Below, one piece after another: positions 1 to 64,000 of a DNA stretch of 64,000 nucleotides; position 1 is the first letter of the stretch, and each line of letters begins with the position of its first letter. Both the position numbers and the translations under genes were made by a program. The notes under the pieces are model-generated. The model had not been told where the DNA came from and searched no databases. It saw nothing but the letters and a program-made list of their open reading frames with translations. This DNA is from Scolanthus callimorphus (lineage: Eukaryota > Cnidaria > Anthozoa > Actiniaria > Edwardsiidae). The DNA is taken from the NCBI GenBank assembly GCA_033964015.1, contig CM066914.1:11399831-11463830 (forward strand), in the 5' to 3' direction.

Positions 1-3000
1 CCCTGAGGGAAGCGACTAGCATTAATGCTGATTCATTAGGTGTCGTTAGATCAAACGAACACTGGGATATTGCACACCTCGTAAAGAATCCACATCATCA
101 AATGATAAATTCAGCAATAATGAAGCACGTGCCTTCACTATGCGCCGCGCGTATTATTAGATGCCATCTCGAACGATGTTTCGATTTTCCCACAAACCGC
201 ACGGCGTGCACATAGAACCGAGTGAAAGTCAGTGAAAACGCACAGTGAAAATGCACACTTTGTGCTTAGTTCGATGAGAAGGCGAGCCCAAAGACCCCAA
301 CCTCGAATATATATGCGTCTCCAACGCATTTGTGGAAAATATGTCTCGGGACCTCTGAACACTTTCAAAGCAGCCGCCTTACCGGCAGTCGGGCAACTAA
401 AGGTACCTGTGCAGACTGTAAAACTGAACCCGCCTTCCGTTATTAGCGTAAGCTATGTAGGAAGTAATCTATTTAAGAATTATAAGGCATGTTCAACAAA
501 GTGTACGAGCACCGGAGCTGGCATGTGGCATATTTCATGTTCGGTATTCAATTAAACACCCAATACTGTTCGAACAAGGTTGCATCTAGGTTACCTTGAA
601 GTGTGGATTGGATAGAATTTGCATCAAGTCATCAAGATCACAATCTCGTTCTGGCTGTTGTTCCATAGAATGAAGAAGCTAAAACAAACGGAGAAAGGGT
701 TAAAGTTTGCCTTTCGAAGTCAATTCTTACTGTAGTTTCGGGGTATACGATTCACGGTTCAGTGGGGCTATAACATGACCAATAATCATGTTTTAATAAG
801 TGTCAATAAAAAAATGAAATTAAAAATAGATCAGTCATTTATTGGCGAAAATTGCGCAGTGCAATCCTAATAGGAATTATATTTTGGGGGATTTTTTTTA
901 TTCTTTGAGCCTTCCCCATTCAGATTAATATTGACATTGATGTCGAGACAGTAACCCTACCCACATTACACTTGTTATTGACGGGAAAAGAATAATTACG
1001 CCTAGAAACAGGAAGCCATTTGAAAACCGCCTAAATTTGATATTTAATCTCTTCATTCAGCCCTAACCAATACCGCTGAAGCCACAGGAAATAAGCCGCC
1101 CCGACGGCGAGACCACAAAGTGTACGGCTCTCTAGGCTGCTGGTAAAGAAGCTAATAGCTTGTCTTTTTGCTGATAACAAGTGACGATTTTAGATTCATC
1201 GCAAAAACTTATTCATTTTGAAGTTAAAACAGCAGCCGTTTCTTGCGGCGGCCCGTAATAATATATTGCAGCGGCTTTAGAGCATAAAATTGTTTATTTT
1301 TGCACGCTCATTCGACAAAAATGAAATCGACAGAGGACTTCCCGCTATACCATTAATCATTTCCTAATTCATGTGTGAATTATCATGTCACCTCTGCAGC
1401 CAGTTGATTGGCACGGACGTTAACAGCATCGCCTCGATTGAGCTCCTTCACTGAGACTGTGTTATGAACCTGAGGAAGAAGATCGAATGACAGTGACTTC
1501 CCCTACCAAAGTGCTTAGATTAGCTTTGTTTATCCTAATCTTGATGCATTCGAGATGGATTATACTTGAAATTTAAAGAATGGCAATTAATTTCTGGTTT
1601 GTTTGGTTTCCAAATGGCGATTATATATAACCAGGAAAATAACGACTTTTCTTTTGTTTTCCTATATTTTCTGTTCTTATGTGAGTTTTATAAACGAGTA
1701 TAATATTATACTTAAACAGCAAAATGATTTTGTGCAGGTAGTTTCTAGAAATAGTAATTATTTTACAAGTAGTTCTTATGCTAAAGTTGAATAATTCTTA
1801 TGCTAAAGTTGAATAATAAAGTTTATTATTATTATTAGTAGTAGTGTCGCGTAATTTTCATGCAATGAAATATGCCACGTTACGCAATAATTTTGCAATG
1901 AACTAAAATATACAAAAGTGAGTGATGTGAAGAAAAAATGAATTTGAAAAGGAAACAAACAAGAAAGTATGAGATACGCAAAACAAACTTCATGTTTCGT
2001 ACCGGTATAAGCTTGAATCGCCGCCCAGAAGCGCTTAAGTTGATATACATGAAAGGCATGGTGTGATATATAACTCTGGATACTAGAGAATAATATCACA
2101 CTTGTCACACATCTGTGTTTTCTGACCTTGAATAATGCCTGGAACTCTTGGCTATGGAAATAATTGCTGAGGTATAGGAAGTCATCCCCCTTGCTGTCAA
2201 GTCTGTTTCGAATCTCCTCCAGGCATGAGAGTAGCCGCTGGAAAGCTGGGGATTACGCATACAACATTAACAACGAATCATATTTGGATCATTACTTTTG
2301 AAGACAATAAGGGTGGCGCTATCTAATCCGCTAAACATGTCGCCAAAGAGCTGGGATTTTGATCAAAAATAGCGACAATTAAAGTCGGATCTCTAGAGCT
2401 CACTTAAAAAGCCAAAAAACAACAATTGAAATTATACCCTTCAACTCTTATCGGAAAACTCACGATATGTCTGCTTCGGGAATTGAAAGTGGCAACACTT
2501 TGGCGAGGATTTTGAGAAAAATAAATATAATGGTAATTATCTATTTAATATCTGCAAGGGTAAAACGAGATGAAATCTAGACACTATGCACATAGAAATT
2601 TTCATTACGATCGTGTGGGTCGCACTATTGCATAATCGTCGAGCTAGAGTAGCAGGTGTTTACATTAAGACGCTGCGTGGGGAAAAGGAAACTCGTTGAT
2701 AGCCATATGCACCTTGTCAAATTTGGAAAACCAGAGGCTAAAAATAATGGCAAAATATATGATTATATATTACCGTTCTTTCAAAATCAAAACAAGGATG
2801 ACATTTTCATGAATAACAATACCAACAGAGACAGTCTAACGCGGGTAACTAATTTGTTCAATGTATTTATGCAACATCAAATATGGAAACAGTAAATAAT
2901 GAAGTTAACAGCAATCCGCCCGCCGAACCATTGCCACAAGAAAGATTAACGTGTGTGACATGTTTTTGACATTGAAAGTGATAGATAAATACTGCGTCCC

Positions 3001-3489
3001 GCCTTTCAATGTAATCTTACCGCTCATTGGTCAGGTTGGACGCCAATCTTGTCAAAAACTAAATCAAAAACTTTTATTCGTAGGTCAACGCTTCGGTGCA
3101 CAACACTCGTCACAACATCAACAAAAACAAACGTAATAAACACATATTGTTTGATCACATACACACAAATCATGAGACTGGGAAAATAATATTGACATTA
3201 TCATAATGATGGCATGAAAAAATAAGAGAGACGGTTAGCAGCGCTGACTTGGGGCTATATCAGGTCACCATCCAACCCTTTGGATTATATTGTCGCCAGA
3301 TACTTTCCAACAAACCTGGCCTTCCACTGATGTTGGTCTTGATAGTTCAGTTTCGAGTTAAATATTTTAACTTTTTGTGTTAATAAACGTCCTTGTGAAT
3401 TTTCAGTGATATTGCCGATTCAATCGTCATTGAATCTTTTCGCCATTTGTATGTTGTCATGAAGTTAACACCATCAGACGCTGCCAATA
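1..3489. other. No gene recognised; possible retroposon tail
   Basis: Short ORFs occur (for example 232-555 plus) but none shows a recognisable domain or codon pattern. Near 1790-1840 a doubled TTCTTATGCTAAAGTTGAAT is followed by AATAAAG and TTATTATTATTA, which resembles the 3' tail of a non-LTR retrotransposon. Confidence 0.4.
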
Positions 3490-5450
3490 GACATATGTTT
3501 ACATGTGGGAGGGTGCCCTGGGGGATAGCGGCACCCTACCCAGTAGGGCTTCCCTTTCCTATTGTTTAAGCCGGTTCGTTTTACATGGGAGATAGGGTAC
3601 GATAAACCTGGCGAATACTTCCGTAAATATTAACTTAAAAAAAAAATGGCGGAGAGTCCTGAGAGTTTCCAAGAGGAGGAGGAGGAAATTCAGGTTGCAG
3701 GGACAGAGGAGGAAGAAGAAATGCGTCCCGGTATATATCAGGGAAGTTATCGCGAAGAAATTGTGGGGAGAGGGGGAGAGACTCCCATATTTTAGGGGCG
3801 GGGGTGCTCGTCGTACCTTAGGGTTTAAAATCAGGCCTCTGGTACCTTTTAGGGGGTAAAATTTGAAAACGTGCACTTTTTTCTAGATAGGTACCTGTTG
3901 GAGGTCCGTAAACGAGAGAAAATTACGAGGGAAAATACGTCTTGTTGGTACCTTTTAGGGATCAAAATCAACTAAGCGACGCCATTTTAGGTACCTTTAA
4001 GCAGGGTCCTGAAGGGGGGGTCCCAATCCCGTTTCCCGGCCGCTTTTTTTCGCAAAATCCCGTTCCCAGTAGGTGAAATCCCGTTCCCGGTAGGAGCAGT
4101 CGGTAAAATCCCGGCGCACGAAAACTGTGATGTTAAAATTGAGATTCTTGCTTTTATCGGTACTATCTCTTGGTCCTGTAGGTTTTATTGTTCATGCACG
4201 CCGCAAATGACGAAATTGTTATTATTGCAACCAAATGACAAATTGCTATGCTTGTAATGTCGATTTCTTTCCAACATAGTGATTGTCCGCCAGGCCTATC
4301 ACTAGAAAGGCTTTTCGTGATCCCCCTATTTGAACATGGGATATATTTTATAGGAATTTCTCTTCTGTTGCGCGTGAAGCGCGCCCTGTTTTAATTGAAA
4401 CGAATTTCATCAAGCCTCAGAAAAAAGGTAGATGAACATTGCATGTTTTGTGTATAGCAAATAAAGCCTGTACTTTGTATTCTTCGTGCACGACGCAAAT
4501 GACGAAATCGTCATATTTGCGGCCCAACGTTCGTAACGTCGATCTCACGCTTACGGGCTTCTTTCGAACATAGTAATTGCCTGCCAGGCCTATCACTGGA
4601 GGGCTCTTCGCGAGGAGTTTGTTTTTCCTCGCTAAGATACAAATGTTCTTGTAACGGGCATTCCATTTAAACGGCACGAGCATATTGTCTTTGTTTGCGG
4701 GAGATCTCAAACGCAATATTACATGTTTCTTCCTTATGTGAAATGTTTAACGTATTGAAAGAAGAGAACTACGAAAATGCAAATGATATAGAAATTGCTG
4801 GAATAATTCCGTAGAAAATTTCTTGTGATCCCCCCTTCCAGGGCTTGTTTCGAGAGTTCCCCCCTTTCGCCCACCCCAAAATTAAATGATCCTCTGCCCG
4901 AATGAAATCTCGTTCTCAAATTTGATACAAAAGTTATATCATAAGATTCTATTCAAAAAGTGATTCCGCCGTTTTGAAAATGCCTATGCCAAGTTATCAA
5001 ACCGTTGACCAAAACCTCGCAGATTCCGAGGGACCAAAAAAAGCAAAACGAGGGGCGAGAAGTAAAATTCTTTTTTCAGGTAGCCTGCTGTTAGGATAAC
5101 AGTCTTAAAATGCGAAAAATGGTATAAATTGACGACTTTTTATTAGGATACACAGGATATACAAGGAGAGATTTGAAAAATCTCGTTCCCGCTGAAGCAT
5201 CTTGATTCCCATTCCCGGTAGACAAATCCCGTTCCCGGTAACCCAAATCCCGTTTTCCCGGCCTAAAAAATGGCGAATCCCGGCTCCCGTTTTACCCCTT
5301 CAGGACCCTGTTTAAGGGGTAAAATCGAAAGTTCCCGACGAGCACCCCCGCCCCAAAAATATGGGAGTCCCCCCCCCCCCCGGGTTTAGTTAGCCCTATC
5401 AGGTAGGGACAACTTCGCTAGGGGCACCCTCCTTTCATGTAAACAGGCCC
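3490..5450. mobile_element. TIR transposon (outer copy of a nested pair)
   Basis: The ends are inverted copies: GTTTACATG...AGGGTGCCC near 3497-3520 and the reverse complement near 5420-5445. Inside the left half lie gggtgctcgtcgtacc and ggtaccttttagggggtaaaa blocks, repeated inverted on the right at 5318-5380 and again in the element at 25005-25345. No transposase ORF is visible, so it is non-autonomous. A second element sits in it at 4002-5310. Confidence 0.65.
4002..5310. mobile_element. Inner TIR element inserted in the 3.5-kb element, TSD TTTAAG
   Basis: It starts CAGGGTCCTGAAGG and ends with the reverse complement CCTTCAGGACCCTG, flanked by TTTAAG at 3996-4001 and 5311-5316. Subterminal repeats of 'cccgttcccggta' occur at both ends. 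Removing it restores the sequence ggtacctttaaggggtaaaa, which resembles other copies of the host element (such as 3841). It also contains two degenerate direct copies of a ~150-bp block (about 4190-4320 and 4480-4610). No coding region is recognised. Confidence 0.75.
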
Positions 5451-8400
5451 TTATTCTTGGGCGTAATGTTTTCCCATTTGAGATCACATGGCATTCATTT
5501 GAATAATCTTTCTGTTTTCGATGCTTCCATGTTCATATATCCGTCGGGTGTAGAGCAGATAAAGAATGAGAGAATACTCATGGGAATGCCACGTGATCTG
5601 AAATAGGAAAACATAGCGCCCAAGCCGCGGAGGTCTATTGCGTAGGCGAGATGTTTTTAACCATTACTAGATTCCACACTAAATCCTATTTAAAACAGTT
5701 GAACCCAATATTTACAGAATTGTCGTGTTTACTTAATGTCTCCTTGGTTTTGTCAAGACTGTACATTATCGTTACCTCAGGGAATACTCCCATCAACATT
5801 CTTGACACTTTTGCATTGTTAATTTGCTTAAATGAAATTTAAAAGATCTCAAGATCAACCACAGAATTTTAATAACGAGGAGCTAATTTCAGAAAAAAAT
5901 ATATTGATCCAATTTTTAGTGTTTTTGTTTTTCATCCGGAGAAGAGCCTTTCAAATTTTCGTTAAAAATTAATCATTAATTTCGCTATTCTGTGGTTAAC
6001 TTCTGAGCTCGGTACTTTACATAGGAGTTCTCAAGTTGTTATCGCATCTAAAAAGCTTTCTAGAAGCCCAGTATCAGAAGAGCAATCAGCTTTGACGTTT
6101 TAGATTCTCGCCAGATAACGCGCTTCAAAATGCAAAATTCAATTTAATATGTCATTATGTACTTGCAAAACCAAGCGGAGTTTCTATTCTCGAGCTTGTG
6201 GCCTATACGTTTTACCTCCAGAAGTAATTGCCAATATTTTATGTCGCGACTTGTGTAAAAGGCTTGTAATGCATCATGGGAAAATACTTTAAAATAGAGA
6301 CGGAAATTTAACGCATAGTATTTTGAGGTCAATTTGCATGTGAGACGACGTAATCTTGTCTTTTAAAATGAATAATAATAGCTGGAAACTGGGCTTATTC
6401 AGAGGTCCTTTCCCGCTGATTCAGCTTGCGTTTTCTCACTAGAAATTGAAAACATGGTTTGTAGTTGTGTAATTGAGCAAGCAGTCAATTATAAGAACAT
6501 AGAGGACTGACACTTCTTCGCTGCCTAAAACTTGAAATAATTAAGTTATAATTTAGAAGTTGTGAAGAGAAAGTAACGAATATTCAATTTTTTCCTTATC
6601 TTTAAAACAGCTCGACTTGATGGTTCGAGTTTGTCAGCAATTCCTTGCCCGAAGTTTTCACAAAAAGTATGCTACACAAGTAAACATTAAAGTTTTTAAC
6701 ATTTCAATTTTGGACGGTAGAGTCAACGAGTGCATAGTTTACAGGAAATCATTAAAATGATCAAAGAGCTTTATTCTCACTGGACTTCATTTTCTTAATT
6801 CACCCTTCGTACCTGTAGAGAGGACCCTAAAGTCAAAAGTGTACGAACTCAAGTCAGATAATTAAACAGCGAATACAGGATACTTACACGGATATGCTTC
6901 CCGAGTCATTCTTGAGGCCAAAAAGATACTTTACGTTAAATGGGACGGAGAGTTCGCATACGAATTCACCACACCATCAGACACCAATTGCTGAATTTCT
7001 TCTGTGCGCCGAGACCTTCACTTATTGGCCGAACAACTAAAAGTAGCTTACTAGAACGAGTTTCCTCGTTCAACTGACGATTCATTTATGCAAACAAAGC
7101 CCAGCTGTCAAGGTTTTACAAAGAATGTTGACCAAAAGCAGGGCAAACATTAGGAAAAGTATACAGAAACAATTACGAGCTGGCACAAGAACAAGCTACA
7201 TGGATCGCTGTGCATGGTGTGTTTGAAAACAGTCTTCATATGATTATTGTGAAATGTAATCGCTTTGAGGTCTCTATCTCGGTCCATCTCGGGATTTCCA
7301 CTTTGTCTTTTTTCTCATGAATGACAGCTATTTAAGTTAAACGTGCGGGGCGTCTATAATCTTTATGAAAAGGGAATCAATAAAGACATGAGCAAAAAAG
7401 CACAGATGAGACGGATGTTTTAATTTAGAATTCTTCTAAAAGTGCGGCTTTTTTAATACAGTTTTGAGAACTATTGTAAAAATATCCGTTTTGAAAAATA
7501 TGCCTATTACAGTGTGCTGAATGAAGTAAACAAATTGTTTAAAAAAAAAACAGAAACATCAAGGCACAACATTCTTCAGGAAAGAGCCCTTCATCGAACC
7601 TTTAAGATATTGCTTATTTGTATGGTTGCGGAATGACTTTTTAAATTCTTGAAAAATAAAAAAATATCTCTCCCACGACCTTTCTCTAAAGATTGTTAAT
7701 TAAAATCAAAGGCTCAATATTATACAGGTGTCTGATACTGGCTTTACTAATAGTTATCTGATAGTGAGGTTCATATCAGCAACGTTCTGCACCGTTTGCG
7801 TAATAATCGCCTTGACGAAAGAAGCCAAATAAAGCCCTCAATTGACATTATTACAGGGCAATTCATGCATCGAGAAACAGGTGCTAAGACTGTGGCAAAA
7901 CGAGTAAGCAATGGGGAGGGGTGGGGCTGTGTGTGGTCACGGTAGGTAATCAAGGTCTCTTGAGGCTAGGCAGTATAATCAATGAAGATGTTTTAAAATA
8001 AGAACTCGTTGGATACATTTAAAATAATAAAGGATAAAATAAAAACGGAAACTTGTGGGCAGCCTCATTTGTGAATCAAAGAAGAAAGAAAAAGATGTTT
8101 CAGTGCAGATTTTTATCATAAACAAAATGATAACTTCAGCTCACTGTAAATGTTTTCATGTACATTTTCAGGGGTTTAGCCAGGCTTTTGAAAGTATCAG
8201 TATGTTGGAAAAATAAAGCCCAAGCCTGTAGGCATTACAATAAAACATGGATGGGGATCACAGGCATGGTGATGCGAGAGAGGGACACTAATATCGACCG
8301 TGGAGACATGTAAATCTGAAATTTTACCTATTGAGTTGGTCTTACAATATCTTGTACAGGTGACAACCCTAGACGAACAGAATAATATATAATAAGCTAG

Positions 8401-8785
8401 AGGTGCAATATTAAAAAGAAATCAGAAAAATCCATGTAAACTGGTGAACATTTTGTGCACCAATTTCCAATGACAGAGATTACAATTCTCTTATTATTTC
8501 AACCTCTCCTGCCAGGTTGATGTTGAAATTAAAATTAAGATTATCATAAATTATCATCACTTTTGGCGACATGGTTATTTGACATGTGCCAAGTGTCCCA
8601 CATGGCTGTAGGTTGCACTAGAACACTTGTATGAAGCAATCTGAAGGGTGCAGTGCATGGGGGTCTGGGGCCTGGTTTTTCTCTTTGCATCGCACTGTTT
8701 TGGTAATTTGACAGGCTCCGTGTGTTAGCAGCAAATCATCCGTGATGTCACTAACCAACAAGCTGTGTAGCCTGGGGACAAGGCT
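5451..8785. other. No gene recognised
   Basis: AT-rich sequence with short, uninformative ORFs on both strands. No domain, RNA gene or clear repeat family was recognised here. Confidence 0.4.
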
Positions 8786-9017
8786 AACACTCTATCTTCC
8801 CTTGGTAGAAATCTGCATTATTTGTATGTGGAGTCATGTCATTCTATTGGTACACATTAATTTTTACATCACTAACTAGGACTGACTTCATTGTCTCTTT
8901 GAACACTCTATCTTCCCTTGGTAGAAATCTGCATTATTTGTATGTGGAGTCATGCCATTCTATTGGTACACATTAATTTTTACATCATTAACTAGGACTG
9001 ACTTCATTGTCTCTTTG
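8786..9017. repeat. 116-bp tandem duplication at the SLX9 3' end
   Basis: The segment starting aacactctatcttccc at 8786 is repeated from 8902 with about two mismatches. The downstream copy contains the last ten codons and stop of SLX9 (minus strand). The other copy lies in the presumed 3'UTR and retains the same coding-like end. Confidence 0.85.
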
Positions 9018-10785
9018 AATTACATTCCTGATATGTTCAGTAATTGCACTGAGAGGGTTGGCCTTGAATGCTGGATGATCAACAACTTGCTGGAAGTGCT
9101 TGATATCTGTCATACTAAAGTAAGAGGCAGCAAATAATTAGAATAGCCTGCTTTTGCAAGAACTGTATGATTGATAAAAAATATAGTTTAAAAATATACT
9201 CACTGTGACTTTTGACGTGCCTTGTTCCCTTTCTTTGACAATTTCCCTTCAGCTGACCTGTAAGTACAATAGAACTTTTAGGGTGCACAAAAACCTGCAT
9301 TGTTTATTTTATTTTATTTTATTTTATATGCCTTGCCCATCTGGGCAGAGGACAGTCACCCAAGTAGAAATTTTATTCATATAAAATAAAGATTTTAAAA
9401 TAAAAATGGTTTTATTGTTTAAAAAATGATAGACCCGTCAAAATCAGAGGCATGACATCTTTTGTATTCGCTGGTATTCCAAACATATCCAGAAACCTGC
9501 CAAAGCTTCACCGAAGATGTACCAAGTACTCCTCCAACAGTATTTGGCCTTTGCTAACAGCAAGTTCTAAAAGCTTTTAGTACAAAGGTAGCATTCAATG
9601 GCCTAAATGGGCAAGTCTGAGCAATAGCATTCAGCATAAAATGTACTAAATCTGTTTCCATTTTTCAAACCACTGCATGAAGGCAGAAATCCATACCCTG
9701 CCATAGACAGAATTTTTGAAAGATAACATTGCTTCACCATTGAATTTGCAGCAGTTTGTTTGAATAATATTGTCTAGAAAATACATGTATCTACCTTGTT
9801 GTGGCTTTTTCTGATTTGTAGCCTTGGTTATCTATGTCTGTTTCTAAGGCTATAGTGGGCAGGGACGTCAATAGGGGTTCCATATCACCCACAATCACTG
9901 TCTTGGCTCTTATCTCTGCTTTTTTCACTTTCTCTTCTACAAGCCTACTAGCATGAAGTTCTAAAATAGTAAAAACAATGAACTCTGTGAGGATCTTACT
10001 AGAAATTTTAGAGGATCTTCCTGAGGATTCATGTCAAGATCTTCATACAGTAGGTCGTTCAAAGAAACACAAAGGTCCTCGAAGAAATTCAATCAGTTCA
10101 TCTTTTGAGGATCCTAGACTTTCCTTTAAAGATCCTCAAAAGATTTTCCTCTCATATCCCAAACTCTTGTCACCACAATCTGCAGTCTCAGTCGTGAAAA
10201 TGGGACTGTGGTGGCACTACACTCAGCAGTTGTGTTGTCCTCATTCTATAAATAGTCAACGAAGCAACTGTCTTTCCCTTCTTAGATAGATAGATGCTTT
10301 ATTATTATTGCCTTAATAGCAGCCTATATAAATATCGCGGGTGACAATTTTCAAGTTGCATATGGCTTGAAAGTAGACGGGTCGAGGGAAACTTACTCTT
10401 TAAGAACTCCTCGTGTCGTTCTTTTCTTCTGTCGATCTTACAGATCTTCTTTTTGGGTACATCACAAGAGGACTCTTTGCCTGTTTCTGTATCAGTAACA
10501 TTTTCTGAACTGAACAAACCTACAGTAGGAAAAATCGCTGGCAGTGTTGACTGGAAATGAAAAAGAATGAAATTGATTTAAGGTTTTGTGCACGTGGTTT
10601 GATTGGACATGGCCACTTGATTTTGGTGCGTAAATATTACAATGTCTACAATCAACCATCATAATATACTAATGATATTTTCATTGCACCTCATTTGCTT
10701 CTAGTACACTGTCTTCAGGCTTCTTTTCGCCAAATTTGACCGCCTTTAAATGAAGTTTTTGCCGTGATTTCTTCACTTTACCCAT
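8988..10785 (-). CDS. SLX9: SLX9 / FAM207A-like ribosome biogenesis protein (5 exons)
   Basis: On the minus strand: exon 1 10785-10690 (MGKVKKSRQKLHLKAVKFGE), exon 2 10550-10397 (KKKICKIDRRKERHEEFLK), exon 3 about 9936-9795 (KAEIRAKTVIVGDMEPLLTSLP), exon 4 9257-9204 (SAEGKLSKKGNKARQKS), exon 5 9114-8988 (FQQVVDHPAFKANPLSAITEH, then TAA). The basic N-terminus, KxxRRE-like helix, VVGDxxPL and HPAFKANPL segments follow the SLX9/FAM207A order, though the protein (about 160 residues) is shorter than the human one. Yeast Slx9 acts in pre-40S maturation and export. Exon 3 has several AGs at its start; the one after 9937 keeps the frame. The last codons and 3' region are tandemly duplicated (116 bp). 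Confidence 0.85.
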
Positions 10786-11340
10786 ACTGCAGAAAAGACA
10801 AACAGCTGACTTTGCAGCCAGGCCAGTACACAGGCAACCCATAGCGAAATGAAATTCGACTATCATTCATTAGTGTTCTTTACAAGTATACATTGTTTCC
10901 TATTAAAAGTGCAAAGGAATTTCTCTTTAGGTAACCCACAACAATTTGGGTGTTAAGATATTTTTTGTTTCCTGCTCCTGTTTTTAGTGTTTACTTCGGT
11001 GCCCTGTGTTGACTTCTAGCCGAGGAGGAATGGAACAAGCAGTGCGAGGAGGAGAAGGCGCGATTTTCCAAACTCTGTTTAGTTAGGACTCGTTGTCGTT
11101 TGTCGTTCTGGTTTTTCTTTCTTTAAAACATTTTGAGGCAAACCTTAAGAATTATTCACAAAACTACAGGTAAGGCAAGTGTTACTTTGCGATCTAACTG
11201 ATAGTAAAATACAGAGGCAAACGCCGTGCCAGAGTCGCGCCGTTCCAATACAAAACAATAGAAATTTCTTGATTATAAAGTATAGTGAAGCGGCATCCTT
11301 TGAAAAAGGAAGGGTTCAACAAAAGAAGAGCGGCTGAAGT

Positions 11341-12200
11341 TCGGCGTTTGCCGTACGCCCGGCGTGTTCAATCGATAAAAATCGTTATCGAAAATCCAAT
11401 CGATAAATCGATAATAATTACTTGATTGGTATCGAGTGTATCGGCTAATTGATATTATTATTCAGCACATCGATGCACTGCCCAAATATGGTCATTGGAA
11501 CGCCAATAGCTGTCTTCTGTACATGACAGCTATCGTGCGATATCCGTCTCTGAGGGAAATATGATGTTTTGAGCTCGTAAATAATACCCAAAAGTCATGT
11601 TTTTCGGGTTTTTTGTGCTATCGATGTGCTGAATAATAAAACCATTATCCTGCTCGATTTTGCAGAATATCGTCTGATTTTAGCCAACTCGGGACTTCGT
11701 CCCTCGTCGGCTAAGTATCAGACGATATTCTGCGCAATCTCGCAGGATAATGGTTAAATAATCGATACTCACAAATGTTCGTCCAATCAACTTATCGATT
11801 ATTATCGATTGTATTGAAATTTCCCAATCGACGTACATTCAACGTTCCGTGCTAAGTCCCGGTTGTTATGTAAAATGTATTTGCTGATAGCTTACGGTAT
11901 GAAGTAGTTATATCATGAATTATCAAGGTCAATACAAATACACCACTCGTGTCCTGCCGTCAATTCAAGTTTATTGATGCTCGAAATTTGCGTTGGGCCT
12001 GTAGCCTGAACAAAACTGCTAGAACTGTATTTCGAGCCGGATATCTGTCTTCGCCAGCAGTGGCGTAGCGAGCTCCCAAATTTTTCGATAGCCTTGATCG
12101 AAAAATCGATATATCGATTACTCACAAAGATTTCCCTTATCGATTTCTATCGATAAGGATTATTCTAACGATTGAACACGCCGGGCGTACGCCTTAGATG
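11341..12200. mobile_element. Complex foldback element with internal palindromes
   Basis: Outer inverted repeats share GTACGCCCGGCGTGTTCAAT (about 11353 and 12168-12190). Within it, TTATTATTCAGCACATCGAT (about 11453) pairs with its reverse complement near 11618-11637. A hairpin at about 11640-11756 has arms reading ccattatcctgc...gaatatcgtctga. Runs of ATCGAT/TATCGAT are dense. No transposase is visible. Confidence 0.6.
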
Positions 12201-12291
12201 TACAAAAAATAATGAAATGAACCCCTAATTAAGACATTTAGCCGATTTAGGGGGACAATAACAGCGTTTTACTAAGAAATGTTGCCCTTGT

Positions 12292-12547
12292 TCCTCTTTA
12301 GACATCTCTAAAACAAAATTTGTCTATCATTTTTAAACAAAATTTCAAAATTGGTGTTCAATTTAAGCTTAATGGCCTCAGATATTTAGAAAGTCTTAGC
12401 CAAATCAGCGAAACCAAAATTGAGATTTGTTTATTTATTGGCTAATTTATTCATTTGTTTATTTTGGTTTTGCCAAATTGGGTAAGACTTTCTAAATATG
12501 TGAAGCAAATTTAACATCAATCTTTTTAGAGATGCCTAAAGAGGGGT
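12292..12547. mobile_element. Palindromic MITE
   Basis: Left arm cctctttagacatctctaaaa pairs with right arm tttttagagatgcctaaagagg. The arms continue inward with aagtcttagccaaat and gtaagactttctaaatat-type matches. Confidence 0.6.
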
Positions 12548-12667
12548 CCACAGTAGCTGGGATATTATTAAAAGTATTAAACACAAAATAAAGACTGCTT
12601 TGCTGTCATTTTCGATATCAGAAACTTGACAAAAAGTTGACAAAAAGCACAAGAGAACTCGTAATAC

Positions 12668-12958
12668 TAGAATTCTCCGGAACGGAAACAAGCAGGGAAA
12701 TGGGAATGAGTTGGATGCGGGGGACTGGGCATGTTGTTTGGGTAGCAGCGTGCAAAACCAAAACAGGCACGAAAGTGAGTGGACAAGAACAACAAAAGAG
12801 GAGACATCTCTTCAATCACTTTTCTCGAAAAAAAATAGTTAAGAGTACCCGCTGCCATTTTGAAGGATCTGCTGTCCACCCAAAACAACATGCCAGCCCC
12901 CGCATCCAACTCGTTCCCATTTCCCTGCTTGTTTCCGTTTTTCTGGAGAATTCCCTTG
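12668..12958. mobile_element. MITE with about 75-bp inverted arms
   Basis: The left arm from agaattctccggaacggaaa through the ctgggcatgttgtttgggt block is repeated inverted at the right end, finishing ggagaattccc. This explains the overlapping ORFs on both strands here. Confidence 0.7.
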
Positions 12959-13055
12959 CATTAAGTCAGAGTTTCTAATGGTAATGAATCATGTATACAA
13001 AAACAAAGCAATGCATTATGGGCAAGGTGAGAAGGATCCTTAAAACTGAATTGCT

Positions 13056-13187
13056 AAATGATACCTCCTACTGCCCTCCTAAACGATACCTCCTACTGTC
13101 CTCCTAAACGATACCTCTTACTGTCCTCCTAAACGATACCTCCTACTGTCCTCCTAAATGATACCTCCTACTGTCCTCCAAGTTTGA
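13056..13187. repeat. 25-bp minisatellite, about five copies
   Basis: Five copies of gatacctcctactgtcctcctaaac with single-base variation. Confidence 0.8.
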
Positions 13188-13744
13188 TATCCCTCACACG
13201 AATATTATAAAAGTTATGACCAAATATATATTTAAACGCAGCCTTTCAATTGAAAATCAGGCAAATTGACTTTCTATGCATGGGGCAATGTTTTAGTTAA
13301 TTACTTAAGTGAAGCAAGTACATACCATATTATTACTGTGTAAAGGGAAAGCTGAGAAACTCAAACAGTGATGTATCTGGATCCAATAGGATACAATGTC
13401 CGCAGAAATATAAGTAAAAGGAGACAAAACAGGAACCGAGAGATGCCAATGTTTCGGATTTTACTGTCAATCCTTCATCAGGGCGGCTCCTGTTTTGTCT
13501 GCTATTTTTATTATTATTATTGTGTTTACATTATGTTGCAGTCCTCCCTCTTACTTCATATTACATGTATCTCTATAGACCTTTATCACGTAAATATGGC
13601 TTAATAATATCTTATAGTTCTCAGTCCAGTTTTCATAGTTTTATTTTTTATAGTTCTCAGTCAGTTTTCACTTCAGCACATCCGTATTAGCAAGACTGCA
13701 AAGTTTGGGAAGAATTACTCAAAAACTGGCTGAGATATGAATAT

Positions 13745-13895
13745 TCAAAACTTAGCTTTCTGGCTCATTTTTTTTACAAAGAAGTGTATGGGCAAAAAAA
13801 TCAAAACGAGGCTATGCCTGTCCAGTCTCGACTTGACGTATTTTCCCATACATTTCTTTGTAAAAAGTAAGCCAGATTGTGAAGTTTTGAAAATT
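13745..13895. mobile_element. Foldback MITE
   Basis: The left arm (tttctggctcattttttttac, aaagaagtgtatgggc) pairs with the right arm (cccatacatttctttgtaaa, aagtaagccaga). Confidence 0.55.
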
Positions 13896-14910
13896 CATTT
13901 CTGTAAGCCAGTATTCATGAGCAATCTTCACCACTGTGCAGAAATCTTAATCCAAAATATTTTAGACTTCTTTTTATTAATGTTCAGAATGCCTCCAATA
14001 ATCTAATTAATTAATGAGTTTATCAGACCTTGTAATTCAATCAGTAAATGAATTACCGAGTCCCGATCACCTGCCTCATTTTAGTACGCACTTTGCGCTG
14101 TGAAATGGTGGTCTATCGCGAAAATCTGTGGCAAAATGAGTCATTTCACTACGTTTAAGAGCACCGTTCCAAGATGGAATTAATCTTTAGAAAGGTAACG
14201 CTAACTCCCTGCGCTAACATATTAGATAATATAAGAAATTTCAATGTATTGCTTTTACCTTTATCTAACATTTAAACGCCTTAAGAATTAGCACAAAACA
14301 GCATAAGTGCGAACTGTCCCAGACATACAGCATTTTGTCATGTATGGCATATCAAGGAAAGAAATGATCTTACTTCTTTCATAACTTTCTGATTCAAGAA
14401 AACTCCACCAGACTTTGCTCGTCAATAAATTGGAAATCAAACTATTCAATAGGCCCGTAACCAGAAAAAACACGTTACCGAGACAGAGCTTTCCTTTGAA
14501 CGATACATTAAAATAATATTCTCTAATTGTGAAACAATGAATTTTTATTTTTATTTTTACTGGTTACGGGCCTGTTAGATAAACTGCTAGTTACGCGCCT
14601 GTTAAGCAAGATTGAATTTGATCTAAAAAGTGATTTATAGTGGCGTACCAAGGGATGAAAACTCTAAGGCGCAGAGAAGCTCTATTCCGTTGATTTAATA
14701 TTTTCATAGCCCGGCGTGATGTTAAAAGGATGGATTGGTGGTCAATGCATTTATTTTTCCTTCTTCTATATTAAATCGAAAACCAGTTAATTGGAATTTT
14801 TTCCGATATTAACACCTTTTGTAAAACACTTTATTGAACTTCTGACACATGCGAGGAGATATAAAAGAACCATGGGTGTCGACAGCAGATAAAGTCATTT
14901 TGCTTTTCAG

Positions 14911-15001
14911 GTCAAGCGGGGATGGGTCCCAGTTGTTCTTGGCATTTTATGGCGCTGCTGTGCCATCACGTGTCAAATAGTTAACCCACATTGCCCTGCC
15001 G
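14911..15001 (+). CDS. Candidate leader exon (signal-peptide region)
   Basis: After a pyrimidine-rich acceptor (tgcttttcag) an open stretch encodes a basic start followed by a hydrophobic run (WVPVVLGILW, then a Cys-rich end) and stops at a GTAAGC donor in phase 1. That phase matches the discoidin exon at 15377, which needs two leading bases. This would suit the end of a signal peptide. The frame has no ATG and hits a stop just upstream of the acceptor, so the initiator must lie in an unseen short upstream exon. The assignment rests on hydrophobicity and splice phase only. Confidence 0.4.
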
Positions 15002-18000
15002 GTAAGCCTCAAACACCTATAATCAACCGAGAGCCTTTGCGGTCTATTAGCCAATCAGAGCAGCCGAAAAAACATTGGATCAATTTGAAAACAAAAGGTA
15101 CCAGGGCGCAAAGGCTCCCGGTCCTCTAAATTTCCTAGATTTTATATATTACAGTACATGGATGGGGGAACTAGTCAGGGCGAATTTACCCACTCGTCTG
15201 GGTATCTGGTTGGGAAGTTCACGCATGCTTTTTTGCTCGAGGGGACCGCGTTATGGAATCGTACTGAGCAAAGTCCAAAAGAAATGGACGAGGAAGTCTC
15301 GTGGTGAATTCAGACGTCCTCTCCTCTCGCATAGTGAGCTACAATCGACAGTTGTAACTCTATTTATATTTATCAGAATGTTCGGAGCCCCTTGGAATGC
15401 AAAGCGGAATTATCCCGGACTGGGCCATTACAGCATCCAGTGTCCATGCTGGAGCGGGTTACGTATTAGACTCCTCTCGTGCTCGACTAAACATAACAAG
15501 TACTAGCCAAGGTGGGACCTCCCTGGGCGGTGCATGGCGTGCCAAACAAGGAGATGGCAAGCACTGGCTAAAGGTTGACCTCCAGGATCTACACATTGTC
15601 ACTGGTTTATCGACACAGGGACGCGTCACTTACTCTCAGTTTATTACAAATTTTACTGTGAGTTATAGTAGGAATGGCGCCCAGTGGGCAACGTACGGGG
15701 ACAAGGGGAACAAAAAGGTAAGCTGGAATTATTATTTTTTTCAATAGACTTGAACTATTTTAGGCTAGAACAAAAGCCCTATTGTGTTCTCATTTTTGCT
15801 TCAGTATTTCCCGGGCAACCAAGACGCCAACACTCCTATTCATCACTCTCTTTCGCCTCCAATAGTAACGCAGTTCATCCGTGTGAACGTCGTGTCTTTC
15901 AATAATTTACCTGCTCTGAGGCTTGAACTTTACGGCTGTAACTGCGGTGAGTGATACCTGGGTGCCACAGTTTCTTGGTGTGCTTCTTATACATAGAAAT
16001 TTAGAATCCGCGGTTAAGAATGAGCGGCCATGCGGTATTATTCAACCTAACCAATAACGAAAATCCGTCATCGGAGACAAAATGACTCCATCATGCACAT
16101 GAAAACAGTAGGGTACTGGAATGCATTTTTTTTATTCTAGTATTCGTGTACTACTGATAGTTTTTACCGTGTTTAAATAAAGTGTGTATGTACATACCAT
16201 GAAGTCGTTCCAGTGGAATGGACTACCATACAGTTTTTCCCTTTTTAAGCGCGCGTGTTGGTAAAGCGTTCCATGAAATGACTGACAGCAGAATACAGAG
16301 AAAACTCGTTACTTGTACGTGGCCGGTAATGAATACAGTGAAACCCCGGGATTTTACGATATGCCACGGGGGCAGGAAAAGTGTATCGTAAAATCGGGTA
16401 TCGTTGTATCCGTTCTCCTGATTTAACGATATAAAGGCCAAACCATTGAAAATATCGTTACATCGGGGTCCGGTTAATTATACATTTCCAAGCAAAGACT
16501 GATTGTATTGCATTAATCATAATTGTAATGTTGCGAGATTCACTTTATTAAAAATATTTACTGTAAAACGAGGATACCGCGCATACAAACACATTGGTTT
16601 GGAAATCGTATGATTGCTAAAGTTTCTGTTCTCCTTTTTTTACCATACACCGGCCCCATTTATATCGTTGTAGCGGGAAAGAATTCACGCTTGGGTCCCA
16701 AGATTACCATCGTAAAATCGGGAATATCATTCGACCGAGTCTCGTTACATCGGGGTTCTGTTTCACAGAAATGTTAAAATCGGGGTTCCACTGTAGAATG
16801 CACAGAAATGTGTGATGTGATGTGATGCGAACAGGGTCTTAGCACTGTGATGTGAACAGGGACTTAGCACTGTGATGTGAATAGGGTCTTAGCACTGTGA
16901 TGTGAACAGGGTCTTAGCACTGTGATGTGAACAGGGTCTTAGCACTGTGATGTGAACAGGGTCTTAGCACTTTGATGTGAACAGGGTCTTAGCACTGTGA
17001 TTTGAACAGGGTCTTAGCACTGTGATGTGAACAGGGTCTTAGCACTGTGATGTGAATAGGGTCTTAGCACTGTGATGTGAACAGGGTCTTAGCACTTTGA
17101 TGTGAACAGGGTCTTAGCACTGTGATTTGAACAGGGTCTTAGCACTGTGATGTGAACAGGTCTTAGCACTGTGATTTGAACAGGGTCTTAGCACTGTGAT
17201 GTGAACAGGGTCTTAGCACTGTGATGTGAACAGGGTCTTAGCACTGTGATTTGAACAGGGTCTTAGCACTGTGATGTGAACAGGGTCTTAGCACTGTGAT
17301 GTGAACAGGGTCTTAGCACTGTGATTTGAACAGGGTCTTAGCACTGTGATGTGAACAGGGTCTTAGCACTTTGATGTGAACAGGGTCTTAGCACTGTGAT
17401 TTGAACAGGGTCTTAGCACTGTGATGTGAACAGGGTCTTAGCACTGTGATGTGAATAGGGTCTTAGCACTGTGATGTGAACAGGGTCTTAGCACTGTGAT
17501 TTGAACAGGGTCTTAGCACTGTGATGTGAACAGGGTCTTAGCACTGTGATGTGAACAGGGTCTTAGCACTGTGATGTGAATAGGGTCTTAGCACTGTGAT
17601 GTGAATAGGGTCTTGGCACTGTGATGTGAACAGGGTCTTAGCACTGTGATGTGAACAGGGTCTTAGCACTGTGATGTGGATAGGGTCTTAGCACTGTGAT
17701 GTGAATTAGACTGCTTGCAGCCCCTTCTCCGGCGAACGTCCGTAAATCGAGAAAAGCGTAAATCGAGAGAAATCCCGCGGCGCGCGCTTCGGTTTGTTTC
17801 AAAAGCGTAAATCGAGAGAAATCCCGCGGCGGCGCGCTTCGGTTTGTTTACAAGTGTCGAGTTACCAGGAGAGAGAGAGAGACGCGCCACTTGTAATGGT
17901 GTGTCCGCAGTCCCTTCTTTCGGCGTTTTCCCCCCGTGGCGCGTCTCTCTCTCTCTCCTGGTAACTCGACACTTGTAAACAAACCGAAGCGCGCCGCCGC

Positions 18001-21000
18001 GGGATTTCTCTCGATTTACGCTTTTCTCGATTTACGGACGTTCGCCGGAGAAGGGGCTGCAAGCAGTCTAGATGTGAATAGGGCCTTAGCACTTTGATGT
18101 GAACAGGGTATTAGCACTGTGATGTGAACAGGGTCTTAGCATTGATTTGAACAGGATTTTACACTGATGTACAGGATTTTAGCTATCGGTATTTTTATAT
18201 CCTTCTGCAGATTGTAACAAAACAGGGCACACATACGACTTAGAGTTTCGTAGAGCCGATCCCTTGAGCTACGCGCTGATGACCATACCAAATGACCAGC
18301 TGGAGCAGATAACAGCATGCTGGTGGTTCAACTCCACCCTCACATCAACAGACCAGTACCACATTTCTCTAGGCGCCCAGCACAGTGAGCCAAACGCCTT
18401 TGTTCTTGGTACAACCACAAATCACTTTATAGTGACTGTACTCGATACCGAGGTTAGGTATGTATGTGTTTTGGAAAATGCTAGAGAAGTAATCTACAGT
18501 AAACACCCACATATATAGATACCTGTTCTTGAACAGCGTTACAGTATAGGCGGGCGCAAATGTCACGCGTCAGAAAACTTTTTATAGACAAGTAAGCTAA
18601 AATGTGAACCCCAGCACTTGACAGAGCTCCCTTTAATGTGCGACTACGTAAACCGGGACATTTTGTAAGAAGTCAGCCAATCAGACAGCGAGTACAGAAC
18701 AAAGGATCTTGACTTTCTTGAGATCTTTTCTCTAAAAATCGTTTCTCTAAAAAAGAGCTTTTCTCTAAAAATTGTAAAAATTATGAGGAGAAATAACTTC
18801 AAAACACTTAATTACTCATCGTCAGTCGTATTGCAGGTATAAAAATTCTTTAAAATGGCTTGAATCTCTAATGACAAGCGGGGATGGCCCGGTTGACGAA
18901 GTCGCACAGTAATTAGTAAAACTAGCAAGTTTGAGAGCGATTGGTTTAACACGTACGAAGATATATATATATAGCCATGTAAATATTTGTAAGTGTGTGA
19001 ACATGGTATGGGATGGTAAGCTTCTAGTGGTGTGAATAGATTTTCGCTAGCTTGTTATTTCAAGACTTTAGAAATGAAATGCTCTTTCCCGTGGTATGAA
19101 AGGATTTCAGCTAAAACGCTTGTATCAAAAGCCGAATGTTTAGTGACGTTACAAATTATATGGAATTAGGCTGTTCTTACTATGCGGGTGCTTACTGTAT
19201 CTACAGGTGTGACCATGTATTTTATCTACCCAGTTAATCAATGGTTAACTTTGATTGGCTAGTGTTGGCTATTGTCTAACCCGTTCTGCTAATGGCAAAT
19301 ATCCTTTACAGGTTTCCTGTGGACGTGCAGTTACACGACGGTGTTTGGCACCATGTCTGTGTCACATGGCAAGCCTCTAATGGGAGTGCTCATATCTTTC
19401 TTAACGGTAACAAAATTAAAAGTGTCAGCAAGCCAGTCGAGTGGGCAAGTGCGATACGCGGTCAGATCAAAGCCGTACTGGGGCAGGAACAGGATTCGTT
19501 TGGGGTAGCTTTCAAGTTGTGCAAGCGTTTGATGGCCAACTGAGCCGAGTAAATCTGTGGAATTACACTTTATCTGATAACAAGATAGCTGACATGGCCA
19601 CCAAATGCACTGTCTGTGTTGAAGGGAACTTTATTCCTTGGAAAGCTTTCAAAAAACACGTTTTCGGAGGCACAAGAATTCGTGCTCAAAGTACATGTCC
19701 TCTTGGAAGAGGTAGGTGACTCTACACTTAAGAGCGTTATGGGAAACTAGTTTAAAGGGAAAAAGTGCCTGGATACTTTCCCCGAGTTATTTAACGAGTC
19801 CATTAACAGTTATGTGTGAACGCACATGCGCCGCTACCCAGTGCATAGCCTTCACAGGCATCTCTCAATAAACATCTCTGAAGCAAAAAGGAAATAGGGG
19901 GAATCGGGAGTGGGTGCAGTTGTATCTGTTGTATCAGGAATGGGTTGCCTGTGTTACGAGACCGCAGGAAGCCTGAGCGCGGAAGCAGAAGTAAAAGAAT
20001 TAGATGAAAGTCGCCCGCAGAGGAGGCTAGCTAGTACATCGGATTTAACCGGCCTAAATATTGTCGGACGTGAAAGTATGATATGGCAGACAATTTTATG
20101 ATAAAGACTCGATAATCTTCTGATTAGCTAAAAAGCAGATTTCATGAAGCCGAAGAAATAGCTTACGGCTTACCTTGCGTTAACGAATCTTATTGGTTCT
20201 GACAGTATTTGATCTTTACAGGTCGCGACTGCTTGGAACTCCTACAAAGAGGTTACCAATCCGATGGGTACTATCTCATTAATCCCGATAATAGCACGGA
20301 CGGCTACATGAACGTGTTGTGTGACCAACACACTATCGGGGGAGGCTTTGAGGTGCTTCATCGCCGCTATGACGGGTCCGTCTCTTTTTACCGAGTGTAT
20401 GACGATTACACACGTGGCTTTGGTAATGCTAATGGGGAATTTTGGTTGGGAAACAAGAAACTTGCTCGTATCACTAGGAAGTTCCAGATCCTTTTGGTTG
20501 AGCTGCAAGACGAGCAAGACGCGACTGCTTTCGCGTACTATACAAATTTACATATCAACGGCAATGATTTTTATAAAATCGAGTCTATATCGTACAGGGG
20601 AGGACTGCGGGAGATTCCATGTCAGGGTTGAAAGGCCTGCGGTTCAGAACTTATGATAATGACGCCATGAATTGCGTGACGGATAAACGCACTGCTGGTT
20701 GGGCGGACAGCTCCTGTACTATGGGGAGTAATCTGAACGGTGAATATCAGGAACGTTATAATAGCGCATCTGAGAGTCGAACAGGGATCTACTGGGAGTC
20801 CTGGAAAGGACTTACGAAATCGCTGAAGGCTGCTTCTATGAAACTGCGACGAGCAATTGGTAAGCTTGTTAGAGCTTTTGCTTCCTTTTTGCATGGCGCA
20901 GCACATTTTAAGCAGCAAGAAGCTTTTCGATGATATCTCGGAGCAGGAAACCTGGAAATACAAAGGAGAGAAACCAAAAGCACTTCAATCTTTTCGTCGC

Positions 21001-24000
21001 GCGGCTAAATAACAACGCCCGAAAGCGCTTCGTATTTCGAGTGATTTTCACAATTTTTTTGCAGGTAACGATAACAACTATGCCTTGTCCTTCTCTGGTA
21101 CCAGCTCCAAGGACTACATCTTGTATGACAAAGTTAAGGGAATGGATGACTTCTTCATGTGCGCTTCTATAAAGACACCAACTTCTACAAGACGCCAGGG
21201 ACTTTTTGCTTTCTTTAGCGAAAGGAGTATGGCAAGCTTCTCCATGGAAAGCGGGTCGAAGTTCCTCTTTGAGATAGGTGGTTCAATACTGTAAGTTTTG
21301 ACGCACGTGTATGATATGATTTATTCAGCTTTTCTTGCACAGATTAAAAAGACTCGATATGAATGTTTTTCTCCAGAATCACCCTTTTCAAGTACAAGTT
21401 GGATCTTGTCATTCATTGTGATGGTTTCCTGTGGAAATTCCTTAATTTAATCAGTTCACAGAGCTGGTGATTTTTCTATTTTATAACACTTGTTTCTGTT
21501 TTAGGCCAATTACGGTTTCGCCACCGGGAATAGCAAGCAACAGTTGGGGTCATATTTGCTTCACTAGACGGAAGTCCGACGGAAAATGGTTCTTGTTTCT
21601 TGACGGGAAGTTTACAAAAGAGGGTACTGTTATGCCTGGCGTAGGTATCCAAGATGGCGCGCTAATGCTAGGTCAAGTACCGGATCAGGAGGGTATCCCT
21701 AAAGATAACACCGCATTTGCCGGACAAATTACTGGAATTAACCTTCTCCCAAGCTTCAAGGAGGATAAAGACAGAGCCTGGAAACACTTCCATGGTGGTG
21801 GCCTCTATTTGGATCTGATACCATGGCACGATGCGCACATTTGGACTCATGGGAATGTGACGAAAGTCCCGCATAACACAGAGGCTTCTAGAAGTAATCA
21901 CACTGTTTTTTAAACGTTAATCTCTCATTTACCTGCTCCGTATTTCACCGGGGTATACTGCTCATTTTATTCAAGATGGTTACGGGCCCTAGTACAAGTT
22001 CAGTGCTTCTCTTTATCTTGTTGACAAATTTATCATTACTTTTTCATAGTGGATTTTCATCATGTTATCTTTTATAAATCTTTATACATCATTTTAATTT
22101 CTTATTGGTCGGCTGGCCGTGTGTTATTAATGCGCAGACGCAAAATTGATGTAATAGTGCCCGCTAGGAAAACGGGTTTGAAATGCCGGCTTTTCCTATT
22201 CAAAAAATAACTTTTGTTGTATAAAACAAAACGATCTCATTTTTCCGTGTGTCTGTACTGTAATAGATGCACAAACTGCGTCTCGTGGCGTACGTTTTTG
22301 TTCGTGGCAAGCTATGACGTCTGCATCTATACAGACGCACGCAAAAGGAGATCTGTAAGTTGCGATTGCAATTTTGTTTGGCTCCACTGCACAAACACAT
22401 AGCGCGCGCTCAAGCTAATCTTATTCTCGTTAAAAAGGATGAGAAAAATTAAAAAAGAACTTACCTACGTCTTTCCAGACAGCTACAAATGTGCAACAAT
22501 TTCATGGCTTGTTTTGATCATAATAATATTTCGTTAATTTCGAAAAGGAAGACAATTGGAAACTTTGCGTACATTTGCGATGTAGTGGACGCACGTTGCA
22601 TGGAAAGTTTGAGCATGTTCAAAGTGGGGCGCAAGTCATCGCAAATTGGTGGCCAAACGGTTTGCAAGTCGATGCAAGTAGCAAAACTTGCTTGAAGTTT
22701 CGTTTCGTTTGGCCAGGGATTTACAGAAATTTAGTTCAGATTCAATGAATCTCGTGCGTACCATGTGATTGAAATAACGTGAATACCACATGTGTTGTGT
22801 TTTTAGTAAAACATCATTGGCGAGTTAATGTGAATGGAACCGGAGAAGTAGAAGATATATCCTCTACAAAGAAACATCCCGTAACTATCCAGCACATCTC
22901 AACAGACCTGAACACTGTAGCAACCGACAGGAATGGATATGTTGATCTTGGGGATTATGAAGGCACCTGTGTTAAGGATCCTGATCTTTGCTTCGGAGGA
23001 ATCACAGTGTCACTGTGGATGAGACATGGAGGTGAGAGGGAATAACGTTTGAAAAAAGCGGCGAATTGTGACGCCCCGCGCCCTATACTATTAGTTGAAC
23101 TTGAAAAGTGTTTAGCACATTTTTTTCCTCTTGAACGTAGCTAAAACACTCCACTCCACTCTTCTACTGTTGAGATAAGCTTCTTTAAGATGTTTTATTG
23201 ATATTCTTAGCCAAAAGTGGCTTGTCGTTTGACATAAATCACGGAAGATAGTCGGTTAATCTGCATGCGACAATAATTACAGGGCTCACTTTGTCAACGG
23301 CCGGCTTTATTACACGCTTCAGCCTCCATGAAAATATAGCGCACACGTCCCTGTACTGCTAAGTTTGGGAGGAGCAGCTTAATTTCTTTACCGCGGTTTT
23401 AAATGTCTTTAGTGAAACGTAATCATCAATGAATCATTGAGTATGGATCCATGACCATGTTTGGTGACTTTACCACAAACTGAACAATTTGAACATCTAT
23501 CGGCGGCACCCGCACGGCATCTTACTACGACCCTCTCTTGGGGTACCTGCCCCACCCCACTCGTGCTAATTAATGATACTTCCTTCACTTCGTTAGAAAT
23601 GCTCCATTCTCGTATTCTTGACAACGAAAGGTTCCTAGTGGAACAATTAGAGCGATGGCTGAGACCTCCACTGCACGAGATGTCAAATTGGAGATTATGT
23701 TACCGAGCCTCCCGGCACGGGCGTGACCCTGCAACCTTCCATGCCGGCTGTGATGAGGCGTCCGTTACTTTGACACTGATTCGCTACAAGGAATATGTGT
23801 TTGGTGGAATGCTTGATGTCTCCTGGAAAGGTGAAAATAATCTAGACAAAGGCTGATGAAAATTATAGACAAGTTTGATTGACGTGCACACATTGCTATA
23901 ACGTCCTGCCGTTGAAATCACGAGAAATATTCACTATGGACTAACTCTTAGCACATCAAGAATCCCCATAACCCTTTTTTAGGCTGAAAGATGTTATTGT

Positions 24001-27000
24001 ATGGAAGCCAGAGCAATCGACATTGGCTTTGCTGCGCCTAGTATACGTACATTGCAGGACCAACCCAGACCACCAAGGGTCGTTGGTGTTTGGGCTTTCA
24101 TTCAGGGCAGATCCAGCCATTTCAGGGGAGGGGGGGGGGGCTAATTGAGGAATCCGTGGGATAAGGGATAAACATTACCATTTGATAGTTATTGATGTTG
24201 TTCCCTTTCAGCTCATAGCCCTGACGGTCATGTTGAAAGCGTATTAGCGTTCCTGTTCAGTCTCAGGAACCCGCAAGGCTGTTCTCCTTTCAAGCTTGAC
24301 ATCAGGAGTGACATGCGCACTAAAGCTGCTTATTACCATCCCTCCTCTGGTCCTGTGTTTGGACTGAACGACCTCCATCTCGGACCGGCGTCCTTTGCCG
24401 ACTTGGGGCATGTATATAACCTGTCAGGGGTGGCGTGCGGAGATTTGTCACCGGCGACGTCTTCCCAAGATGCGCAAAAACTTTTCACGGGTTCCAAGTA
24501 TTTCATCCCCGATGAGATAGAGGTGTTTGCTCACTACAGTAAGTGATAGTTACAAACCAAACTTTGACGAAGTCTTGTTTTGGTTGAAAAAGAGTGTTTA
24601 TGTGGCATGACAAACCCCTCCTCGCTCGCGGTCTAATTACTGGCTGTCGTTAATTAAATTCCAATTATATTTATTTTTACAAATATCGTTACTGCTGTTG
24701 TTATTTTCTGCAGGCAGGGGAGTTGACTCAAAATCAGAAGACAAACAGTTGTTTTTAATGGGTTCAAGTGGTCTTCCAGAATACAAGGTCCAGCATGGTG
24801 CAATGATGACTAACCACGCTGTCACGTTACAGATTCAATGCTGTACCGAGACTTGTGTGAAAATATTCATCCTCAAAACAAGCATGGATGACTCCACCTG
24901 GATGGACTATCCGAAATCTGGGGTGTCAAAGGTATAATGCATTCTCAAGATGAAGGACTACGATTTGTTTTTGTTCTTGACTCCTCCCTGTTCTTATATC
25001 CCGGGTTACCAGAGTCCGGGGGACTCCCCTATTTTTGGGGCGGGGATGCTCGTCGGGAACTTTCGTTTTTTATCCCTAAAGTTACCAAAAGTACGTGGCT
25101 TAGTTGATTTTTACACCTAAAGGGTACCAACACATATGATATCATAAAACCATTGTTGCTAAAGCGGACTCCTAAGACGTCAACTTCTGGACTTGAAAAC
25201 TCTGGAGACTGCCTTGAAATAGTGAAATTCCTGAAATTCTCCCGGGAAAATATAGTATGTATGGCAGTTTTCGGATTTTACCCCCTAAAAGGTACCAGAG
25301 GCCAGATTTTAAACCCCAACAGGTACGACGAGCACCCGGGACCAGAGTCTCCAAGCTACACTCGTTCACTGACGTCCTGTAAAGCCAACGCTATCGGCGT
25401 CTTGACTTAACGTGTATCAGTAAAATCGCGGCGTCTTGACTTAACGTGTATCAGTAAAATCGCGGCGTCTTGGCTTAACGTGTATCAGTAAAATCGCGGC
25501 GTCTTGACTTAACGTGTATCAGTAAAATCGCGGCGTCTTGACTTAACGTGTATCAGTAAAATCGCGGCGTCTTGACTTAACGTGTATCAGTAAAATCGCG
25601 GCGTCTTGACTTAACGTGTATCAGTAAAATCGCGGCGTCTTGACTTAACGTGTATCAGTAAAATCGCGGCGTCTTGACTTAACGTGTATCAGTAAAATCG
25701 CGGCGTCTTGACTTAACGTGTATCAGTAAAATCGCGGCGTCTTGACTTAACGTGTATCAGTAAAATCGCGGCGTCTTGACTTAACGTGTATCAGTAAAAT
25801 CGCGGCGTCTTGACTTAACGTGTATCAGTAAAATCGCGGCGTCTTGACTTAACGTGTATCAGTAAAATCGCGGCGTCTTGGCTTACGTGTATCAGTAAAA
25901 TCGCGGCGTCTTGACTTAACGTGTATCAGTAAAATCGCGGCGTCTTGGCTTAGCGTGTATCAGTAAAATCGCGGCGTCTTGGCTTAGCGTGTATCAGTAA
26001 AATCGCGGCGTCTTGGCTTAACGTGTATCAGTAAAATCGCGGCGTCTTGGCTTAACGTGTATCAGTAAAATCGCGGCGTCTTGGCTTAGCGTGTATCAGT
26101 AAAATCGCGGCGTCTTGGCTTAGCGTGTATCAGTAAAATCGCGGCGTCTTGACTTAACGTGTATCAGTAAAATCGCGGCGTCTTGGCTTAACGTGTATCA
26201 GTAAAATCGCGGCGTCTTGACTTAACGTGTATCAGTAAAATCGCGGCGTCTTGGCTTAACGTGTATCAGTAAAATCGCGGCGTCTTGGCTTAACGTGTAT
26301 CAGTAAAATCGCGGCGTCTTGGCTTAACGTGTATCAGTAAAATCGCGGCGTCTTGGCTTAACGTGTATCAGTAAAATCGCGGCGTCTTGGCTTAACGTGT
26401 ATCAGTAAAATCGCGGCGTCTTGACTTAACGTGTATCAGTAAAATCGCGGCGTCTTGACTTAACGTGTATCAGTAAAATCGCGGCGTCTTGACTTAACGT
26501 GTATCAGTAAAATCGCGGCGTCTTGACTTAACGTGTATCAGTAAAATCGCGGCGTCTTGACTTAACGTGTATCAGTAAAATCGCGGCGTCTTGGCTTAAC
26601 GTGTATCAGTAAAATCGCGGCGTCTTGACTTAACGTGTATCAGTAAAATCGCGGCGTCTTGACTTAACGTGTATCAGTAAAATCGCGGCGTCTTGGCTTA
26701 GCGTGTATCAGTAAAATCGCGGCGTCTTGGCTTAACGTGTATCAGTAAAATCGCGGCGTCTTGGCTTAACGTGTATCAGTAAAATCGCGGCGTCTTGACT
26801 TAACGTGTATCAGTAAAATCGCGGCGTCTTGACTTAACGTGTATCAGTAAAATCGCGGCGTCTTGACTTAACGTGTATCATTAAAATCGCGGCGTCTTGA
26901 CTTAACGTGTATCAGTAAAATCGCGGCGTCTTGACTTAACGTGTATCAGTAAAATCGCGGCGTCTTGACTTAACGTGTATCAGTAAAATCGCGGCGTCTT

Positions 27001-30000
27001 GGCTTAACGTGTATCAGTAAAATCGCGGCGTCTTGACTTAACGTGTATCAGTAAAATCGCGGCGTCTTGGCTTAACGTGTATCAGTAAAATCGCGGCGTC
27101 TTGACTTAACGTGTATCAGTAAAATCGCGGCGTCTTGACTTAACGTGTATCAGTAAAATCGCGGCGTCTTGGCTTAGCGTGTATCAGTAAAATCGCGGCG
27201 TCTTGGCTTAACGTGTATCAGTAAAATCGCGGCGTCTTGGCTTAACGTGTATCAGTAAAATCGCGGCGTCTTGACTTAACGTGTATCAGTAAAATCGCGG
27301 CGTCTTGACTTAACGTGTATCAGTAAAATCGCGGCGTCTTGACTTAACGTGTATCAGTAAAATCGCGGCGTCTTGACTTAACGTGTATCAGTAAAATCGC
27401 GGCGTCTTGACTTAACGTGTATCAGTAAAATCGCGGCGTCTTGACTTAACGTGTATCAGTAAAATCGCGGCGTCTTGACTTAACGTGTATCAGTAAAATC
27501 GCGGCGTCTTGACTTAACGTGTATCAGTAAAATCGCGGCGTCTTGACTTAACGTGTATCAGTAAAATCGCGGCGTCTTGGCTTAACGTGTATCAGTAAAA
27601 TCGCGGCGTCTTGACTTAACGTGTATCAGTAAAATCGCGGCGTCTTGGCTTAACGTGTATCAGTAAAATCGCGGCGTCTTGGCTTAACGTGTATCAGTAA
27701 AATCGCGGCGTCTTGGCTTAACGTGTATCAGTAAAATCGCGGCGTCTTGGCTTAACGTGTATCAGTAAAATCGCGGCGTCTTGACTTAACGTGTATCAGT
27801 AAAATCGCGGCGTCTTGACTTAACGTGTATCAGTAAAATCGCGGCGTCTTGACTTAACGTGTATCAGTAAAATCGCGGCGTCTTGACTTAACGTGTATCA
27901 GTAAAATCGCGGCGTCTTGACTTAACGTGTATCAGTAAAATCGCGGCGTCTTGACTTAACGTGTATCAGTAAAATCGCGGCGTCTTGACTTAACGTGTAT
28001 CAGTAAATCGCGGCGTCTTGGCTTAACGTGTATCAGTAAAATCGCGGCGTCTTGACTTAACGTGTATCAGTAAAATCGCGGCGTCTTGGCTTAACGTGTA
28101 TCAGTAAAATCGCGGCGTCTTGGCTTAACGTGTATCAGTAAAATCGCGGCGTCTTGGCTTAGCGTGTTAGTAAGCGAGTGAAGCTTGGAGACTCTGGTAC
28201 CCAGGGTAGCTTGGTCTGTGAGGGCCCACAATACACCTATTTCAAAAAGTATCGCTTTGGGAATTGGTCTTTGGCCGTCCAGCACCATTGTTTGGTGGTC
28301 ACTCTATACGGGTTTAGGCCCAATGGGTATGGATTTGGGGATGGGTATGGATTTGGGGCTCCTGAGGTCTGCCGTAAACTATCGTTTTTCGCTTGTTTGG
28401 TCTCTGATAGTAGTATGGCTATCCTATAAACAAATTTCGATCAAAGTAGTGCCGCATTTACCGATAAAGAGAGTGAAGAAAGTTTTTTCTTCACCATTAT
28501 ATGTATGAATATTCCTGACTATTTCTTCTTTTCTGGCAAGCAAATGTTGGTATTAACTCCTTAAAAATGTTTATATCTCTTCTCTAGTCGTTTCGTGTGC
28601 TGAAACGCCCTGGCGACACAGCTTCTCAGTACGTGGATCTACTACCTCACATCAAACACAAATACATCAAATTCATAGCGACAGCCTGTGAACCTGATAT
28701 CCTGAACCTGAACTCTTGCTGCCTGAGTTTTGACATCATAACATCGGAGAGTAAGTAACATTTTGAGATCACGTGACCGCGATAACCATTGACCGTGACC
28801 GTGACCGTGACCGTGACCGTGACCGTGACCGTGTCAATGCTATGGACTTTAACCCCGACCTTGACACCACTATGCAGATTCCAGTGGCTTCACCGACAAC
28901 GCCACATGAATCAGTTGTAAATGGTAGCTGTTTACATATCATGTCCAAAGCTGTTTCGTGTAGTGCCAGTCGGACGATGGTCAGGGATATTTGAGTTGAA
29001 ATTTAGACTGTTGCTACTATTTTTGTAAGTAATAACGTTTTCATTCTGATGTACATGGTGATTTGCAGGCTATAAAGATAACAAAGAAGCCCCGATTGTA
29101 TCGTCTGGTCAAGTGAATTCAAGTACAGGCTTCTCGTTGTCATACAAAAAATCCTAGGGAGTGCTACTGGGGCATACACCCTGGTAGTCCAGAACGCCAA
29201 GACAAAATGGTCCCTCGAGGCCCCTGCAACCGAGCCCCCAACAATATGGACCCATCTGGCCTTCACTTGGACTAGGCATGACCTCAGCCTGTACATAAAC
29301 GGCGTTCTGCTCAGTAATAATTACTTTCTAGCTTTCGGTGATTACGATAATCTCAATAGTCACCTTCGTATTGGCGCTGATAGCTCAAACCAACCTAATG
29401 CATGGACGTTGCTACCCCTTCTTCGTATCAAAGATCTTCGCATCTGGGATAACTATTTCACACCGAAGGAAATGCAAACGATGATGTCCTTGGAGCTCAG
29501 AAGAGGTATAATTGCTTGGTATATTAATTATGTAAAGGTTATTTTGAGGTTCCAAGGGGTTCTTGGGGAGGCGAGCAATTTACTTTACTAAAATTATTAA
29601 TATTATTACTTAATGTCACCTGACAAACTTCCTGAACATACCCTTGGTATCCATTTTTCTTCAGACTTTTCAGGCCGGCAGAAACACAAAATGTTGCGTA
29701 CGCCAAAACCGCCAAAACAAATCATGGAACAGAAACGATGCACAGAACCCTGTTAAAGGAATGAGATTAAACGCCGATTTGTCACAGTGTGTAGAAGTAG
29801 ACGAGGCAGACCACCCTTATTGGCAGGTGGACCTGGCGGATCTTTATCTCGTTTCAGACGTCATTATAGTTAATATGGCCACCAACGAGCCGCATGATTT
29901 CCGAATTCTCGTATCGCAAATCCCTGACGCTTCGAAGGCTCTATCTTGCGGAGGAGTCCTGAGCTTGAAGGGGCTTGTCCGTGCACACTATACGTGCTCT

Positions 30001-33000
30001 CCGCCGATACTTGGAAGGCACGTCGCTATACAAAATACGGAATCACCGCTAGTTCTCTGCGCTGTGGAAGTATACGGTAAGGAATAGATATAGCATTACC
30101 TAAAAGAAGAGCCCCTAAAACGTTTACAAGTTGTACATTGCGCCGAAAAGGTGAATTTAGTCGTTTATTTCTAAAAAATTGTTGTTGTTGTGAAAAAATT
30201 ATTTTCTCTCAAAGTTTGCGCCGCCCCTCCCCCATGGCTACATGTTTGTGAACTCAACCTCGTAGTCCTTCTCTCTCTCAAAGGTCTGAGCCCCCCCCCC
30301 CCCCCTCATCCTATTCTTTCTCAAAGGTTTACGTCCCCCTGGCTACGTGTTTGTGAACTCATCCCCTCATCCTATTCTCTCTCAAAGGTCCGCGTCCCCC
30401 TGGCTACGTGTTTGTGAACTCATCCCTCATCCTTTTTTCTCTCAAAGATTTGCGTCCCCTGGCTACGTGTTTGTGAACTCATCCCCTCATCCTTTTCTCT
30501 CAAAGGTTTACGTCCCCCTGGCTACGTGTTTGTGAACTCATCCCCTCATCCTTTTCTCTCTCAAAGATTTGCGTCCCCTGCCTACGTGTTTGTGAACTCA
30601 TCCCTCATTCTATTCTCTCAAAGGTCCGCGCCCCCCTGGCTACGTGTTTGTGAACTCATCCCCTCATCCTTTTCTCTCTCAAAGGTTTGCGTCCCTCTGG
30701 CTACGTGTTTGTGAACTCATCCCCTCATCCTTTTCTCTATCAAAGGTCCGCGCCCCCTGGCTACGTGTTTGTGAACTCATCCCCTCATCCTTTTCTCTCA
30801 AAGGTTACGTCCCCCTGGCTACGTGTTTGTGAACTCATCCCCTCATCCTTTTCTCTCAAAGGTTTACGCCCCCCTGGCTACGTGTTTGTGAACTCATCCC
30901 TCATCCTTTTCTCTCTCAAAGGTTTGCGTCCCCCTGGCTACGTGTTTGTGAACTCATCCCCTCATCCTTTTCTCTCTGAAAGGTTTACGTCCCCCTGGCT
31001 ACGTGTTTGTGAACTCATCCCCTCATCCTTTTTCTCTCAAAGATTTACGTCCCCTGGCTACGTGTTTGTGAACTCATCCCCTCATTCTATTCTCTCAAAG
31101 GTTTACGTCCCCCTGGCTACGTGTTTGTGAACTCATCCCTTCATCCTTTCCTCTCTCAAAGGTTTGCGTCCCCCTGGCTACGTGTTTGTGAACTCATCCC
31201 TCATCCTTTTCTCTCAAAGGTCCGCGCCCCCCTGGCTACGTGTTTGTGAACTCATCCCCTCATTCTATTCTCTCAAAGGTTTACGTCCCCCTGGCTACGT
31301 GTTTGTGAACTCATCCCTTCATCCTTTTCTCTCAAAGGTTACGTCCCCCTGGCTACGTGTTTGTGAACTCATCCCCTCATCCTTTTCTCTCTGAAAGGTT
31401 TACGTCCCCCTGGCTACGTGTTTGTGAACTCATCCCCTCATCCTTTTCTCTCTCAAAGATTTGCGTCCCCCTGGCTACATGTTTGTGAACTCATCCCTCA
31501 TCCTTTTCTCTCTCAAAGGTTTACGCCCCCCTGGCTACGTGTTTGTGAACTCATCCCTCATCCTTTTCTCTGTCAAAGGTTTCCGCCCCCCTGGCTACGT
31601 GTTTGTGAACTCATCTCCTCATCCTTTCTCTCTGAAAGGTTTACGTCCCCCTGGCTACGTGTGTTGTGAACTCATCCCCTCATCCTTTTCTCTCAAAGGT
31701 TTACGTCCCCCTGGCTACGTGTTTGTGAACTCATCCCCTCATCCTTTTCTCTCAAAGGTTTACGTCCCCCTGGCTACGTGTTTGTGAACTCATCCCTCAT
31801 CCTTTCTCTCTCAAAGGTTTACGTCCCCTGGCTACGTGTTTGTGAACTCATCCCTTCATCCTTTTCTCTCTCAAAGGTTTGCGTCCCCCTGGCTACGTGT
31901 TTGTGAACTCATCCCTTCATCCTTTTCTCTCTCAAAGGTTTACGTCCCCCTGGCTACGTGTTTGTGAACTCATCCCTCATCCTTTTCTCTCTCAAAGGTT
32001 TACGTCCCCCTGGCTACGTGTTTGTGAACTCATCCCTTCATCCTTTCCTCTCTCAAAGGTTTGCGTCTCCCTGGCTACGTGCTTGTGAACTCATCCCTCA
32101 TCCTTTTCTCTCTCAAAGGTTTGCGCCCCCCTGGCTACGTGTTTGTGAACTCATCCCCTCATCCTATGAAAGTGGACGGTAAAGTGAGATACCGAACACC
32201 ATTCGTCTTACCAACACGCACGTGTTTCTCATTCTACTACCGCATGAACGGCTCGTACCAGGACGCCTTAACGTGTACTCGAGCGGTTACCAAGGGCGGG
32301 AGAGACTGCTGTGGAGAGTGGCCGGTTACCATGACAACATGACACGCGGCGTGTGGCAACTGGGTCGAGTGGCTATCAAGGAGAACATCAACTACCAGGT
32401 TAAAAGTGTCGCCTAAAGCTAATATGACCAAAAGAATCTTTACTTCCATAGCACAAAAAAGCATTTTTGAAAGCGGAGGACACCACCTCCGATTTCTCCG
32501 ATTTCCTCTGTTTCGCCTCTGAACAACAACTCGTTTTTCTAGCAACATTTTCGGATCTCAGCTTTGATAGCAAAGACCATGGCTTTTTAGTTCCCAGGTT
32601 TGATTTTATCTGTATAGGACCGAGAAATTATTCTATATCTTACTAATAACCGTCAACGTTCAGTAACGGTGTGTTCCATACACGTACATTTGCAACATTG
32701 CGACAAATGTCGTTGGTCGTGAAACCAGCATCCTTTCCATCTGATTGTAAACGCTTCTCTCCCTTTTAGGTCATCATTGAAGCTATAGACAGTCACCGTT
32801 ACGACGGAGAAATCGCATTCGAGAACATCACCTTAACAGACGACGTCAATTGTTCCCTAGTTCCCCCACACGCATGTCTACGTTTGGCAGGTACAGTAAA
32901 AACCCGCCTGTAAGAACCAACATCTTTTCAAAGTTTGCCAAAATAGGTTCATATATTTTGGGGTAGTTATTGCCAGTTTAGGCTAAGTAGTTTCTTAATG

Positions 33001-36000
33001 AGGTTCTTAATTTCTATGGAGGAGACATGGTTATTGATTACCAGAAAATTGTAAAAGATGTGTTTTGCCCTTCATATTTAAGCTATTTTGAATTCTAAGT
33101 ACATGAAATTAAACAAAAAATGAATGAATATACATGTATGCGTTTTGGAGTAATTCAATTTTGTCATCTACATGAAATGTACTGTAACCCCACATATAAT
33201 AACCTGTTTGAATTTGCTTGGCTAGACAGATTCTTATATTTTGGATCGTATCAAAATGACAAATTTCTGCCAGCAGGTTCTTAAATCCCTAGGTTCTTAC
33301 AAGCGGTTTTTTTTACTGTAATATTTAACACTTATTTACTGGAACCAAGGGAAACAGTATGTTTCGTGGTCCCGAGACCGCTGATGTTTTACGAAGCGGA
33401 GCTGAGAAAAAAAAGTGTCTGGTATTGCACCATTGTGCTCGCTAGAATGGACGACGATTTTCTTTTGTCTCCACACGATTGTGAAAGTGCCGACGAGTAT
33501 AGCCTACATAATCGGCATCACACAGATCACATGTTAATTGGTACACAACAGATTGCCGGCACACAAGTGAAGGCTTACACTATGCTAGTATAAGATATCT
33601 TTAGTGCTTAGATTGTTAAGTCTTTTCTTAATCATATTTGCAGATGGTTGGTCCTTAAAATAATAACTGTAACAGTATCCAAAGGCTCTCATGACGACTT
33701 CGGGCGGGGCTCCATACTCATTTTACTCCCAACAACCCGTTTGATGGTTTCTCGACTCGACTTGGGTTTGTTGAAAAGAGACCAGTCCGATGACAACCGT
33801 TAGGCACGGTCTACCATGGTGATTTTGAAAATGGAGGAGAAGATATACACCTTGGTCTCAGCTTTCGGTGCTCGGTTACATAGCTCCATTCCCAGAAAGG
33901 GGAGCGATCATTCACTTTCAACCTCCATGGTGAACTGGACAGCTGAATGGGCGCGGTTTAGGGTCTCTAGAGATTGTTCAGCAGTCTCAGTTAACGTACT
34001 ATCGCACTCATAAAACATTTCTTTAAAATATTTTTTTATTCTGCAGGAATCCAGTCCAGAATGATCGAGCATCTTCCAAAATATCGAGACAGTCTGGAGA
34101 GTATGTTGTCGACCTCGGATTTTGGTCAGCGCTACTGGGTGCGTTGCTATGGTGCGTTAGAGCAAGGCTGGAATGCGAGTGTTCTTCATCGTAACTGTGA
34201 CAACAAAAAACCCTTACTGGTTCTTATCAGGGAAGGGTCTTATTTGTTTGGCGCTTTCACAGAAAATGGTTTATTGGCCGATCATTCACAGGACTTTGAC
34301 TGGGCATATAAGCGCCCGGCCGCACAATCTTCTGACTACAATGCTGGGGGGTATCTGGCTTCGTCTGCTGTTGATGAAAGCGGCACAACAACCTCGCACA
34401 CCGCTAATAACGACCATAACCCATGGCTTCGGGTGGACCTCATGGCGGAGGTTTTAGTCTACAAAATATTTATTAGAAACAGGCACGATTGTTGTCCTGA
34501 GCGTCTTCATGACTTTGAAATTCGGATCGGAAGCAGCGTTGATCACGTGACCAACCCACGCTGTGGTGGCCTTCACAACATGTCAGCCCTGCAAACCGCC
34601 TTCTTTGACTGTGATCCCGCGATACGAGGACGATACGTTAGCATTAGCAAGAACACAACCGTTTTGAGTATTGGACAGCTCAAAGTGTTTGGTAAGTTAA
34701 ATAGGTTTCCCTGGTGTAGGGTCTAAAGGGCGGTCGTTAGGCTTAGATATACATCACAGGTCTTGCATATTATAATAATATGGATAATATGGGTGTGTAT
34801 GAGACACACTCTGTATAAATTGTATCTCATGTTTTGAGTTAGGAACTACTTCTCATGCTCCATGTTTCAGGTGTTCGAGCCATTCCATCACACAAGGCAT
34901 TTATCTTCACCCTTCACGGGAAAAACGTCAATCACGTCAAACTCAGTGTACGACCAAACGAGTCCGATTTCGCGGGGTACTACAGAAAGCAAGGTTTGTT
35001 ATTCGGTGCCCATGATCTGACAGTGGACGTGGAGAGCAGAATTGTTAGTGTTCGCTTGGGCAGCTCTTATAACTCGCTATCACCCAGTCAAAGTTTAGCA
35101 GACAAAGATGTTTTTCAAGCAAGTGATGTGGAAGTTCTGACGATTGGAGGTAGGCTATATTACTATGTGTGGCTCCAGCGACCACTAAGGTCTAGACTTC
35201 CTTGTATGGTTTTAGCTTGGTATATTCACGTTACAATGGTCGGAGTAATACAGCCTATAATTATTATTAGTTATAGTAATAACAATAGGTTACTCGATGT
35301 TATAAGAACCTTTAGTATAATTACTCAAGTGACTAATCCGCGCGCTGATTGATCGAGCGTTTTACTCAAATGATATAAATGATGGCAAATTGCCTAATAT
35401 GCTCCCCCTCCCCTAGATACTTTGTGTGACCCCCCTTGTCTGGAGGGAGAGTACTGTGACGAGATGTTAGGGATGTGTATTTGTAATGACACTCGCAGGG
35501 ATGTCTAATATGCTCCCCCTCCCCTAGATACTTTGTGTGACCCCCCTTGTCTGGAGGGAGAGTACTGTGACGAGATGTTAGGGATGTGTATTTGTGATGA
35601 CACTCGCAGGGATGTCGAATGGTGTCAGCAACGTAGAGGTATGTGACAGTGGCTGATCCAGGTTTAGAAAACGGGGTCGTTTTTGACGTTTTAAAAAGCT
35701 TTTTCAATTTCCAAGCAAGATATTCTATTGAAAAACTATTTTAGATATCTGTCTGAAAACTATTTTAGATATCGATAGCATATAACGTGCTGCATCGTTT
35801 TAATTTAATTTTACTATCATTATATTTTACATCAGTTTTTCTTTCTTTGTTTTTGCTAAAAAACGGGGGGTCAGCGTCCGTACCTATGCCAGGTCGCCAA
35901 TGTAAACCATCGTATAGCGATGACAAAACTGCGCGTAAGCAATCATAAGCTTGAAATTGAAGCAGGGCGTTACAAAAGGCCCTACAAACCACCAGAAGGA

Positions 36001-39000
36001 AGGGTGTGTTTTTTTGGTAAATCCGCGAAATGGAAGATGAAAAACATTTCATGTTAAACTGCAAAATGTATGATGAAAAACGAAGAACATTTTTCCAAAA
36101 TTTTCAATCGAAAATGAAAATAGACTTTTTAATGCTGGGCGGCAAATCAAGGGACACATCTCGCCTGGTGGCTATTAATACGTTTGGGAATGCCTTAATT
36201 TGAGAGCCGGCCTCATCACGAAGAACCACTACTCTTGTACATACTTTTATAATGTTTATTGGACAAATGCTGATGTAGACATGTATACAAAGTATCAATA
36301 AACACATCATATCATATCATATCAACGCGTCACCTCTAGATCCGTCCCTGTGTGAATATAGACTTTCACAATGAAACACCTTATTTCATGTCATTATCTA
36401 ACCACGCCTCCTTTTCTGAGGTGACTGAAGTGATCCTGTCACCATTATACTTCGTGGTAAGAAATGCCCAAACCATGTTAGTATGTATCGCACTACGTGC
36501 AGAAAGGGGCTCGCCCAAGCTTTTGGGATTTGGATTTGGCTTGCTGGAGATTCAAATCGCTTCGCCGGTATAACAATTCTGTTGAAAATAATTGCTATTT
36601 TGGTAGCTTTATAACAATTCTCTAAAAGTCATGCCAAGGCATGCGTCCAACTTGAACTTTATTTAGAGTACATACTTACATATTTATACACACCACTAGC
36701 GAAAAAGCTAGTCGAGGCAGGCCGTGTTCTCTGCCAATGCTGATGTCCTATAGGAGTGCCTTTGATAATAGTCTGAGCACAATAAAGGATCCAGATTAAA
36801 TACATACAAATAATTATTCCTTCCTAAACAATGCTCATGAACAAAATTGAACAACATTTATGTTGTCGCGCTAGATTTTAAACCCCGCCATTGATGTAAT
36901 TTCATTGTAGGCTTAAGTCTAGCTTAAACATTTCAGGCTCTTGGCCAGGGGGAATTTCGGGGGTGCGCAAGCATCCCCCACGCGACAAGGGCTTGAAATT
37001 CAGACGGGACAAAAGAGAATGTACACTAAAAAAGACTGAAAACACTGTTATGCTATACTACGTTTTCTCAATAAAAAAAAACCTGTATTCATACCACGTT
37101 GGTCCGCTTTTCTAGATATCAATAATGGCACGTGTATTCATGGAAACAGGCTTTAATTTCCATTTATTATGTTTCTGTATAGCTAGTCTTAGTATATATT
37201 ATAATAGTTTATAATTAAGCAATAAAAGTACTTTCCGTGTGCTCTCTGTTTTCTTACAAACACGAGGGGGATGTTGGGAGAACTGTGCGGCTCGTGTCTT
37301 TCAAGTTTTTTGCGAGTGTCTTTCAAGTTTTATCAGTTCGACCAACATTCCCCGAGTGTTTGTAAGAAACCAGAGAGCACGCAGAAAGTATTTTTATTGC
37401 TTTTAGAAAATAACATACACACGCGCGACAGCGTTGCGTGACAATCGTGTTTCTCAGGTCTCTTACAAACACGCCTTTCAACCAATCAGAATGCGCACAT
37501 TCACAATACAACATAGGTGTTATTTTCTAATAAGATATTATAATAGTTGTATTTGCCTGATGTTTTAACCGTGTATAGTTTTAATAAAGGTGATGATGAT
37601 GATGGTTAGCACAGTCCCCTTCCACCCCCCCCCCCCCCCAAAAAAAAAAAAAATTCCTGGCTACGGGCCCGAATTTTCATATAAATTCTTTTTCTTTCCC
37701 TTGTGACATGAAAGTTATATTTTTATACACAGAACTACAAAATAAACGTGACGACTACTGCGCCTTACAATGTGGTTCGATCTGTAGCTCGCCCCCATGC
37801 AAGCCATGCTTTGCAAGATTCGATGTAAAACTTAACACCGTGGTCAAGAATTGAGATGCTATGTCGAGGATTCGTTAACAGGTGATAGACAGCGATACAA
37901 CACAACTAAAAACTCGCCCAATTTGTACAGCAGAGATGCGGACCTTAGAGCACTAGGACAGGGTACGTCTGTTATACTCTGCACTGCCACATTTTGCCTT
38001 GAGATGATGAGGAGGAGGGGGAGGAGGAGGAAAAGAAGGAGGGAAAGGATAGGAGGTGGAGGAGAAAGAAGAGGAGAAGGAAGAAGAGGATCATGATTCA
38101 TCATGTCATCCAAATAATTTTCAGTGTACCGCAGTTACTCGAATAAGCGCCGCCATAGATTAAGTGTCACGCTCGAATAAGCCCCGCATATAATGGAAAA
38201 GTTTTAATAAACGCCGCGGTGTTCTTTCGAGTAAATACAGTATGGAGGTGATGATGATGTCAGTGAGAACCCTTTGATATAGTCAAATGATGAAATCATT
38301 TGTTCGTTGAGACAGAGATGATTAACACATATTTTTCGATTTTCAATTTATCAGGTTATCCCGAGCTAGTCATTGACTCATTGACCCGCGAGGCCTTGCT
38401 TTACTGGCCAGCAGATAGCGAAATAGACTTTAAGGAGATTAACTCTGTTGGTACTTGGAGTGATGGAGTGTCTGCTATGACAGTCCGTGGTGTCCGTGGC
38501 AATGCCGTAGCATTTAATGGCTCGGGAGAACCACTAGTTCTACTGCCACATCCTTTTCACAACTGTTTCTCGAAGCCAACATATTGCAAGCCCGGTTTGA
38601 CCATCGCTCTTTGGATAAGGTTTACATCTGTCAAATCTCAAGTATTCTTCTCTACCCAGTCAAGTTCAAACGATAGAGGATGTCGTATTTATCAGCAGCT
38701 CATTGCGTATCCAATATTGCTGTGTCTGTATCAAAACGCAACATTCAACTCCTGAAGGTATTCACAGCCTCAAGAGGTATCTGGACTCACATTGCTTTCA
38801 CTTACATCAACAACCCAATCCTTCGAGTATATCGCGATGGTGAAGCAGTAACTACGTTTTTAGCAGATGAACATCTACTCGCAGCTATTCCTGACGTACG
38901 CAAATCGCCTGTGACGCTTGGTGAGATGGGATCGGGCCTGCCTGATGCGTCAATTGATGACGTCATGATCTTCTTTAGACGCCTACAGGACACGGAAATC

Positions 39001-42000
39001 AGGACCATGTACGGCTATTACAAAGGTGCGTACCATGCCTTTGTTTGGAGCCAAATAAGTTGAACATCTGAGCACATTGAAAACATTGACGTTTGGTATC
39101 CATTATGTATCATTCTTCCTCAATATATGCTAAAAGATGAACGAGCTAGTTTGACCAAGTACTCAAGGTTTATAAAAACAGCGCACGCCAACGTCACTTT
39201 GTGGTGTTACAATCCACAGTTTTTCATTTGCTTTTCACAAGTTAGTAAACAAATCTTATGTATAATCTAAAAATTTTCTATTTTTATGTGCCTGCAGTTG
39301 GAATCGTATAGTCTTCACCTAATTCAATAAAGGTTGCTCTGCGTTTCCGGGCGCACTCTCAAGGGGTCTTGAACTTCCGCGGCCGAGAAAAAAGGCGCTG
39401 GATCCTTGATGGATGCTTTGGGGAGTGGCCAACTGAATTACATAATACAGTGCAATGCTTCAATTGAGGCTGGCAGCTGGGCTGTCGTTGTTGATTCCCT
39501 TAAAGCGGTTTTCATATGACTGTAGTGAAACCAATCGCAAAGTGATAACACCAATTCTGAATAAAGCCTATAGGAGTAATTACAATGTAATTCTTGGGTT
39601 TCAATCACGTGACTTTTGCGCGTAATTTTGCTTCCGGTCTGAATCAGCTGGAGGTCAAGATGAAGAAGTTTTCTGAAGTTCACGAGCAAAACTTCAAATT
39701 TAGTAGCTACATTTTCTAGAAAATCACAACTATAAATGAACCTGATTCGTATTTAAACTAAATCCTAGTGTAAATACAAATTTGTAGCGATTGGAAGGTC
39801 GGGGTTTGCTTTTTTAAACCAGTTTTAACTGTGGTAAATGAATAAAACTTAACAAACTGGCTGATATTTTAGGCATCGTTTTTTAAATGCTGGATGTTTT
39901 CACTCATTTGGCTCGAAAAATAATAATTGTAATGAAAAATAGATATGTAATAGGGTTGAGAAACATTTATATGCTCCTTCTGTTCTTTGTTTCTGGACGA
40001 AAGACCTGAGAAACAGAGGTTTTGGAAGACGGTAAGTAAGTACTTGATTGCTAATTTTTTGCCAAATTGAACTCAGAAAATCGACCCGGCTCTTTTGCAT
40101 ACAGTTTTCCCCATACTGCAAAACAACTTTCCACATAAACAAGATTCAATTCTCAATAAGCTATTACATGTAGGTGTCAAATTTCTGTAGTTTCTAAAGT
40201 ATGTTTTTACAAAACGCCTAAATTTTGACTCTTTCAAAGTTGTGTTTCAGACAGCTCAACGCAGCGACGAAACTCACTTCGACATGAAACAAAAACTTGA
40301 CCAAAGTTTAGCCAATGAAAAACAAATTGTATACACACGACTGGGAAAAAGAATCGAAAAGTCCATGTCGACCTAGAATAAATAGGTAAATACCGGAGTA
40401 AATCCCGGAGGTTTTGCTGGGTTTTCGGAGTCCTTGTAAATGTTTGACAAACTTTCATTTTTGCCTACCTGCTCAGTTGAAGCGAACTTCATGTGATTTA
40501 TCCGTGTATCAAATGAGAAACCAATTCATCCATAGTCCTGGTGGTTTTGTGTAAATCCTTTATGATTCTCTAATCCATCCGTATAGCTACCAAACTCATT
40601 TAAACTTAATTTCAAATACATTTCTTCATGAATCACCGACAACAAGTTCTCGAGGCCACGGCGCTTTTCGGCTGCTTTTCTAGAGTCGTTTGGACCATTT
40701 CGGTTGTTTTCAGTGTTTGTATTCCTTGCTGTCTGTTTGGGCAATCTAAAGACATCTGTTTATCTGTTTACCTAACTTGTAGAATCAGAAACAATGCGAG
40801 GAGATAACTTTTTCACAGTTTTCCATCTCGAAAAGCACTGCAGGCACGGACGTTTGACCTCCAGCTGAATTTTTAATGAGGCTCTAAAAAACGGATGTGA
40901 CGTCATATGAAACCCAAGAATTGCGAATTACTCACGACAGGCATCTGAAATCCGCTCTATCCAACGCCCAAACCTCCAACGTCAAGCCGGAGGAAGCTAC
41001 ATATGTTTATGTTGGGCATTCGGAATTCGCGCCTTGCGCTGGAATAGATCCCTAGGGTATCTTTGCGTCCCTACATATAGCGTGTTGTTTGATTTTGCAA
41101 ACACTTGACGCAACCAGTTCAAACCGTGGTCAATTTTTCCTTCCACGCAAGCTGTCTTCGAAGTGTTGGCTGTACAATATTTTCCATTAACTATAAAGCA
41201 ATGTCTTTAACAAGCTATGATATGTACACTCGTCTCCAATAAAACTGGTTAGCGCCTCTCTCTCAACACCTTGTCGTTTTATGTAGAATAAACAATATAA
41301 ACGTTTTCTGTGCGGAGGAGCGCAGCGACAGAGCACAGAATTTTGCTTATGTTGGTTGCCATTAACTTCATTGCGGGGCTTCGCTCCACCCCACCCCCGG
41401 TTCCGCCGCCCGAAAGAAAATAGGCATATCTATTGGAGACTGTGGCTTAGTGTTTCACTTTTGTTAACAAAGGTGGCGCAAATCTTGTTGTCAACTCAAC
41501 CTTCCGGACCACATCCCCATGGTCAGATGCTTTTAACGATATGACCAGTGCAGACGCAATCGCAAAGAGCAAGGCCATGGAAGCTGAGGTTAGCAAACAT
41601 TACATGAAGACGTGTTTGTTGTCATCTATATTTTATGTATGCTTCATTAGTATCAGTAAGTCACATACCATATGCTTGGGATGAAGTGATTTTGTACACA
41701 ATTTCCGAATCCCTACTCCGTTTCCACAAATATCACCCAGCTTTTGTGACTCGACATTGACAGAAATGTTGGTCGAAACTAGAACGAGTGTTTAACGATA
41801 TCCAAATCGTGAACTGCATTTCTCTAGAAAATTGTATTCAAGCATCTACACCGGGCATCTACAGCTTGCTAGTGTGTCTGGTGATCGAAGAAACATCAAT
41901 CCTCACGTCTTCATCATTGATTGATTATTTGAAAATGTAGATGCTGCTACTGATCGGCGCGTCTCTCGTTTGTCTCGTATTTGACGCATATGATGCCTGT

Positions 42001-45000
42001 GTTTAAAATATCGGTAGGCTGTCCACAACGTGTTGCATTGAGTTGCCCCAAGTAAAAACCCTGTGTCTGATGGGTGTGACAATGATCTGTTTATTGTGTT
42101 GATGTTTAATACGGTAAGAAACTTCCAAAATCACCATTAGTTAGTAGTTCTATGACTACATATCACTAAACCAGTTTTAGATCAAAGGATGGATTAAAAT
42201 TCATGACGATTGAAATCACGTGAACTCATTAGCATAGACTTTATCAGATACAAGGTCTAGTAGAGTCATGCTCATCAGACACAAGGTCTAGTAGAGTCAT
42301 GCTCATCAGACACAAGGTCTAGTAGAGTCATGCTCATCAGACACAAGGTCTAGTAGAGTCATGCTCATCAGACATCTAGTAGAGTCATGCTAATCAGACA
42401 CAAGGTCCAGTAGAGTCATGCTCATCAGACACAAGGTCTAGTAGAGTCATGCTCATCAGACACAAGGTCTAGTAGAGCCATGCTCATCAGACACAAGGTC
42501 TAGTAGAGTCATGCTCATCAGACACAAGGTCTAGTAGAGTCATGCTCATCAGACACAAGGTCTAGTAGAGTCATGCTCATCAGACACAAGGTCTAGTAGA
42601 GTCATGCTCATCAGACACAAGGTCTAGTAGAGCCATGCTCATCAGACACAAGGTCTAGTAGAGTCATGCTCATCAGACACAAGGTCTAGTAGAGTCATGC
42701 TCATCAGACACAAGGTCTAGTAGAGTCATGCTCATCAGACACAAGGTCTAGTAGAGTCATGCTCATCAGACACAAGGTCTAGTAGAGTCATGCTCATCAG
42801 GCACAAGGTCTAGTAGATTCATGCTCATCAGACACAAGGTCTAGTAGAGTCATGCTCATCAGACACAAGGTCTAGTAGAGTCATGCTCATCAGACACAAG
42901 GTCTAGTAGAGTCATGCTCATTAGACACAAGGTCTAGTAGAGTCATGCTCATCAGACACAAGGTCTAGTAGAGTCATGCTCATCAGACACAAGGTCTAGT
43001 AGAGTCATGCACATCAGACACAAGGTCTAGTAGAGTCATGCTCCTCAGACACAAGGTCTAGTAGAGTCATGCTCATCAGACATCTAGTAGAGTCATGCTA
43101 ATCAGACACAAGGTCTAATAGAGTCATGCTCATCAGACACAAGGTCTAGTAGAGCCATGCTCATCAGACACAAGGTCTAGTAGAGCCATGCTCATCAGAC
43201 ACAAGGTCTAGTAGAGTCATGCTCATCAGACACAAGGTCTAGTAGAGTCATGCTCCTCAGACACAAGGTCTAGTAGAGTCATGTTCATCAGACACAAGGT
43301 CTAGTAGAGTCATGCTCATCAGACACAAGGTCTAGTAGAGTCATGCTCATCAGACACAAGGTCTAGTAGAGTCATGCTTATCAGACACAAGGTCTAGTAG
43401 AGTCATGCTAATCAGACACAAGGTCTAGTAGAGTCATGCTCATCAGACACAAGGTCTAGTAGAGTCATGCTCATCAGACACAAGGTCTAGTAGAGTCATG
43501 CTCATCAGACACAAGGTCTAGTAGAGTCATGCTCATCAGACACAAGGTCTAGTAGAGTCATGCTCATCAGACACAAGGTCTAGTAGAGTCATGCTCATGC
43601 TAGACTGCTAGCAACCCCTACTTTGGCGCGTCCCCAGAGAAGCGTGCGAAGCCCCGACGAGCGCCAGAGGAGCGCCGACTGCGCGACGATGGCGTGATGC
43701 GCTGACGGCACTTTGTCGCGTCCCCAGAGAAGCGTTCGATCGTCGCGTCTTCGCGGCTCCTCTGACATTCGTCGGGGGTTCGCGCGCTTCTCTGGGAACG
43801 CGCCAAAGTAGGGATTGCTAGTAGTATGCTCATGCCGATTATGTTTTCTATTCTTTATTACAGATCAAAACAGCATATGGTTCACAGTTGTCATCAAACG
43901 TTCGAAGCTACAAACTGACGCGCTTTTGGTATGCGTTCGCTTTGATCCTCTTTTCTTTTCTCTCTGTCGGCAACGTTTTCTTCATCGTATGCTGTTGTGG
44001 TGCAAATGTATAGGCTTCCTATCCTCATCCTAGCGAATGTCTCTTTCCTGGGAGAATGTGGCATAACAAAGCCCCATTCTATTGCGCGTGACAGAGGAAC
44101 ATAGGGTGCCTGTTGATTTAGCATGATTTGTCACTTCATTTTACTCACACACTCTCGGGTTTTACAACATGGCGATCCAAACGCATTCTCGTGCCCAGAG
44201 CTCCACGGCTCGTCTGCTCGCGGGTGAGGCTCTGGGGACAACCATTTGAGGACCTTCGCTGATTGGCTGATTTTGAACATTGGGGCATGCGCAGAGAGTT
44301 GTTTCTCTCAATGGTTCTGTATCAAAACTCGCGCATGCGTCGGTGGCTGTCACCAGGAGCCTTCCGCGCGAGGTGACGAATCCAGAGCCGGGGAGCTCTA
44401 AATTCGAGAATGATCCAAACGATTCTACGAACGTGCATCGGTACATTCTGCGCATGTCGCAACAGCTACCCATCAACAGTGCCCGCCTCATAATCCGGTA
44501 TACCGAGTGGCGAGTCCGCTTGCGTTTTGTTTGTCCATAGCATAACATATTTGCCTCCGGCCTGTTTTTTTCTAGTTCTTTGTTTATTGTTCGTTTACAG
44601 AGCTAAATACATTGACACTAACTTACTTATTTGTTTTTTTATTTAAAGCCCCATAGTCAACCGACATCATTTGCAGTCCTGGTCTGGCTCAGGGTTGACT
44701 TTCCATATATGAAAAGTCGATGCAAATTTGTAGTTTGAACTTGTGAAATGCGAAGGCCAATACAGTAGGAAACCCTTTGGGAATCGTTCAGCTAAACACA
44801 CAGCGGTCAGTAACAATAGATCCGAATGAAAATAAAGTGCAAAGGTTGCTGGTTGACTATGGGCCTTTAAAATGATAACAGTGGAAACAAACCGTGGTTG
44901 TAATTATGTCTGTTTAGGCAGCGGAGTGGTAATGTTGCGTTCGAGTATGTTGTGCGGCTCAGCAAGACAGGGTTCCCATCAATACAGCCGTGGTTGAACC

Positions 45001-46050
45001 AAATCAAGTCTTATGATGCAAGCAATGTTGTGAACGACGGTAAACAGAGACCACGGATTCATGAGTGTATTTTTTAAGGTTTATAACCTACCAAATATAT
45101 AGACTGAAGATCGTAATTTTTCTCCATCTAGTTTTCGTGACGCAACTTCTCGTCAATTCTACAAACCACACGGCTGTCGATCGTATTAAGCTCACAGTCA
45201 CGTGTCCAAGTGGCGCGTCATATGACCTTCCACATGGAATCTTCAGTGGTTACCAGGTTTTTTACTCAAATACGGCAGTCTCGTCTGACAAGCATGATAT
45301 CACCTTCAGAGACAACAATGGCGGGGCTCCCCTCCTGTTGGAAGTGAAAAATCTCAAACCCTACACCACGTACGAGATCCGTGCTGGGATCAGCTCCTTA
45401 GAAGGCGAGGGTGCTCTGTCCCAGCCTATCTATGTGCAAACTGATGACGGACGTAAGTAGTCATGGAAACGCAGTAAAACTACCTTGTCTCTATATAGAC
45501 AAGGTACATGTGATTCTAGCTACATGTGATTCGAACGTAAAAAAGATCGCAAATCATATTCACGACGCGACTTTGAATATTTAAGAATACGTTAAATACG
45601 CGACCTTGAATACTTGACAATACGTTGCATACGCGAACTTGAATACAATAATTTTTCATATATACTGGCAAGAATGCTCATGGTCAGTCCACATTTTAAC
45701 AGTGCGTGAATAACTAAGGGACTTTTCTCCTTTAGCTTGTAACCTATTGCTATTGTTTGCTATAGAGATGGGTACTTTAGTGATATATAATTGGTTTGTC
45801 GCAGCTATGTTAGCAGCTGGCAAGCACAACAATAGTTCATTGTCTCCACGTTCTATAGATTCATTGTTTTTTCATTGTGCATTATCTACGGTTGCAAACC
45901 AACTGGATAAGATCTTCTAATCACACTGCAACATGGCTCATATAATTTAGAGCATATCTGGATGAATTGCGCATACTCACCGCTGTGGTCCAGGATCGAT
46001 TCCCGAGTCGTGTTCGTGGTTCATATTGTGGTTTGCACTTATTTCTACTG

Positions 46051-46087
<37 letters not shown>

Positions 46088-49000
46088 GCCTCCCCTTCTA
46101 GCCCTGTTCAAGGTGGACACTAAAGAACTATTTGCACTCTTCGTAGGGGATTAGGGGATTGCCTCCTGGTGTATTGGCCTGGCTCTCGGAGGCACTACAT
46201 GTTACTATTGTAAAACAACCCTCGTGATAATAGGCAGCTCATTTGCGTCATCTAATGCAGTCCTTTTCGTCCTCCAACCTTTCCTTCGACTCCTTGTCTA
46301 GACTTTCGCGTTTCTCAATCGCTTTAAAGTCTTTCACGCTGAGAAGACCACTTTGATATACATGATATCAATAATAATTATTATGTGGAAAGAAAAATTC
46401 TTATGTCTTTTTTTCTGTTATAACTGCTTGAAATGTCTTTTCTTGATGAAGGTAATTACTCCAGTTCTTTTAAAGGTGGTCGACAGTATATTTTCTCGTT
46501 TCAGCTCCCTTAGCAGCTCCCTCCGGTCTGTCAGGATACAGTGTCTCATCTACTGGCATAATCATTCAGTGGTGGGCGTTACAACAGTCGCAATTACAAG
46601 GTCCTCTGAAGCACCACAAGATACTAGTGAGCTCTGCTAGTCATGGACCCTGGTACTATGCACATGGTCCTCCTTCACCGGCTTCAGCGTACTTTGCTGA
46701 TCTTATCAAATTCCATACATATCGATTTCGTGTTTGCGGTGTATCAATCCATGGTAAACAAGGCCCGTTTACGCCGATATTTATGTGACTACCGACCAAG
46801 ATGGTAAGCGCACGTCCGAAAATGATCACACCGTTTATCCTTCTCCTTGATTTCCTACATATAAAAAATCATAATCATAATATGTAAGCCTTATATAGCG
46901 CTTAAATCTATAGTCCAAAAGCGCTTTACAATATTTACAAGCTTAAAAATTATATATATAGAGAGAGATGGAACCTGTCAGGGCGTACAACTAAGACATT
47001 TTAAAGGTTTGTAAAGGATAACAAGGTGACATTAGTGTATTGAATACGCACTCGTCTGCGTAAAATAAGGTGCCTTTAAATCTATTGATCTTGTCAAATG
47101 TACAGTCGTTACCATAATTTCTGATATTTTAGCCTTCAAATAGAATAGATGTAATACCGTCTGCTCTCGTCACTCTATTTTTATGGCGATTTGTTTCATC
47201 ACAGCCAAGTATGATAGTTGTTACTCCCACATGTTACTTACTCCAGTGTTTGTTTAGTCCCAAGTGCTCCACCTCAGAACGTGCGTGGTAACACCACTAA
47301 CTCCACTGCTATCAGTCTTACTTGGAACAACGTGTCTGACGCGCATCGCCATGGGATCGTCACAGGATATAAAGTGCGCTACTTGGCGGTGGGAAGTACA
47401 GTCTCTATGGCCGTATTAACGTGCGCACCGCCTATTGAGCTCACAGAGTTGAAGAAATTTACAAACTACAGCATTCAAGTAGCAGCGCAGACAATAAAAG
47501 GTCTCGGACCATACAGCGTCCCTCTATATGTTAGGACTGCTGAAGATGGTGAGATTTCCCCACTATGTCATCACTATAAACTTTTTTGGGCTGTACATTA
47601 CAGCGCCCTACCCCCTCTATGTTAGCTCTACTGAATATGGTGATTGTATACACCTGTTTCAATCAACGTTGCTCTGCGAAACGTAAAACCATGAACCATA
47701 AGTGTAATGGTAATTCCTGCCTAAAACGAAGCGGCTCACGCCAAATTGTGTCTCAAAGTAGTAAACAAAGTAACATCGGGTGGTTTTAGTTTAGTTTGGT
47801 TTGTCAGTCAAAGTCGAGGAAAATCACGAGAAATAGCGTTTTCATTAAGATGCATGTTTCATGGTTTTACGTTTTGCAGAGCAGCGTTAATTGAAATAGG
47901 TGTACATCAATTTCAAAAAGGTTGCACCGTCGCAAATGTCTGTTGTAACCCGCGATGCGCCGGTTTTGGCTAATTTAGTTGCTCCTATGACGCAATAACA
48001 GACATTCGTGATGGTTGCAACCTTTCTTGAATTAGGTGTATATGGGGCATCTGCGATTTCTGTGAAAGATATAATTCCCAGACGTTTTATTTTGTTTTCA
48101 GTCCCGAGTGGAACCGTAAATATAACTGCAGGCTACAACACGAGCTCTACTTCCCTGTTCGTACGCTGGCTGCCAATAAACGCGAGTCAGGTTAACGGGG
48201 AATTAGTGGGCTACGCTGTCAACTACGGTGTCATAGCTTCAAACTATCGCGTAAAATTCGTCTGTGATAGGCAGCTGTCAATCAATCTAACGAAGCTCGA
48301 AAAACAAGAGACGTATGAGATTCGCGTGGCCGCCATGACAGGTGTAGGACTGGGGCCTAGTCTGCCGTATAACGTTACAACAGATGCCGATAGTAAGTTT
48401 CCGTGTTTTACTCTTCACCAATGGTTCTAATCTAGATTTATACAAACTTTCTTGCGAATCTATGGTCATTGTATATATGGAGAGGCAGTGGGCAATAAGT
48501 AGTAGATACAGACGCTTCGCAGTTGATATCAATAAATTAAGTCTAGTTTATCCCCCGATCGATCATGATATTGTTTTCGATTTGCATCTAGTTCCCGAGG
48601 GCACCATTAGTAACTTGAGCGTGAGTGATTTTCCTGACCCGACAAGCGTCCAGTTCTCACTTCAGCCCCTGTCACGTGAACAAGCTAACGGCGAGATCAT
48701 GGGCTACAGGATATACGTGTTCGACAGACTGAGGAACGAGAAGTTTAATCTTACCGTGAATGCGTCCTTTACTCACACCTTACGGGATCTTTTCCCCTAC
48801 ACCGACTATGAGGTGCGAATCGCTGCATTCACCTCCAAGGGGGAAGGAAACATGAGCGAGCCATTTTCCTTGAAGACGGCAGAAAGCGGTGAGTTGGTCA
48901 CTGTAGTATGTCTTATACCATGATGTAATGATGTCGATAAAATGCAGTGGGATCACTAGTTATATAATGGTTTTGAGTTGGCACATGGGATATCCAACGC

Positions 49001-52000
49001 GTCACTTTGTATCTCTTGGTAAACAACACAAGCCTTTAGGCGAGTATGTATACCAAAGAAGAAAATGACAAGTGTGGTATTAGACATAGACATGACATAG
49101 AGTCTATGTCTAGATATAAACGGTATTCCATGGTGTTTCAGGGTTCGTACGGCTCCTGGAAAACTTGGAAACTCTTGGATTTTGATTGTACTCCTGGAAA
49201 GTCCTGGAATCTAGAACAAAGTCCTGGATGAAACTTCATCATTCACAAATTCAAGAATGTAATCATTCTAAAAATCGTTTTGATACTTGAAACGTTATCC
49301 AAAATAGACTCACGAGGCTGAAAATTATCCTGGAAAACTCCTGGAAAAATTCTGAAACAGCTCCTTAAAACTCCTGGATTTTTTCCAACTTCTGAGCGTA
49401 GAAACGCTGGGTTTTATACCACACCACAGAAACTTTACAGGGCGAAATTTTGAATAAATCATCTAGGCGCATGGCATGGTGGGACGGTGGAGTGGAATAC
49501 TGCTGAATACTAGACGGCTTACCTGCATTCTGATTGGTTCTATTGTTCGTGGTGTGGTATAAATTAAGCCACGAATTTCCGTGGTTTATAAAGTGATAAA
49601 CGCACGAGGGATGCTGGAAAACACGAGAAAAGTTTGAAACTCGAGCCGTAGGCGGCTTTGTTTCAATGTCACACTCTTTGCGCTAAAACTGAAAATATCT
49701 TTGTTTTTCCAGCACCAAGTAAGCCTCCACAAAATGTTTCAGCGCGCAACGCAAGTTCTTCAAGCCTTGTCATTAGGTGGAGGCCTGTAGAACCGCTATG
49801 GCTTAACGGTTTGTTACGAGCGTATACTGTCATCTACTGCGAAACGGCGAACCCCGAGACTACAAAAAAAAACGTGACAAAATGGTGCGTATTGCTTTGC
49901 ATGTAGTTTCTTATAGACTACAATGTCATGGTAACTCTTTCCAACTCGACTGTTAGCATCGAACCAACAGTTACCGCACCACAAACGTACTCATATCTTC
50001 TATCCGGTTTTCGTCAGGTTATCCGGTTCAAGACGAAGGAGACGTGCAGTAACAAGTGGCGACTCGAGTGTGGAGATCACGGGTCTTAAGAAATACACTC
50101 AGTACAGTGTTCAGGTGTTGGCCGTGACGGTGGCTAACGGAGTTCCCAGCATCGCATTTAACGTGACTACAGGCGAAGATGGTAAGTTGGAGTTCGATAT
50201 AAACCATCCAGAACAAGATTTAAGAATCCCTTCAAGAAGCCCGCCACTCCTTCACGCACGGGTTACAATCTAGCAACAAGTGACATCTTTAAATAGATGT
50301 CAAAAGCGTTCATTTGATACCCGTTTCACTTGGTCCAAAGGGCGGTGCAATGAAACCGATTTTTTCAGGTCTTGGCTCATGGACTATTGAACAAGCGAGT
50401 ACACACACTCAACTTCTTGGCTCGTGGACTATTGAACAAGCGAGTACACACACTCAACTTACTAGTTCGATGAAGAGAATTCCTTGACTAGAACTCGCAT
50501 TATTCATATCTCTAGTTCCCGACAGCCCCCCTAGTAACGTGTCAGCACACAATCTGAGCTCCACCTCAATCCAGGTCCTCTGGGCACCGGTACCACAGGA
50601 ATACCGTAACGGCATTATACGAGGGTACAAAGTCCAGTACAAAGGAGTTGGTAAAACAGAAGCTGTACAGAGCATCACTATTAGTGACGCTACGCAGCTG
50701 AGTACCGTGATCTCTGGACTGAAGAAATACGGCGAGTACGAGATTAGTATATTGGCCTTCACTGTGATTGGAGAGGGAAATGGATCAGTTCCGGTGTACA
50801 CCCGCACAGCTGAAGATAGTGAGTTGTGATTTCGTGTTTTTCACTTGCTAACGCTTTCTGGTAAGTAAGTTAACTGTTGTCCTTCTTCCCAATAGTCCCA
50901 GACAGTTTTCCAGTCAACATAACATCCCTCGGAACATCCTCAACTGAAGTGACACTCAACTGGCTTGCCATGTCAGCGGAACACGAGAATGGAATCATCC
51001 TTGGTTATCGCGTCCGTGTCTACGAGATGAGTGGCGCGCTAAAGAAGAATCACACAGCCCCTGGTGGTACTAGGAGTATAGTGATAGGCGGTCTGGACGT
51101 CTGGACTAATTATACTGTCACCCTATGTGCATACACTAGCTTTGGGACTGGGCCGTGGAGTCCGTCACAGCGCGTCATCACAGATGAGGAAGGTAGGCTC
51201 ATCGCATACAAATTCCACCCTCATCCGACATCTTGCCTTCCCTGTGGCTGATTCCAGTCTGCAGATTCCAGGTTAATTGTACTAACAAAAGATCCCTCTT
51301 TTCGTATAGTACCTCGAGATCCCCCTGGAAATGTAACCGCGACGTTCATCAATTCTACTTCCATCCGAGTCCAGTGGAACCCTGTGAATGCGTCCGTCAC
51401 TCGCGGTATCCACCGCGGTTACCGCGTCTATTACCGCGCCTCCAACACTCCCTTTACCATTATACTACTTTCTGTAACCGTGGGTGCGGCTCAGACGGGA
51501 GCTGTACTAGTGGACCTATACAAATACGTGAGGTACTCCATATATGTGGTGGCATTTACCGTTAACGACGGGACACCAAGCGATGTTAAAAGCATCTATA
51601 CGGACCAGGACAGTAAGTAACTCATCTATACTGACCAGGACAGTAAGTACTTCATCTATACTGACCAGGACAGTAAGTAACTCATCTATACTGACCAGGA
51701 CAGTAAGTAACTCATCTATACTGACCAGGACAGTAAGTAACTCATCTATACGGACCAGGACAGTAAGTAACGCATCTATACGGACCAGGACAGTAAGTAA
51801 CTCATCTATACGGACCAGGACAGTAAGTACTTCATGTTCTTTTTGTTATAGTCAAGCTCGAAAGAACAACTTAATCCTGTAAAACGCAATCCTGTGCAAA
51901 GTCATGGAATTTAATCGGTGCTTTCTTGTGTGAGCCCTGTATATAAGAGTTTCCAATGTACTTGGCAAATAAGTCGAAAATATTGTCGCCAACTCATCGA

Positions 52001-55000
52001 TTAACGTTGGTGGTGTTGACAGTTGAAGAGCTGAGAAGTTTTGGTCGCCTGCTCAGAGTTTACATCGCTTGTTCTATTAGTCACCTTAATAACATTCTGC
52101 TCGCAATATAGATGATGTTCTCCTTAGTAATGTCTTGCCATGTGATCAACTCTTTTTCTACTTCACGTATCCATGGTCATCTTTCATCTCATTTGCAGAT
52201 CCAGATCGCCCTCCTTCCCACATCGCCTTTGCTTTACCAACGCCGTACGCAATAGTGGTGTCATGGGATCCCGTGCCATATGGCTACACGAATGGCATCA
52301 TATTGGGTTATAAGATCACTTGCTCGGCCGGTTACATGACGGACGTCCGGTCCTTATTCCCTGATAATAGTCTTGTCCGGTTTGATGGCCTCCGTAGTTA
52401 TCAGCTGCATAACGTAACTGTGAGGGCGTATACTGTCAAGGGGGAGGGTGCCGTGTACAGACAAGAGATTATGACTGATGAGAACAGTGAGTATGATGAC
52501 TACAACCGCTTGTGTGTTAAATCGTGGATGCCGCCGTGGCTTTGGAATTGCTCTCCTCTAGTCATGGTTATAAAAGACCATACGCCAATTTCGTTTCATA
52601 TCTTTCCTCGCAGACCCTTGTCTGTCTCCCCAACACCTTCGTGCCGATAACCACACCAGCACGCACTCTTTACCGGTCCTTTGGGGTCCTATCCCGTCCT
52701 ACTGTGTGCTTGGAATCCTGCTGGGATATCGAGTCCGTTACACTCCGCTCACAACCGGCGAAATCAAGATGAGTAGCGCCCGTGCTACCGAGCTCCTTGT
52801 CGGACCCAACACACTGAGTATTGTGCTGACGGGTCTGCAGATCTTTACGTATTATCGTATTGAAGTCGCGGGCTACACTTCCAAGGGGGAGGGCCGTTCG
52901 CCGTTACCTTTGGAGGTGAGTGCTGATATCGCATCTTATTATATAGACACGAGTGTTTTACTGGGAAATACGCCACTCGTAGATCTCATACGAAGCTACA
53001 TCCGGTCCTCAGTGACATATTTTCCATATCCTCACTAGTGAGGATATCGGTCAAAACAAAAGTGCTTGGAAATCAATTTGGAATACTTTTTTCTGGTTTG
53101 TCTATATAATAAAAAGAAAATTACACGGTGGCTTGAAGATATGAGTTTTATTTTCTCGTGTCAAAAACAATATTTTACTCATTCGCGCATCGCGCCACCG
53201 TGTAATATCCTCTATATATTCTATCATGGTCTATCGTCTTGTATACACCTATTTCAAAAACAGGTTGCTTTGGGAATTGGTTGTCGAGCGCCATTGTTTG
53301 GTGGTCGCTCAAAGAATCCCATCTTTGTATTCAAGGCTCCAAAGGCAATGTTTATTGAATTAGTTATCTCGTATCCTGTCGAGCCATTACACAAACCATC
53401 TTTTCCAGAGACGTGCCGATGTGAGAAGCGCTTATCCACAAACTGGATGGAATTCGCGCCTTATGTGTCGTACAACGACTCCAAGTTGGGTGGAATTATT
53501 CCTGACGTTCTCGAGAACATGACCATCTACTGCTGTCAAACCTGCAAGAGTCACGGCCAATCCTATGTGGACTTCAAACTCGACGGGTCCGGGAAATCCT
53601 CGCAGAGACTCCACCCTCCCGCACTCCGCGCTACTATTGATGGCAGCACGGATCTGATATTCCCCATTGCCGGCTACCTTTACCAGGAGGAGTACAAGAC
53701 GACACACGCGTACGCAGGCATGGTACAGACAGCTGGAGTAGCCTTCTTGTTGTCCTTGAACAACAAAGTGATGGAACTGGCGAGCTATTCGGTTTTTAAT
53801 GCTGTCACTGATAACTGGCCATTGGTGTTGATATGTTTCTCCTCAGCTTACATTATGGGCTGTGTCGTCTGGTTTTTGGTGAGTAGCATCATATTTCTCA
53901 TAAATGTATTTGAACATTATTCATTTGGATAGTCACTCTCACTTCAAATTACACAATGAGTTATATCAAGCTATAAATAGCATTACATTTAGCGTGGAAG
54001 CTTCTTCCTTCATTTTGGGTGCTATTTTGTTATTTGCCTCATTTACACATGCAAATGACGATATGATAGAAGTACGTTTGATATAGAAAATACTTTAAGT
54101 AATAGCAGATGCTGCGGACATCTATCCCCTGTGGAGAATAATATTTTGATGACTTGTAATTTTATTAGGATGCTGGTAACGAAGAGTTTCCAAGGTCTTT
54201 TATCGCGGGCTCAATGGAAGGCTTCTGGTGGGCCTACGTTTCTATGACAACCGTTGGGTAAGTAACGGATGGAGAAATAAGATGCTCATCCAATCAAATA
54301 TCCAGAATAGCCACAGTTAACCCTGGGATAGTGCTATAACTGGCTTTCTAGGAACCGGCTCCTGGGCGTCTGCTAGTGCGCTCTTCCTGTATTTTTTGTC
54401 GCTACCATCGTTGCTTTTGTATATTTGTTTATTGCTGTTGAGGATGGCAGCTCGTTCCATACTACCCGCTACGCATACGTCTTTTTGTTGTGATTGTTCT
54501 TCTTGTTTGTTCTGCCGCGCTTATTGTATATTCTACTGCGTCTTTGTTGTTCGTGTATAGCTTGTTGTTGTGGTATTGGTTGTTTTTGTTGTTGTATTAC
54601 TAGTGCTGTTATCGATATCTTGCAGGTATGGTGACCGCAGCCCTAACTCCATCTTGTCGCGTCTAGTGGCGATCGCGTGGACGCTGTCAGGAGTGATAGT
54701 CATCGGTCTATTAGTGGGAAGCATCGCCACCTCCCTCTCGACTATCTCAATAAAACAGGCCGACTCGCTCTACGGAATGAGGGTACGCAATTCATTATAA
54801 CCAATTTCCGCAAAGCAGGCAAATTAACCCTGTCTGCAATTGACAACGTAGAATAGGCCAGTGACATAGGCAGTATTTGACGACCATTTATATAGTGATA
54901 GCCCAGTTAATTCTTCCCTTCACTAGTTAATATATTTGTCATCCAGAGGATCACCCACTTACATCGTGTGGTTCTATCGTTATGTCCTGATCTTAGTTAG

Positions 55001-57373
55001 GATCGTACTGCCCTTTGCTAAACATACTCCTGTACGTTTCGACTACTAAGCAGAATCTTCATGGTGCAGCACACCTTGAGTTGTTCATTGCCATTCATTA
55101 CCATTCATTGCCATTCATTACCATTCATTACCATTCATTGCCATTCATTACCATTCATTGCCATTCATTGCCATTCATTACCCTTCATTACCATCTGACT
55201 TCAGGTCGCAGCCTTGCCTAACACCTACGAGTACCGATTTGGGCAGCGACGAAATGCCATCATGGATGTCGGTAAGATCGCCATATTGGCGTTACATTGA
55301 CGCAAAGAAGATTTCTGCGTAAACAATCATTAAATATAGTGTTTTAACCAAAACAGATCACCAGATATATAACATCTTTTGGTGGTCTTTTCATAGGTTT
55401 TAGTTTTTGGGCATTTAAGTTAATAATGGAACAATTAAGCATAATATTCGGGAACATAATCACCTGACACTTTGAACTAACCGTTGTGACTAAACTCTGA
55501 ATGCGCGGGAGGTCGAACACTCGTGCACTGCGTCATGCTGTGTGAGCGCGTACCTCTCGCTGATTTTACTCCGAATAGGACTGGGTCTAGTTCACTCGAC
55601 ATTTCGGCAAAGATAGCTGTTTCTTGATACATCGCACGTCGTATGTATATATTTTTTTAGATATAATTCGCATTAGGTCATATTTCTTTCTTTTCTCTGT
55701 TTCAGGTCGTGTTTACAATAGCTACGAAAAGGTGTACGAAGACTTGGTCAGCGGTTACGTGGGCGGTGCTTTGCTGGACTCGTTAGCCCTGGGTTCTAGA
55801 AAAGATCTGTTCGAAAAGCCGTTCATCCGCGTGCACAAGGTCTACGATGTCGCCTTCGTGCGCGGGGTCGTCATGACTGGAAACTCAGTCAAACTCAAAA
55901 GATGCTTTAATGGTTATCTTGCAGCCAACGCGCAGGGCATCTCGAACCGCGTGAAAGAGGCGTCGGATTCTATAAAGGTAAAATGAGAATGGTGTCGTGG
56001 AAATTCAATAGAGCAGTAATTCCTGGTGAGAAAAGCATACCAACACATCTGGAAGGCTTATTGATAGTTTACCTAACCAATCCATTAACATTCAACAAAA
56101 TCAGCTGTCCCACATGCACCAACTTTGATATTTGGGTAGTCCATCATTCATGGTGGTTGCTCAACGAGCTTTCATCTTGTGAAATATGATATGGAAGTGA
56201 ACTTTCTTAAATCAAGTTTCAAATGATCGATGTTCATCTATTAAAACGTCAGACGAGGTGACCTGTATGCGCACAAGAGTCAACAAGCAGCTCTCGCACA
56301 TGAAGCAACTTAGACATGTGGTAGGTATATGACGTTTGGTGATGCATTAATTGCTCACAACGGCACAATGGGAGTCGTAATGTTACCATCTCATCTCTAT
56401 AACTCATCTCGATTAGGTTCATACCCTCGCTTACTTTTGAAACATGCACTGGCAACTCTGCCCACCTCTGAGATTTCAAATTACATGTCATAAGTTTCTT
56501 TAGCCTACATCTCCCTGAAGAGATTTTTAAACTTGATTGTATTGTTTCAGGTACCCAGTGATCCCCTAGCAACAGAACTGTCGTCGTCTCTGTTCCAGTA
56601 CGATAGCAAGCTCTTCCAAACCGTACTTGTCTGTACCGTCATCATGTTGAGTGTGGCAATGCTATTCGGTTTATTGTGGGAAGTCATTTACAAACGAAAG
56701 AAACAGAGGCTTCTACAAAATGGTACGTTGGGAATTATTAGCTTTAACTTTTACATTTTAGTTTTAGCAACCACAAACAGGTTTTTTTTCAGAATAAAAC
56801 ATAATGTTCCCTTCATAGGCTCCACGCCAGTCAGCTCAATACTGAGGGTTTTTTTTGATGCCATCATGACCATGCAGTTTCGTGTTCAAAAAGAATCCCC
56901 CTTGCGAGCAGGGTAACGTTCGGGCTCAACGAACGTCTAAAAATGGGGGTGTCTGGTCGTTTAAAAAGCCGTGTTCCTAGGCGTGTTCATAGATGGTTTA
57001 ATCAGTGTGAACTCGTTTCATCTCTTCACAGCAAAGTTTGACTGGACGATTTGTTTATTTGTTTCTAGATACTGAAGAAAACAAATACTTAAAGAACTTA
57101 CGTGAGGAAATGCAGATGTTGGTGCACGAATTCTATGATGGATTGACATCTGTTCTGAGAACACTACAAGAGAAGCACCGCCAAGAGAAAAAGAGATGCG
57201 TAGAGGTGCTTGTAGCAAGAAGAAGGCTTGAAAAGAAACTACAAGAACAGCAAACCTTGCCCAAGCAACGCAAAGGCATACGATTTGCACCAAGACGAAA
57301 ATATATGTTAACTAAAGGAATTTGTGGTCCTGGTCCTGAAAGGCCTCGTGAGACCACAGAAAGCAGTGCATGA
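14911..57373 (+). CDS. Giant mosaic adhesion receptor fused to an iGluR-like K+ channel (about 44 exons)
   Basis: One plus-strand gene is inferred by chaining exons whose GT-AG sites and phases agree. Exons: 14911-15001, 15377-15717, 15805-15946, 18211-18457, 19312-19711, 20222-20859, 21065-21290, 21505-21893, 22807-23031, 23597-23830, 24212-24538, 24714-24931, 28588-28750, 29069-29505, 29665-30076, 32173-32398, 32770-32890, 34047-34691, 34871-35149, 35528-35638, 37733-37962, 38355-39025, 41473-41588, 43864-43928, 44918-45039, eleven FN3 domains to 52915, then 53409-57373. Total coding is about 11.9 kb. Ectodomain modules have phase-1 borders. The product should be a cell-surface protein with lectin-like, LamG, SEA and FN3 modules outside, a four-segment channel core and a cytoplasmic tail. 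The starting Met exon was not found. About nine apparent 1-base deletions interrupt the frame. It could be two adjacent genes, but phase continuity and the lack of any terminator or start between SEA/FN3 and the channel favour one. Confidence 0.72.
15377..15946 (+). CDS. Discoidin / F5-8 type C domain (2 exons)
   Basis: Exons 15377-15717 and 15805-15946 give a complete discoidin domain. It opens with CSEPLGMQSGIIPD, matches the family's ITASS and W-x-VDL segments, and closes with FIRVNVV and LRLELYGC. The two Cys at the ends form the usual linking pair. Donors are GTAAGC and GTGAGT, and the inner junction is phase 0. Discoidin domains bind glycans, phospholipids or matrix proteins. As the N-terminal module it would be the outermost adhesive head. 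The reading frame is clean. Confidence 0.9.
16332..16797. mobile_element. Pogo/Tc1-like MITE with TA target site
   Basis: Starts TA-CAGTGAAACCCCGGGATTTTA and ends with the inverted form near 16770-16797 (AAAATCGGGGTTCCACTG-TA). Internal 'tcgtaaaatcggg' fragments recur. CAGT-GAACCCCG termini with TA duplication fit Tc1/mariner-pogo elements. It lies in the discoidin-pentraxin intron. Confidence 0.65.
16806..18170. repeat. 25-bp minisatellite interrupted by a foldback element
   Basis: About 36 copies of gtgatgtgaacagggtcttagcact run to 17706, with recurrent variants (gtgatTtga, aaTagg, actTtga). A foldback element occupies 17707-18070, after which degenerate copies continue to about 18170, just before the acceptor at 18210. 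Confidence 0.92.
17707..18070. mobile_element. MULE-like foldback element 1, 9-bp TSD
   Basis: Perfect or near-perfect inverted arms start TAGACTGCTTGCAGCCCCTT and extend beyond 100 bp, including aaatcgagaaaagcg and gagagagaga tracts. It is flanked by GATGTGAAT at 17698-17706 and 18071-18079. Because the host is a tandem array, the flanking repeat could in principle pre-exist, but the array unit is 25 bp and the copies abut the element exactly. No ORF for a transposase. Confidence 0.75.
18211..19711 (+). CDS. Pentraxin / concanavalin-like domain (2 exons, frame break)
   Basis: Exon 18211-18457 starts DCNKTGHTYDLEF and contains ITACWWFNSTL, as in the first half of pentraxin/LamG jelly rolls. 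Exon 19312-19711 contains the diagnostic second half: DGVWHHVCVTW, ngsahIFLNG, an LGQEQDSFGG-like strand and QAFDGQLSRVNLWNYTLS. The junction is phase 2 (codon AGG). At 19502-19505 the frame shifts: the run of four G must be five for the LGQEQDSFGGSFQ reading. The QAFxGxL and NLW motifs on either side make the intended frame clear. The domain would fold as a beta sandwich that may bind Ca2+ and ligand in the ectodomain. Confidence 0.82.
20222..20859 (+). CDS. Fibrinogen-related domain (FReD), single exon with a frame break
   Basis: One 638-nt exon (phase 1 to phase 1) encodes most of a FReD. Seen in order: CLELLQRGYQSDGYYLI, VLCDQHTIGGGFEVLHRR, DGSVSFYR, the core GFGNANGEFWLGNKKL, then LKGLRFRTYDNDAMNC, NLNGEYQERYN and a SLKAASMKLR end. 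FReDs are lectin-like recognition domains of ficolins, tenascins and similar proteins. Around 20602-20603 the frame breaks between KIESISYRG and the expected AGDSMSG segment. One base is missing, or two are extra, in a G-rich stretch. No splice site can explain the shift. Both halves are otherwise well conserved. Confidence 0.88.
21065..21893 (+). CDS. Second pentraxin/LamG-like domain (2 exons)
   Basis: Exons 21065-21290 and 21505-21893 join in phase 2 (codon CTG). The first half has YALSFSGTSSKDYILYD and a strand-rich FFMCASIKT segment. The second half has the W-G-H-ICFTRR motif, WFLFLDGKF, GALMLGQVPDQEG and an AFAGQITGINL strand, as in pentraxins and LamG domains. It ends with a short linker. 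The donor at 21894 (GTAATC) is weak but keeps phase with the next exon at 22807, giving ATA across the junction. The reading frame is clean. Confidence 0.75.
22807..23031 (+). CDS. N-terminal half of a LamG-type domain
   Basis: A 225-nt exon, phase 1 at both ends, encodes a linker and then NGYVDLGDYEGTC, LCFGGITVSLWMRHG. That is the opening of a LamG/jelly-roll fold up to its first core strand. The second half (usually W-x-H-x-x followed by an NG turn) is not found before the next recognised exon at 23597, which is in phase. Either the intron has lost that exon or the module is a remnant used as a spacer. Confidence 0.6.
23597..24538 (+). CDS. TLDc domain 1 (2 exons)
   Basis: Exon 23597-23830 encodes LHSRILDNERF, then WRLCYRASRHGRDPATFH, CDEASVTLTLIR and YVFGGMLDVSW. 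Exon 24212-24538 encodes AFLFSLRNPQG, PFKLDI, the GPVFGLNDLHLG turn, and ends DEIEVFAHY. Together they make a complete TLDc domain, known from OXR1, NCOA7 and TBC1D24 and found in many cnidarian mosaic proteins. The intron lies just after VFGG...SW in phase 1, the same loop where the second TLDc copy (34047-35149) carries an inserted FTP domain. TLDc proteins are mostly intracellular, so the ectodomain placement is unusual. Confidence 0.85.
24714..28750 (+). CDS. Unassigned beta-rich module (2 exons around a minisatellite intron)
   Basis: Exon 24714-24931 and exon 28588-28750 are in phase 0 with each other and are separated by a 3.6-kb intron filled with the 34-bp array. Visible strands include TLQIQCC, CVKIFILKTS, STWMDYP, then VDLLPHIKHKYIKFIATAC and CCLSFDII. 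The alternating hydrophobic pattern, the W-x-x-Y motif and the two Cys clusters resemble a discoidin-like or jelly-roll fold, but no family was recognised. Splice sites are good (ttttctgcag, GTATAA, tctctag, GTAAGT). Confidence 0.6.
25005..25345. mobile_element. Non-autonomous TIR element, same family as 3490-5450
   Basis: Ends are inverted: ggttaccagagtccggggga...ggatgctcgtcggg on the left and cgacgagcacccgggaccag on the right. Internal ggtaccagaggccagatttt and accccctaaaaggtacc blocks match the left half of the 3.5-kb element in reverse. Confidence 0.65.
25345..28200. repeat. 34-bp minisatellite, about 82 copies, with inverted flanks
   Basis: The unit is ATCGCGGCGTCTTGACTTAA followed by CGTGTATCAGTAAA (34 bp), repeated from about 25394 to 28166 with very few changes, mostly at two positions (gActtaA, gGcttaA, gGcttaG). 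Flanks are inverted copies of each other: ccagagtctccaagctacac at 25341 and gtgaagcttggagactctgg at 28179. The array lies in an intron of the mosaic gene. Confidence 0.95.
28786..28835. repeat. (GTGACC)n hexamer repeat
   Basis: About eight perfect gaccgt units in an intron. Confidence 0.9.
29069..29505 (+). CDS. LamG-like domain (single exon, frame break)
   Basis: The exon encodes TGFSLSY, then ILGSATGAYTLVV, W-x-HLAFTWTRHDLSLYINGVLL, LRIGADSS and LRIKDLRIWDNYFTPKEM, matching the second half of LamG/LamGL domains. At 29146-29151 six A follow TAC. Seven would keep the two halves in frame, and as written a TAG follows. The donor is GTATAA in phase 1. Motifs are well kept on both sides of the break. 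Confidence 0.75.
29665..30076 (+). CDS. Fucolectin-type (FTP / F5-8C-like) domain, two apparent frame breaks
   Basis: The exon reads QNVAYAKTA (the NVALGKxA start of fucolectins), SWNRNDAQNPVKG, the core YWQVDLADLYLVSDVIIVN, HDFRILVS, LSCGG, a C-PPILGRHVAIQ segment and the closing LCAVEVYG. This is the eel-fucolectin/tachylectin-4/pentraxin-1 type. Two acceptors nine bases apart (29664 and 29673) give the same frame. To join them with the conserved core, one A is missing near 29682-29684 (tentative) and one near 29714-29717. Donor is GTAAGG in phase 1. It probably binds sugars. Confidence 0.78.
30195..32165. repeat. About 60-bp minisatellite, roughly 33 copies, acceptor-like units
   Basis: The unit runs cctggctacgtgtttgtgaa, ctcatcccctcatcctttt, ctctctcaaaggtttacgtcc (57-61 bp). 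Each copy ends in a pyrimidine tract followed by AAAG/GT, resembling a 3' splice site. Long ORFs through it are repeat translations. It lies between the FTP exon and the truncated MAM exon, and its final unit serves as the acceptor region of that exon. Confidence 0.93.
32173..32890 (+). CDS. C-terminal part of a MAM domain (2 exons, frame break)
   Basis: Exon 32173-32398 has TRTCFSFYYRMNGSYQ then VYSSGY, LLWRVAGYHD, VWQLGRVAI and NYQ. Exon 32770-32890 has VIIEAID, YDGEIAFENITLTDDVNC. This is the classic MAM order CxxFxYxMyG, W, F-x-G, DIAxDDI. The first 50-60 residues of a MAM domain are absent: upstream there is only the 60-bp tandem array, whose last unit supplies the pyrimidine tract of the acceptor. 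At 32270-32271 AA must be AAA to keep frame (DALNVYSS). The final donor, GTACAG at 32891, abuts a MITE. Confidence 0.75.
32894..33318. mobile_element. Pogo-like MITE abutting a splice donor
   Basis: Starts CAGTAAAAACCCGCCTGTAA and ends with the inverted form (TTACAAGCGGTTTTTTTTACTG), flanked by TA at 32892-32893 and 33319-33320. Its first bases are positions +4 onward of the GTACAG donor of the MAM exon. Confidence 0.75.
34047..35149 (+). CDS. TLDc domain 2 split by an inserted FTP lectin domain
   Basis: Exon 34047-34691 starts with a TLDc N-half: YWVRCYGALEQGWNASVLH, CDNKKPLLVLIREGSYLFGAF. Without an intron it runs on into a complete FTP domain: AYKRPAAQSSDYN, the core WLRVDLMAEVLVYKIFIRN, FEIRIG, CGG, CDPAIRGRYVSI and QLKVFG. 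Exon 34871-35149 then resumes the TLDc C-half: KAFIFTLHGKN, VKLSVRPNESD, GLLFGAHDLTVD, and VFQASDVEVLTIGG. The insertion point is the loop after FGG/FGA, where TLDc copy 1 has its intron. Frames are clean and outer borders are phase 1. Confidence 0.82.
35395..35630. repeat. 111-bp tandem duplication of acceptor plus EGF-like exon
   Basis: Positions 35395-35505 and 35506-35616 are near identical (one aat/gat difference seen). Each contains the ccccctcccctag acceptor and the Cys-rich exon body. Confidence 0.92.
35528..35638 (+). CDS. Small EGF-like exon with an upstream duplicate
   Basis: A 111-nt exon, phase 1 at both ends, encodes LCDPPCLEGEYCDEMLGMCICDD. The C-x3-C-x5-C-x6-C-x-C pattern is EGF-like. 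Its donor is GTATGT. A near-identical copy lies exactly 111 bp upstream, with acceptor at 35416 and coding-like sequence from 35417. That copy lacks a good donor and meets TAA right after the GATGTC codons, so the downstream copy is the usable exon. Confidence 0.7.
36021..36326 (+). mobile_element. 3' end of a non-LTR retrotransposon (CR1/L2-like)
   Basis: The frame 36021-36203 reads MEDEKHFMLNCKMYDEKRRTF, the EDExHFLxxCxxYxxxR motif typical of the C-terminus of LINE ORF2, then a stop. AATAAA at 36297-36302 is followed by a (ATATC)n tail. The element is severely 5'-truncated and is an intronic fossil. Confidence 0.7.
37219..37405. mobile_element. Foldback MITE
   Basis: Left arm gcaataaaagtactttccgt, gtgctctctg, cttacaaacac pairs with the right arm gtgtttgtaagaaaccagag, agcacgcagaaagtattttt. 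Confidence 0.65.
37733..37962 (+). CDS. Cysteine-rich linker exon (frame break)
   Basis: After the acceptor cacag the exon encodes DDYCALQCGSICSSPPCKPC, then ARFDVKLNTVVKN. Near 37849-37852 the frame must gain one base to continue as RCYVEDSLTGDRQRYNTTKN and then DADLRALGQG, up to the GTACGT donor in phase 1. The seven or so Cys suggest a small disulphide-bonded module, not assigned to a family. Sequence beyond 37962 in the same frame is polypurine intron, not coding. Confidence 0.6.
38001..38095. repeat. Polypurine (GGA/GAA) tract
   Basis: About 95 bases almost only G and A, directly downstream of the donor at 37963. It inflates an apparent ORF on both strands. Confidence 0.9.
38125..38241. 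mobile_element. Small TA-flanked MITE
   Basis: TACCGCAGTTACTCGAATAA at the left and the inverted TTTCGAGTAAATACAGTA at the right, with an inner 'cgaataagc' repeat and aataaacgccgcgg. Confidence 0.6.
38355..39025 (+). CDS. LamG-like domain (single exon, frame break)
   Basis: The exon encodes LLYWPADSEIDF, GNAVAFNGSGEPLVLLP, CKPGLTIALWIRF and SQVFFSTQSS, then in another frame AVSVSKRNIQLL, GIWTHIAFTYINNPILRVYRDGEAV, VTLGEMGSGLPDASIDDVMIFFRRLQDTEI and a GTGCGT donor in phase 1. This is the LamG/Laminin_G_3 architecture (SLxxWP...W-x-HIAxTY...IDDVMIFxRxLxxxEI). Both frames stay open between 38680 and 38757, so the single-base shift lies somewhere there. Confidence 0.8.
39026..41472. other. Long intron, no exon recognised
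   Basis: Between the last LamG exon and the SEA exon, both phase 1. Short ORFs on either strand show no domain. An undetected small phase-1 exon cannot be excluded. Confidence 0.4.
41473..45039 (+). CDS. SEA domain (3 exons)
   Basis: Three exons, 41473-41588, 43864-43928 and 44918-45039, join in phases 0 and 2 and together encode a SEA-like module: ANLVVNSTFRTTSPWSDAFND, KAMEAE, then IKTAYGSQLSSNVRSYKLTRFW, then QRSGNVAFEYVVRLSKTG. The RSGNVAFEYVV segment matches the family's RxGSVxVxxxv strand. SEA domains sit near membranes in mucin-like receptors and often self-cleave at GSVVV. Here the site is SGNVAF, so autocleavage is doubtful. The first intron holds the 31-bp minisatellite and a MULE-like foldback element. 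None of the three exons is long enough to stand out as an ORF. Confidence 0.75.
42238..43600. repeat. 31-bp minisatellite, about 44 copies
   Basis: The unit acacaaggtctagtagagtc + atgctcatcag is repeated with few changes. Two units carry an 8-base deletion (agacatctagtag). The array ends at a MULE-like foldback element. It lies in the SEA intron. Confidence 0.95.
43601..43825. mobile_element. MULE-like foldback element 2, 10-bp TSD
   Basis: Left arm TAGACTGCTAGCAACCCCTA, ctttggcgcgtccccagagaagcg pairs with the right arm ending cgccaaagtagggattgcta. It is flanked by ATGCTCATGC at 43591-43600 and 43826-43835. The end motif AGACTGCT(T/A)GCA(G/A)CCCCT is shared with the element at 17707. The SEA acceptor lies about 35 bp past it. 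Confidence 0.75.
45132..52915 (+). CDS. Eleven fibronectin type III domains
   Basis: Exons 45132-45452, 46505-46803, 47258-47548, 48102-48392, 48592-48888, 49713-49884 with 50018-50181, 50516-50818, 50896-51192, 51310-51612, 52199-52486 and 52614-52915 each encode one FN3 domain (one is split, phase 2). All show the family pattern P-x-x-P..., a central W, NGI-x-x-GY-x-V-x-Y, then L-x-x-Y-x-x-Y-x-x-x-V-x-A-x-T and a TAEDG-type end. Outer borders are phase 1, so exons could be skipped or duplicated without shifting frame. In the second domain CC at 46774-46775 must be CCC. NxS/T sequons are frequent. The array forms a rigid stalk between the SEA domain and the channel. Confidence 0.9.
47640..48050. 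mobile_element. Two adjacent MITEs with TACACCTAATTCA-type ends
   Basis: Unit A: gtatacacctgtttcaatca, acgttgctctgcgaaacgt at 47645, with its inverted copy ending at about 47907. Unit B: tgtacatcaatttcaaaaag, gttgcaccgtcgcaaatgtctg at about 47900, inverted at 48000-48045 (caacctttcttgaattaggtg). Relatives lie at 28225, 53250, 59868 and 61250-61378. Confidence 0.65.
51591..51832. repeat. 30-bp array of eight exon-end/splice-donor copies
   Basis: The end of an FN3 exon (atctatacggaccaggaca) with its GTAAGTA donor is repeated eight times at exactly 30-bp spacing (donors at 51613, 51643, 51673, 51703, 51733, 51763, 51793, 51823). Most units carry an in-frame TAA after the donor, so the first donor keeps the frame; two units read TAC instead. 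Confidence 0.93.
52920..53215. mobile_element. Palindromic element next to the last FN3 donor
   Basis: It contains the palindrome ATATCCTCACTAGTGAGGAT at about 53026-53047 and inverted attacacggtggc / gccaccgtgtaat at 53122 and 53197. It starts within a few bases of the donor at 52916. Confidence 0.55.
53409..56722 (+). CDS. iGluR-like channel core with K+ selectivity filter (6 exons)
   Basis: Exons 53409-53878, 54169-54257, 54626-54782, 55205-55271, 55706-55977 and 56551-56722. Order: S1 lobe (MEFAPYVSYND, GGIIPDVLENM, STDLIFPIAGYLYQEEY), M1 (WPLVLICFSSAYIMGCVVWFL), pore loop FWWAYVSMTTVGYGDRSP, M3 (LVAIAWTLSGVIVIGLLVGS), S2 (YEDLVSGYVGGALLDSLALG, FIRVHKVYDVAFVRG) and M4 (TVLVCTVIMLSVAMLFGLLW, then a basic stop-transfer). 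This is ionotropic glutamate receptor topology with a K+-channel filter, as in bacterial GluR0 and rotifer AvGluR1. The usual ligand-carboxylate Arg aligns by eye with Gln (codon 53684); the S2 acidic residue is kept as Asp (55777). The first acceptor is CCAGAG; only the second AG (exon from 53411) matches the phase-0 donor at 52916. Frames are clean. Confidence 0.87.
55083..55192. repeat. 10-bp repeat ccattcatt(a/g)
   Basis: About eleven units in the intron just upstream of the acceptor at 55204. Confidence 0.9.
57069..57373 (+). CDS. Cytoplasmic tail and stop codon of the channel gene
   Basis: The last exon enters in phase 1 after tttctag. It encodes a charged segment rich in Glu, Lys and Arg with heptad-like spacing (YLKNLREEMQMLVHEFYDGL, then LQEKHRQEKKRC, ARRRLEKKLQEQQ) and ends in a Pro/Gly-rich tip before TGA at 57371-57373. 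As it follows M4 it should lie inside the cell, probably as a coiled coil. A 346-bp tandem duplication repeats its 3' two thirds at 57505-57719. A possible polyadenylation signal AATAAA is at 58069-58074. Confidence 0.8.
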
Positions 57374-57850
57374 CTTTAGAATGGACATACGAAAACTTTG
57401 TAACAAATGCTGAATCCTAAGAGGATGTGTCCCAGAACGTTATAGCGGAGCCGGCCCCTGGTTACTACCTCCAGTGTTATTGTTGTTGTTGTTGTTGTAT
57501 ATACGAACACTACAAGAGAAGCACCGCCAAGAGAAAAAGAGATGCGTAGAGGTGCTTGTAGCAAGAAGAAGGCTTGAAAAGAAACTACAAGAACAGCAAA
57601 CCTTGCCCAAGCAACGCAAAGGCATACGATTTGCACCAAGACGAAAATATATGTTAACTAAAGGAATTTGTGGTCCTGGTCCTGAAAGGCCTCGTGGGAC
57701 CACAGAAAGCAGTGCATGACTCCTGGCTTCTTTAGAATGGACATACGAAAACTTTGTAACAAATGCTGAATCCTAAGAGGATGTGTCCCACAACGTTATA
57801 GCGGAGCCGGCCCCTGGTTACTACCTCCAGTGTTGTTGTTGTTGTTGTTT
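57159..57850. repeat. 346-bp tandem duplication of the final exon and 3'UTR
   Basis: Sequence from 57159 (gaacactacaagagaagcac) repeats from 57505, including the stop codon and the following UTR to a (TTG)n tract. The second copy differs at few positions (a GAG to GGG codon change, a short insertion after the stop). It has no usable splice acceptor in front, so it is probably UTR. Confidence 0.93.
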
Positions 57851-58068
57851 CGTCAATCTGGATTGTTGGGCCACCTAAATTGGACAAAGATGTCAAGATG
57901 TACACGTGATGAAACAAGATGTACATGTGATGTGACGTCAACCACAATCGCTTGATATTCACAAACTGATATATTCACCACCCCACGTGTTTGAAAGCCA
58001 AAATAATTCAAAAGTTTAAAGCTAATGTCACCATGATATTGTGCATGATATTTGTTTTAGCCGCTTTT

Positions 58069-58074
58069 AATAAA
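58069..58074 (+). terminator. Possible polyadenylation signal of the channel gene
   Basis: AATAAA about 700 bases after the TGA. The tandem 3' duplication would then be UTR. Confidence 0.3.
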
Positions 58075-59173
58075 ATCCACCCCATAAAGGTTTTTACATG
58101 AGTATACATCTAAAAAAGAGATGTTAGCTTCTTTTTCTTTACACCAAAGCTAAAGCAGTCAACACATTTTGCTGCTACCTCTGTTACCAAATTTCTTAGT
58201 TTTTCACGCCTTGGCAATAACATGGAAATCATCTTCTATGGCGCATTCTTGTTATTCTGTCCTTGGCAACCTTTCAGTCTTTGCTCTAGTGTGCCTCCCT
58301 TTGTCCATTTGTATGGAAACTGTACTCGCGTGAGCATAATTCTATGAGCAATGGCGGGAGTGCGTACAAGGTCATCGGCCACTTTAGCTCCTCTCAACTT
58401 AGCGTGCTATTTAACCGGCTCTCTCCAAATCGATCGCTGAGATTGAATTCATGGATGAGACATCTGGCGGTACTCTAAATACTGGTCATTTCATGGACTG
58501 GACTACAAGGGGTGTAGAGCGGTCTCTTGAAAAAGCTTGATGTTTGCAAAATTGAGCGTTCGCGTGTTCGAAAAGTTCGGATTTGTGATTGGCTGCAAAA
58601 TTATGGTCTTCTAAAGGTTCACCACAGGTATCCCATCCGTTGGCATGTTTCCCTGCCGCCGCCTTTTCGCCCATTAGGCATCTACCAATTGTATTCAGTC
58701 CTCGCTAATTACACGGCTGTGCCAATCCTTGGTGGTGTAGTATCTAATTTTTTTTTAACCGCATATAATTAAAGTGCAAATACCTACTGATGTCTATTGA
58801 GAAAAAACACCTGTTTCGCAAATGACGGGCCGCTGCGAAAGCTGAATTTTATACAGAAATCCATATAACCGTGCCATAACAAGCAACACTCTTGTGATAG
58901 CTCAGCTTATCGGAAAAAGTGGAAAATCGTGCCTAGGTTTGTATTGATAGTAGTATTTCTATTTTAACGACTGAAACGGGAACGTCAAGTGTTCTGTCCC
59001 AATAGGTTTATAATGTTTATGCTCTAAGAAAACAAATAATTCAGACGCACACGATTCGGTAACTGGCGCCGCTTCTGATTTGCAATGCTTATAAGTTATG
59101 CTTCTTTTCGTCCGTCAGATTGTGACTTCTGTAGCAATGTATAACAAAGAAATTCAAATGATATGTTGCTCTG

Positions 59174-59371
59174 CTAGATATTTCTGGTAGCTTCGCTAGT
59201 GTGGTTATATTGACGGTATATCTTATATATTATCAGAATAGTCAACAAACCAGCTGCAGCTATAAATATTGATATAGCAACGCACAGCACAAATACCCAC
59301 AACAAACCAAGCGGGTCGTTAGGCTTTCCCGCGCGAGATAAGCCAAGCAGTGCAATGATAATCAGATTCAT
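59174..59371 (-). CDS. Possible small single-pass membrane protein
   Basis: A 65-codon minus-strand ORF begins with a signal-like run (MNLIIIALLGLSRAG), then PNDPLGLLW and a long hydrophobic stretch (FVLCVAISIFIAAAGLLTILII) followed by a basic and polar tail (YKIYRQYNHTSEA). The arrangement is what a small type I membrane peptide would show. No family is recognised, no splice partner was found, and AT-rich non-coding DNA can produce such ORFs. It lies alone between the channel and dynein genes. Confidence 0.25.
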   Translation of the reverse strand: MNLIIIALLGLSRAGKPNDPLGLLWVFVLCVAISIFIAAAGLLTILIIYKIYRQYNHTSEATRNI

Positions 59372-59585
59372 TCTATTTAGTTCATCAATTCATTGAATAA
59401 ATATTTGTGAATGTGTACACAAAAATAATAATCACTCCATGCATATATTGCTACCGAAGATAAGTATTATACACTCTTCTTATAACCCTCGTTTATCATT
59501 AAGAAGAAAGCGCGCTCTGATTGGCCGAGAACTGTGTTGTCCTATGTATAAACGTAAAGGAGGCATATATATTAGAAGCCCCGCG

Positions 59586-59716
59586 TAAAGCCTAGTTTCC
59601 ATATAGTCGTATCTGTCGCATCAGTCGACCGTGAAACAATGGAAATTGAAATATTATTCTTTTGTTTCACGGTTGACTGATGCGACAGATAAGACTATAT
59701 GGAAACTAGGCTTTAA
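59586..59716. mobile_element. Near-perfect hairpin MITE
   Basis: taaagcctagtttccatata, gtc...tgtcgcatcagtcgaccgtg pairs with its inverted copy ending gactatatggaaactaggct, tta. The loop is about 30 bases. Confidence 0.75.
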
Positions 59717-60237
59717 GGGAGAGAGAGGAAATTGTAGTATGCAGACAAATATCTCGATTTGTAGGGACTCACCACAGAACGGATTGTCATAGTAATTGGC
59801 TTACGGCTGTTTCTCTTTGTTTATTGTATAAGGATTGCCCGAAACGCGCAAAGGGATCGGGGTATACACCTAATTCAAAACATAGGCACGCAGAGCGTAC
59901 GGGAAGCTATTTGCTGATGTGGGACAAGGGCCGGCAGTGCACAACCTTGTTCCCAGCATTCCCCAGAGATGGAACTTGATGGCGTCATCGGTTAACAATG
60001 CGGTGTTTATTTTCATTTTGGTTTTATCTCTTTTAAGAGATAAAAAGAAAATGTTTTGTATAAAACGAAAATATTTTGTATGCTCAGTAGCTAGCAACTT
60101 TTATTGTCTATAGTAGTTCTACCCTTTCCACTATCGATTTTGGAATAAAAAAAATCATTTTTTCATATACACACTACTTATACACGCAAAAAATACTTGC
60201 TTGCCTTTGAAAAATGCCTTTGAAAAAAAAACTAAAA

Positions 60238-60305
60238 AAAAAAACTGTGATCCCGCAGGGACTCGAACCCCGGACCTTCATATTATAGAGCGATGGTGCG
60301 CGAGA
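60238..60305 (-). pseudogene. tRNA-like 3' half (B box) or tRNA-derived SINE end
   Basis: On the minus strand the sequence reads GGTCCGGGGTTCGAGTCCCT followed by GCGGGATCACAG and a T run. GGTTCGAGTCC is a B-box/T-loop consensus and the oligo-T would terminate Pol III. The matching 5' acceptor strand (GTGATCCCG...) and D arm are not seen upstream, so it is a fragment. Confidence 0.5.
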
Positions 60306-61244
60306 ACTTTTTATTTATTAAATAGCTAAACACATCCACCATCCACATTCGATCGATCTCGGGGTTCATTTCATGGACTTGTTCTTTCTCATTTCTCGCC
60401 TGTAAGGTTGTTCCCCCTTTCAGTCTCATCCGTTTCATCCATATTTGTCTGTGTTTGTACTTTTAGTGACGGTTATTTGTCAATTTTGACCGGTGTTTGC
60501 AGAATTCCACGCTCGGATAACACATGACTCGATCGCATCACTGCAATGGGAAAACTCGCAATGATCAACCTCGTTAAAATTAGGTGATTGGGACAAAACA
60601 GCACTACGTTGAAAATATGCAGCACAAAACTGCATATTATCCAACACTCTGGCTTGATTTTATCTCTTGTAGCAATAAAATTAAGAAAACATATTGCGCA
60701 TGCTCAGTGGCAACTTTAATATTGTCAACGTTTTACTACCTTAACATATGTATATATTCGTCGTAATGGAAATATCCTGAATAATACACGATGGTGGGCA
60801 TGTATGACGTGATATCGAGTGCATGCTCAATTGACCTCACCTCCAAGAAGAAAATTCTCGTCCCACATGGACGACTGATTGGCCTATGTGGCCTATATAT
60901 ATGTTGGCAGAGGTAGAAGGCTTAAATGGGAGAAGCGAACAGACACAGGATACCCAACGCCGAACAAGTGACTGCCATGATGCTTCAAGGGAGGGGATAG
61001 TGGGAGAAGTACTGTAGCAAGGGGGGAGGGTAAAGGTGATGCAGGGCTATGATTGGCTAAATTCAAAAACTTGTAAGGGAGAGACTTCATGACTCGTGAT
61101 TCTTGTGCGACTGAAGTATGATCAATGTAGAAACAGGAGCAAAAGGAGCAACATGGAGTGCAAGCTGGATGATTCCCGCGAAGTGACATACTCACATAGT
61201 CACATAGTTCGAGGGCGATGACTAAGAAGCGATTTGCTATGCAA

Positions 61245-61382
61245 ATAGCTTCAAAAAGGTTGCTTTGGTCTTTGGTCTTTCAATTATAGCGCGAAACAAA
61301 GGAATTCTTTGCCTCAGTGACCACGAAACAAAGACGACCAAAGACCATTGACCAAAGCAACCTTTTCTGAATTAGGTGTAAA
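61245..61382. mobile_element. Foldback MITE of the TACACCTAATTCA family
   Basis: Left arm caaaaaggttgctttggtct, ttggtc pairs with right arm gaccaaagaccattgaccaa, agcaaccttttctgaattag. Confidence 0.65.
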
Positions 61383-61440
61383 GTTTAAATCCTTATCTCC
61401 AATGAGGAGACAGTTGGACAAATAGACTGTACTTTACATG

Positions 61441-61743
61441 TTACCAGTGGCGTAGCCAGGACCACTTTCAAGTGTAGGCAAACTATCGTAGCCGAAGGGA
61501 AGGGTAATTTAATTCAAATCACACTAGTAGGTCAATGTATGTAGCAAAAAAACGTTTTCTGGTCTGGTCATTTGCGATTTTCTGGCTTTCAAATCCGAAA
61601 CTTTTCGCTATTAGTAGGCTATAACTAATAGCCTACTAGTAGCTCAACCAATCAGAACCCAGCATTGACAATAGACCACTAGTGTGATTTGACCTAAAAC
61701 AATTATTCCTCTCGCCTTCATGGCCTCTGAGTCAATATCCTAT

Positions 61744-61774
<31 letters not shown>

Positions 61775-61775
61775 G

Positions 61776-61809
<34 letters not shown>

Positions 61810-62063
61810 GTCGAGATTCGAAGAGATGGCATAAAGGAATGGACAACGATTTTTTTAATGAACATGTTTTAAAAAGACATTCGTGCATAATGATAATGCC
61901 AAAACAAAACAAAACATACAAATAGCTTTTCAATAACAAAGATAGATGTTCAATCGTTGAAATACTCGTTCGTGAATGCCCAGAAAGAACAAGATTTTGT
62001 TTGCTAAGATGTTTAGGCAAATGCCTTTTTGCCTAGAGGTAGCTACGCCACAGGTTACTAGGT
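61441..62063. mobile_element. TIR element (CAGTGGCGTAGC ends) containing a hairpin
   Basis: Left end GTTACCAGTGGCGTAGCCAG pairs with the right end CTACGCCACAGGTTAC near 62042-62057. Within lies a palindrome at about 61697-61803 (acaattattcctc...gaggaataattgt) and a smaller one near 61607-61645 (tattagtaggc). No transposase ORF. Confidence 0.6.
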
Positions 62064-62331
62064 GACCATTTAGCCAGAAAGAGTTTATATCACAGTAAGA
62101 AACTTGATGTGAGGTCAAGAAAAACCTTTAAATAAACATGGTTTAAGTACTATTTACAATATGAAACTGCAGTCTACGGAATACAATTCCAAGGTTAAAT
62201 AAATCAAAGGTCTCAAAGCCAGCCCTAGAGGGACACACCCTCTAAGCAGTGGTTTAATGTCATCAAAAAGATGCATAATATTGTTTGTTTGCTATTACCG
62301 ATTATTTTATACTTCTGTAATTCGACAGACG

Positions 62332-62661
62332 ATGGCGCCCACAGACGTCGAAGACACCCTACGTCGAATCGCGGCTCATACAGGAGTGTTGGGTTATGTG
62401 GTTATCAATGAACATTGCAACGTGATTAAGTCATCGCTTGATCTTCCCACGACACAGTTGTACGCCGCACAGCTTGTCCCTCTCGTACAATTCGCTCAAA
62501 GCGTCGTGCGTGACATGGATCCACAAAATGAACTCCGGTTTGTGCGGTTGCGCACAGCCAAGCAAGAATTCATGATCGCTCCGGATAACGACTATGTTCT
62601 CGTGGTTATACAAAGATTATTATGTAACAGGGAAATCATGAAATCTCAAGAAGTTGAATAA
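62332..62661 (+). CDS. DYNLRB: Roadblock-type dynein light chain (DYNLRB-like), single exon
   Basis: A 109-residue ORF starts MAPTDVEDTLRRIAAHTGVLGYVVIN and contains VIKSSLDLPTTQLYA, VRDMDPQNELRFVRLRT, EFMIAPDNDYVLVVIQ. This matches roadblock/LC7 light chains over their whole length (about 96 residues) with a short C-terminal extension. The family forms homodimers that bind the dynein intermediate chain. The ATG at 62332 is chosen because homology begins there; an in-frame upstream extension (62257) has no family match. A splice-acceptor-like cgacag lies four bases before the ATG, hinting at a 5'UTR intron. There are no introns within the coding part, so it may be a retrocopy. AATAAA lies at 62700-62705. 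Confidence 0.9.
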   Translation: MAPTDVEDTLRRIAAHTGVLGYVVINEHCNVIKSSLDLPTTQLYAAQLVPLVQFAQSVVRDMDPQNELRFVRLRTAKQEFMIAPDNDYVLVVIQRLLCNREIMKSQEVE

Positions 62662-62699
62662 GATGTGTGATCGGTAATTAATAATTGGAAATTATAACT

Positions 62700-62705
62700 A
62701 ATAAA
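62700..62705 (+). terminator. Polyadenylation signal of the dynein light-chain gene
   Basis: AATAAA about 40 bases after the stop codon. Chosen by position and motif only. Confidence 0.5.
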
Positions 62706-64000
62706 CGAACAGCGGTGTAACCAGCCAAGCCCGTAGGCCAATTTTAAAGCTATACATTTTTCTAGCATATCGTAGATGTAATATACATTTTCATGGCATG
62801 CAACATCTAAAGCAGTTGCTATTCAGTATGGTACGCAGCCTACGGGCCTGTAAATTTCTGGAGGGGCTTTGGGTACACGTTGCACTATATTCATGAGCTG
62901 GTCTGTAGATTTGCAAAATCCTGCGTATACGCCCGAGGCTGTGACTGAAACTTTTTAAGTTCTGCCTCCATGGCTTTTGGCACGACATGGAAATATACTC
63001 AGCATGTGACATGCGCACGGTAATATTGGTCAGCCTTTTGGTAGTTTCATTTATCATTATCATTTATTTCAGGTAGTTAACGTTGGAAATTGGTACAACC
63101 ACATAATAGTGGATTCAGTGGTAACTATGAAGTTTATTTAACTTTTTTTGCAGGAGTACAATTTGTAGAAGGTCAATTTTTTTCAAAATCTGGAAACTTT
63201 TCAGGTGGTTGTACCTGCTTCATATCGGTGTTTGTCTGGAAATACTGCATTTCAAAAACAGTTGAATTCTGGGAGGTTTTTTATTTTTCTTTCAATTTTT
63301 TCATATGCTTAGTTATTGCAAAGGGACTGCAAAGCATCATATCTTTATTGAAGCAATTTTGTCTAAGCATTCAACTGCTGCAGTATAGTGAACTATAGTG
63401 AACATGCTGTGTAAATATTTAAATATATTGAATAAAATTAATCTTTGCCACAAGTAAAACTATATTGTAACATCCAAAGAGCCTGCTTTGGTAGCTTCCA
63501 GTAAACATAGCAGTTGAATGATTCTACTTTTCTTGATCCAGCCATCAAAATATATGTCACTTTGAAGGTCAACAAACAACGAGAAGCAACATCTCAATAA
63601 TTACTGTAGTTCAGCACAAAGCTGCAAATAACAGTCAAAATAAAAGAATTTCATCCAAATCAGCGTTCAAGCATAAAATTTAATTCCAAACAACTGATTA
63701 TTTGTAGCTCTGGTGGTCTATTTAGAATTGTATCTAGAATATAGAATTGTATTTAATCCTTTGTCTAATATAGCTCCATACAACTTGGGTTTTTGCCAAA
63801 ATAAAGTTTTCCAAGTTGTTCAGAGTATATTTGTGTTATAAAGCTAGCTTCTTTTCAGGCTGAGATTTATTTTTTTTCTTCAGTCTAGATGGATCTGGAT
63901 ATTGGGGATGTTCAATGACCCCTTTCCCAAATTTATATTCTAAGAATTCTTTTACATGATTAGGTGCTGAAGCTTTTACCCCTACAAATTGTATTTTTGT
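62706..64000. other. No gene recognised at the window end
   Basis: AT-rich, with short ORFs lacking domain signal (for example 63090-63398 plus). Confidence 0.4.

Follow-up and report, generated by a model that had tools for sequence, protein, structure and literature searches.

The analyzed window is a 64,000-nucleotide stretch of the Scolanthus callimorphus genome (C4:11399831–11463830). Its plus strand contains one predicted gene, which spans 14.9–57.4 kb (42 kb) and in which adhesive domains and an FN3 array are joined directly to a channel core similar to that of ionotropic glutamate receptors (iGluRs). Judging by its relatives, the encoded protein would be about 4000 residues long. The features are listed below by position in the window; P0002 and P0003 are predicted Nematostella proteins and P1 is the neighbouring paralogue.

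14911–15001 (+): probable signal-peptide exon, read from the sequence; it ends in phase 1 and the start of P0003 is similar by eye
15377–15946 (+): F5/8 type C (discoidin) domain, exons 15377–15717 and 15805–15946 (PF00754, 5.5e-15, first exon; P0003 34–192)
18211–19711 (+): pentraxin domain, exons 18211–18457 and 19312–19711 (PF00354, 8.2e-8 on 19507–19710; colinearity with P0003)
20222–20859 (+): fibrinogen C-terminal domain (FReD; PF00147, 1.5e-29 and 7.4e-12)
21065–21893 (+): pentraxin/LamG-like domain, exons 21065–21290 and 21505–21893 (Laminin_G_3, 3e-4, below cut-off; P0003 785–975)
22807–23031 (+): LamG-like segment (P0003 981–1058)
23595–24538 (+): first TLDc domain, two exons, colinear with P0003 1060–1248, which holds a TLD match at 1072–1243
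24716–28752 (+): second F5/8-like domain, interrupted by an intron that carries a 34-bp satellite; limits approximate (ORF reading; second half found in P1)
29120–30076 (+): LamG exon and F5/8_2 (fucolectin-type) exon (F5_F8_type_C_2, 5.5e-5, below cut-off; P0003 1403–1650)
32097–32909 (+): MAM domain, colinear with P0003 1645–1779, which holds a MAM match at 1674–1766
34047–34691 (+): start of the second TLDc and an F5/8 domain in one exon (PF07534, 5e-8; PF22633, 2e-14; PF00754, 5.1e-11)
34871–35149 (+): conserved segment (39% identity over 64 residues in P1), by its position presumably the second half of the second TLDc
35528–35638 (+): EGF-like exon (EGF_2, 0.019, below cut-off; P0003 2090–2126, 65%)
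37705–37958 (+): conserved exon (P0002 2082–2160)
38355–39025 (+): LamG domain (Laminin_G_3, 5.9e-8; P0003 2197–2439)
41473–45039 (+): SEA-like segment, exons 41473–41588 and approximately 44919–45039 (first half found in P1; second half compared with P0003 by eye)
45132–52915 (+): eleven FN3 domains, mostly phase 1-1 exons (fn3 Pfam matches and splice phases)
45132–45452, 46505–46753 or beyond, 47258–47548, 48102–48392, 48592–48888 (+): FN3 nos 1–5
49713–49884 with 50018–50181 (two exons), 50516–50818, 50896–51192 (+): FN3 nos 6–8
51310–51612, 52199–52486, 52614–52915 (+): FN3 nos 9–11
53121–53206 (no strand): non-coding MITE-like element with inverted ends (by eye), read from the sequence, within the intron that separates FN3 no. 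11 from the core
53409–53878 (+): core exon 1, with the TCRC linker, S1 and M1; phase 1 acceptor, 78% identical in P1
54169–54257 (+): core exon 2, pore helix and TTVG; the donor is in phase 2, inside the Gly codon
54626–54782 (+): core exon 3, YGD and M3
55205–55271 and 55706–55977 (+): core exons 4 and 5, S2 (P0003 3878–3985)
56551–56722 (+): core exon 6, M4
57069–57373 (+): core exon 7, basic cytoplasmic tail and stop

These domains, their order, coordinates and joining to the core had been proposed in a preliminary description of the window, and they were borne out by the Pfam matches, the colinearity with P0003 and the continuous phase of the core exons. Ten N-terminal exons were tested singly against Pfam: six exceeded the cut-off, two matched a fitting family below it, one matched only an unrelated family below it and one had no match. 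Taken alone, the segment 18213–18455 gave no pentraxin match and the second exon of the first TLDc gave no match in Pfam, and a start codon was not located at the exon 14911–15001. The SEA assignment is weak (0.0068, below the cut-off, with a match to only one, from P0003, of the three Nematostella segments examined). The fn3 family was matched in all ten FN3 exons tested, nine of them above the cut-off, with the two-exon FN3 no. 6 left out of this count.

The introns hold large tandem arrays at 16,821–17,705 (25 bp), 25,395–28,167 (34 bp), 30,302–32,165 (61 bp) and 42,243–43,598 bp (31 bp), and perfect inverted repeats with arms of 76 and 90 nt are located at 17,707–18,070 bp inside the 25-bp array. 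A 111-bp tandem duplication (35,394–35,620 bp, 98% matches) lies over the EGF-like exon, with a near-identical copy at about 35,417–35,505 bp. In addition, a 30-bp tandem repeat of about eight copies (51,593–51,829 bp) is built from the terminal part of the FN3 no. 9 exon together with its splice donor, and its copies are possible competing donors. The tail of the last coding exon and its stop occur again at 57,414–57,716 bp, about 340 bp downstream (96% identity over 73 residues); it may serve as an alternative last exon or have arisen by local duplication. An open frame at 62,203–62,658 bp on the plus strand contains a Roadblock/LC7 domain (1.1e-14) and likely belongs to the next gene.

A search with the full-length query revealed that Nematostella proteins are the nearest named relatives of the window gene. 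P0003 (4005 aa) produced 37 colinear HSPs with the window at 15,373–55,956 bp, covering 82% of residues, and the colinear cover was 79% for P0002 and 92% for a further Nematostella protein, P0001 (2624 aa). Only 26% and 18% of the octocoral proteins P0004 and P0005 (Dendronephthya) were aligned to the window. The giant proteins of both genera are predicted proteins from computed gene models. In searches of the S. callimorphus genome itself (597 Mb, 302 contigs), 40 of the 43 exon queries were placed in P1, which lies tail to tail with the window gene, in the same order (tau 1.00), while three remoter paralogues received 21, 18 and 22 of the 43 queries (tau 0.72, 0.79 and 0.84).

The joint between stalk and core was considered separately. 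At nine of twelve loci, the window counted, FN3 immediately precedes core exon 1, and no FN3 lay within 1.5–2.5 kb upstream of this exon at the other three. The motif TCRC opens the core after the last FN3 in nine of the ten proteins checked, octocoral proteins and P0007 (Porites) included. In place of the junction 52,915–53,411 suggested earlier, the four paralogues compared all support an acceptor at position 53,409, in phase 1, as the conserved one. In the window, the donor at 52,915 is put out of phase by a frame break where FN3 no. 11 ends; in P1, the donor ahead of the core acceptor is in phase (both judged by eye). A case for two adjoining genes, namely an adhesion protein (14.9–53 kb) and a small K+-filter iGluR-like channel (53.4–57.4 kb), could be built on this phase mismatch at the strongest donor of FN3 no. 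11 in the assembled window, on the MITE-like element and on the stand-alone cores of about 530 aa present in many cnidarians. However, nine predicted proteins from two anthozoan subclasses carry FN3 and the core together, TCRC opens nine of the ten cores checked, the phase 1 acceptor is shared by all four paralogues and preceded by an in-phase donor in P1, and the tree described below parts FN3-fused cores from small ones. A division into two genes at 45–53 kb is contradicted by single Nematostella and Dendronephthya predicted proteins that cross this point and by the common TCRC motif. We reject the two-gene split in view of the colinearity and the shared TCRC joint and give it almost no chance.

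The exon linkage had been described as in phase throughout, which holds for the seven exons of the core, whereas about seven single-base frame breaks were found elsewhere in the gene. Six were found by comparison with the five giants and the seventh (FN3 no. 2) by eye; they lie near 19.5 (pentraxin), 20.6 (FReD), 32.26 (MAM), 37.84, 38.7 (LamG), 46.78 (FN3) and 52.88 kb (FN3). P1 showed three breaks and P4 a single one, and P2 and P3 were free of them; P2–P4 are more distant and were covered in this comparison by less than half or about half as many bases. Such counts would suit a family member that has recently decayed into a pseudogene. Against this, each tested break fits the loss of one base, with some queries adding whole codons, and no in-frame stop was found in the 2876 codons compared between the window and P1. 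The dN/dS values for the same pair were 0.20 for the core (466 codons), 0.33 for FN3 (930 codons) and 0.31 for the N-terminal part (1480 codons). For each exon, only the best local match was used. The comparison excluded FN3 no. 2, the first exon of the 38.4-kb LamG, the first half of MAM, the second F5/8 and SEA, and the P1 stretch does not reach the first F5/8. Purifying selection on the window gene is evident in the codons compared. Breaks near runs of at least four equal bases (5 of 11 versus 23% of control places) are only in mild excess. Since dN/dS is 0.20–0.33 and no in-frame stop separates the window from P1, the frame breaks are more likely assembly errors than decay, and we consider a pseudogene improbable.

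The core consists of seven exons in continuous phase, which encode 509 aa. Three transmembrane peaks were found and the filter lies between the first and the second, which gives the order S1-M1-P-M3-S2-M4; the segments flanking the pore align across the family. Pfam matches of the window core were Ion_trans_2 (1.4e-11), Ion_trans (5.4e-8) and Lig_chan (PF00060; 0.0026), the last at 18.0 bits against a cut-off of 30.8 bits, i.e., below it. In alignment A3, which comprises 25 small proteins, P0006 and P0007, Lig_chan matched 26 of the 27 members at E ≤ 1 (best 2.9e-10), P0008 exceeding the cut-off. The best profile matches of the pore of the core were K+ channels. A filter of the form T-x-G-Y-G-D is present after the pore helix; it is TTVGYGD in the window and invariant in this form in all 25 rows of alignment A1. 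In the window and in P1–P4, the codon of the filter glycine is split by an intron at one common place, and P2 and P4 carry TTLGYGD.

A profile of S1 and S2 without the pore was compared with PDB. The top matches were NpGluR0 (0.0024) and Synechocystis GluR0 (0.0085; two sequences), followed by an ancestral periplasmic binding protein (PBP; 0.011); the top four were all weak and lay over S2. No Pfam ligand-domain family was matched by the S1S2 pieces, and an HHalign comparison of the core with one iGluR of the same genome as a single template was not significant. A Pfam family of the LIVBP-type N-terminal domain was not found in P0002, P0003 or P0004, and in the window S1 is preceded directly by FN3. 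A GluR0-type build is suggested by the GluR0 matches and an S2 aspartate, with a clamshell for which the statistical proof is weak. A Kv-type channel with unrelated flanks, in whose favour the K+-channel matches of the pore profiles would speak, was also considered and rejected; S1, S2 and M4 and the GluR0 matches of the pore-less profile argue for an iGluR-like build.

In iGluRs, an S1 arginine binds the ligand carboxylate and an S2 acidic residue binds the ligand amine. The S2 aspartate was present in all 31 rows with residues at this place and by eye matches the motif WDSAVLEY of an iGluR of the same genome. Where the iGluR carboxylate site would be expected, the window has no arginine, the correspondence being by eye. 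Two places after the FPxxG glycine, 8 of the 16 giant rows have a basic residue (Arg in three, Lys in five; site correspondence by eye), and the window and its closest kin have none. As the carboxylate-binding arginine is not conserved, glutamate is an uncertain ligand. The core might be an ordinary K+ channel gated by an amine or amino acid in the clamshell, the giant ectodomain serving only to anchor or localise it. The invariant aspartate, the basic residue of half of the giants as a possible stand-in for the iGluR arginine, the GluR0 ligand domains as best PDB match and the small relatives without such a head are all in line with this, while the lack of the basic residue in the window and its closest kin and the large, varied and retained heads speak against it. 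We regard such a channel as possible but somewhat unlikely.

The full-length query was scored on the core alone among candidates of 0.55–1.75 of its length (the 2135 sharing most words). It retrieved at least five proteins, namely those of Nematostella with 2624, 4311 and 4005 aa and of Dendronephthya with 4957 and 5535 aa, each carrying FN3, F5/8, MAM and K+-channel domains. An octocoral-protein query added a fourth Nematostella protein and three further Dendronephthya proteins, of which two contain thrombospondin-type-1 domains. In the last row of this search, P0045, which has no FN3, the match covers just 10% of the query. The build with FN3 upstream of the core, proposed for a search in other cnidarians, was found in predicted proteins of Nematostella (LOC5510390, LOC5513116, LOC5514077, LOC5501224) and Dendronephthya (LOC114525810, LOC114531613, LOC114517402, LOC114525803, LOC114524674), all publicly annotated as "uncharacterized". 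Like the window gene, these anthozoan giants unite an FN3 array with the same core in a single predicted protein, and most share several head modules. Nine giants have six to thirteen FN3 matches each. Unlike the window, P0043 and P0044 of Dendronephthya have the thrombospondin-type-1 domains beside FN3 and the core, hinting at an exchange of heads, and P0044 has the filter STVGYGD and lacks TCRC.

The core-alone query (7999 candidates of similar length) revealed at least 35 proteins; many are unnamed, and those with an organism name are all cnidarian. The named sources are Acropora, Porites, Pocillopora, Stylophora, Montipora, Nematostella, Actinostola, Actinia, Rhopilema, Clytia and Hydractinia. 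Small proteins of about 530 aa bearing this filter are thus known from corals, anemones, jellyfish and hydrozoans. One small K+-filter protein of Rhopilema is labelled as an NMDA receptor subunit. The small proteins P0008–P0034 resemble the window in core order, TTVGYGD and the S2 aspartate, but they have about 460–550 aa and no such ectodomain and fall outside the FN3-fused group in the tree. We know of no name for them. The preliminary description had cited bacteria and rotifers for K+-filter iGluRs; these receptors are known from there, but are not confined to them, as small ones are spread through cnidarians. In the tree of 32 cores, 16 giant-type cores of hexacorals and octocorals were placed on one side of a branch with a support of 100/100; these 16 include P0006 of Acropora (a model without FN3) and a P2 row that is partly chance sequence after M3. 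The simplest reading of these sequences would be one fusion before the hexacoral–octocoral split.

The first core exon had 36 matches in the S. callimorphus genome at E ≤ 1e-3 (the window, duplicate contigs and split matches included), and 30 of them begin at the first or second residue of this exon. Three family members, P2, the window gene and P1, are located side by side at C4:11340001–11537000, the latter two being inverted to each other. The silent-site difference between the window and P1 is below 9% in the second TLDc exon (24.2 kb), the TLDc-F5/8 exon and FN3 nos 6 (second half), 7, 10 and 11, while many of the neighbouring exons differ by 60–90%. Such near-identical patches among diverged neighbours suggest gene conversion between the inverted window and P1 copies.

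The best reading of these sequences is that the family comprises anthozoan adhesion receptors with a predicted K+-conducting GluR0-like core. The window gene would encode a giant receptor of this kind, in which binding by the head most likely gates a K+ conductance; we assign this a probability of roughly 0.55. The extracellular head of lectin- and adhesion-type modules would stand on the stalk of eleven FN3 domains, joined by the short cysteine-containing TCRC linker to the core, i.e., a putative split S1/S2 clamshell, two pore helices, an inverted loop with TTVGYGD, a third transmembrane segment (M4) and the basic cytoplasmic tail. If iGluRs are a guide, four subunits may form one pore. By binding a cell surface, glycan or matrix, the head would, by itself or jointly with a small ligand, determine the clamshell state; the K+ conductance would then open and the cell would hyperpolarise. 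A rival reading is a mechanically gated tether, where the channel is tugged by the FN3 stalk once the head has been fixed in place. The multiple FN3 matches of all nine giants and the position of the eleven FN3 domains of the window directly before the core would suit it, but FN3 stalks are common in static adhesion receptors too, and we find a tether quite doubtful.

If head binding gates the channel, a lectin-rich head of about two thousand residues, an FN3 stalk and a K+-filter pore would make a direct contact-to-voltage converter, and this protein may serve to translate contact or the recognition of glycans into an electrical response. Only tentatively can this be extended to a recognition-receptor multigene family, unlike the described classes and dating from before the hexacoral–octocoral split, in which exchangeable heads on a shared FN3-plus-K+-channel base, with sequence exchange between neighbours, would couple contact, glycan or self–non-self recognition to hyperpolarisation; taken as a whole, we consider it rather unlikely. 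The named Nematostella genes are now open to tests of contact sensing, cnidocyte control and allorecognition by ion flux. In addition, the wide distribution of K+-filter iGluR-like proteins in cnidarians bears on the origin of glutamate receptors from K+ pores.

Adhesion and ion conduction are usually divided between partner proteins. In polycystin-1, too, a membrane protein belonging to a channel complex bears a giant adhesive ectodomain; its modules and channel are different and there is no K+ filter. The claim of a previously undescribed receptor class stands insofar as titles and abstract openings of the open-access literature, a scope outside which most subscription journals fall, do not describe this architecture and the proteins are listed only as "uncharacterized"; the same build is, however, already present in public proteins of other anthozoans. 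The available parts of two surveys of animal iGluRs (PMC12226733, PMC6307864) mention no cnidarian receptor with a K+ filter, and one of them notes the K+-channel-like filter of GluR0. In the accessible portions of the sources, the K+-filter iGluRs named are GluR0 and AvGluR1 (PMC12332018) and a synthetic GluA1-Kcv chimera (PMC6385376). The rotifer AvGluR1 is described as having a K+ filter and the architecture of eukaryotic iGluRs (PMC12332018); like the window protein, it is an animal iGluR-type protein with a K+ filter, a likeness taken from this description and not from sequence. The bacterial GluR0 proteins (Slr1257, NpGluR0) have a split PBP-type ligand domain around a K+-filter pore, as proposed for the window protein, and share with it the absence of an LIVBP N-terminal domain; GluR0 is the best, though weak, PDB match of the pore-less profile. 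GluR0 is described as having neither M4 nor any N-terminal domain (PMC6385376), whereas the window protein has M4, a cytoplasmic tail and a giant ectodomain.
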